From positions 1-36,995 of the forward strand of contig JAVBXM010000028.1 in the NCBI GenBank assembly GCA_030824585.1: a stretch of 36,995 nt of DNA, written 5' to 3'. The number at the start of each line of letters is the position of its first letter. Position 1 is the first letter of the stretch. The translations under genes and the position numbers were made by a program. Below are positions 1 through 36,995 of this stretch, piece after piece. Under the pieces are notes generated by a model. It was not told the origin of the DNA, ran no database searches, and saw only the letters and a list, made by a program, of their open reading frames with translations. The stretch is from Phaeospirillum sp. (lineage in GTDB: Bacteria; Pseudomonadota; Alphaproteobacteria; Rhodospirillales; Magnetospirillaceae).

Positions 1-117
1 GATCTCGCAGATCACCTCGCCCGACTTGACCGCGTCGCCCTCGGCCTTCAGCCACTTGGCCACGGTCCCCTCGGTCATGGTCGGCGACAGGGCGGGCATC
101 AGAATTTGCACAGGCAT
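1..117 (-). CDS. 2-oxoacid dehydrogenase E2 component, lipoyl domain start (partial)
   Basis: This is the first 39 codons of a dihydrolipoamide acyltransferase (E2); the gene continues beyond the left edge. The peptide begins [17 protein letters not shown], the classic start of a biotinyl/lipoyl domain, and runs to SGEVICEI, just before the expected DKA lipoyl-lysine motif. The ATG at 117 lies 9 bp after the stop of the VOC gene, so it is the next gene of the same operon. E2 carries the acyl group from E1 on a swinging lipoyl arm to CoA. With the fused E1 at 664-2856 it should form a pyruvate-dehydrogenase-like complex; E3 is expected further left. In the Azoarcus/Thauera resorcinol-type clusters a comparable complex (BqdLMS, recalled from the literature) acts on the hydroxybenzoquinone intermediate. 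Acetoin or pyruvate dehydrogenase is the alternative. Confidence 0.9.
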
Positions 118-126
118 GGCGGGTCC

Positions 127-663
127 TCAGGTCGCGGGAAAGGCGGGATGCCAGAGGCGCGCCGAAGTCTCGCGCTCGTAGCCCTTGCCGTTGGGAAAGC
201 TCACCAGTTCGAGCTGCATGCCCCAGGGGGACAGGAAGTAGACCCAGGTCTGGCCGCCGTTGGGGCCGCTGGTCCTGACCGTCGGCTCGCCCAGGATGCG
301 GACGCCTTTCGACCGCAGATAGGCCACCGCGCCGTCCATGTCGTCCACGTAGAAGGCCAGATGATGCCCGCCCACGTCGCTGTTGGCGGGCTGGGTCCGG
401 TTCTGGCCGGGCGCCTCGTACTCGAACAGCTCGAAGTTGGAGCCATGGCGGCAGCGCAGGAACTTCAGCCGCCGCATGACCGTCCTGGGGGCGACGTTGA
501 GATGGGTGGTCATCCAGTCGTCCTCGGCCTGGAATGGCCCCAGCTCGTAGAACGGCTCGCAGCCGATGACGTCGACGAAAAACGTCACCGCCTCGTCCAG
601 GTTCGGTACGGTGAAGCCGATATGGTCGGTGCCCCTGAGGCCGGGCAGGCCCGATCCGCCCAT
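127..663 (-). CDS. VOC-fold (glyoxalase/bleomycin-resistance) protein
   Basis: A 178-residue vicinal-oxygen-chelate protein with two paired beta-alpha-beta modules (about residues 10-85 and 96-158). Candidate metal ligands sit at the usual places: His14 (DHIGF), Glu78 (NFELF), His100 or His101 (GGHHLAF) and Glu152 (MQLELVS). A His/Glu/His/Glu set fits glyoxalase I or methylmalonyl-CoA epimerase-like chemistry better than the two-His-one-Glu site of extradiol dioxygenases. The ATG follows the E1 stop codon directly (TAG then ATG), which implies translational coupling. Inside a presumed hydroxyhydroquinone-type operon it might isomerise or hydrolyse a ring-derived intermediate, or protect a quinone. 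The fold is clear; the reaction is not known from sequence. Confidence 0.85.
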   Translation of the reverse strand: MGGSGLPGLRGTDHIGFTVPNLDEAVTFFVDVIGCEPFYELGPFQAEDDWMTTHLNVAPRTVMRRLKFLRCRHGSNFELFEYEAPGQNRTQPANSDVGGHHLAFYVDDMDGAVAYLRSKGVRILGEPTVRTSGPNGGQTWVYFLSPWGMQLELVSFPNGKGYERETSARLWHPAFPAT

Positions 664-2856
664 CTATTCCGCCGCCAGTCTGAGGCCGGTCTCGGCCAGG
701 GCGCGGGCGAAGCCGGCCCGGACCTCCTCCTCGCCCACATAGGCGGCCCGCTCCAGCACCTTGGACACCGAGGGCGACGATTCGCCGCCATGGATGCGGC
801 CGACCGGCGCATCCAGCCAATCGAAGAAGCGGCGCTGGACCTCGTCGGTCAGCATGGCGCCATAGGAGACGGTCTGTCCGCCCTGCTCCAGCACCACCAC
901 GTTGTTGGTCTTGCGGATGGACGCGCCGATGGTCTCCCAGTCGAGGCCGGCGCGGTCCAGGGACCGCAGGTCGACCACCTCGATGTCCAGGCCGGCCGCG
1001 TCGGCCACCTTCACCGCCAGCGGCGTCATGGCCAGATAGGTCAGCACGGTGAGCCGCGAGCCGGGGCGCGCCACCTTGGCCTTGCCGAGCGGAATGAAAT
1101 AGTCCAGGTCCTCGGACGGCCCCGGGCCGGATGCGTTGTAGAGCCCCACATGCTCGATCACCAGCACCGGGTCCTCGCAACGGAGCGCACTGTTCATCAG
1201 GCCCACATAGTCGAAGGGAGTGGACGGCGCCACGATGCGCCAACCCGGCCAGGCGGCGTAAAGCCCGGCGGGGTCCATGGAATGCTGGGAGCCGTAGCCG
1301 GTGCCGATGGCGCACTTGCTGCGCAGCACCACCGGCATGGGGGCGTCGCCGCCGAACATGTGCCGCGCCTTGGCGATCTGGTTGAACAACTGGTCGGCGG
1401 CCACCAGGGCGAAATCGGCGTACATCAGCTCGATCACCGGCCGGTAGGTCCCGTCCATGGCGATGCCGCCGCCCACCCCGACGAAGCCCTGCTCGGAGAT
1501 GGGGGTGGGGACGATGCGGCCGGGAAAGCGGTCGAACAGGCCCTTGGTGGCACCGTTGGTGCCGCCCTTCAGGCGGTGGATGTCCTCGCCCAGAATGACG
1601 ATACGCTCGTCGGTCTCCATGCGCCGGGTCATCACGGCGGCCACCGAATCGATGAACTTCACCTCGGCCACCGGCCCGGAAGCGGTCTCCAGCTCCTCGT
1701 AGCGGGCGCCCGCGAACTCGGACAGGTCGCCGCGCAGGCCGTGGTCGCGGAATTCCGGCTTGGGCCACAGGGCCGGGACGATGCGGCGCCTGTTGCCGTC
1801 GGGCTCGGTCAGGCGCGACGCCGCATGGTCCATGGCCGTCTGGGCATTGGCGCGGATGGCCTGATCCTGGTCCTCGGACAGCCACTTGCGCCCGATCATC
1901 TCGGCGGCCATGCGGGCCAGGGGGTCGCGCTGGCGCCACGCCGCCTCCTCGTCCTTGGCACGATAGCCGAAGGCGCTGCCCGGCAGGCCGCCGCTGTGGT
2001 GGAAGTAGCGGTAGACGTCGGCCTCGATCACCGTCGGCCCCTCGCCGCTCCGCATGATCTTCAGGGCCTCCTCGGCGGCGAGGCGCACCGCCACCGGGTC
2101 CATGCCGTCCACCCGGAACGACGGGATGCCGAAGGCCGGGCCGCGCGACGACAGGCGCGGCTCGCGCGTCGCCTCGCCCAGGGTGGTGGAGACGGCATAG
2201 GCGTTGTTCTCGATGAAGAAGCAGATGGGCAGCCGCCACAGGGCGGCCAGGTTCATGGCTTCGGGCACCGCGCCGATATTGGCGGCGCCGTCGCCGAAGA
2301 AACTGAACACCACGTCGCCCCTGCCCTGGCGCTGCCGCGCCCAGGCCAGCCCGGCGGCCAGCGGCACGCCGCCGCCGACGATGGCGTTGGTGCCCTGCGC
2401 CCCGGCCTCGGTCCAGCGCAGGTGCATGGAGCCGCCGCGGCCTTTGCAAAAGCCGATGGACAACCCCATGATCTCGGCCAGCGAGCGGTGGAGAAAGTTC
2501 ATCACCTCGCCCGACAGCGGGTCGCTGGACAGGTCGGTGCCCGGCCGCTCCAGGTAGCGCAGGCCCTTGGCGAGGAACTGGTGATGCCCCCGGTGGGAGC
2601 CGGTGATGAGGTCCGAGGCGTTCAGCAGGGCGCAAGCGCCCACCGCGCCGCCTTCCTGGCCGATGCTGGAATGGGCCGGGCCATGGACCAGCCCCTCGCC
2701 CTCCAACTGCAGCACCGTCTCCTCGAAGGCGCGGATCACATGCAGGTGGCCCAGCATGCCGAGCAACCGGTCGCGACCCAGCGCCGTCCAGTCCTCGGGG
2801 GTGGAGCGCAGCTCGCGCCACGGAGCGTTCTGGGTAAGATCAATCATCTGTGCCAT
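664..2856 (-). CDS. 2-oxoacid dehydrogenase E1, fused alpha-beta subunits
   Basis: A 730-residue thiamine-diphosphate enzyme with the E1 alpha half (about 30-350) joined to the E1 beta half (about 395-725) in one chain. The alpha half holds the TPP motif from GDG (188-190) to NN (217-218). The beta half holds ISEQGF (Glu455), the usual TPP-activating Glu, and GSQHS (His525). In most bacteria the two halves are separate genes (acoAB, pdhAB, bkdAB). The frame stays open far upstream, but similarity begins at MAQMIDLTQ; AGGGAA lies upstream of this ATG and 11 bp separate it from the CobW stop, so I chose 2856. A GTG one codon earlier is possible. It should decarboxylate a 2-oxo or diketone-like acid and pass the acyl unit to E2. 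The resorcinol-type BqdL is my preferred comparison; acetoin dehydrogenase is the alternative. Confidence 0.88.
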   Translation of the reverse strand: MAQMIDLTQNAPWRELRSTPEDWTALGRDRLLGMLGHLHVIRAFEETVLQLEGEGLVHGPAHSSIGQEGGAVGACALLNASDLITGSHRGHHQFLAKGLRYLERPGTDLSSDPLSGEVMNFLHRSLAEIMGLSIGFCKGRGGSMHLRWTEAGAQGTNAIVGGGVPLAAGLAWARQRQGRGDVVFSFFGDGAANIGAVPEAMNLAALWRLPICFFIENNAYAVSTTLGEATREPRLSSRGPAFGIPSFRVDGMDPVAVRLAAEEALKIMRSGEGPTVIEADVYRYFHHSGGLPGSAFGYRAKDEEAAWRQRDPLARMAAEMIGRKWLSEDQDQAIRANAQTAMDHAASRLTEPDGNRRRIVPALWPKPEFRDHGLRGDLSEFAGARYEELETASGPVAEVKFIDSVAAVMTRRMETDERIVILGEDIHRLKGGTNGATKGLFDRFPGRIVPTPISEQGFVGVGGGIAMDGTYRPVIELMYADFALVAADQLFNQIAKARHMFGGDAPMPVVLRSKCAIGTGYGSQHSMDPAGLYAAWPGWRIVAPSTPFDYVGLMNSALRCEDPVLVIEHVGLYNASGPGPSEDLDYFIPLGKAKVARPGSRLTVLTYLAMTPLAVKVADAAGLDIEVVDLRSLDRAGLDWETIGASIRKTNNVVVLEQGGQTVSYGAMLTDEVQRRFFDWLDAPVGRIHGGESSPSVSKVLERAAYVGEEEVRAGFARALAETGLRLAAE

Positions 2857-2867
2857 CACGATATTCC

Positions 2868-3839
2868 CTAGCAGTGACCCTGGGCGGCTTTGCGCAGCCG
2901 GTCGCGGGCGGCCATGCCCTCGACCAGGGCGATGATCTCGTCGACCACGTGGCGGCCGATGCCCTGGGTGATGAAGACGATGCGGCTGCGGCGGTCGGCG
3001 CCGGGCCAGCCCTCCAGCCGGATGAGGTCGTGCAGAACCATCTGGGCGCCCTGAAGCACCATTGGCCGCTCGGGCTCGCCCTCGATGTTGAGCAGCCCCT
3101 TCACCCGCAGCAGGCCGGGGCCGAGGTTGTCCCTGATGGCGCGCAACAGCAGGTCCAGCGTATCCACCGCCATGGGGGTGTCGCGTACGATGGAGAACGA
3201 CCGGATGCCATGGCCGTGCCCCCCACCCGCCGTCTCGAACACCCGGCCCGGCAGATCGACCGGCAGGTCGGAGAGGTCGCACTGGTCGGGCAGGATGATC
3301 GCCGCCGCCGGATTGGCGGCGGACAAATCGCGGCGCAGCCCCTCCTCGGCGCCGGGGCAAAGGTCCAGCTTGGTCAGCACCACGCGGTCGGCCAGGGACA
3401 CCTGCCGCGCGCTTTCGGGCTGGGCCGCCAGGGTCGCCGGGCCGTTGACCGCGTCGACGGTGCAGACCACCGAGCCCAGGGCGTAGCGGGCCGACACCAC
3501 CGGATCGGTGAGGATCACCTGGATCACCGAGCCGGGATCGGCCAGCCCGCTGCACTCGATGGCGACGCGGGCGATGCCCGCCCCGGGACGGAAGCACAAT
3601 TCCCGCAAGGTCTTGACCAGATCGCCCTTCACGGCACAGCACAGGCAGCCGTTGGACAGCAGCACCACCGCGTCGTCGCTGTGGACGATCAGGTCGTGGT
3701 CGAGGCCGATATCGCCGAACTCGTTGACGATGACCGCCGTGCCGGTCCCCATGGGGCCGTTGAGCAGCCGGTTGAGCAGCGTCGTCTTGCCGCTGCCGAG
3801 ATAACCGGTGAGCACGGTGACGGGGATGCGCCGCTCCAT
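2868..3839 (-). CDS. CobW/COG0523-family GTPase (metallochaperone-like)
   Basis: A 323-residue G3E-type GTPase. Walker A is GYLGSGKTT (residues 12-20), the family metal-binding CxCC motif is GCLCC (Cys65, 67, 68), and [12 protein letters not shown] follows at 40-50. A His/Gly stretch (GGGHGHG) precedes the C-terminal CobW_C domain. Such proteins move metal ions (Zn, Co, Ni, Fe) to client enzymes using GTP. The ATG is 2 bp from the stop of the aldehyde dehydrogenase gene and the stop is 11 bp before E1, so it is cotranscribed. Its position suggests that it serves a metalloprotein of this operon: the M24 protein, a cupin, the VOC protein, or the molybdo-enzyme. Auxiliary maturation genes are reported in the Thauera 3,5-dihydroxybenzoate cluster (recalled). 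The client is inference. Confidence 0.88.
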
Positions 3840-3841
3840 GG

Positions 3842-5299
3842 TCAGCCTCCGATTCCGCCCATGCAGAGATACTTGATCTCCAGGTAGTCCTCGATGCCGT
3901 GCCTGGAGCCCTCGCGGCCCAGGCCGGATTCCTTGACGCCGCCGAAGGGGGCCACCTCGGTGGAGATCAGCCCCTCGTTGATGCCGACCATGCCGTATTC
4001 CAGCGCCTCGGCCACCCGCCACACCCGGCCGATGTCGCGGGTGTAGAAATAGGAGGCCAGCCCGAACTCGGTGTCGTTGGCCATGCGGACGGCCTCGGCT
4101 TCCGTCCTGAAGCGGAACAGCGGCGCCACCGGGCCGAAGGTTTCTTCCCGCGCCACCGCCATGGCGGGGGTGACGTCGGCCAGGATGGTCGGCTCGAAAA
4201 AGGTGCCGCCGCGCACGTGCCGCTTGCCGCCGGTCACCAGCCGGGCCCCCTTGGACAGGGCGTCCTCGATATGGGCCTCCACCTTGGCGACCGCCGCCTC
4301 GTCGATCAGCGGCCCCTGTTCGGCTCCGTCGGCGAAGCCGTCGGCCACCTTCAGCGCGATCACCGCGTTCTTCAGGCGGAAGGCGAAGTCGTCGTAGACG
4401 CGGTCGTGGACCAGGATGCGGTTGACGCAGACGCAGGTCTGGCCGGTGTTGCGGTACTTGGACGCCATCACCCCCTTCACCGCCGCGTCCAGGTCGGCGT
4501 CGTCGAAGACGATGAACGGTGCGTTGCCGCCCAGTTCCATGGAGGTCTTCTTGACCGTGCCGGCGCATTGGGCCATCAGCAGCTTGCCGATCTCGGTGGA
4601 ACCGGTGAAGGTCAGCTTACGCACCACCGGATTGGCGGTCATCTCGCCGCCGATGGCGGAGGCCGAACCGGTCACCACGCTGAAAATTCCCTTGGGAATC
4701 CCCGCCCGCTCGGCAAGCGCGGCCAGGGCCAGGGCGGAATACGGGGTCTGGCTGGCCGGCTTCAGCACCACCGGACAGCCGGCGGCCAGGGCGGCCCCGG
4801 CCTTACGGGTGATCATGGCGTTGGGGAAGTTCCACGGCGTGATGGCGGCCACCACGCCGATGGGCTCCTTGACCACCACGATGCGCTTGTCGGGGGCATG
4901 GGCGGGGATGGTCTCGCCATAGACCCTTTTCGCCTCCTCGGCGAACCATTCCACGAAGGAGGCGCCGTAAAGGATCTCCCCCTTGGCCTCGGCCAGGGGC
5001 TTGCCCTGCTCCGAGGTCAGGATGACGGCCAGATCCTCCTGGTTCTCCACCATCAGCTCGTACCAGCGCCGCAGGATTCTGGCCCGTTCCTTGGCGGTCA
5101 GCGCCCGCCATGCCGGCCAGGCGGCGTTGGCCGCCTGAATGGCCCGGTGGGTCTCGGCGCCCCCCATCCTGGGGACCGAGCCGAGCCGCTCGCCGGTGGA
5201 GGGGTTGCGAACCTCGATGACCTCGCCGCCGTCGGCGTCGCACCAATGGCCGCCCACATGGCATTGGCTCCGGAAAAGGCTGCTGTCCCTGAGTTTCAT
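3842..5299 (-). CDS. NAD(P)-dependent succinate-semialdehyde-type aldehyde dehydrogenase
   Basis: A 485-residue aldehyde dehydrogenase, full length for the GabD family. Visible landmarks are PWNFP (Asn157), [10 protein letters not shown] (Lys180), the catalytic base in MELGG (Glu255) and the nucleophile in GQTCVC (Cys289). [17 protein letters not shown] is the GabD/SSADH C-terminal signature. It oxidises an aldehyde acid to the acid in the cytoplasm. The start MKLRDSSLF at 5299 lies 11 bp after the M24 stop. In this operon it probably oxidises a semialdehyde made from the opened ring; succinate semialdehyde itself is plausible but unproved. A gabD label would assert a GABA role that the context does not support, so no symbol is given. 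Confidence 0.9.
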
Positions 5300-5310
5300 G
5301 TCATGCCCCC

Positions 5311-6564
5311 TCAGAACACGTCGCAGCCGGGCAGGCCGCAGGAGATCAGGCGATGCGACGGGAAGTTGGTGATGACCTCGCAGCCGGTCTTGGTGACCAC
5401 CACCTCTTCCTCGATGCGGGCCGCGCCGGAACCGTCGGCGGCGCCCTTCCAGGTCTCCACGGCGAAGACCATGCCTTCCTTCAGCACGGTGTTCTGGCCC
5501 TTGAAGCGGCGGCTGATGATCGGGCGCTCCCACAGGCTGAGGCCGATGCCGTGGCCGTATTGCAGCAAGAAGGCCTCTTCCTCGTTGCGATAGCCGAATT
5601 CCTCGGCCGCCGGCCACACCGAGGCCACTTCCTCCACCGTGGCGCCGGGACGGATGGCGTCGATGGAGGCGCTGATCCACCGGGACGCGGTCTCGTAGGC
5701 CTCGACCTGATGCTTGTTGGGCTCGCCGCAGACGAAGGTGCGGTAGTAGCAGGTCCGGTAGCCGTTGAACGAATGCATGATGTCCAGATAGACCATGTCG
5801 CCCGGCTGGATGATGCGGTCGGAAAAGGTGTGGGAATGGGGCGTGCCGCGCGGCCCGGCCACCGAGTTGATGCACTCCACCCGCTCCGAGCCCAGGCGGT
5901 AGAGCCGGTCGTTGGCGATGGCCACCAGTTCGTTCTCGCGCACGCCGGGGCGGATGGCCTTGCAGATGTCGTAATAGGTGGCGTCCACCATGCCGGCGGC
6001 GACCTTGAGCAGTTCGATCTCGTCGGGAGTCTTGATCTCGCGGGCGTCGAGCATGGCCTGCTGGCCATCCACCACCTCGATGCCTTCCTCCTCCAGGGCG
6101 CGCAGCATGGGAAGCTCCAGCAGGTCGATGCCCAGCGGCTTACCCTCGATACCGTAATGGGCCATCATCGCCCTGATCTGCTTGGCGAAATCGCCTTGCG
6201 CCCCCACCTTGGGCGGCAAGGCGCCCTGCATGTTGCTGATGGGAGCCCCCACCCGGTCGGCGATCCACGGCGAGCTGATGCGCTTGGCCGGCGGCGCCGG
6301 GTCCCACAGATAGGCCGGGCCCTCGGCCGGGCACAGGGCATAGCGGTCGAACTTGTCCCTGACCCACTCGCCGATATGGGTGCCGGTGATGTAGCGGACG
6401 TTGTCGACGTTGAAGCACAGCACGGCCCCCAGGCCGGCGGCCTTGACCGCCGCCTGGGCCCGGTCGAAGCGGTCCGAGATCAGGCGCTGGTAGTCGACGC
6501 CCTTTTCCCAATCCTTGGCCATCGTCCCCCAGGACGCGGTCGAATGCGGGCGATTGTACTTCAT
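5311..6564 (-). CDS. M24 (pita-bread) family protein with an altered metal site
   Basis: A 417-residue protein of the Xaa-Pro aminopeptidase/creatinase/DddP fold, with an N-terminal creatinase-type domain (about 30-175) and a C-terminal pita-bread domain (185-410). The M24 metal ligands are normally Asp, Asp, His, Glu, Glu. Here Asp261 (YLDIM), His338 (GHGIG), Glu370 (AVETW) and Glu385/386 (IEEEV) are present. The second Asp, 11 residues after the first, is Cys272 ([10 protein letters not shown]). It may therefore not be a standard dinuclear peptidase. Non-peptidase members act on creatine, ectoine or DMSP, so a small C-N, C-C or C-S bond substrate is possible. The start MKYNRPHS lies 20 bp after the stress-protein stop. 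The role in the operon is unknown. Confidence 0.85.
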
Positions 6565-6584
6565 GAGGAACCCTCCAGGGCCGG

Positions 6585-7388
6585 TTAGTGGGAGAACAGC
6601 ACGGGCAGCGTCATGTGCCCCAGCACATGGCGGAAACCCGGGCCGAAGGAAGAGAAGGGACCGTGGGTGCTGGCCCCCATGACCAGAAGATCGCCGCCGA
6701 TATCGGCGGCCCGCGACAAGAGCAGGTCCATCACCCCCACCTCCTCGCCGCGCAGGTGTTCCAGCCTGGCCTCGACGCCATTGGCGGCCAGGTGGTCGAG
6801 AACGCCCACCGGCGGCAGGTCCTCGGATGGCCGGCGGCCGTCGGGGCGGATGGCGGAATTCATCACCGCCAGGGTGACCGAGGCGGCCCGGCGCAGCAGG
6901 GGCAGCGCGTCGTGGACGGCGCGGGCGCATTCGCGCGAGGCGTTCCAGCCGACGATGATGTGCTCGCCGACGCTCTCGAACCGGCCATGGCTGGGAACCA
7001 CCACCACCGGCGTCCCCGAATGCAGGATGACCCTTTCCACCAGGGCGTCGGGCATATGCTGGCCGTCGCCCGGCTGCCCCAGGACGATCAGGTTGGAATA
7101 ACGGGCGCAAAAGGCGATTTCCTGCAGCAGGAAGTTCGGCTCGCCGTGCAGGAGTTCCATCCAGCGCCCATGATCGCCGTACGTCCGCTCGAAGAAGGTC
7201 CGCACGTCGTGCGAGGACGACAGCACGTAATCGCCGGGAAAGCAGGCGGTGACGTCGAAGTAGTTGATGCTGCTCTTGGCGAACAGGGCGGTCAGCCGCG
7301 CATCGAAGTGCCCGGCGATGGCGCTGGCGACGGCAAGCCTTGCCTCGCTCGCCCCCGGTTCATCCACGTGAACGATGATGTCCCGCAT
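6585..7388 (-). CDS. tandem universal stress protein (UspA family)
   Basis: A 267-residue cytoplasmic protein with two Usp folds. The first runs from MRDIIVHVDEP to about residue 145; the second starts at HIIVGWNASRE and ends LPVLFSH. Both halves have the alternating beta-alpha pattern. The second keeps a glycine-rich nucleotide motif (MGASTHGPFSSFG), suggesting ATP/AMP binding there, while the first half is degenerate. Usp proteins buffer stress and often sit in catabolic operons with no enzymatic step. It lies between livF (14 bp upstream) and the M24 gene (20 bp downstream). A role in tolerance of reactive phenols or quinones is inference from position only. Confidence 0.85.
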   Translation of the reverse strand: MRDIIVHVDEPGASEARLAVASAIAGHFDARLTALFAKSSINYFDVTACFPGDYVLSSSHDVRTFFERTYGDHGRWMELLHGEPNFLLQEIAFCARYSNLIVLGQPGDGQHMPDALVERVILHSGTPVVVVPSHGRFESVGEHIIVGWNASRECARAVHDALPLLRRAASVTLAVMNSAIRPDGRRPSEDLPPVGVLDHLAANGVEARLEHLRGEEVGVMDLLLSRAADIGGDLLVMGASTHGPFSSFGPGFRHVLGHMTLPVLFSH

Positions 7389-7402
7389 GCTCGTACCCCC
7401 GA

Positions 7403-8116
7403 CTAATGCCTGGCCTTGGACTGGCCGCCGGCGCCGATCAGGTCGGCCATCAGGACCTGATCGTTGCGCAGCCGCTCGGAGTCGCCGCTGAACACCACCC
7501 GTCCACGGTCCAGCACGATGGTGGTGGGCGAGAAGTTCAGGGCGAGGTTGACGTATTGCTCCACCAGGATCAGGGCCAGGTCGCCGTCCCGCCGCAGGGC
7601 ATGGAAGGCCTCGAGCAATTGCTCGACGATCACCGGGGCCAATCCCTCCATGGGCTCGTCCAGCAGCAGCAGCGAGGGATTGCCCATCAGGGCGCGGCCG
7701 ATGGACAGCATCTGCTGCTCGCCGCCGGAAATTTCGGTGCCCTTGTTGCCCCGGCGCGCCGACAGGTTGGGAAACAGCTCGAACACCCGCTCGATGGTCC
7801 ATTTCCCCGGGCGGGCGGCGATGCGCAGGTTCTCTTCCACGGTCAGCGACGGAAAGACGTCGCGGGTCTGGGGAACGTAGCCGATGCCCATCCGCGAGCG
7901 CCGGTAGGAGGGTTGCCCGGAGATGGTCTCCGACCCGAAGCGGATGTCCCCCTGGCGCAGCCGGGTCTGTCCGACGATGGTCTTCATCAGGGTGGACTTG
8001 CCGACGCCGTTGCGCCCCAGCACCGCCAGCAATCCGCCGGGCGGAAGGCTGAGGTCGACGCCCTCCAGAATGACCGTGTGGCCGTAGCCGGCGGTGACTC
8101 CCTCAAGCCGCAGCAT
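7403..8116 (-). CDS. livF: branched-chain-type ABC transporter ATPase LivF
   Basis: A 237-residue ABC ATPase. Walker A GRNGVGKST is at 34-42, the signature is SGGEQQ, Walker B is LLLLDEP, and the short length and YVPQTRDVFPSLTVEENL block are typical of LivF. It energises uptake through the LivH/LivM channel. Its ATG lies inside the end of livG (14-bp overlap), so the two are translationally coupled. In alphaproteobacteria this HAAT class imports amino acids but also aromatic acids, amides and urea. Within a presumed phenolic operon, an aromatic acid or phenol is the likely cargo. No periplasmic binding protein gene is present in this window. Confidence 0.92.
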   Translation of the reverse strand: MLRLEGVTAGYGHTVILEGVDLSLPPGGLLAVLGRNGVGKSTLMKTIVGQTRLRQGDIRFGSETISGQPSYRRSRMGIGYVPQTRDVFPSLTVEENLRIAARPGKWTIERVFELFPNLSARRGNKGTEISGGEQQMLSIGRALMGNPSLLLLDEPMEGLAPVIVEQLLEAFHALRRDGDLALILVEQYVNLALNFSPTTIVLDRGRVVFSGDSERLRNDQVLMADLIGAGGQSKARH

Positions 8117-8870
8117 GGTCGCTCTCCCCCAGGTAGATCTTGCGGACGCGTTCGTTGGCGGCGATCTCGGCCGGCGTTCCCTCGACCATGATCGAGCCCT
8201 GGACCAGGACGGTGATGCGCTGGGCGAAGCGGAAGACCAGATCCATGTCGTGGTCGATCAGCAGCACCGCGATGTCCTTGGGCAGGGTGTCGAGGATGGT
8301 GAGGATGATGTGGCTTTCCGAGGTGGGAATGCCGGCCGCCGGCTCGTCGAGCAGCAGCACCTTGGGACGCAGCGCCAGGGCCACGGCGATCTCCAGCAGC
8401 CTTTGCCGCCCATAGGGCAGGTCCTGGGCCTTGACCTCGGCCACGTCGGCGAGGCCGACCCGCTCCAGCAATTCGTCCACCCGCCCGAACTGGTCGCGGT
8501 GGGAGGCCGCCGAGCGGAACAGGTTCCAGGCGACGCCCTCGTGCTCGGCCACCGCCAGGAAGACGTTCTTGCGCACCGACAGGTTGGGAAACAGCGAGGT
8601 GATCTGGAAGGTCCGCCCCATCCCCCGCTTGATCCGCTGGGCCTCGCCCAGGGCGGTGACGGTCTCGCCGCCCAGCAGCACCTGTCCCGAACTGGGCGCC
8701 AGACGCCCGCTCAGCAGGTTGACGAAGGTGGTCTTGCCCGCCCCGTTGGGGCCGATGACCGCCCGGCGCTCGCCGGGATGGAGGGCGAAATCCACGTCGC
8801 CCGTCACCCGCACGGAGCCGAAGAAGCGGTTGAGCTTCCGCGTCTCGAGAATAGGCGCCGAACCGTTCAT
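8103..8870 (-). CDS. livG: branched-chain-type ABC transporter ATPase LivG
   Basis: A 255-residue ABC ATPase with Walker A GPNGAGKTT (40-48), signature-like PYGRQRLLEIA and Walker B VLLLDEP. The longer Walker A to signature spacing and the C-terminal EIAANERVRKIYLGE tail are typical of LivG. It pairs with LivF as the second nucleotide-binding subunit. Its start overlaps the livM stop (ATGA, 4 bp) and its end overlaps livF. The transport context is the same as for livF. Confidence 0.92.
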   Translation of the reverse strand: MNGSAPILETRKLNRFFGSVRVTGDVDFALHPGERRAVIGPNGAGKTTFVNLLSGRLAPSSGQVLLGGETVTALGEAQRIKRGMGRTFQITSLFPNLSVRKNVFLAVAEHEGVAWNLFRSAASHRDQFGRVDELLERVGLADVAEVKAQDLPYGRQRLLEIAVALALRPKVLLLDEPAAGIPTSESHIILTILDTLPKDIAVLLIDHDMDLVFRFAQRITVLVQGSIMVEGTPAEIAANERVRKIYLGESDHAAA

Positions 8871-9868
8871 CGCCGGCCTCCCCGTCCCAGATTGCGCCGA
8901 AGACGCTCCACCAGGCCGAGCACGCCGCCCGGCACGAACAGGGTCATGACCATCAGGATCAGGCCCTGGCCCAGATACCAGTTGGCCGGGTCCTCCTTGG
9001 CCAGCAGGTCCTGGGCGAACATGAACAGCGGCACGCCGACGAAGGCGCCGTACAGCCGCCCCGAACCGCCCAGGATCAGCATGATCAGCACGTCGCCCGA
9101 CAGTTCCAGGCTGAGGGAATTCAGGGCGACGAACTGGGTGGTCTGGGCCTGGAGCGCCCCCGCCAGCCCGGCCAGGGCCGAGGACATCACATAGGCGGCG
9201 AGGCGGCGCGCATAGATGGGGCAGCCGATGGCCCGCATGCGGCCGTCATTCTCGCGGATGCCGCGCAACGACCAGCCGAACGGGGAGTTGACCACCCGGC
9301 GGACCAGCAGGAAGGCGGCGAACAGGCAGGCCAGGCTGTAGTAGAACGCCGTGTGCCCCCTGAAATCGAACTCGAACACGCCCAGCAGGGGCGAGAAGCT
9401 GACGCCCTGCAGCCCATCGTCGCCGCCGGTCACCGAACTCGCCATGTTGGCCAGTTCGTGCAGCATGAAGGCGGCGGCCAGCGACAGCACCAGGAAGGCC
9501 AGCCCCTTGGTGCGCAGCATGCAACTGCCGGTCACCAGCCCCACCAGGGCGGCGGCGGCCATGCCGCACAGGGCGGTGATCAGGGGATCGTTGGTCAGCC
9601 GCAGCGCCAGGATGCCGGCGGTATAGGCGCCGGTGCCGAACAGGGCGGCATGGCCCAGGGTGACGATGCCGGTGAAGCCGACCAGCAGGTCGAGCGACAG
9701 GGCGAACAGGATCATCACCACCATCTGGTTGGCCAGCGGCGTGTAGCCGGGAACCAGGGTGGGGATCGCCAGGGCGGCCAGCCACAGCGACATGGACAGG
9801 GCCTTCCTGGTTCCCGAGACGCCGTCCGGCGGCAAGAGGAGGATGGCGGCGGTCGATCGGTCGGTCAT
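8867..9868 (-). CDS. livM: branched-chain-type ABC transporter permease LivM
   Basis: A 333-residue inner-membrane permease. After a charged N-terminus it shows about eight to nine hydrophobic helices, with the family block GFTGIVTLGHAALFGTGAYT at roughly 64-83 and the cytoplasmic loop RGIRENDGRMRAIG. LivM forms the translocation pore with LivH. The stop overlaps the livG start by 4 bp, and the gene begins 10 bp after livH. The full family length is present. The solute is unknown; an aromatic acid is inferred from the operon. Confidence 0.92.
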   Translation of the reverse strand: MTDRSTAAILLLPPDGVSGTRKALSMSLWLAALAIPTLVPGYTPLANQMVVMILFALSLDLLVGFTGIVTLGHAALFGTGAYTAGILALRLTNDPLITALCGMAAAALVGLVTGSCMLRTKGLAFLVLSLAAAFMLHELANMASSVTGGDDGLQGVSFSPLLGVFEFDFRGHTAFYYSLACLFAAFLLVRRVVNSPFGWSLRGIRENDGRMRAIGCPIYARRLAAYVMSSALAGLAGALQAQTTQFVALNSLSLELSGDVLIMLILGGSGRLYGAFVGVPLFMFAQDLLAKEDPANWYLGQGLILMVMTLFVPGGVLGLVERLRRNLGRGGRR

Positions 9869-9878
9869 GGGGGCCTCC

Positions 9879-10739
9879 TCAACGCTTGCCGGTGATGCCG
9901 TTCGGCCGCCACAGCAACAGGGCGAAGACGAAGGCGAAGATGAACACGGAGCCCATTTCGGGAAGCAGGTATTTGCAGGCGGTATCGGCCAGCCCGATGG
10001 ACAGCGCGGCGATGAAGGGCCCGCGAATGCTGCCCAGTCCGCCCACCGCCACCACCACCATGAAGTAGACGATGTAGTGGAGCGGGTAGTTGGGGGCGAT
10101 GGCCAGCACGTCGGCGCCCAGCGCCCCGCCCAGGGCGGCCAGTCCGGTACCCAGGCCGAAGGTGACGGCGAACAGCCGGCCGGTGTCGATGCCGATGGCC
10201 TGGGCCATGCCCCGGTTGTCCACCGCCGCCCGGATGCGCGCCCCGAACAGGGTGCGTTCGAAGATCACCCACAGGGCGACGATCACCGCCGCCCCAAAGG
10301 CCACCAGCACGAAACGGTAGGTGGGCAGTTCGATGCCGCCGACCAGCGACTGCCCCTTCAGGTAGTCGGGCAGTTGGACCGGCTGGGCCATGGGTCCCCA
10401 GATCAGCCGTACCAGGGCCATGGAGATCAGGATCAATCCCATGGAGAACAGGACCTGATCCAGCTCCGACCGCCCGTAGAGACGGGAATACAAGGTCCGC
10501 TCCAGGACGAAGCCGACGACGGTGACCGCGAGGCAAGCCAGGGGAAGCGCCGCGAACAGCGACATGCCCGTTTGGTTCATCAAGGTCACGGCGGCATAGC
10601 CGCCCAGCATGGCGAACACGCCGTGCGCCAGATTGACGAACCCCATCAATCCCATGGTGACCGACAGGCCCACCGAGATGAGATAGAGAATCATCCCGTA
10701 GGCCACCCCGAAGAACAGCACCGTGACAATGGCCGTCAT
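9879..10739 (-). CDS. livH: branched-chain-type ABC transporter permease LivH
   Basis: A 286-residue inner-membrane permease with the LivH block SVGLSVTMGLMGFVNLAHG near the N-terminus and eight or so helices. I took MTAIVTVLFFG (ATG at 10739) as the start because the purine-rich GGGGAGACC lies just before it. A GTG at 10775 would add 12 residues but falls inside a hairpin. The ribosome-binding region contains a run of nine G (plus-strand C, 10745-10753) and, further up, seven A. The 75-bp gap to the preceding cupin gene is the largest in the operon and contains an 11-bp stem, so livH may be expressed at a different level from the enzymes upstream. Confidence 0.9.
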   Translation of the reverse strand: MTAIVTVLFFGVAYGMILYLISVGLSVTMGLMGFVNLAHGVFAMLGGYAAVTLMNQTGMSLFAALPLACLAVTVVGFVLERTLYSRLYGRSELDQVLFSMGLILISMALVRLIWGPMAQPVQLPDYLKGQSLVGGIELPTYRFVLVAFGAAVIVALWVIFERTLFGARIRAAVDNRGMAQAIGIDTGRLFAVTFGLGTGLAALGGALGADVLAIAPNYPLHYIVYFMVVVAVGGLGSIRGPFIAALSIGLADTACKYLLPEMGSVFIFAFVFALLLWRPNGITGKR

Positions 10740-10774
10740 GGTCTCCCCCCCCCATTCGCTTTTTTTGATTTCCA

Positions 10775-10804
10775 CCCGGTGCCGGCCTCCCGACCGGCAC
10801 CGGG
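10775..10804 (-). other. intercistronic hairpin before livH
   Basis: A perfect 11-bp inverted repeat, CCCGGTGCCGG (10775-10785) and CCGGCACCGGG (10794-10804), with an 8-nt loop. On the transcribed minus strand it is followed by GTGGAAATCA and an A run, not a U run, so it is not a classic terminator. It probably slows exonucleases or tunes read-through between the enzyme genes and the transporter. Confidence 0.7.
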
Positions 10805-10814
10805 CGTCCTCGGG

Positions 10815-11165
10815 TCAGCTCGCCGGCGAGGGAACCACCAGATGGAAAAGCTTCAGGGGAGAGCCTCCCTTCTGGCTGATGCTGGCGGCCTCGGAAGGAC
10901 CGAGATAGATGCCGGCGCCGGTGCCGACCTCGTAATCCTTGCCGTCCAGGCGGATCACCCCCTGGCCTTCCATCAGGTAGACGACCTGATGGGTGGTGTC
11001 GTCCGACTGGGCGTCGAGGCTCTGGCCGGCTTCCAGCCAGCGCAGGCTGCCCACCACGCTCTTGGCGCCGCACAGGGCGTCGTTGAGAATCTCGGCATAG
11101 CGCCCCTGGCCGCCGTCGAGGCTGACGGGGGTGATCTTGTTGGTGTCGATAAAGCTCGTGGTCAT
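10815..11165 (-). CDS. small cupin-domain protein
   Basis: A 116-residue single-domain cupin. The barrel is visible as LRWLEAGQSLDAQ, HQVVYLMEGQGVIRLDGKDYEVGTG (in part) and GIYLGPSEAASI. It keeps the turn glycines of the fold but has only one His (before QVVYLMEG) of the usual HxH...E...H metal set, so it may bind no metal, or bind ligand rather than metal. The ATG at 11165 follows the other cupin stop by 28 bp. In related anaerobic dihydroxybenzoate clusters small auxiliary proteins are suggested to stabilise intermediates (recalled); that role is inference here. Confidence 0.78.
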   Translation of the reverse strand: MTTSFIDTNKITPVSLDGGQGRYAEILNDALCGAKSVVGSLRWLEAGQSLDAQSDDTTHQVVYLMEGQGVIRLDGKDYEVGTGAGIYLGPSEAASISQKGGSPLKLFHLVVPSPAS

Positions 11166-11193
11166 TGCTTGCGTGCTCCCTTGCCCGATTGGT

Positions 11194-11610
11194 TCAGCTC
11201 TGGACCCAGACCCGTCCGTCCACGCGCTCCCAGCGCAGGTCGTCCTCGGTCCCGTCCAGGATGGTGGTCTTGAAGCGGTTGGGAGCCTGGAACTCGAAAT
11301 AGAACAGCGCGTCCTTCGAGGCCCGCAGGCGGTGCTTTTCCTCGGCGGGGATGAAGACCATGGTGCCGGGCCCGACCGGGGTGACGCCCTCGGGGGTCTC
11401 CACCTCGCCATGACCGGTCATGATGAAGTAGAAATGCTCGCAATTCTCATGGAAGTGATAAGGCGAGGCGGCGCCGTGCTTGTAGCGCATGATTCCGCAC
11501 AGGAGATCATCGACATTGGCGAGCTCCTTGTTCACGAAGAACACCCGCTCGCGCCCGGGAACCACCGAAACAAGCTTCGGAAGTTCATTCTCTTGAAAAA
11601 TATACGCCAT
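11194..11610 (-). CDS. metal-binding cupin protein
   Basis: A 138-residue cupin with a complete metal site: His52, His54 and Glu58 in PYHFHENCEHFYF (motif 1) and His93 in PAEEKHRLRAS (motif 2). That is the mononuclear Mn/Fe/Ni/Zn set used by cupin isomerases, decarboxylases and dioxygenases. The second, less complete cupin lies 28 bp downstream, so the two may form a heteromer or act in sequence. The ATG at 11610 is 35 bp after the dehydrogenase stop. Candidate roles are decarboxylation or isomerisation of a hydroxylated aromatic acid, or handling of a labile quinone. Specificity cannot be read from the sequence. Confidence 0.82.
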   Translation of the reverse strand: MAYIFQENELPKLVSVVPGRERVFFVNKELANVDDLLCGIMRYKHGAASPYHFHENCEHFYFIMTGHGEVETPEGVTPVGPGTMVFIPAEEKHRLRASKDALFYFEFQAPNRFKTTILDGTEDDLRWERVDGRVWVQS

Positions 11611-11645
11611 TCAATCCTCCACTGGATATTCGGTTGATTCTTGAA

Positions 11646-12569
11646 TCAGATGCCGGGATCGACGTCGACGTTCTCGGGCTCGAGGCGCAGGCCGGCGGCC
11701 TTGGCCTCGACCTCCAGCAGGGCGGCGAAGTCACAGTCGCCGTAGCCCTGGCCGATCATGGATTGCAGGATTTCGCGAACCTGGGCGGCCAGCGGCAAGG
11801 GGACCTCCAGGGTGCGGCCGGCGGCCAGGCCCAGGTCCAGGTCCTTGCGCAGCAGCACCGGCGTGAAGGTCGGCTTGAAGTCGAGGTTGACGTAAGCCGG
11901 CGCCTTGTAGCGGGTGAACATGGACCCCATCACGCTGTTGTTGATGAAGTCGAGGAAGGCGTGGCGGGAAACCCCGCCCCTCTCCGCCAGGATGGTCACC
12001 TCGGCCAGGGACTGGGCCACCACGCCGAGAAAGACGTTGTGGCAGATCTTGACGATGCGGGCCGCCTCGCCCTCACCCACATAGGTGGCCGCCTTGGCCA
12101 TCAGGTGGAGATAGGGACGCGCCATCTCGAAGGCGCCGGCATCGCCGGACGCCACGATGGAAAGCTTGCCGGCCTCGACCACCTTGGCGTTGCCGCTGAC
12201 CGGCGCGTCCAGCATGACGGCGCCGCGCTGGGCCAGGGCCTTGCGCACCTCGGCCGAGGCCTCGGCGGACACGGTGGAGAAATCCACCAGCAGGCGCGGC
12301 GCCCTGCCCTTGCGCGACAGCAACCCGTTGGGGCCGCACACCATGTCGACGAACACGTCGGAACTGGACAGATTGGTGAAGACCACGTCCCGGTCGGCCA
12401 GATCGGACGGCGTCTCGGCCAGACGGGCCCCCAGGGCGGCCAGGGGCTCGGCCTTGGCGCGGGTGCGGTTGTAGACGGCGACGTCGAGGCCCGCCGCCAG
12501 CAGCCGGGCGGCCATGGCCGATCCCATCCGCCCGACGCCGATCCATCCGATGGTGAGGTCAGGCGTCAT
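11646..12569 (-). CDS. NAD(P)-dependent beta-hydroxyacid dehydrogenase (3-hydroxyisobutyrate dehydrogenase family)
   Basis: A 307-residue oxidoreductase. The Rossmann motif GWIGVGRMGSAMA is at 8-20, with NRT after beta-2 (residues 34-36) favouring NADP. The substrate-binding DAPVSGN is at 121-127 and the catalytic Lys174 lies in RIVKICHN. The C-terminal all-helical domain is present (FINNSVMGSMF, LLRKDLDLGLA). The family interconverts beta-hydroxyacids and semialdehydes (3-hydroxyisobutyrate, tartronate semialdehyde). ATG at 12569 is used; a GTG at 12578 would overlap the previous stop as GTGA and add three residues, and no strong Shine-Dalgarno decides between them. It may reduce or oxidise a C3-C5 fragment of ring cleavage. 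Confidence 0.85.
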   Translation of the reverse strand: MTPDLTIGWIGVGRMGSAMAARLLAAGLDVAVYNRTRAKAEPLAALGARLAETPSDLADRDVVFTNLSSSDVFVDMVCGPNGLLSRKGRAPRLLVDFSTVSAEASAEVRKALAQRGAVMLDAPVSGNAKVVEAGKLSIVASGDAGAFEMARPYLHLMAKAATYVGEGEAARIVKICHNVFLGVVAQSLAEVTILAERGGVSRHAFLDFINNSVMGSMFTRYKAPAYVNLDFKPTFTPVLLRKDLDLGLAAGRTLEVPLPLAAQVREILQSMIGQGYGDCDFAALLEVEAKAAGLRLEPENVDVDPGI

Positions 12570-12574
12570 GGCAG

Positions 12575-13429
12575 TCACGCCGCCGCCGAGGCAAGGGTGA
12601 TCACCCCGAGATAGGCCGATTGCCCCAAGGTGACGTCCAGAGTGCCGGGGACGAAGCCGGACTTGCGGATTTCCAGGCGATAGGCGCCGCTGCCCTCGCC
12701 CAGCCCGTCGAAGCGGAAGTCGCCGAAGGTGTCGGTCACCGTCTCGGCCACCTTGCGGCCATCGCGCACCAGGGAGACGGCGGCACCGGCGATGCATTCC
12801 TCGATTCCGGCGACGGGGCCGGCCACCGAGCCGCCGACCAGGGCCTTGGTGTAGCGGTCCAGGTTCCTGTAGTAGACCCGGGGCCTGGTCCCGGCCTCGG
12901 GCTGCAATACCTCCAGCCCCTCGTCCTTGACCAGGCGGCGCATCTCGTCGTCGGTGACGTGCAGCGTGCGGATGGCCTCGGTGGGACACGATTGCGAGGC
13001 GCGGACCTTGGTCCAGCCGGCATCGAGCAGATGGGCGTCGAAGGGCCAGGCCTGGGGCAGGCTCTTTTCCTCGTTCCACCACACGGCGCCGTAGGGACAG
13101 GAATCGACGATCTGGCGCTGGCCCTTGGCCTTTTCCGGCACGATGACCACGATGCCGTCGGGACGCTTTTCGACGGCGCCGTTGCGTGCCGCCTTGAGGC
13201 AGGGGGCGTCGTCGCAGTGATTGCAGGTCACCGGCAGGGTGACCACGTCGATCATGGGATAGACGCCGCGTTCGCGCTGGATCAGGTCGATCCAGCGATG
13301 GCCCAGGCGCGGCATGGACGCGGAAATTCCGGGGAACTCGTTGTCGTAGTACTCGTCATGCACGGCCAAGGCGCAGTTGTTGCAGTTGAAGCACTTGGCG
13401 ACGTCGATGATCAGGTTCCACTTCTTCAT
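12575..13429 (-). CDS. iron-sulfur subunit of a transhydroxylase/resorcinol-hydroxylase-type molybdoenzyme
   Basis: A 284-residue electron-transfer subunit. Residues 1-165 are a ferredoxin-like module; residues about 205-284 form a beta-rich carboxypeptidase-regulatory/transthyretin-like domain (AGAAVSLVRDG, TDTFGDFRFDGL). This layout matches the beta subunit of Pelobacter pyrogallol-phloroglucinol transhydroxylase and the RhS-type subunits. Only eight cluster cysteines are seen: Cys13, 16, 19 with Cys148 (SCPTEA), and Cys69, 72, 77 with Cys111 (SCPYGA). That fits two [4Fe-4S] clusters; the other cysteine positions of motifs I-IV are replaced. There is no twin-arginine or other signal, so it is cytoplasmic. 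The ATG is 11 bp after the catalytic subunit stop, consistent with a stoichiometric complex. Confidence 0.88.
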   Translation of the reverse strand: MKKWNLIIDVAKCFNCNNCALAVHDEYYDNEFPGISASMPRLGHRWIDLIQRERGVYPMIDVVTLPVTCNHCDDAPCLKAARNGAVEKRPDGIVVIVPEKAKGQRQIVDSCPYGAVWWNEEKSLPQAWPFDAHLLDAGWTKVRASQSCPTEAIRTLHVTDDEMRRLVKDEGLEVLQPEAGTRPRVYYRNLDRYTKALVGGSVAGPVAGIEECIAGAAVSLVRDGRKVAETVTDTFGDFRFDGLGEGSGAYRLEIRKSGFVPGTLDVTLGQSAYLGVITLASAAA

Positions 13430-13440
13430 GGCAATGCCTC

Positions 13441-16400
13441 CTACTGCGCCGGGACCAGGACGGGAGCGGCCTTGGACACCGGCTCGGCCTTGGCGGCCGC
13501 CAGGGTCAGTTCGGCCTTGCCGTCCCATATCTCCACCTGCACCAGGCAGGAATTGGCGGCGGTGCCGGTCACCTTCTTGGCGATGGAGCGTTTCGGGGTG
13601 AGCTGGTTGACACAGCCGCCGCGATCGACGGAATAGCCGGGCTCGCCGATGGGATCGTAGACCGCCGAGGATTCGTAGGCGTGCACGGCGCCCTGGGGCA
13701 GGCGGTTGGTGACGTGGGCGGCGCACAGGACGGCGCCACGGTCGTTGAACACCTTGATCAGGTCATGGTGCTTGATGCCGCGCGCCTTGGCGTCCAGTTC
13801 GTTGATACGCAGCACCCAATAGTAATAGCCGTCGATCAGGACGCGGTGTTCCTTGATATCGTTGACCGCGCTCTGCTTGCCGTCGCTCATGGTGTGGTAG
13901 CTGAAGCGCGAGTGGGGCGAGATCAGCTGAAGCGGATAATGCTCGTAAAGCTCGGTGCCGGGGCCTTCCCACGAGCGCAGGTACTTGACCACGGGCGGAC
14001 GCTCGGGATCGTCGGCGTCGAAGCGTTTCAGGCTGTTGCACTCGAACTCGAACTTGCCGGTCTGGGTCTGCAGGCCGTTGAGGAATTCCTGGCTGTAATC
14101 GGCGGGCAGCGGATGGGGCTCGGGAACGTCCTTCTTGCGGCCCTCGTAGAACCAGCGCAGAGCCACCGGATCGCGGTGCTTCTCGTCCAGGGCGGGGACA
14201 ACGAAATAGCCCCGCTTCAAAAACGCCTTCCAGGAGATGTGCTTGGGCAGGTCCGACGAGTCGAACATGCGCTTGACCCAATCCAGCTCGGTCTGGCCCT
14301 CGGAGAAATAGGCGGACAGCCCGAGACGGGTGGACAGGTCGAGGAAGATCTGGAAGTCGGACTTGGACTCCCCCAGGGGTTCGATGCACTTGTGCTGCAA
14401 CAGGATGACCCGGTGGTTCATCTGGGTCTGGCCGTGCAGGGCATAGCCGCCGGTACCGCCGAACTCGCTGATGTCCCAGCGTTCGAACTGGGTGCAGGCC
14501 GGCAGGATGATGTCGGCGAACTTGGCCTCGCCCTCGAACCAGATGGACTGGTTGACCACGAATTCCAGCTTGTCGGTGCGGTACGCCTTAACGTAGCGGT
14601 TGCTGTCGTTCATGGTGCCGAGCGAGGCGCCGCCGATCTTGTACATCATCTTGACCGGCGAGTGGCCGGCCGCCGGGTAGGTGAACTTGCGGAACTGGCC
14701 TTCCAGGGTCTTGCCATCCCAGGGATAGCCCTCGGCCTTGCCTTCCAGGATGGCTTCGGGAATCTGCAGCCGCGGCACTTTCTGGGTGGCGGTGTTGTAG
14801 GTGGGCAGTTGCGGCATGCGCTGGTACAGGCTGATGGCCAGGCCGGTGGCCTCCAGGTCGCCCGACAGACCGCCGTCGGCGTAGCCGGGGAAGAAGAAGC
14901 GGATGTCGATGGGGGTGCCCCACTGCATGTGGCCGTAATTGACGCCCGGCCGCCCCATGCCCTGCATGCCCATCAGGCAGGCCAGGGTGCGCGCCCACTG
15001 GATGCCGGTGGCCGAGCGGCAGGCGCCGCCATGGCCGTTGCCCCAGCCGCCGGCGCCGAGATAGGTCTTCTTCCGGCCCCACTGGCGCGCCAGGGCACGA
15101 ACCTCGCGGGCCGAGATGCCGGTCTCGGCCTCCTGCCATTCCGGGCTTTTGGCGATGCCGTCTTCCTTGCCCAGGATGTAGTCGGCCCACTTGTCGAAGC
15201 CGACGGTGCGCTCGGCGACGAATGCCTTGTCGTAGAGCCCCTCGGTCAGCCAGACATGGGCGATGGCGAAGGCCATGGCCGGATCGGTGCCCGGCTTGGG
15301 CGCCAGCCACTTGCCGCCGATCAGGGTGGCGGTGTTGTTGTAATAGGGATCGATATGGACCACCTCGATGCCCAGGTCCTTCAGCCACTGGCGGCGCGAG
15401 GTGCCCTCGAAGGCGGCGTACGAGCCGCTGGTGGTCTCGGGATCGGCCGACCAGAAGACCACCATCTCGGCCTCCTGCATCAGGTCCTCGACGCAGTTGT
15501 AGGTCTCGGTCTGGCCCAGCCGCATGCTGTAGCCGAAATGGTGCATGGCGCCCCAGTACCAGCCTTCCCAGCTATCGGGATTGTGGGCGACCTTGGTGTA
15601 GCCGATGGTGTTGAAGAACTTGAAGGCCGAGCTGATGTAGTAGCCCAGGTTGCCCCAGGTGTGGTGCGAGCCGTGGGTGCCCATGATGGCGCCCTGGCCG
15701 TGGTCGCGCTTCACCCGCTTGATCTCGCCGGCGACGATGTCCAGCGCCTCGTCCCAACTGATCCGCTCATAGCCGGAAATGCCGCGGTTCTCGCAATTGC
15801 GCTCGCCGTTGGGGTCGAAATCGACGCGTTTCATGGGATAGAGCAGGCGGTCGGGTGAATAGAGCGTCGACTTGTGGCAGGTGGAGTGCGGCGCCAGGGT
15901 GGTCTTGCGCGGCGGCGTGAAGGTCTTGCCCTTGGCCTTGATGGTCCACGAGGGCGCGTCCTCGTCGGTGAACTCGATGGGGGTGAGGCGGATGACCTTG
16001 CCGCCCTTGACGTAGACGAACATCGGCCCGCCATTGGTGTGCGAGACGTAGCGGGTGGTGCCGTCCGGCATCTTGGTGCCGAACTCCAGGCCCTGCTGCT
16101 GCATGATCATCAGCGTCTGGGTGAACCACAGGGTCAGTTCGTCCGGCCCCTCCAGCATCATCTGGAAGTTCTTGATGGCCTCGATCTGGGCCAACTGGTC
16201 GATGGGCGGCAGCAGCAGCGAGGCGCCCAGCTCGGCCGTGGCGAAGGACAGGACAACCTCGGGCCGGGCGTGGATGCCCTTGCCCGACAGCACCTTGCCG
16301 CCCTTGAAGGTGAACCAGCGGCCGGCGCTGCCATCGGCCACCTTCATCTGGGCGGTGAAGTTCTTCTCTTTCAGCCGCTTGGCGAATTCCGGATAACGGG

Positions 16401-16470
16401 CAGCCTGGAAGCGCAACGCCTGCGCCAGACCGAACAACAGCACCGAGAATTTCATGCCACCCAAGCTCAT
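13441..16470 (-). CDS. molybdopterin catalytic subunit, pyrogallol transhydroxylase/resorcinol hydroxylase type, with N-terminal extension
   Basis: A 1009-residue molybdo-bis-MGD enzyme of the DMSO reductase family. The catalytic part (about 195-970) lacks the N-terminal CxxC cluster site, as in Pelobacter transhydroxylase. The Mo ligand is predicted as Ser300 in HNPDSW. Asp299, His269 and Tyr530 fall where transhydroxylase Asp174, His144 and Tyr404 are expected (numbers recalled; near-constant offset of 125-126). Residues 1-180 are an extra domain that resembles an SCP2 sterol-carrier fold ([31 protein letters not shown]). There is no Tat signal. It should hydroxylate a di- or trihydroxybenzene without O2, using water or a polyphenol co-substrate. 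GGAGAGG precedes the ATG at 16470, and it is the first gene of the operon. Confidence 0.88.
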
Positions 16471-16570
16471 CGCGCCTCTCCGTCCATCGGCCTCGGCGTC
16501 GACAGCTCGGGGGCTGCCAGTGGAGGCCTCTCACATTGGATGGCTTGATGATATCGACCCGGCGTTCTCC

Positions 16571-16583
16571 ATCTGATGCAGAT
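16571..16583. promoter_or_regulatory. candidate operator upstream of the molybdoenzyme operon
   Basis: ATCTG-ATG-CAGAT, a perfect 5-3-5 inverted repeat, lies about 100 bp before the ATG of the first operon gene, in the 178-bp stretch left after the LysR terminator-like hairpin. The position fits a LysR-type recognition site for the regulator encoded at 16701-17612, although a 13-bp repeat can arise by chance. Confidence 0.3.
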
Positions 16584-16647
16584 TGAGGATGAATTGATCT
16601 GTTCTGGCGAACGCCCGCGACGCTGTCGTTTCACCACGGAAAATCAC

Positions 16648-16671
16648 CCCGCCGCCCAGGAGAGCGGCGGG
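16648..16671 (-). terminator. probable terminator after the LysR gene
   Basis: CCCGCCGC (16648-16655) pairs perfectly with GCGGCGGG (16664-16671) around an 8-nt loop. On the minus strand the stem is followed by GTGATTTTCC, a short U-rich stretch. It lies 29 bp after the LysR stop and would separate that gene from the operon promoter. Confidence 0.5.
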
Positions 16672-16700
16672 ATCGGGCATTCCCATCCGGGCGGAAAGCC

Positions 16701-17612
16701 CTAGCTGGCGCTGATCCGGGCCTTGTCGGCGGTCCGGCGCAATTCCTCCAGGAACGCCACGCACAGCGGCGACAGCTCGTGGGGGCGGCGCGAGATCACC
16801 GTGACGTCCCACGGCGGCATGGGAGTTCCCATGAACAGCGGGGTGATCGGCATCCGCCGGGGCCGATTGGCGAAAATCTGGGTGGGCACCAGGGTCACGT
16901 AATCGCTGTTCTCCACCAGGGCGATGGTGGCGGCGAACGAGGTGCATTCGATGGTGTTGGGCGGCGTGAGGCCGTTGGACAGGAAACTGCGCTCGAAGAT
17001 GTCCCGCCCGGTACGGCTGCGGCGATAGTTCACCCAGGTGAGGTCCAGCAGGTCGGACAGGACCAGCTTGCCCTTGGCCGTCAGGGGATGGTCGACCCGG
17101 ACCGCCGGGGTGAGATAATCCTGGAGCAGCAATTCGCATTGCAGCTCCTCGTCGGTGGGGGTTTCCGGCACCAGGGCGATGGCGAAATCCAGCTCGCCCA
17201 TCCGGACGGCGGGCAGGAAGTCGGGATAGACGCCTTCTTGGATATGAAAGCCGACATTGGGCCGGCTCTTGCGGAAGCTGGCGACCGCCCGGGGCAGGAT
17301 GCCCATGGAGACGGTGGGCGAGGCGCACACCCGGATCTCGCCGGACGAGCCGCCGTGAATGGTCTCGACATCGTTGCGGATCTGCCGCAATTCGCCTTCG
17401 ATCATCTTGACCCGGTTGACCAGCATCTTGCCCACGGCGGTGGGCGACAGGCCGTGGGAGCCGCGCAAAAACAGCTCCGCCTTGAGCGATTCCTCCAACT
17501 GCTGGATGCTCTTGGTGACCGAGGATTGCGACAGGTTCAGGTTGCGCGCCGCCTGGCGCACGGACCCGGCCTCAGCCACGGCCATGAAGCAGCGGAACTG
17601 GCTGAGTTTCAT
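16701..17612 (-). CDS. LysR-type transcriptional regulator
   Basis: A 303-residue LysR protein. The winged helix-turn-helix is at 1-60 (MKLSQFRCFMAVAEAGSVRQ, then AARNLNLSQSSVTKSIQQLE) and the periplasmic-binding-like effector domain at about 90-295. It lies directly upstream of the 16-gene molybdoenzyme operon in the same direction, 230 bp from its first gene, and is the natural candidate activator. The anaerobic resorcinol/dihydroxybenzoate clusters are also under LysR control (recalled). The effector is presumably the phenolic substrate. It starts 48 bp after the upstream chemoreceptor gene; GGAGTGGAGAG precedes the ATG. Confidence 0.92.
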   Translation of the reverse strand: MKLSQFRCFMAVAEAGSVRQAARNLNLSQSSVTKSIQQLEESLKAELFLRGSHGLSPTAVGKMLVNRVKMIEGELRQIRNDVETIHGGSSGEIRVCASPTVSMGILPRAVASFRKSRPNVGFHIQEGVYPDFLPAVRMGELDFAIALVPETPTDEELQCELLLQDYLTPAVRVDHPLTAKGKLVLSDLLDLTWVNYRRSRTGRDIFERSFLSNGLTPPNTIECTSFAATIALVENSDYVTLVPTQIFANRPRRMPITPLFMGTPMPPWDVTVISRRPHELSPLCVAFLEELRRTADKARISAS

Positions 17613-17660
17613 ATGGTCTCTCCACTCCAGGGGCGAAGTCCGCCGAGGACCGCGAGCATA

Positions 17661-19799
17661 CTATGCCTGTACCATGGATAAAAACTCGGACACGCAGCTT
17701 CGCAGTTGCCGCCCCTGGGACGACAGGGACTCCACCGCCCCCTGCACCGTTCCCGCCGAACCCCGCGCATGGACGGCGGAGCGGCTGACCCCCGCCACGT
17801 TCTCGGACACCTCGCGGGTGCTGAGGGCGGCATCTTGGATGTTGCGGGCGATGTCCAGGGTGGCGGCCCCCTGCCCCTCCACCGCCTCGGCGATCACTCC
17901 GGCGATTTCGTTGATGCGGCCGATGATGCCGGAAATGCCCTGGATGGCCTCGACGGCGCCGTTGGTCGCATCCTGAACGGACGAGATGTGCTGGCGGATC
18001 TCGTCGGTGGCCTGGGCGGTCTGGTTGGCCAGGGTCTTGACCTCGCCCGCCACCACGGCGAAGCCTTTTCCCGCCTCGCCGGCCCTGGCCGCCTCGATGG
18101 TGGCGTTGAGCGCCAGCAGGTTGGTCTGGCCGGCGATGGAATTGATCAGCCCCACCACCTCGCCGATGCGGCTGGCCGCCTCGGCCAACCCCTGGACCAT
18201 GGAATTGGCGCGCCCGGCCTCGGTTACCGCCGAACCCGCCACCTCGGAGGCGTGGCCGGCCAGCCGGCTGATCTCGCCCACCGACGCGGTCAGTTGCTCG
18301 GCGGCGGCCGCCACCGTTCCCACGCTGACCGTGGTGTGCTCGGCGGCGCCGTTGGCCGCGTCCGCCCTGGTGCTGACATCATGGGCCAGTTCGCTCATAT
18401 CCTTGGCCGTGGCCTTGAGCTCGTCGGCGGCGTGGGCCACGCCATCCACCACCGAGGCCACCGAGGAGCTGAACTGCTCCGCCAACTGGCGCAGGGCGGC
18501 GGACCGCTCGGCCCGGAGCTTGCGGTCGGCCTCCTCCTGCTCGGCGCGCAGCCGGCTCATTTCCACGGCATTGGCCTTGAAGACCCCGAAGGCCCTGGCG
18601 ATCTCGCCGATCTCGTCGCGCCGCGCCGCCGAACGGACCTCGGCCGACAGGTCGCCCCCGGCCAGTTGGTTCATGGCCTCGGCCATCTCGGCCATGGGGC
18701 GGCTGATGGTGGAGGCGACCAGGAACCCGACGGTCCCCGCGATGGCCAGGATGATGCCGCCCATGATGATCATGAAGGTCCGGCTCGCCGCCACCGGGGC
18801 CAGGACTTCCCGGACCTCGGCCTGCAGGACCAGGGCCCACCGGGTGTCGGCGAAGGCAATGGGAGCATAGGTCGCCAGCAGGTCCTGGCCGCTCTCGCCG
18901 ATGACCTTGCCCTGCCCCGAGCGGCCGGCCAGCCCGTCGCGGATCGCGGCATTGTCTCGCCGGTCCCTCAGGGCCTTGCCCCGCCCCGCAAACCGGGAAT
19001 CGCTGCGAAGCAGATTGTCGCTGCCCACCACGAAGGCCTCGCCGGTCTCGCCCAGGGCGGTCGAATCGTTGACGATTCCGTTGAGCAGGCCCAGGGGGAC
19101 CTGCAGGGCGATCACGCCGAGAAACACCTCCCCCGTCCCGAAGACCGGAGATGCCATCCACGCCGCCGCCTCCGAAGCGCCGGGATCGGCGAACAGGTCG
19201 CTGAACAGGACGCGTTCGCCGTGGGGATTCCTGTAGACCTTGTCGAACAGCCGGCCCTGCGGCGTCGATGCGCTGCCCCCGGCCCGCAGATCCTCCATCA
19301 GGTTGCCGTTCTTCATGACGGTGTAGACGACCCGGCCGGTGGAATTGATCAAGATGATGTCGTCCAGGCCGCGCTTTTCCACCAGCTTGGTGAATGTGGG
19401 ATGGAAGGTGGCGTGGACGCCGCCCCAATCGGAACTGTCCATGAAGCCGCTCAGCTTCCAGCGCTCCCTGGGGGGATTGGGGTTGTCGTCAAGATAGGTC
19501 CTGCGCAGATAGGCGGCGGGATCGGGCATCTTGACGCCCATCTCCTGGAAGGCCGTGTTGAACTCCCGCGTGGCCTCCACCGTGGTGGCGTTGCCGGCCA
19601 GGATTTCGGTGTCCTGGGCCAGCGTCTCCAGGAAGGTGACGATTCTTGCCCGCCGGGCCTCCACAAGGCCGGCCATCTTGTCGTCCGATGCCTGCACCAA
19701 TTGGGATGTGGACTTGGAAATGCTGATCAGGGCGGTCGCCACGATCGACACCAGAGTCAGGGATACGATGACCAGCGGCAGTTTCCGAACGATCCGCAT
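17661..19799 (-). CDS. methyl-accepting chemotaxis protein, large periplasmic Cache-type sensor
   Basis: A 712-residue chemoreceptor. TM1 is about 7-28, the periplasmic sensor about 29-340, TM2 341-364, HAMP about 365-417, and the cytoplasmic signalling domain runs to 712. The conserved signalling tip is present ([20 protein letters not shown], then [20 protein letters not shown]). The sensor has the double-Cache look: LDDIILINSTGRVVYTV and, later, GETGEAFVVGSDNLLRSDSR, the usual membrane-distal and membrane-proximal lobes. Ligands of such sensors include organic acids, amino acids and aromatics. There is no C-terminal CheR-binding pentapeptide. It lies just upstream of the LysR gene on the same strand and could signal presence of the catabolic substrate; this is inference. 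Confidence 0.93.
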   Translation of the reverse strand: MRIVRKLPLVIVSLTLVSIVATALISISKSTSQLVQASDDKMAGLVEARRARIVTFLETLAQDTEILAGNATTVEATREFNTAFQEMGVKMPDPAAYLRRTYLDDNPNPPRERWKLSGFMDSSDWGGVHATFHPTFTKLVEKRGLDDIILINSTGRVVYTVMKNGNLMEDLRAGGSASTPQGRLFDKVYRNPHGERVLFSDLFADPGASEAAAWMASPVFGTGEVFLGVIALQVPLGLLNGIVNDSTALGETGEAFVVGSDNLLRSDSRFAGRGKALRDRRDNAAIRDGLAGRSGQGKVIGESGQDLLATYAPIAFADTRWALVLQAEVREVLAPVAASRTFMIIMGGIILAIAGTVGFLVASTISRPMAEMAEAMNQLAGGDLSAEVRSAARRDEIGEIARAFGVFKANAVEMSRLRAEQEEADRKLRAERSAALRQLAEQFSSSVASVVDGVAHAADELKATAKDMSELAHDVSTRADAANGAAEHTTVSVGTVAAAAEQLTASVGEISRLAGHASEVAGSAVTEAGRANSMVQGLAEAASRIGEVVGLINSIAGQTNLLALNATIEAARAGEAGKGFAVVAGEVKTLANQTAQATDEIRQHISSVQDATNGAVEAIQGISGIIGRINEIAGVIAEAVEGQGAATLDIARNIQDAALSTREVSENVAGVSRSAVHARGSAGTVQGAVESLSSQGRQLRSCVSEFLSMVQA

Positions 19800-20276
19800 G
19801 TTGCTTCCTCCCGTCCCGTGCCATTCATTGCGGGGCTCGATGGCCCGGGCACCGGGTGTCCCGGCCTCCCCAAGGCAGGCCGGATTTAGGGCAGGATAGC
19901 GAATCCACTCGGAGCAATTGTTATCATTTGCTGCGATGTCGATCGATTTTAGAGAACACGAATTTTACCCCCCCGGTGACGCTCATGTGGTGGCCCACGG
20001 CGGGGCGGGCGTCGCGGTCGATACGGCGTGCGCAGAGCATCGGCCTTGCCCCCGGGGCATCATACTCGGCTGGATATGGACAACCGTTATCATTCGACAC
20101 TTGGTTGATCGCATATTTCGAACAATTGGCTTATGCGAACTTGTTCCGGTATGAAGAGTGCACCCTGGGCGTCCCCTCGAAAGGCGCGATCTTCGGATGG
20201 GATGTTCGGCCAGGGCCGGGTTGATCCCGGAGAGCGATGCCGGGGTTGGCGTGCGGTTGAGAAAGGGCGGCCGGGA
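19800..20276. other. 477-bp intergenic region between chemoreceptor and slyX
   Basis: I see no convincing gene here. It must hold the promoter of the minus-strand chemoreceptor and that of plus-strand slyX. It contains two related 16-mers, CAATTGTTATCATTTG (19915-19930) and CAACCGTTATCATTCG (20081-20096), matching at 13 of 16 positions. The first lies within a larger near-palindrome that resembles a Fur site. A short GC-rich palindrome TGCCCCCGGGGCA lies near 20047. Short frames in this stretch look like noise. Confidence 0.6.
19914..19931. promoter_or_regulatory. Fur-like box upstream of the chemoreceptor
   Basis: GCAATTGTTATCATTTGC is palindromic at 14 of 18 positions. Its reverse complement contains AATGATAA, the core of the enterobacterial Fur box, and GCAA/TTGC arms like those of alphaproteobacterial Fur sites. 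It ends 115 bp upstream of the chemoreceptor ATG. Iron control is a prediction only. Confidence 0.35.
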
Positions 20277-20507
20277 ATGACGAACGAGCACTGGAACGAC
20301 GAAGCGAATCACCGCCTTGTCGCCCTTGAAAGCCGGCTTTCCCACCATGAGATCATGGCGGAGGAATTGTCCGAAGTCGTGGCGCAGCAGGCACGGACCA
20401 TAGATATGCTGATGGCGGAGGTCCGTCGCCTGCGGGAACGGCTGGGCGAGGCCGAGGCCGGCCTGCCCGGGTCACTTCAGGATGAAAAGCCACCACCGCA
20501 TTATTAA
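20277..20507 (+). CDS. slyX: SlyX family protein
   Basis: A 76-residue, mostly helical coiled-coil protein, MTNEHWNDEANHRLVALESR to the terminal PPPHY. The heptad region (LESRLSHHEIMAEELSEVV, then QQARTIDMLMAEVRRLRERL) and the C-terminal PPHY tag are the SlyX hallmarks. The frame is open further upstream, but the family begins here, and GAAAGGG precedes the ATG. SlyX is a widespread small protein of unknown biochemical role. It is followed after 21 bp by a 73-residue gene on the same strand. Confidence 0.85.
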   Translation: MTNEHWNDEANHRLVALESRLSHHEIMAEELSEVVAQQARTIDMLMAEVRRLRERLGEAEAGLPGSLQDEKPPPHY

Positions 20508-20528
20508 TTAGACTGGGGAGAGAAAGCG

Positions 20529-20750
20529 ATGATCGGCAATGACGGCAAGCCGGCCACGCGGGAGCAAATTCGCGCGGCCATCGCCACCTATAACTCGGGT
20601 GACCGCGGGTCCAGGGAGTTTGCCGGGATTCCGCGGGCCCTGGTGACGATCCTCGACAATCTCGCGGTCGGCAAGACCACCTACGTCAAGGGTAACGACG
20701 GCCAGCTACAATTGAGCCGCAGCAAGGACAAGAGGATCGTCGCCGGCTAA
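20529..20750 (+). CDS. small hypothetical protein downstream of slyX
   Basis: A 73-residue protein I do not recognise. It starts MIGNDGKPATREQIRAAIAT after a good ribosome site (GGGGAGAGAAAG), has a helical first half and a GNDGQLQLSRSKD turn-rich end, and is charged and soluble with no membrane segment. Close spacing to slyX (21 bp) suggests cotranscription. Codon use looks like that of neighbouring real genes. Confidence 0.7.
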   Translation: MIGNDGKPATREQIRAAIATYNSGDRGSREFAGIPRALVTILDNLAVGKTTYVKGNDGQLQLSRSKDKRIVAG

Positions 20751-20884
20751 TTCGCCCATCCCTCCTGCCTTCGTTCCGTCCGGATTCCCTTCCCCATTAC
20801 CGAACAGTTCCCAAAACGGCGGAAGCCCTAAGCCGCAAAGCCCATCAACTTGGATCGGTGCCTACGGGGATGGCCGCTCTATCG

Positions 20885-20914
20885 TTGACACGCCACCCAA
20901 CCAAATGGTTGGAT
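20885..20914 (+). promoter_or_regulatory. promoter of the Cache/chemoreceptor pair with embedded palindromic operator
   Basis: TTGACA at 20885-20890 is a consensus -35 hexamer. An 18-bp spacer leads to a weak -10, TTGGAT (20909-20914). The 16-bp palindrome CCAACCA-AA-TGGTTGG (20897-20912) fills the spacer and overlaps the -10, a typical repressor position. An extra half-site TGGTTGG lies at 20923-20929. The same palindrome recurs at 24202-24217. Confidence 0.5.
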
Positions 20915-20986
20915 GTTATTTATGGTTGGGAGATGGCCTCCAATGGCCGCCACAAGCCCGGCCCAACGGTAGAAAGGGAGCGAAGG

Positions 20987-21430
20987 ATGTCGACATCTCA
21001 TTGGGTTTTAATGGCCACCCTTATCGGGTCCATGGCGGCTCCGGCGATGGCCGCAGGAGAACGCGGTAGCGAAGCCGATGCCCAAATTCTTCTCGGCAAG
21101 GCGGTAGCCCACATCACCAAGGTCGGAACTGAACCTGCGTTGAAGGATTTCAGCGACAAGGTGGGGGCCTTCGTTGACCGTGACCTCTACGTGCTCTGCG
21201 AGGATTTCAACGGAAAAATCCTTGCCCACGGGGGAAATCCAACCCTGGTGGGGCGGGACACGAAAGGATCGGAACTGACGAGTCAGTTCATCCAGGTGGC
21301 TTCGTCGCCGTCAGGCGAAGGAGCCGTAAATTACGACTGGGCCGATCCAGTGACCAAGAAAGTCGCAAAAAAAACAACCATTATCAAAAAATCAGGACAG
21401 ATATTCTGCGGCGTCGGGTTCTTCAAATAA
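20987..21430 (+). CDS. secreted single-Cache-domain protein
   Basis: A 147-residue protein with a signal peptide (hydrophobic [16 protein letters not shown], cleavage likely after AMA at about residue 22). A small Cache domain follows: [20 protein letters not shown], then [30 protein letters not shown] and the closing [11 protein letters not shown]. Free periplasmic Cache proteins of this kind often lie next to chemoreceptors or histidine kinases and probably deliver a bound ligand. The ATG at 20987 follows GGGAGCGAAGG; longer in-frame starts would break the signal peptide. It is the first gene of a pair with the chemoreceptor that follows. Confidence 0.85.
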
Positions 21431-21442
21431 TACTCCGTAGAA

Positions 21443-21474
21443 TGAGGTTCCAGTTGCAAGCGATTGGAACCTCA
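21443..21474 (+). other. intercistronic stem-loop between Cache gene and chemoreceptor
   Basis: TGAGGTTCCA (21443-21452) and TGGAACCTCA (21465-21474) form a perfect 10-bp stem with a 12-nt loop, 12 bp after the Cache stop codon. No U run follows, so it is more likely an mRNA-processing or stabilising element than a full terminator. It also argues against translation starting at the ATG at 21442. Confidence 0.6.
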
Positions 21475-21513
21475 CTACCAAGCACGAACTTCTCCAAATG
21501 GAATTATCTCACT

Positions 21514-23178
21514 ATGGATATGATTGCACGTTTGATTCGTTCACTCCCGCTTCATACAAAGATATACATGACTCCAATCATACTCATCATATCAATGGCG
21601 ATTCTCGCGGTAATATTCAGCATTGGAATGAAGGGGTTATCCGGCGCCTTGTCGGAGGTCAGAGCATCCTTCGCCGCCGAACGCAAAATCGAGCAAACCC
21701 GCCTCCTGGCAGCCAGCATCGAGGCTGAACTCTATCGCCTCCTCAACTGGCAGGCGGCGGGGGTCGACAGCGGCAAGATCATGGAAGGTGAGAAGAATAT
21801 CCGGGGGAAGCTTGGAATTATATCGGCCGAGGGCAGTTCCCAGCCCGACATGAACGAGGCGATTGGACGCTTCTCAAAATCCACCAACGACGTCATGGAT
21901 ATCTACAAGGACGACACGTTGATGGCTCTCATGCTTATGAAAGCAAATGAGAAGCAATATGACTTTCTTGTCCAGAAACTTGATAACGTCATCGATATTT
22001 CAGCCAAGCATAGCGACTCTATTCACGAGAAATCCATTCTCATTACCAATGCCTATGAAGTAAGATACTTTACCATATCATTCCTATGTTTCGTCATCGG
22101 CGCCACCGTTATGGTCATCATGTGCCGGCTCATCGCCAATTCCATCGTGGGAATGGCCACCGCCATGAACGATCTCGCCAAGGGGCAACTGGACACGCCG
22201 GTCCCCTCCGCCGACGAGCACGATGAAATCGGTCTGATGGCCCAGGCCGTCCTGGTCTTCCGACAGAACATGATCCGGGCCGGGGACCTGGACCGCGAGC
22301 GTGAAGGTCAACGGGCAAGGAGCGAGCGCCGCAGCGCCATACTGGAAGATTCCACCAAAACGTTCGACACGGCGATCAACGAAACCCTTCAATCCCTGGC
22401 AGCAGCCATCGAACAGGTCCAGTCCACCGCCCGCAGTCTCACCACCAACACCACCAGCAATCGCCAGCAAGCCGATTCCGTGGTCGATGCGGCCGGTCAT
22501 GCGACAGAGAATGTGGGCACCGTCGCCGCGGCCGCCGAGCAACTTTCCCACTCCATCCGCGAGATCGAGCGCCAGGCCAACCAATCCACGCGGATATCGG
22601 ATCAGACGACCGGCGAAATAGAGCGGATCGAGGGGTTGGTGCGCGGGCTGACCGATGCGTCAGAACGAATCGGCAAGGTCGTCAACCTGATCGACAACAT
22701 TGCCGGACAAACCAATCTTCTCGCCCTGAACGCTACCATCGAGGCAGCCCGTGCCGGCGAGGCCGGCAAGGGATTTGCCGTGGTTGCCAGCGAAGTCAGC
22801 GTGCTGGCCCACGGCACGGCCAGGGCGACCAAGGAGATTGCCGATCAGATTTCCAACGTACAGGCCATCAGCCGCGATACCGCCGCCGCCATCGCAAGCA
22901 TCGCCACCCGCATTTCGGAGATGCACGACATCACCGCGACCATCGCCGCCGCCGTGGACCAGCAATCATCGGCGACCTCGGATATCGCCCGGAACGTACA
23001 GGAGGCGGCCGAAGGCACCCGGGCGGTCTCCGCGACCATTGGCGACATGAAGCTTTCCATCGACTCGACGGGTGCCGCCGCAACCGACCTGTTCGCCTCG
23101 GCCCAGCGCCTGGTCCTGGAAGCGGAGCACCTGCGCGGCGAGGTGGATCACTTCCTTCTCGCCGTGCAAAGCGCCTGA
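21514..23178 (+). CDS. methyl-accepting chemotaxis protein with four-helix-type sensor
   Basis: A 554-residue chemoreceptor if the start is ATG 21514. An ATG at 21442 would add 24 residues, but that segment overlaps a stem-loop and looks non-coding; neither start has a strong ribosome site. TM1 is about 17-39. The sensor (40-183) is helical without beta-rich Cache features and resembles a four-helix bundle. TM2 is 185-207, followed by HAMP (about 208-260) and the signalling domain. The conserved tip is present ([20 protein letters not shown], then [20 protein letters not shown]). Base composition of the sensor half is clearly more AT-rich than the signalling half. It probably works with the secreted Cache protein encoded just upstream. 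Confidence 0.9.
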
Positions 23179-23194
23179 GAAATAGTCCCGGGCC

Positions 23195-24112
23195 TCATCC
23201 CTGGGAACTGCCCGCATGAAACGACTTTAGAACCTTCGAAAAGTTGAGAGCCGCCCTCGGCGGCTTCTTGTTGGGCGGCAACACGCAAAACACGTCCATG
23301 CGGAGTTCGGGCCCTTCCACCGCCAGCTTCACCAGCGACCCGGCCTCGACGGCGCCGCGCACCAGGCGGTCTGGTCCACAGAAGATTCCCAGGCCCATAA
23401 TCGCCAGTTCCTGAATCACCGCCCCTTCCTGGACCTGATACGCCACGGAGTAATTGGAGATTCCGGCGCTTCCCAGCATGTTGTGAACCATCTGGCCAAA
23501 ACGGCCGGCCCGGCGGGGGGTAATGAACGGATAGGCATTCAGCTCCGAAGGCCGGACATGCTCGCGCTCGGCAAGAGGATTGTTGGGCGGGGCAAAGAAC
23601 GAGAACGGCTCGCTGCCGATGCGTTCACACGGGAGATCAAGCACCGGCCCAAACGCCAGAAGAAAGCCAAGATCGGCACGCCCTTCGATCAGGTCCTCGA
23701 CCACCGTCTCGTAGCGCTCCACGTTGACCGTGAAATCAATCTCCGGATGGGCCTTGGCGTAATCGGCAAACGGCGCGCACAACCAACCGGTCGCCACCGC
23801 CCGCTGGCAGGAAATCACCAGGGGCACCTGCCTGGTCCTTTTCGGAGGCAGGGATAAGTCCTGGGACAGCGCGGCGGCCTTCTCAAGCAGGTCGACTCCC
23901 CTCTCGTAGAGGCGGCGCCCGGGTTCGGTCAAGATCGATATGGTCCCCCGTCGGCGCGTGAACAATTCACAACGAACCTGCCGCTCCAGAGCCTGGATGT
24001 GATTGCTGACCGACGGGTGGGCGATTCCCAACCGCTCCGCCGCCCCGACGAAACTGCCGGCGTCCACCACCGCGATGAAGACCTCCAGCCTGCGAAATGT
24101 CGACGGAAACAT
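23195..24112 (-). CDS. LysR-type transcriptional regulator, divergent from the enolase-superfamily operon
   Basis: A 305-residue LysR protein. The winged helix is at 1-60 (MFPSTFRRLEVFIAVVDAGS, then ERLGIAHPSVSNHIQALERQ) and the effector domain at about 90-300. I chose ATG 24112 because the LysR fold begins there and AAGGGGCGCAGG precedes it; the longer open frame upstream covers the promoter region. The gene converges with the chemoreceptor, 16 bp between stops, and is divergent from the operon beginning at 24367, so it is the prime candidate regulator of that operon. The effector may be a CoA-pathway substrate or intermediate. Confidence 0.9.
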   Translation of the reverse strand: MFPSTFRRLEVFIAVVDAGSFVGAAERLGIAHPSVSNHIQALERQVRCELFTRRRGTISILTEPGRRLYERGVDLLEKAAALSQDLSLPPKRTRQVPLVISCQRAVATGWLCAPFADYAKAHPEIDFTVNVERYETVVEDLIEGRADLGFLLAFGPVLDLPCERIGSEPFSFFAPPNNPLAEREHVRPSELNAYPFITPRRAGRFGQMVHNMLGSAGISNYSVAYQVQEGAVIQELAIMGLGIFCGPDRLVRGAVEAGSLVKLAVEGPELRMDVFCVLPPNKKPPRAALNFSKVLKSFHAGSSQG

Positions 24113-24201
24113 CCTGCGCCCCTTGGCTGATCTTTGGCCTCGGGCGCCTGAACACCCTTGAACATTCTCATCATAACACGTCCCGCCCCCGAACGTACAA
24201 T

Positions 24202-24217
24202 CCAACCAGTTGGTTGA
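24202..24217. promoter_or_regulatory. palindromic operator in the LysR/operon divergent region
   Basis: CCAACCA-GT-TGGTTGA shares both half-sites with the palindrome at 20897-20912 (one terminal mismatch). It sits 90 bp upstream of the LysR ATG and 150 bp upstream of the enolase-superfamily ATG. The divergent region (24113-24366) contains another short repeat, AATC-TCC-GATT (24272-24282), which could be a LysR half-site pair. Confidence 0.5.
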
Positions 24218-24366
24218 CTTTACTATCCAGCCATGATCAGATATCCCCATAGACAGGTGATCCCGGTTACGAATCTCCGATTTGGCAATCGAATTTGGAT
24301 AGACCACGACGCTCTGAAATATGACGGCTGGATTCGGCCGCATCGTGAGAAGGACTATGAATAGTC

Positions 24367-25533
24367 ATGAAGATCACAAAGCTTGAAATCATCCCTATTT
24401 CGACACCTTTGCGCCGCCCCATTGTGATGGGTGGCGGAACTGTTACCGCTATTCACAGTATCATTCTTAAGATTCATACCGATGAAGGTCTTGTCGGCTT
24501 TTCCGATTCCGGCGACACCTCGTCGTGGTATCGCGGCGAGACTCAGGATTCCATGGCCGCCATGATCGGAGACTTCTTCGCGCCGCAAATCCTGCTCGGC
24601 GAGGACCCGACCAAGATCGAGAAGATCGTCGGCCGTATGGACATATTGGCCCGCGACAACAATCAGGCCAAGGCGACCGTCGACTTCGCCCTTCACGATC
24701 TGGTGGGGAAGATTCTGGAAACGCCGGTCTACAACCTGCTGGGCGGCAAGACCATCGACCGCGTCCCGCTTGGCCTGGTGCTGTCGGCGGGCAAGCCCGA
24801 GGTGCTGATTCCGGACTGCCTGGCCATTCTCAAGGAAGGCTATAGCTTCCTCAAGATCAAGACCGGCAATGCCACCCTCAAGGAGGACGTGGCCACCATC
24901 GCCGCAGTGCGCGAGGCCGTCGGATACGACGTCAATCTGTTCATCGACGTCAATGGGTTTTGGACCTACGATCAGGCGCTGAACACCATCCGCGCGCTGG
25001 AGAAGTTCAACCTCTCCATGATCGAGCAGCCCCTTCCCGCCTGGGATATCGAGGGCATGGCACGGCTGCGCGGCAAGGTCGCCACTCCGATCTATGCCGA
25101 CGAATCGGCGCAGGAACTTCACCACCTCATGGACATCATCAACCGGCGCGCCGCCGATGGCCTGATGATCAAGACCCAGAAAGCCGGCGGCCTGATCAAG
25201 TCCAAGCGTTGGCTGACCATGGCGCGTCTGGCCAACATGCCGGTGATCTGCGGCTGCATGGTGGGCTCCGGCCTGGAAGCCAGCCCCGCGACCCACCTGC
25301 TGGTCGCGGACGACTGGATCGCCCGCTTCCCGCAGGAAAACGCCGGCCCGCTCCATATTCACGATGTTCTGAACAGCGGCTCGATCACCAACGATCTGGC
25401 CCTGAACGGCCCGCGCTTCGAGGGAGGCTTTCTCTATCCCAACGATGGTCCCGGCCTCGGCATCGACATCGACGAGGATCTGCTCCAGCGCCTGATCACA
25501 CCGGGCAAGTCCATTCGCGTCATCACCGCCTGA
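24367..25533 (+). CDS. enolase-superfamily enzyme, muconate-cycloisomerase subgroup
   Basis: A 388-residue enzyme with an N-terminal capping domain (1-125) and a TIM barrel. All key residues are present: the KxK pair Lys163/Lys165 (FLKIKTG), metal ligands Asp194 (FIDVNG), Glu220 (MIEQPL) and Asp245 (YADESA), and the opposite-face Lys269 (LMIKTQKAGG). These lie a constant four residues before those I recall for Pseudomonas muconate cycloisomerase (169/198/224/249/273). The subgroup includes muconate cycloisomerases, o-succinylbenzoate synthase, N-acylamino acid racemases and dipeptide epimerases. The neighbours (CoA-transferase and acyl-CoA racemase) argue for cycloisomerisation or epimerisation of a carboxylic acid. 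It is first in a three-gene operon. Confidence 0.88.
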   Translation: MKITKLEIIPISTPLRRPIVMGGGTVTAIHSIILKIHTDEGLVGFSDSGDTSSWYRGETQDSMAAMIGDFFAPQILLGEDPTKIEKIVGRMDILARDNNQAKATVDFALHDLVGKILETPVYNLLGGKTIDRVPLGLVLSAGKPEVLIPDCLAILKEGYSFLKIKTGNATLKEDVATIAAVREAVGYDVNLFIDVNGFWTYDQALNTIRALEKFNLSMIEQPLPAWDIEGMARLRGKVATPIYADESAQELHHLMDIINRRAADGLMIKTQKAGGLIKSKRWLTMARLANMPVICGCMVGSGLEASPATHLLVADDWIARFPQENAGPLHIHDVLNSGSITNDLALNGPRFEGGFLYPNDGPGLGIDIDEDLLQRLITPGKSIRVITA

Positions 25534-25612
25534 TCCCCGCCCCATGGCTGCGCAGGCGCGGCCATGGGCTCCCCCGGCATGCGGACTTTCCAAACCGACA
25601 GGTGAAACACAC

Positions 25613-26839
25613 ATGGCGACTTTTTCTTTGACCGGCGGCCTGAAGGGGTTACGCATCCTCGATGTCAGCCAAGCCTTGGCGGGGCCGTTCTGTACCCAGA
25701 TGCTGGCCGACCACGGCGCCGACGTCGTCAAGGTCGAACCCCCCGAGGGTGAAATGGCGCGCCGCGTCGGCCCCTTCACCCAGGACGACGCCGTGCGAGC
25801 CTATGGCGGCATGTTTCAATGCTGCAACCGCAACAAGCGCGGTATCGTCCTGGACCTGAAGCATTCCGAGGGCCGCGAGGTCTTCCTGAAAATGGCCGAA
25901 TCCGCCGATGCCGTGGTCGAGAACTTCCGCGTCGGGGTCATGGACCGGCTCGGTCTGGGATACGAGACCCTGGCCGAGCGTAATCCGCGCCTGGTCTACA
26001 CCTCCATCCGCGGGTTCGGCGACCCGCGCGGCGGACGCAGCCCCTATGCCGACTGGCCCGCGGTCGACATCGTTTCCCAGGCCATGGGGGGGTTGATGGG
26101 CCTCACCGGTCCGGATGCCCATACACCGATCAAGGTCGGCGCCGGCCCCGGCGATGCCATCCCCGGCCTGTTCGCCGCCTACGCCACCATGGTGGCGCTG
26201 TGGGAAGCCCGCACCTCGGGCAAGGGGCAGTATGTCGATGTCGGCATGATCGACAGCGTCCTGGCCTTCTGCGAGCCGGTCACCAACATCTACTCCTATC
26301 TGGACAAGGTTCCCGGACCGGTCGGCAACCGCAACCCCGAGATCAGCCCCATGGGCGCGGTCCGCGCCAAGGACGGCTGGGTCGCCATCGCGGTGCCGCC
26401 CGGACGGATCTGGGAGATATTCTGCCAAGCCATCGGGCGGCCCGAGTTGATCAAGGACCCCCGTTTCGCCACCGAGCGCGCCCGGGTCGAAAACACCGAC
26501 GAGGTCTATGCCGTCGTCGAGGATTTCACCTTGCGCCACACCAAGGCAGAGCTTTCCGCCATCCTGGGCGGCAAGGTCCCATTCGGACCGGTCTACGACG
26601 CGGCCGACATCTTCGCCGATCCCCATTACCGGATTCGCGACATGCTGCCCCAGGTCGAACAGCCCGGCTCGGCTCGGCGGGTCACCGTTCCCGGCGTCCC
26701 CCCCAAGTTGACCCGGACTCCCGGCGGCGTCCATGTACGGGCGCCCCTGCTGGGAGAACATACCGACGAGGTTCTGGCCGCGTTGGGGTTCGGCGAGGAA
26801 CAGCTCACCCAATTGCGCAAGTCGGGAGCCATTGCCTGA
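25613..26839 (+). CDS. class III (CaiB/BaiF) CoA-transferase
   Basis: A 408-residue family III CoA-transferase. GLRILDVSQALAGPFCTQML at about 12-31 is the N-terminal signature. Asp152 in PAVDIVSQAMGG is the residue that carries the acyl group as a mixed anhydride in this family. Such enzymes move CoA from a donor thioester (often succinyl-CoA) to an acid such as carnitine, formate, oxalate, benzylsuccinate or mesaconate. The ATG at 25613 follows AGGTGA; the longer frame overlaps non-conserved sequence. It lies 79 bp after the enolase-superfamily gene and 76 bp before the racemase gene. Confidence 0.9.
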   Translation: MATFSLTGGLKGLRILDVSQALAGPFCTQMLADHGADVVKVEPPEGEMARRVGPFTQDDAVRAYGGMFQCCNRNKRGIVLDLKHSEGREVFLKMAESADAVVENFRVGVMDRLGLGYETLAERNPRLVYTSIRGFGDPRGGRSPYADWPAVDIVSQAMGGLMGLTGPDAHTPIKVGAGPGDAIPGLFAAYATMVALWEARTSGKGQYVDVGMIDSVLAFCEPVTNIYSYLDKVPGPVGNRNPEISPMGAVRAKDGWVAIAVPPGRIWEIFCQAIGRPELIKDPRFATERARVENTDEVYAVVEDFTLRHTKAELSAILGGKVPFGPVYDAADIFADPHYRIRDMLPQVEQPGSARRVTVPGVPPKLTRTPGGVHVRAPLLGEHTDEVLAALGFGEEQLTQLRKSGAIA

Positions 26840-26915
26840 TTTGCGCATCCCGGGGGACCGGTGTCGCTCCTCTCTTCGCCGGTCCCCCGCAAGGCCTAGT
26901 TTCAGGGAGAATCAC

Positions 26916-28007
26916 ATGATGACCGAGGGCAAGGGACCACTGGCCGGCGTCCGGGTGGTAGAATTCGCGGGTATCGGGCCCTGTCCGTTTTCCGGCATGC
27001 TGCTGGCCCAGATGGGGGCGGAGGTCTTGCGGATCGAGCGGGCGGGGCACGCCGATTACCTCCCCATTCCGCCGCAGTTCGACTTTCTCAATACCGGCAA
27101 GACCCGGCTGGCGGTCGATCTGAAAAGTCCCGAGGGACTGGCGCGTCTGATGGACATCATCGCCACCGCCGAAATCGTGATCGAGGGCTATCGTCCCGGC
27201 GTCATGGAACGTCTCGGACTCGGTCCCAAGGACTGTCATGCCCGCAATCCCCGCCTAGTCTACGGCCGGGTGACCGGCTGGGGCCAAGACGGCCCCTATG
27301 CCGCCGAGGCCGGGCACGACATCAACTACATCGCCATCACCGGCGCCCTTCATGCCATCGGCCCGGCCGGCGGCCCCCCGGTACCGCCCCTCAATCTGGT
27401 CGGCGATTTCGGCGGTGGCGTCTATCTCTGCTTCGGCGTCGCCGCCGCCCTGGTATCGGCGCGTTCCACCGGCAGGGGGCAGGTGGTGGAAACCGCCATG
27501 GTGGATGCGGCCGCCCACCTGATGACCTTTCTCTATGGCCTGCGTCAGGCGGGACTATGGTCGCTGGATCGTGGCGATAACGAGGCCGATGGCGGCTTCC
27601 CGTTCTATGGCGTCTATCGGGCCGGCGATGGCGGCTGGCTGGCGGTCGCCGCCGCCGAGATGAAGTTCCGTCTGGCGCTGATCGACGGTCTCGGCCTCGA
27701 CCGCGATCTGGCCAAGCGGGCAGCGTCCCGCCAGGCCTGGCCGGACATTCGCGGCCAGTTGGCCGGAGCCTTCGCCACCAGATCGCGCGACGAGTGGTGT
27801 GATCTGCTGGCGGGAACCGACGCCTGCGTCTCGCCCGTCCTGAACATGGACGAGGCTCCGAGCAATCCCCACGCCGTGGTCAGGGGCTTGTTCACCACGG
27901 ATAACGGCGTCGTTCGTCCCGCGCCGGCTCCACGATTTTCCGAAGGCAGCAGCGCACCGTCCTTTGCCGAACCGGGTGCTCTGCTGGAACGGTGGGGGTG
28001 CCCCTGA
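26916..28007 (+). CDS. alpha-methylacyl-CoA racemase-like enzyme
   Basis: A 363-residue CaiB-fold protein with the racemase rather than the transferase active site: GHDINYIAITG (His134, Asp135) and LNLVGDFGGG (Asp164). These match His126 and Asp156 of Mycobacterium MCR and the AMACR motifs GHDINYLALSG and LNLLADFAGGG. Two ATGs lie in tandem; CAGGGAG precedes 26916. AMACR inverts C2 of 2-methylacyl-CoA so that stereospecific acyl-CoA dehydrogenases can act, and two such dehydrogenase genes lie on the opposite strand nearby. The substrate is therefore probably a 2-methyl-branched acyl-CoA or 2-arylpropionyl-CoA. A CoA-transferase role is possible but less likely given the His-Asp pair. Confidence 0.85.
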   Translation: MMTEGKGPLAGVRVVEFAGIGPCPFSGMLLAQMGAEVLRIERAGHADYLPIPPQFDFLNTGKTRLAVDLKSPEGLARLMDIIATAEIVIEGYRPGVMERLGLGPKDCHARNPRLVYGRVTGWGQDGPYAAEAGHDINYIAITGALHAIGPAGGPPVPPLNLVGDFGGGVYLCFGVAAALVSARSTGRGQVVETAMVDAAAHLMTFLYGLRQAGLWSLDRGDNEADGGFPFYGVYRAGDGGWLAVAAAEMKFRLALIDGLGLDRDLAKRAASRQAWPDIRGQLAGAFATRSRDEWCDLLAGTDACVSPVLNMDEAPSNPHAVVRGLFTTDNGVVRPAPAPRFSEGSSAPSFAEPGALLERWGCP

Positions 28008-28017
28008 AACCTCACCG

Positions 28018-28047
28018 GGGCGGCCTGGAGGGGTCTCCAGGTCGCCC
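28018..28047. terminator. hairpin between convergent genes
   Basis: GGGCGGCCTGGA (28018-28029) pairs with TCCAGGTCGCCC (28036-28047), a 12-bp stem with one G-U, in the 45-bp gap between the racemase and ligase stop codons. No U run follows on either strand, but its position suits a shared barrier to convergent transcription. Confidence 0.45.
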
Positions 28048-28052
28048 GACGG

Positions 28053-29594
28053 TCACGTCGTCCGGTACCGGGACAGCAAGGCCGGCAGGGTGCCCTTGGC
28101 GACCTTGCCAATGGCCGTCCGCGGCAGTTCATCCAGGACCAGAAGATGGCGGGGAATTTTATAGCGGGCAATCTGCCCGTCGCAGTAATCCTGAATCGTC
28201 TCAAGGCTTACCGTCGCGCCGGAAACCGGGACGACCGCCGCGCAGACCACCTCGCCGAACTTGGCATCCTTCATTCCGAAGACGGCCACCTCGGATATCT
28301 GGGGATGGGAGACGATCACCTTTTCCACTTCCATGGGAAAGATGTTCTCGCCACCCGAGATGATCATGAAATTCTTGCGCTCGACGATGGTGAAGAAGCC
28401 ATCTTCTTCCTGGCGGGCCATGTCTCCCGTATAAATCCATCCGTCCCGGATGGCATCTCCGGTCGCCCTTTCGTCGTTCCAGTAGCCGATCATTCCGCTG
28501 GTTTCCACAGCGACGACGATTTCGCCGACCGCCCCGACGGGCACGTCGTTGCCTCCCATGTCGATGATGCGGCTAAGGGTATTGAAGACCGGCCGCCCGG
28601 TCATTCCCGGATGGTACCGGTGTTGCTCGGGCCGCAAGCACGAAATCAAGCCGGCATCGGTCGTTCCATATCCCTGGAAGAAGTCGGCCTTGAAGACCGT
28701 ACAGGCTTCGGCCAGCAGTTCCGGAGCAATGGGCATGGCGCCGTAGTGAATCTTGCGCAAGGTCCCCAGATCGTATTTCCCCGATTTGGCAACCGGGGTC
28801 ACCATGGCCAACATGGTCGGAACCCAGTGCGTCAGAGTGACGCCATGCCGGACGACATCCGACAGAATCCGGTCGGCATCGAAGCTTCCGCGATAGCAGA
28901 CCACCGTGGCCCCAACCATGAGGGCGGGGTTGAGGACGGAGGCAAACCCTCCATTGTGAAACAGGGGTACCGCCAGCTGCAGAACATCCGGCTCCCGAAC
29001 CTCCATCTCGATGGCGATAGCCAGGAAAATGCGCAAGTATTTCTCATGCGACACCATCACACCCTTGGGCGCCCCGGTGGTACCACTAGTGTACATGATG
29101 GCCGCCGCCGTGGCCGGATCGACCATGGGAAGGGAAAGCGCGCAATCCGATGCGGCGATATAATCCTCAAGGTTCGCCGGGCCGTCGGGACCGGAGCGGC
29201 CAGAGCGGATCAGGATGATATCCGGCGGATTGGCCATGCCAGCCACGGCATCGCCGAGGACAGGCAGGAACTCCGGTTCCACGAACAGAACCCCGGCCCC
29301 GCAATGGGTCAATACACCGACAATTTCCGCTCCGACAAAGCGGGTATTGATGGGAACGAGGATCCCGCCGGCCTTGGCGACACCTTGCGCGATAATCACG
29401 AATTCGGGGGAGTTCAGCGAAAGAATGGCGATCCGCCCTCCCGCCCCCCGCCCGTCCGCGATCAACGACCGGGCCAAACCGGTCGAGAAGGCGTCGAGAT
29501 CCTGAAAGGTCAGGGCTTCATCCCCCATCCTTACCGCGATCTTCCCCGGGCAACGGCGAGCATTCAGCCGCGAGAAGTCTCCAAGCGTCCTCAT
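28053..29594 (-). CDS. AMP-forming acyl-CoA ligase
   Basis: A 513-residue ANL-superfamily adenylating enzyme of fatty-acyl/aryl-CoA ligase length. The P-loop YTSGTTGAPKG is at 168-178. Further on are FQGYGTTDAG (motif A5), WIYTGDMARQEEDGFFTIVE (A7), ERKNFMIISGGENIFP (A8 hinge) and the catalytic lysine in PRTAIGKVAKG (A10). It activates a carboxylic acid with ATP to an acyl-AMP and then acyl-CoA. It is transcribed toward the plus-strand operon, has its own upstream region (29595-29755) and GGGAGGG before the ATG. It provides a third CoA-activation route besides the CoA-transferase and NDP-forming synthetase, possibly for a different pathway intermediate. Confidence 0.9.
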   Translation of the reverse strand: MRTLGDFSRLNARRCPGKIAVRMGDEALTFQDLDAFSTGLARSLIADGRGAGGRIAILSLNSPEFVIIAQGVAKAGGILVPINTRFVGAEIVGVLTHCGAGVLFVEPEFLPVLGDAVAGMANPPDIILIRSGRSGPDGPANLEDYIAASDCALSLPMVDPATAAAIMYTSGTTGAPKGVMVSHEKYLRIFLAIAIEMEVREPDVLQLAVPLFHNGGFASVLNPALMVGATVVCYRGSFDADRILSDVVRHGVTLTHWVPTMLAMVTPVAKSGKYDLGTLRKIHYGAMPIAPELLAEACTVFKADFFQGYGTTDAGLISCLRPEQHRYHPGMTGRPVFNTLSRIIDMGGNDVPVGAVGEIVVAVETSGMIGYWNDERATGDAIRDGWIYTGDMARQEEDGFFTIVERKNFMIISGGENIFPMEVEKVIVSHPQISEVAVFGMKDAKFGEVVCAAVVPVSGATVSLETIQDYCDGQIARYKIPRHLLVLDELPRTAIGKVAKGTLPALLSRYRTT

Positions 29595-29723
29595 GAGCTG
29601 AACCCTCCCAAGAGCATTTTTTCAATTTATTAAAAAGTAACCGGAGACTCCATAGCAACAAATCATCATATACACAGAAATACATAGCTATAGTTTTGAC
29701 GACCTCACGCCAAGCAGCCTGTA

Positions 29724-29733
29724 TTTGTACAAA
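29724..29733. promoter_or_regulatory. palindrome upstream of the acyl-CoA ligase gene
   Basis: TTTGTACAAA is a perfect 10-bp palindrome in the AT-rich gap between the exporter stop and the ligase start, about 130 bp upstream of the ligase ATG. It may be an operator; short AT-rich palindromes also arise by chance. Confidence 0.25.
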
Positions 29734-29755
29734 ATATATCCGCCAATCACTTCAT

Positions 29756-30997
29756 CTATTGAACGGCCGAGTACCTTGGGCGGCCGAGAACAAAAACAAG
29801 AACTCCCAACCCATGGATCAGAGTCATCAACCCCACCAGGGCGGCCGGAGAAATTCCCACGACCGTCCCCGCCAAATTGGACGCGACCGCGGCGGCACAC
29901 ATCTGAAGGAACCCTCCCAAGGCCGATGCCGTTCCGCTCAGGTGGCGCGCCTCCGACATGGCGATGGAAATGCCGCTGGCAATGCCCAGACCATGCCCGA
30001 AGGACACCAGCAGCATCGGGGCGAACAGGTTGAATGCCGAAAGCGGCAGCAAGACGACAAGCCCCAACAGGATACAAAGCCCGATGGCGGTCCCACCGCC
30101 GCCCAACAGCAACGTCTTGGTCGGACCCAGCCGGGTGCTGACCTTGCGGGCCACCGCGTTGCCCAGAACGAATCCGGCGGGAGCCACCATTGCCATCGCC
30201 CCGTACTCCCCCGACGTCCGATGCATGGTGTTGACGACAATATAGGGAGCCCCCGCCATGAAGGCGAAATAGCTGCTGGGAATGAGCGCCGTCGCAATGG
30301 AGACCGGCAGGAACTTACCGCTTCGCAGAACCTCACCGTAGGAGGACAGCAGCGAGCCCAATGACGGCTTCAGTCGCCGGAAATGGGTCTCCCGCAATCC
30401 GATGACGCACGAGACCATCAGGCCTAGCGACGCGAGGCCCAGAAGCAAGAAGACATAGCGCCAGCCGAACCACTCGCTGATATAGCCGCCAATGGTCGGA
30501 GCCACCATCGGGGCCGTGGCCGACACCATGACCACCGTGGACAGGGCGGCTGCGAATTTCTCGTTGGGAAATACATCCTGGATAATGGCCCGCGACATCA
30601 CCATTCCCACGCATCCGCCGAATGCCTGGGTGAAGCGCGAGAATATGAGGAAATAGATCGATTCGGAAAAGAGGCAGGAGAAGCTGGAAAGGCAATACAG
30701 CAAGATACCGCCGAGAACGACGATCCGACGACCAAAGATATCCGACAACGGACCATACAATAATTGCCCGATTGAAACGCCGACGAAGTACAGCGTCAGC
30801 GCCCACTGGACCACATCCCGTCCGACCGAGAATTCATCTGCGATCACCGGAAGTGCCGGAACGAAAAGATTGACGGCCAGGGGACCGGCCGCGGCGATTC
30901 CGGCCAGGATGAAAATATGGGGACGCTTGGCGCTGTCGACGGTCACACGGTATCCAATCAAGAAAACGATCCGGAGATGGAAAGAGGGGAGCATCAT
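29756..30997 (-). CDS. major facilitator exporter, Bcr/CflA drug-resistance type
   Basis: A 413-residue inner-membrane protein with twelve predicted helices. The opening PHIFILAGIAAAGPLAVNLF and the loop 2-3 motif GPLSDIFGRR are typical of the Bcr/CflA (DHA1) proton-driven exporters. The paired ATGs at 30997 follow GGGGAGTGGGGGCA and lie 16 bp after the dehydrogenase stop; an in-frame GTG about 17 codons later, before DSAKRPHIF, is the alternative. It is the last gene of the five-gene minus-strand operon and may export a toxic aromatic intermediate or import the substrate. Confidence 0.88.
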   Translation of the reverse strand: MMLPSFHLRIVFLIGYRVTVDSAKRPHIFILAGIAAAGPLAVNLFVPALPVIADEFSVGRDVVQWALTLYFVGVSIGQLLYGPLSDIFGRRIVVLGGILLYCLSSFSCLFSESIYFLIFSRFTQAFGGCVGMVMSRAIIQDVFPNEKFAAALSTVVMVSATAPMVAPTIGGYISEWFGWRYVFLLLGLASLGLMVSCVIGLRETHFRRLKPSLGSLLSSYGEVLRSGKFLPVSIATALIPSSYFAFMAGAPYIVVNTMHRTSGEYGAMAMVAPAGFVLGNAVARKVSTRLGPTKTLLLGGGGTAIGLCILLGLVVLLPLSAFNLFAPMLLVSFGHGLGIASGISIAMSEARHLSGTASALGGFLQMCAAAVASNLAGTVVGISPAALVGLMTLIHGLGVLVFVLGRPRYSAVQ

Positions 30998-31013
30998 TGC
31001 CCCCACTCCCCGC

Positions 31014-32159
31014 TCAGGCGACCAAGGCCCCGCCTTCGTCGTATTGGGAGGCGGAAACGAACCGCTCGAGATGATGATCGGCGTCCCCGTACAGGCTGGA
31101 CAGCACCAGCAAGCGCTTGAAATAGCGCCCGGCGCCATATTCGTCGGTCATCCCCATGGCACCGTGCAGCTGGATGGCCTGCTGGCCAATATAGCGGCCT
31201 GACCGGCAAACCTGCACCTTGGCGGCGGAGATAATGCGCCGACGTTCCTGCGCATTGTCCAAGTCGGCAGCGATCGCCGCTCCGGCGGCGATGGAACGGG
31301 CCAATTCCAGCGCCACACGCATATCGACGACGCGGTGCTGCAAGGCCTGGAATTTGCCGATGGGCACCCCGAATTGCCGGCGAGTCTGCAGATATTCCAC
31401 CGTCATATCAAACACCGCCGACATGGCTCCCACCGCTTCACCGGCCAGGGCCGCGACACCGAATTCCTCCGCCCGTCGGGCGATGGCTCCGCCCCGCCCC
31501 AAGGTACCGAGCGCCGCCGTCTTGTCCACCCGCACACCGTCCAGAACGATCTCAGCCGCTTCGCGGCCGTCGACGGTAAGGACGGGACGCCGCGTCACCC
31601 CGGGAAGGTCGCCGGGTACCAGGAAGACACCGATACCGTCCTCGTCACCGACCTCTCCGGAGAGGCGTGCCGTCACCAGCAGCAAGTTGGCCGCGGCACC
31701 GGACAAGACCACCGCCTTGCGGCCGTCGAGAACGAAGCCATCCTTCGATGGCACCGCCGTGGTCGCGACCCGGGACAGGCTGTATCGCGACTTGGGCTCA
31801 CCGAAGGCCGGAACGACGATCAGCGATCCATCCGCCACGCGGGGCAACAGATAGGCCTTTTGTTCCTCGCTGCAGTGATCGGCCAGCAATCGCCCCGCGA
31901 CCACCACCACCGGGACATAGGGATCGGCCAACAAGTGCCGGCCCATCTCCTCGGCAACGATCATGGTTTCCACACCGCCGCCGCCGAAACCGCCGAAATC
32001 CTCGTCGAACGGCAGCCCAAGGAGGCCCATGTCGGCGTAGCGCCCCCATCGGTCGGCCGCCGTCACCGTCTTCTTGTCCATGGCAGCGCGAAGATCGGCA
32101 CTGAACCGCGCGACGCTGCCTTTCAGGATCGCCTGCTCCTCGTTAAGAATGAAATCCAT
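31014..32159 (-). CDS. acyl-CoA dehydrogenase, partner-type subunit
   Basis: A 381-residue acyl-CoA dehydrogenase-fold protein with the alpha domain (MDFILNEEQAILKGSVARFS), the middle beta domain and C-terminal helices (RRQFGVPIGKFQALQHRVVD, QLHGAMGMTDEYGAGRYFKR). The C-terminal YEGT/YGGxxEIQ motif is absent (replaced by LYGDADHHLERF) and the arginine after the helix-G base position is missing (RRAEEFGVAAL). That is the pattern of the less active subunit of tandem FadE-type alpha2beta2 dehydrogenases. It starts 9 bp after the other dehydrogenase gene, supporting a heteromeric enzyme. Confidence 0.87.
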   Translation of the reverse strand: MDFILNEEQAILKGSVARFSADLRAAMDKKTVTAADRWGRYADMGLLGLPFDEDFGGFGGGGVETMIVAEEMGRHLLADPYVPVVVVAGRLLADHCSEEQKAYLLPRVADGSLIVVPAFGEPKSRYSLSRVATTAVPSKDGFVLDGRKAVVLSGAAANLLLVTARLSGEVGDEDGIGVFLVPGDLPGVTRRPVLTVDGREAAEIVLDGVRVDKTAALGTLGRGGAIARRAEEFGVAALAGEAVGAMSAVFDMTVEYLQTRRQFGVPIGKFQALQHRVVDMRVALELARSIAAGAAIAADLDNAQERRRIISAAKVQVCRSGRYIGQQAIQLHGAMGMTDEYGAGRYFKRLLVLSSLYGDADHHLERFVSASQYDEGGALVA

Positions 32160-32168
32160 GGGAATACC

Positions 32169-33362
32169 TCACAATCCAAGAATGGATTTGGCCAGGACGT
32201 TGCGCTGGATCTCGTTCGCGCCGCCGTAGATCGAAATCTTCCGCGAATCGAGATAGTTGGATGCCAGAGTCGCAGCGTAGTCGGGGCCAACCGGCTCGTC
32301 GTGCCCCCAGCCGCTGCGCACCACGTCGTTGTCGTAGGGAATAATGTAGGGGCCGACCACTTCGCTCAGCATTTCGAAGATCTCCTGGCGAAGCTCGGTT
32401 CCCTTGATCTTCAGCAGCGAGGATTCGACACCCGGCCCCTTCCCTTCGCCCTCCTGCAACAGGCGAATACTGGTGTATTCAAGGGCCAGCAGCTCGATTT
32501 CCAGCGTGGCGATCCGGTCCCGGAAACGGGGTTTCTCGATCAGCGGCCGTCCGTCCGATGTTTCGCTGGCCGCCAGCCGCTTGAGCCGGTTCAACTGCCG
32601 CTTGGCCAGCCCGATTCCAGCGATGCCGTGGCGCTCGAACCCCAGCAGGAACTTGGCATAGCTCCAACCCTTGCCGTCCTCGCCGACCAGATTGGCCACC
32701 GGGACCCGGACATTGTCGAAGAAGCACTGATAAAGCTCCTGGCCGCCGTCGATGGTCTTGATGTGATGGATGGACAGGCCGGGACTCTTCATGTCGATCA
32801 GCATCATGGAGATACCTTCCTGCGGCTTGACGTCCGGCTTGGTGCGAACCAGTGCGAACATCATCTCGGCGTAATGGGCCTGGGTCTGCCAAATCTTGGT
32901 GCCGTTGACCACGTAGGCGTCGCCGTCGAGGACGGCGCGGGTGGCCAGGGACGCCAAGTCCGAGCCGGAACCGGGCTCGCTGAACCCCTGGGCCCACCAC
33001 AAATCCCCTTGGCGCATGGCCGGCAGGTATTTGCGCTTTTGCTCCTCCGTACCGAACGCGATCAGCACCGGGCCGATCATGTTGATGCCGGCGGTCACTG
33101 GAGGAGCGGCGCCCAGGGCGACCTCCTCCTCAAAGATATAGCGCTGCAGGGCCGTCCAGCCTGTCCCGCCATGTTCCTTGGGCCAGCCGGGGGTGATCCA
33201 TCCCTTGGCGTGCAGGGCGCGATACCATTGGACGTAGTCCGCCTTGTCCAGACGCCGGCCCTCCTCGACGCGGCGGCGGGTCTCCGGGGACAGCTTTTCC
33301 CGGATGAACGCACGAACCTCGTCTCGAAAGATCTCCATCTCCGCCGAGAATGCGAATTTCAT
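32169..33362 (-). CDS. acyl-CoA dehydrogenase, catalytic subunit
   Basis: A 397-residue flavoprotein with WWAQGFSEPGSGSDLASL (FAD/substrate loop) and SRKISIYGGANEIQRNVLAK near the C-terminus. At the MCAD catalytic site (YEGT) it has YGGA. Glu243 in LGFERHGIAG falls where isovaleryl-CoA and long-chain dehydrogenases carry their base, so it should be active on branched or bulky thioesters. It introduces a 2,3 double bond and passes electrons to ETF. Together with the following gene it probably forms a heterotetramer, as for steroid side-chain FadE pairs. The etfA end at the right edge of the window may supply ETF but is a separate unit. Confidence 0.9.
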   Translation of the reverse strand: MKFAFSAEMEIFRDEVRAFIREKLSPETRRRVEEGRRLDKADYVQWYRALHAKGWITPGWPKEHGGTGWTALQRYIFEEEVALGAAPPVTAGINMIGPVLIAFGTEEQKRKYLPAMRQGDLWWAQGFSEPGSGSDLASLATRAVLDGDAYVVNGTKIWQTQAHYAEMMFALVRTKPDVKPQEGISMMLIDMKSPGLSIHHIKTIDGGQELYQCFFDNVRVPVANLVGEDGKGWSYAKFLLGFERHGIAGIGLAKRQLNRLKRLAASETSDGRPLIEKPRFRDRIATLEIELLALEYTSIRLLQEGEGKGPGVESSLLKIKGTELRQEIFEMLSEVVGPYIIPYDNDVVRSGWGHDEPVGPDYAATLASNYLDSRKISIYGGANEIQRNVLAKSILGL

Positions 33363-33403
33363 TCAGCCTCTCCTGCTCTACTTCGCTCTCCTCGGGAGAG
33401 CGG

Positions 33404-35542
33404 CTAGTGTATTTCCGATTGGGAGACGATCAGGACGTCCAGCGCCTGAACGCCTTGGCCGGCCGGATAGGCGACCAGGGGATTGATATCGAGTTCCCGC
33501 ACCTCGGGCGCCGCCAGGATCAGTTGGCCCAGCCGGACCACGGTCCTGGCCACCGCTTCCACATCCACGGCAGGAGCTCCGCGCACGCCCTCCAGCATCG
33601 CGGCGCCCTTCAACGCCTTCAGCGCGGACAGCACCCCGGCTTCGTCGCAATTGGCGGGCAGGAAGACGACGTCCTTCAGAACCTCGATCCAGATACCGCC
33701 GAGGCCGATCATCAGCACCGGCCCCCATTGCTCGTCGCGCCGGGCGCCCACCACCAGCTCCAGGCCGCGTTCACCCATTTTCTCCACCAGGATGCCGTCC
33801 AGCACCAGGCCGGGGCAGGTCCGGACAAGATCGGCCGTCATCTTGTCCCAGGCCACGCGCAGCGCCGCCGGATCATGAATGCCGATGATGACGCCGCCAG
33901 CGTCGCTCTTGTGGGGCAGGTCGGCCGATTGGGCCTTTAGTACGACCGGATAGCCGATGCTGCAGGCGACGGCCAGGGCGTTATCGATATTCTTGGCCAG
34001 GGCACCGGCGGGGATCGGCACGCCAGTCTGGGCCAGCCACGACTTGCCCAGATATTCGGGAAGGAGGCCGGGCCGAGGCAAGGGGCGGACCGCCCCCAGG
34101 GCGACGGTCATCACCCGGCCCGCGTGTTTCAGCAACATCCCGTATCTGGTCATGTGGCCGATGGCCGCCAGGGCGCGGCTGGCCGAGCGGAAGAACGGAA
34201 CCCCGGCCTCCCGCGTGATATCATAGGCATCCTCGGGCAGGGGCGAGTCTCCGCCCAGCATGAGAACGACCACCGGCGTATCCACACCCCGGGCGGCGGT
34301 ACAAACGGCGGCCAATTTCGCCTTGACCACATGGGGCGCTCCCATGAGCAAGCACACCAGAATACTGCCCACGCCGGGGTCCGCGCTCATGGCGCGGATG
34401 GAACCGCCGTACATCCCGCTCATGTCGCGCATGACTTGAGCGGTGAGGTCGAGCGGATTGCTGAGATCGGCGAATTCCGGCATGACCTCGGCCAGGGCGT
34501 CCACCGTGGCCTTGGAAAGGTTGGGGATATCCACCCCAGCCGTCTCGCAGAAATCCAGGGACAGCCCCTTGAACGCCCCGGAATCGGTGATGATCGCCAA
34601 TCCCTTGGTCGGGCGCTGGGAATAGGCGGTGAGGAGTTCGGCGGTATCGATGACCTGCTCGATGTCGTCGACAACCAGGACTGCCTCGCCGGTAACCAGG
34701 GTCCGCATGGTGGTGAAATCCGACGCCATGGCGCCGGTATGGGATCGGGCTGCCTCGCGCGAGCGCTCGCTTCGGCCGGAATGCAGCAGGATGATCGGCT
34801 TGCCCAGCGCCCTCGCCCGACCGGCCAGCTCAAGGAACCGCCGGGGCTGGCGCAATTGCTCGGCGAACATGGCGATGGTACGGATGTGGGGATCATCCAC
34901 TATCTCTTCCAGGAAATCCTCGATACAGACCACCGCTTCGTTGCCGGTAGAAACGGCATAGGACAGCGGAATTCCGCGAGCCTCCGCCGCTTCCATCAGA
35001 CATCCCATCATTCCGCCGCTTTGCGAAAGAACCGCCAAGCCAGGCCTGTGATTGGCCGGGTTGGGACGTACCGGCCCGGAGGTCAGCGGAATGCCGTCGA
35101 CGAAATTGACCAGGCCGTAACAATTGGGTCCCAGCAGGGCGAGTCCCGCGTCACGGGCCACCTCGGTCATGACCTGCTGCTGCCGGATGCCTTCCTTTCC
35201 GGTTTCGGAAAAGCCGGAGGTAAAGACCACGGCAGCCCCCACTCCGCGCCGGGCGCAGGCCTGCACGGCCTCGACCGTGGCCGCCTGGGGAATGGCGAGC
35301 ATCACCACATCGACTCCCGGCGGAAGATCATCCACGGACCGCACGCATGGCCGCCCGTTGATCTCGCTCCGCTTGGGATTGACCAGATGAATCCGGCCGC
35401 CATAGCCGAATCGCTCGAGAGCGCCGAGCGCCCTGGCCCCAATGGTTCCCTGGTCCTCGGAGACGCCAACGATCGCGATGGATTGCGGCCGCAGGAGCCG
35501 CCCGACCGGCACCCCGCGGCGCGGAGAGGAAGCTGCGCTCAT
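33404..35542 (-). CDS. NDP-forming acyl-CoA synthetase (FerA/acetate-CoA ligase ADP-forming type)
   Basis: A 712-residue fused alpha-beta enzyme. It has a CoA-binding Rossmann domain (about 15-140), two succinyl-CoA-ligase-like domains (about 150-440) with the phosphohistidine in ARSHTGAMASD (His268), and a C-terminal ATP-grasp domain with VVLKAQSADLPHKSDAGGV. It converts an acid, CoA and NTP to acyl-CoA plus NDP and phosphate, via acyl phosphate and phosphohistidine. In sphingomonads the feruloyl-CoA synthetase FerA belongs to this superfamily and is encoded next to FerB. Here the gene lies 6 bp after a FerB-like gene, so a hydroxycinnamate-like acid is a good candidate substrate. Acetate, propionate or a branched acid remain possible. 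Confidence 0.88.
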   Translation of the reverse strand: MSAASSPRRGVPVGRLLRPQSIAIVGVSEDQGTIGARALGALERFGYGGRIHLVNPKRSEINGRPCVRSVDDLPPGVDVVMLAIPQAATVEAVQACARRGVGAAVVFTSGFSETGKEGIRQQQVMTEVARDAGLALLGPNCYGLVNFVDGIPLTSGPVRPNPANHRPGLAVLSQSGGMMGCLMEAAEARGIPLSYAVSTGNEAVVCIEDFLEEIVDDPHIRTIAMFAEQLRQPRRFLELAGRARALGKPIILLHSGRSERSREAARSHTGAMASDFTTMRTLVTGEAVLVVDDIEQVIDTAELLTAYSQRPTKGLAIITDSGAFKGLSLDFCETAGVDIPNLSKATVDALAEVMPEFADLSNPLDLTAQVMRDMSGMYGGSIRAMSADPGVGSILVCLLMGAPHVVKAKLAAVCTAARGVDTPVVVLMLGGDSPLPEDAYDITREAGVPFFRSASRALAAIGHMTRYGMLLKHAGRVMTVALGAVRPLPRPGLLPEYLGKSWLAQTGVPIPAGALAKNIDNALAVACSIGYPVVLKAQSADLPHKSDAGGVIIGIHDPAALRVAWDKMTADLVRTCPGLVLDGILVEKMGERGLELVVGARRDEQWGPVLMIGLGGIWIEVLKDVVFLPANCDEAGVLSALKALKGAAMLEGVRGAPAVDVEAVARTVVRLGQLILAAPEVRELDINPLVAYPAGQGVQALDVLIVSQSEIH

Positions 35543-35548
35543 GGCTGC

Positions 35549-36409
35549 TCAGTCCTCCCGGCGATAGGTGCCGAGACCGGGACGATAGGACTTCTCGTCC
35601 AGGAACTGGCTGATCCCTTTCTTCATGCCTCGCTCGGGATCGAACAGGGTGGCCTGGGCGGCCTTGGCGCTGAGATAATCCTCGGCGCATTCCCATGACA
35701 TTTCGGCGGAATGCTTGTAGGCCAGCTTGGCGGCATTGAGGACCACCGGGTTCTTTTCCATCAAGGACCGGGCCAGCCCCCGTACCCGCTCGCGCAGCTT
35801 GTCGGCGGGAACCGCCTCGTTGACCAGCCCCATCTGCGCCGCCTTGCGGCCGTCGAAGGGCTCGCCGGTCATGATATAATAAAGGCAGTCCGCCTGGTTC
35901 ATCTTGGCGGCGACGCAACGGGTGACGTTGCCACCGGGGATGATGCCCCAATTGACCTCGGACAGGCCGAACTGGGCATCCTCGGCAGCGATGGACAGAT
36001 CGCACGATACCAGGGGAACGAACGCGCCACCGAACAGCCAGCCGTTGACCATGGCGATGGTCGGCTTCAGGAAATACATCAGCTTATTGCGCTGCCAATA
36101 GAAGGCGGTCTGGCGGATACGCATGGTCTCATGGGGGGGCTTGCCCTCGACGTCACGGAAATACTCCTTGAGATCCATGCCGGCGGACCAGGAGTCACCG
36201 GCGCCGGTAAGCACCAGAACCTTGCAGCGCTCGTCGATCTCCAGAGCCTGAAGCACGTCCAGCATCTCGTCGTTGAGCGCCGGGCTCATGGCATTACGCT
36301 TCTCGGGCCGATTGAAATAAACCCAGGCGATCCCATCCTCGAACTCGACCTTGACGTTCTTGCCACCAGGAACCGGGGCCTGATCACCGGCATTCTTATG
36401 CTTGCTCAT
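35549..36409 (-). CDS. hydroxycinnamoyl-CoA hydratase/lyase-like crotonase
   Basis: A 286-residue crotonase closely resembling p-hydroxycinnamoyl-CoA hydratase-lyase (HCHL/FerB): shared blocks are NRPEKRNAMSP, AGMDLKEYF, KPTIAMVNGW, FGLSEVNWG, LYYIMTG and FLDEKS. The catalytic Glu143 of Pseudomonas HCHL corresponds to Glu151, and phenol-binding Tyr75 to Tyr83. Tyr239, which also contacts the 4-hydroxyl, is Ser247 (EDYLSAK), and Ser123 is Val131. An extra N-terminal stretch of about 10 residues is present. HCHL hydrates a cinnamoyl-CoA and cleaves it to an aromatic aldehyde and acetyl-CoA. The changed pocket suggests a different ring or side-chain. A strong GGAGGA precedes the ATG; it is the first gene of the operon. 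Confidence 0.88.
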   Translation of the reverse strand: MSKHKNAGDQAPVPGGKNVKVEFEDGIAWVYFNRPEKRNAMSPALNDEMLDVLQALEIDERCKVLVLTGAGDSWSAGMDLKEYFRDVEGKPPHETMRIRQTAFYWQRNKLMYFLKPTIAMVNGWLFGGAFVPLVSCDLSIAAEDAQFGLSEVNWGIIPGGNVTRCVAAKMNQADCLYYIMTGEPFDGRKAAQMGLVNEAVPADKLRERVRGLARSLMEKNPVVLNAAKLAYKHSAEMSWECAEDYLSAKAAQATLFDPERGMKKGISQFLDEKSYRPGLGTYRRED

Positions 36410-36848
36410 ATGTATCCTCCAGCAGACTTAATATTGCACATTGCCTTATGGACATGCAGGCAGACCAAATATTTCCAGGCCATGACTGCACCGTGCTTTG
36501 TTGTCTTATTATGTTAGGGACGAGGCGCGAGAGCTCGCAACACGTCTACTGGCTACCTATGAAGTAGCTGAATACCTACAGCTCGAAGCCGAATCCCCAT
36601 TGCCGGAGCGACCAAACCGCCACGGCCGGTATCTTTGGTGCTGTTCCCGGATAAAAAGGGGCCAGGACATGCCTGGCCCCCAAGTCGAGGCTCATCTGGG
36701 AGACATTCAGGCCCGGATGGAGGTACCGGAACCGTCACCCCGCCGGGAGCCCGCCGGCGGATCGGGAGAAATAGCTAGAGCCGGATGCTCTGAGGGCGAA
36801 TCACATCGCGATTCGTCCAAAAAGCCGAATCCGTCTCTGATCAATACG
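36410..36848. other. 439-bp intergenic region between the hydratase operon and etfA
   Basis: I see no credible gene. The left part must carry the promoter of the minus-strand hydratase operon; no clear operator like the 24202 palindrome is present. The right part holds the etfA terminator (36653-36680). Further right is a palindrome, GGGCGAATC (36794-36802) with GATTCGTCC (36810-36818), a 9-bp stem with one G-U. Its flanking U run lies on the wrong side for termination of etfA, so it may be a repetitive palindromic element. Confidence 0.6.
36653..36680 (-). terminator. intrinsic terminator of etfA
   Basis: A perfect 9-bp stem, GGGGCCAGG (36658-36666) and CCTGGCCCC (36672-36680), with a 5-nt loop. 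On the minus strand it is followed directly by TTTTT (complement of 36653-36657). It lies about 170 bp after the etfA stop and faces the right way for that gene. Confidence 0.85.
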
Positions 36849-36995
36849 CTAGAGAGTGAGAAGCACGTCGAATTCAGGCAAGACCTTGAAGAGATCCGCG
36901 ACGAGGCCGTAATCGGCGACCTGGAAGATGGGTGCCTCTTCGTCCTTGTTGATGGCGACGATGACCTTGGAATCCTTCATGCCGGCCAGGTGCTG
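36849..36995 (-). CDS. etfA: electron transfer flavoprotein alpha subunit, C-terminus (partial)
   Basis: The last 48 residues plus stop of EtfA; the gene enters from the right edge. The sequence [20 protein letters not shown], then [16 protein letters not shown] and PEFDVLLTL, is the conserved C-terminal FAD-domain segment of the family. ETF accepts electrons from acyl-CoA dehydrogenases and passes them to ETF-quinone oxidoreductase. It is cotranscribed with genes outside the window, ends at a clear terminator and is therefore separate from the hydratase operon, though it could serve the two dehydrogenases encoded there. Confidence 0.93.

Follow-up and report, generated by a model that had tools for sequence, protein, structure and literature searches.

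The Magnetospirillum contig analysed here (the window, which is one entire contig of 36,995 bp, G000:C222) carries an operon that probably encodes a variant of the oxidative hydroxyhydroquinone (HHQ) pathway, by which a di- or trihydroxylated aromatic compound would be degraded under anoxic, probably nitrate-reducing conditions. We base this reading on gene content, conservation and homology, from which all catalytic steps are deduced, and favour it because the hydroxylase has kept its active-site residues, the fused E1 tracks the hydroxylase across genomes and a second molybdoenzyme (Mo2) lies past the contig break. The resorcinol/dihydroxybenzoate (HHQ) type of pathway and the alphaproteobacterial origin proposed by an initial sequence-only reading are both supported. 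To our knowledge, very few denitrifiers have been shown by experiment to cleave phenolic rings oxidatively without oxygen.

Sixteen consecutive minus-strand genes occupy positions 1-16470 of the window, as had been described, with spacings of -14 to +75 bp between them (i.e. none above 75 bp) and 230 bp to a same-strand LysR gene; this spacing, together with synteny, suggests a single operon. From its right-hand end the run comprises the hydroxylase large subunit (THL, a bis-MGD molybdoenzyme; 13441..16470) and small subunit (THS, an iron-sulfur protein; 12575..13429), a HIBADH-like beta-hydroxyacid dehydrogenase (11646..12569; PF03446, PF14833), cupin A with a HxH...E...H metal motif (11194..11610; PF07883, 42 bits), cupin B without the HxH metal motif (10815..11165; alignment and a weak PF07883 match under its cut-off), the ABC importer permeases LivH (9879..10739) and LivM (8867..9868) and ATPases LivG (8103..8870) and LivF (7403..8116), a universal stress protein (Usp; 6585..7388), an M24 (pita-bread) protein (5311..6564; PF00557), a succinate-semialdehyde dehydrogenase (SSADH) family aldehyde dehydrogenase (3842..5299; NF008415, 850 bits, cut-off 828), a CobW-type GTPase (2868..3839; PF02492, PF07683), a fused (alpha+beta) E1 of the ThDP-dependent 2-oxoacid-dehydrogenase type (664..2856; PF00676+PF02779+PF02780), a VOC/glyoxalase-fold protein (127..663; PF13669/PF00903) and, recognised by translation, the start of an E2 lipoyl domain (1..117). 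Since the window is the whole contig and its end falls inside the E2 gene, this leftmost gene is reduced to 39 codons (117-1). The families proposed earlier were matched for the ten genes examined by profile search; LivHMGF (translation and synteny) and Usp (translation) lie outside these ten and retain the names given in the sequence-only reading.

The gene order is common to two other Magnetospirillum genomes (G753 and G750, the latter being Magnetospirillum sp. SS-4), with proteins 80-99% identical: G753 holds all genes from THL through VOC, where its contig ends, and SS-4 is missing Usp and has an M24 gene whose frame differs on the two sides of an undetermined base. G768 likewise has most of the set, including E3 and Mo2 but lacking CobW and Usp, and most of it also recurs in G1518, a genome of a betaproteobacterial family. 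Many of these relatives' loci were read homology-first, as a simple gene caller picks shadow ORFs in GC-rich loci. The LysR-type regulator gene that had been noticed beside the operon (16701..17612, minus strand; NF007307 match under its cut-off) also adjoins these genes in G753, SS-4 and G768, and would regulate the operon; the intervening minus-strand stretch (16471..16700), partly conserved in a three-sequence alignment with G753 and SS-4, likely harbours the promoter and a regulator site. Adjoining the regulator is a methyl-accepting chemotaxis protein (17661..19799, minus strand; NF058645 match under cut-off), which has a counterpart of 88% identity over 425 residues in the equivalent place in G753, up to the end of the G753 contig.

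Profile searches and structure-chain matches place THL and THS in the transhydroxylase family (best solved chains 4v4c_A, 1025 bits, with PF21423, and 4v4c_B, E 7.8e-70, respectively), both subunits being homologous to the Pelobacter pyrogallol-phloroglucinol transhydroxylase over most of their length. Aligned with 4v4c, THL is identical at His144, Tyr152, Asp174, Ser175, Trp176, Tyr404 and Tyr560 (Pelobacter numbering), which we take to be the active-site residues of that enzyme. With a pyrogallol hydroxytransferase as nearest solved enzyme and these residues kept, THL/THS could be imagined as a transhydroxylase yielding phloroglucinol, in a phloroglucinol/pyrogallol route to which the PDH-like genes would be unrelated in purpose. 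Unlike the Pelobacter enzyme, however, THL bears an additional SCP2-like domain at its N-terminus (residues 1-140, by fold match; a Pfam search of the N-terminal domain gave no match for the window THL), THS keeps 8 of the 12 cysteines of the small subunit, having lost all four of one Fe-S cluster (Cys23, 126, 129 and 145), and a PDH-like complex is added to the system. As the absence of phloroglucinol reductase noted beforehand was borne out among the window proteins read (none was recognised), and the fused E1 follows THL across genomes, we reject the phloroglucinol route as very unlikely. THS is predicted, from the retained cysteines, to carry two [4Fe-4S] clusters.

The fused E1 scores far below the curated NCBIfam cut-offs for PDH E1 (253 vs 394 bits and 227 vs 454 bits), on which ground we rejected housekeeping PDH as its identity; it is a BqdL-like candidate for the ring-cleaving enzyme. 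Among 60 related genomes, including the present one, an E1 of at least 73% identity was found in 5 of the 6 with THL and in 0 of the 54 without it; likewise, among 60 genomes around a Sterolibacterium MAG, an E1 of at least 72% accompanied THL in 8 of 22 genomes and was found in 0 of the 38 without THL (Fisher p 1.2e-4). Genomes of the family of this MAG show the same clade in the E1 tree (of which only the topology was used). Four distant E1s in that tree (L162, L156, L157 and L158) stem from THL-bearing genomes, L047 also comes with a THL, and L050 and L245 belong to plasmids that have a THL at another place. Furthermore, a separate THL lineage adjoins an E1 of 72-74% identity in three further genomes, in two of which E2 and E3 were also read. 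Together with the 4v4c match, this co-occurrence upholds the proposed tie between a transhydroxylase-type molybdoenzyme and a PDH-like complex. Two of the genomes without THL held weaker matches: G782 (one of the 54) a 41% match to the E1 beta half, and one of the 38 around the Sterolibacterium MAG a 39% match.

THL by itself does not always mark the pathway. Within a phylum sample of 398 genomes, THL at E<=1e-200 was found in this genome alone, and in a 385-genome class sample the fused E1 was found in the flanks read of 0 of the 8 other THL genomes, where gene calling may miss genes; we rejected the idea that THL always belongs to this pathway. In the hydroxylase tree, 9 of the 21 clade-A hydroxylases come from genomes without a detected fused E1, several of which are MAGs; here the E1 status of L010 derives from flanks only, L207 is labelled by locus though its genome holds an E1, and for three rows labelled as having another E1 the label does not extend to the whole genome.

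The E2 of the operon belongs to the PDH lineage, the SS-4 copies being 90% alike (both 84% over a longer stretch) and sisters at 99/96, and in the present genome 119 identical bp occur at the ends of contigs C57 and C205; judged on these sequences, it arose in this genus by recent duplication of the housekeeping PDH E2. For that reason the E2 cannot be regarded as the pathway-specific subunit it was first taken for, and the separation of the complex from housekeeping PDH stands for E1 and fails for E2. The gene is split here into two fragments on two contigs and is complete in relatives such as G768; the E2 in the operon of SS-4 is without a lipoyl domain. No E3 was recognised in the window, and neither the initial 20 kb of C205 nor the 14 kb of SS-4 that was read gave a match to one; E3 is present in the clusters of G768, G809 and G1518. 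As an adjacent E3 is missing here and the SS-4 E2 has no lipoyl domain, the complex would have to borrow parts, and a housekeeping E3 could serve it. The PDH-like E1 domains and the recent housekeeping origin of E2 would also fit an acetoin/diketone or housekeeping-type dehydrogenase that sits in the operon by chance. We hold this to be unlikely, given the E1 scores against the curated cut-offs, the co-occurrence of this E1 subfamily with THL, and the VOC gene that separates E1 from E2 in genomes of both the alpha- and the betaproteobacterial type (G768, G802, G809, G811 and G1518).

The gene set carries on at contig C205 of the same genome, which begins with the final 33 codons of an E2 (C205:1-99) and holds a nitroreductase, Mo2 (C205:1698-3836) and LivK. 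Mo2 is 95% like its SS-4 counterpart, and its nearest solved relative is acetylene hydratase (E 2e-101). According to PMC7028382, the Thauera 3,5-dihydroxybenzoate operon has a homologue of this class whose loss impairs growth. The same paper puts the class together with catechol dehydroxylases; since those enzymes are reductases, Mo2 need not be a dehydrogenase. We thus regard Mo2 as a candidate HHQ dehydrogenase, for which a dehydroxylase role is also possible. Of the E3 and HHQ dehydrogenase that the sequence-only reading proposed to look for beyond position 1, C205 offers a candidate for the second and, in its first 20 kb, no E3.

A sister clade of the fused E1 (55-64% identical) sits in plasmid clusters of Pseudomonas oryzihabitans, Caballeronia, Phaeobacter, Rhodovulum and others, whose nine annotated regions contain E2 (8/9), Liv-type importers (5/9), E3 (4/9), SSADH (4/9), a VOC gene between E1 and E2 (2/9), SDR genes (7/9) and shikimate-dehydrogenase-like genes (4/9), counted from annotated PLSDB tables, which are incomplete. 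As no hydroxylase is annotated in these regions, E1 alone is no proof of an aromatic substrate; the Salipiger and Cupriavidus plasmids carry THL elsewhere, not beside E1. The SDR, shikimate-dehydrogenase-like and SSADH genes of the sister clade could point to a module that degrades a cyclic polyol-derived diketone, with THL acting as a reductase/dehydroxylase on another substrate and Mo2, of a class to which catechol dehydroxylases belong according to PMC7028382, likewise as a dehydroxylase. Yet the nine regions have no THL/THS, Mo2 or M24 annotated beside E1, and neither an SDR nor a GMC gene was recognised in the window operon, which makes such an alicyclic route highly improbable.

The HHQ-type reading finds its closest parallels in two betaproteobacterial systems. 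The resorcinol (HHQ) pathway of Azoarcus anaerobius, which Darley reportedly described in 2007 with rhLS and bqdLMS, is said to combine a transhydroxylase-family hydroxylase with a PDH-like ring-cleaving complex, a likeness at the level of gene family; it differs in having enhancer-binding regulators where a LysR gene stands here, and the present operon contains in addition an ABC importer and two cupins. The second is the 3,5-dihydroxybenzoate pathway of Thauera aromatica AR-1, reportedly described by Molina-Fuentes in 2015. Although from another genus, its cluster shares a molybdoenzyme of the acetylene-hydratase/catechol-dehydroxylase class and a LysR regulator (DbdR), the former according to PMC7028382 and the latter by a paper title in its references. 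A plasmid search toward the named RhL/DbhL/BqdL gave 8 records, 0 of them from Azoarcus or Thauera, and the literature searched on Magnetospirillum with resorcinol or dihydroxybenzoate contained nothing on such a pathway.

The accessory genes had been considered new to this locus, a view that we abandoned: M24, CobW, SSADH, VOC and both cupins are present in the betaproteobacterial-family G1518, and are therefore not peculiar to it. The M24 protein reads GYRTCYYRT where prolidase has GYNSDMTRT, so that one canonical metal-ligand Asp is replaced by Cys, in all 11 of the 11 aligned sequences; the metal motif of cupin A is conserved in 12 aligned relatives. The CobW-type GTPase, whose gene is missing from the G768 version, is a probable metallochaperone, and SSADH gave no match on a Telmatospirillum contig, which carries an AFOR-type enzyme. 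Usp is 80% identical in G753 and could be matched neither in SS-4 and G768 nor in the stretches of Telmatospirillum and G1518; it was accordingly rejected as part of the conserved set.

Under the HHQ-type pathway, the substrate would be imported by LivHMGF with the LivK of C205, the importer in the operon suggesting an anionic compound (e.g. dihydroxybenzoate). THL/THS would then place a water-derived hydroxyl on the ring at the Mo-bisMGD centre, by the chemistry of its family; electrons would leave through the two Fe-S clusters and might be taken up by a quinone on the SCP2-like domain. The HHQ-type product may be oxidised to a hydroxybenzoquinone by the acetylene-hydratase-like molybdoenzyme of C205. 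The fused E1 and E2, together with a shared E3, may then cleave the ring through ThDP chemistry, leaving an aldehyde end plus an acyl group bound to lipoate/CoA; we infer this cleavage and its products from the type of E1 and the recurrent aldehyde-dehydrogenase neighbours. The SSADH-family enzyme would oxidise the aldehyde end, and the M24 protein, a thioesterase, HIBADH and the nitroreductase may complete the route or adjust the oxidation state, CobW presumably delivering metal to M24 or to cupin A. It counts against the reading that M24, the cupins and HIBADH receive no definite step in it, and that the operon contains no recognisable dedicated decarboxylase.

More tentatively, and as a possibility that we would not yet favour, these systems may belong to a larger class of ThDP/lipoate complexes that cleave rings, itself so far unrecognised and comprising an aromatic branch that acts after a Mo hydroxylase, an alicyclic sister branch, and split-E1 versions that arose separately with the same hydroxylase family; its fused E1 would split cyclic acyloins/1,2-diones and pass the aldehyde end to an aldehyde dehydrogenase, and hydroxylase electrons would go to an SCP2-bound quinone instead of a third Fe-S cluster. 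Taken together, the gene set is largely common to Magnetospirillum, Telmatospirillum, other Rhodospirillales and betaproteobacterial-family genomes, which indicates that these are pathway genes, and the fused E1 and THL form a usable marker pair. The locus represents a case in which a pathway E1 is paired with a borrowed housekeeping E2, and it draws attention to a Cys-bearing M24 protein, a metal cupin A, an SCP2-like domain and, possibly, the opening of carbocycles by a ThDP complex.

The sixteen consecutive minus-strand genes proposed by the sequence-only reading are indeed present. They extend leftwards from 16470 to the window's first base, neighbouring genes are separated by -14 to +75 bp, and 230 bp upstream of the run, on the same strand, is a LysR gene. 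In order of transcription they encode the large and small subunits of the molybdo-hydroxylase (THL and THS), a HIBADH-like dehydrogenase, cupins A and B, LivH, LivM, LivG, LivF, Usp, an M24 protein, SSADH, CobW, the fused E1, a VOC protein and E2 (ten families were assigned by profile searches, while the Usp and Liv names derive from that first reading, translation and synteny). In the M24 subfamily (5311-6564) a cysteine replaces the canonical metal-ligand aspartate in all 11 aligned sequences. The operon is an accessory trait within the genus, since E1 and THL occur together in just 3 of the 17 Magnetospirillum genomes examined (Magnetospirillum sp. SS-4, G753, and the 4.94-Mb genome in which the window is the entire contig C222). 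All genes from THL to VOC are kept in G753; the SS-4 operon has no Usp, and its M24 gene falls in two reading frames around one undetermined base. To the right of the operon, the window encodes chemotaxis receptors at 17661-19799 (88% match at the equivalent site in G753, where it is ended by the contig end) and 21442-23178 (named by reading alone). A second cluster of aromatic-acid type (23195-36409) comprises LysR, a muconate-cycloisomerase-family protein, two CaiB-type CoA-transferases, a CoA ligase and an MFS transporter (the transporter by reading), together with two acyl-CoA dehydrogenases and a protein of the ADP-forming acyl-CoA ligase type. It also includes a p-hydroxycinnamoyl-CoA hydratase/lyase (426 bits against a curated cut-off of 276).

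Across 60 related genomes (the window's included), E1 at 73% identity or more was found in five, every one with THL; THL itself was found in six, and that of G791 (a genome 63% complete) is partial, at 63% identity and with one stop. In a sample of 45 genomes drawn from the best 80 of 569 THL matches, E1 at 74% or more occurred in 5 of the 12 with THL at 73% or more, versus none of the 33 others (Fisher p 6.5e-4). A further sample of 60, built around the Sterolibacterium MAG (17 THL genomes from the family draw, 5 from the order draw, 38 without a THL match), gave E1 at 72% or more in 8 of the 22 THL genomes versus 0 of the 38. In the E1 tree, sequences at 72% or more form one group (95/93), with the exception of L155 (unresolved at the base), and ten plasmid E1s form the neighbouring clade (91/96). 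The THL tree revealed two separate lineages paired with the fused E1. One is the window's own clade A, where 12 of 21 rows show the pairing, and the other consists of three genomes at 57-58%. Most of the gene set recurs in other genomes: G768 (same family) has, in one cluster, Mo2 (a second, acetylene-hydratase-like molybdoenzyme), LysR, THL, THS, HIBADH, cupins A and B, LivK-HMGF, M24, SSADH, E1, VOC, E2 and E3, with Usp and CobW missing, and G1518 (from the family of the Sterolibacterium MAG) has THL, THS, cupins, M24, a TRAP-like transporter (so labelled from reading the sequence alone), Mo2, E3, SSADH, CobW, E1, VOC, E2 and LysR. The Telmatospirillum MAG carries an aldehyde ferredoxin oxidoreductase (PF01314, PF02730; L173:6239-7969) between M24 and CobW, where SSADH would be expected, and no SSADH match was found along the stretch read. 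We also observed Mo2, CobW, M24, LysR, THL, cupins and THS clustered in a Pseudorhodoplanes MAG (L100, 4131 to locus end), in whose genome the E1 match reaches just 40% identity.

Inspection of the sequence left of position 1 showed that contig C205 starts inside an E2 gene, of which it holds the final 33 codons; next come a nitroreductase, a thioesterase (other strand), the 713-aa Mo2 and LivK. Contig C57 ends in the same 119 bp, but there they continue into the gene that comes after the PDH E2 in Magnetospirillum G752. In SS-4 the genes after the operon E2 stand in the same order as on C205, with no contig break in between. The SS-4 operon E2 shares 90% identity with a second one 37 kb away (84% over another compared stretch), and the two are sisters in the tree (99/96). 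Taken together, the C57/G752 context, the SS-4 identity and the sister placement make recent duplication of the housekeeping PDH E2 the best reading of the operon E2 in Magnetospirillum. The SS-4 operon copy (L056:609-1484, 291 aa) begins past the lipoyl domain and so has none, unlike the window's E2, which begins with one.

THL matches the Pelobacter pyrogallol hydroxytransferase across 846 residues (1025 bits), and the positions of that enzyme's catalytic residues are identical. It differs in having approximately 140 additional N-terminal residues, for which an AlphaFold model (32 aligned sequences, mean pLDDT 90.6) gave as top Foldseek matches alkylsulfatases (E 3.5e-5), enzymes that carry an SCP2-like domain, and SCP2 proteins, UbiJ among them (E 3.9e-5, TM ~0.6). 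The Pfam SCP2 profile weakly matched 3 of the 32 THL-family members and did not match the window's THL. THS has lost four of the 12 cluster cysteines (Cys 23, 126, 129 and 145) and retains the other 8; assuming canonical ferredoxin pairing, the missing four are the ligands of one cluster; were losses independent, a random four would fall in one cluster with a chance of 0.6% (calculated post hoc). Among 24 aligned THS, Cys126 and Cys129 are absent in 20, all four in 8, and all twelve cysteines are present in 4 (two with the N-terminal domain, two without). Acetylene hydratase is the nearest solved structure to Mo2. In the cited papers, the resorcinol hydroxylase RhL is placed in the Ser-ligated group (PMC10100899), the Mo2 class is grouped with catechol dehydroxylases and is reported to be represented in the operon for 3,5-dihydroxybenzoate degradation of Thauera (PMC7028382), and resorcinol is degraded via hydroxyhydroquinone (PMC10470551). 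Among the papers listed in a literature search, there was no description of the pathway in Magnetospirillum, and an earlier report may exist.

With regard to the substrate, an anion is favoured because an importer is encoded in the operon. Amidohydrolase-2 genes and one UbiD-type gene, possible decarboxylases that would fit dihydroxybenzoates, are found in the vicinity of two clade-A loci in the order of the Sterolibacterium MAG; the genomes of these two loci lack the fused E1. No such gene was recognised in the window's operon. Split E1 alpha and beta genes stand with SSADH and E2 ahead of THL at L121 and L123, L114 shows this arrangement with a single E1 piece, at the edge of the locus, and L220 has a split E1, E2 and E3 ahead of a THL. 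Together with L229, these loci, where split E1 genes lie close to a THL and to genes for E2, E3 or SSADH-family proteins, are a second, non-orthologous pairing. As SSADH-family genes adjoin E1 in the split-E1 loci and in 4 of the 9 annotated plasmid regions, we infer that ring cleavage may leave an aldehyde end.
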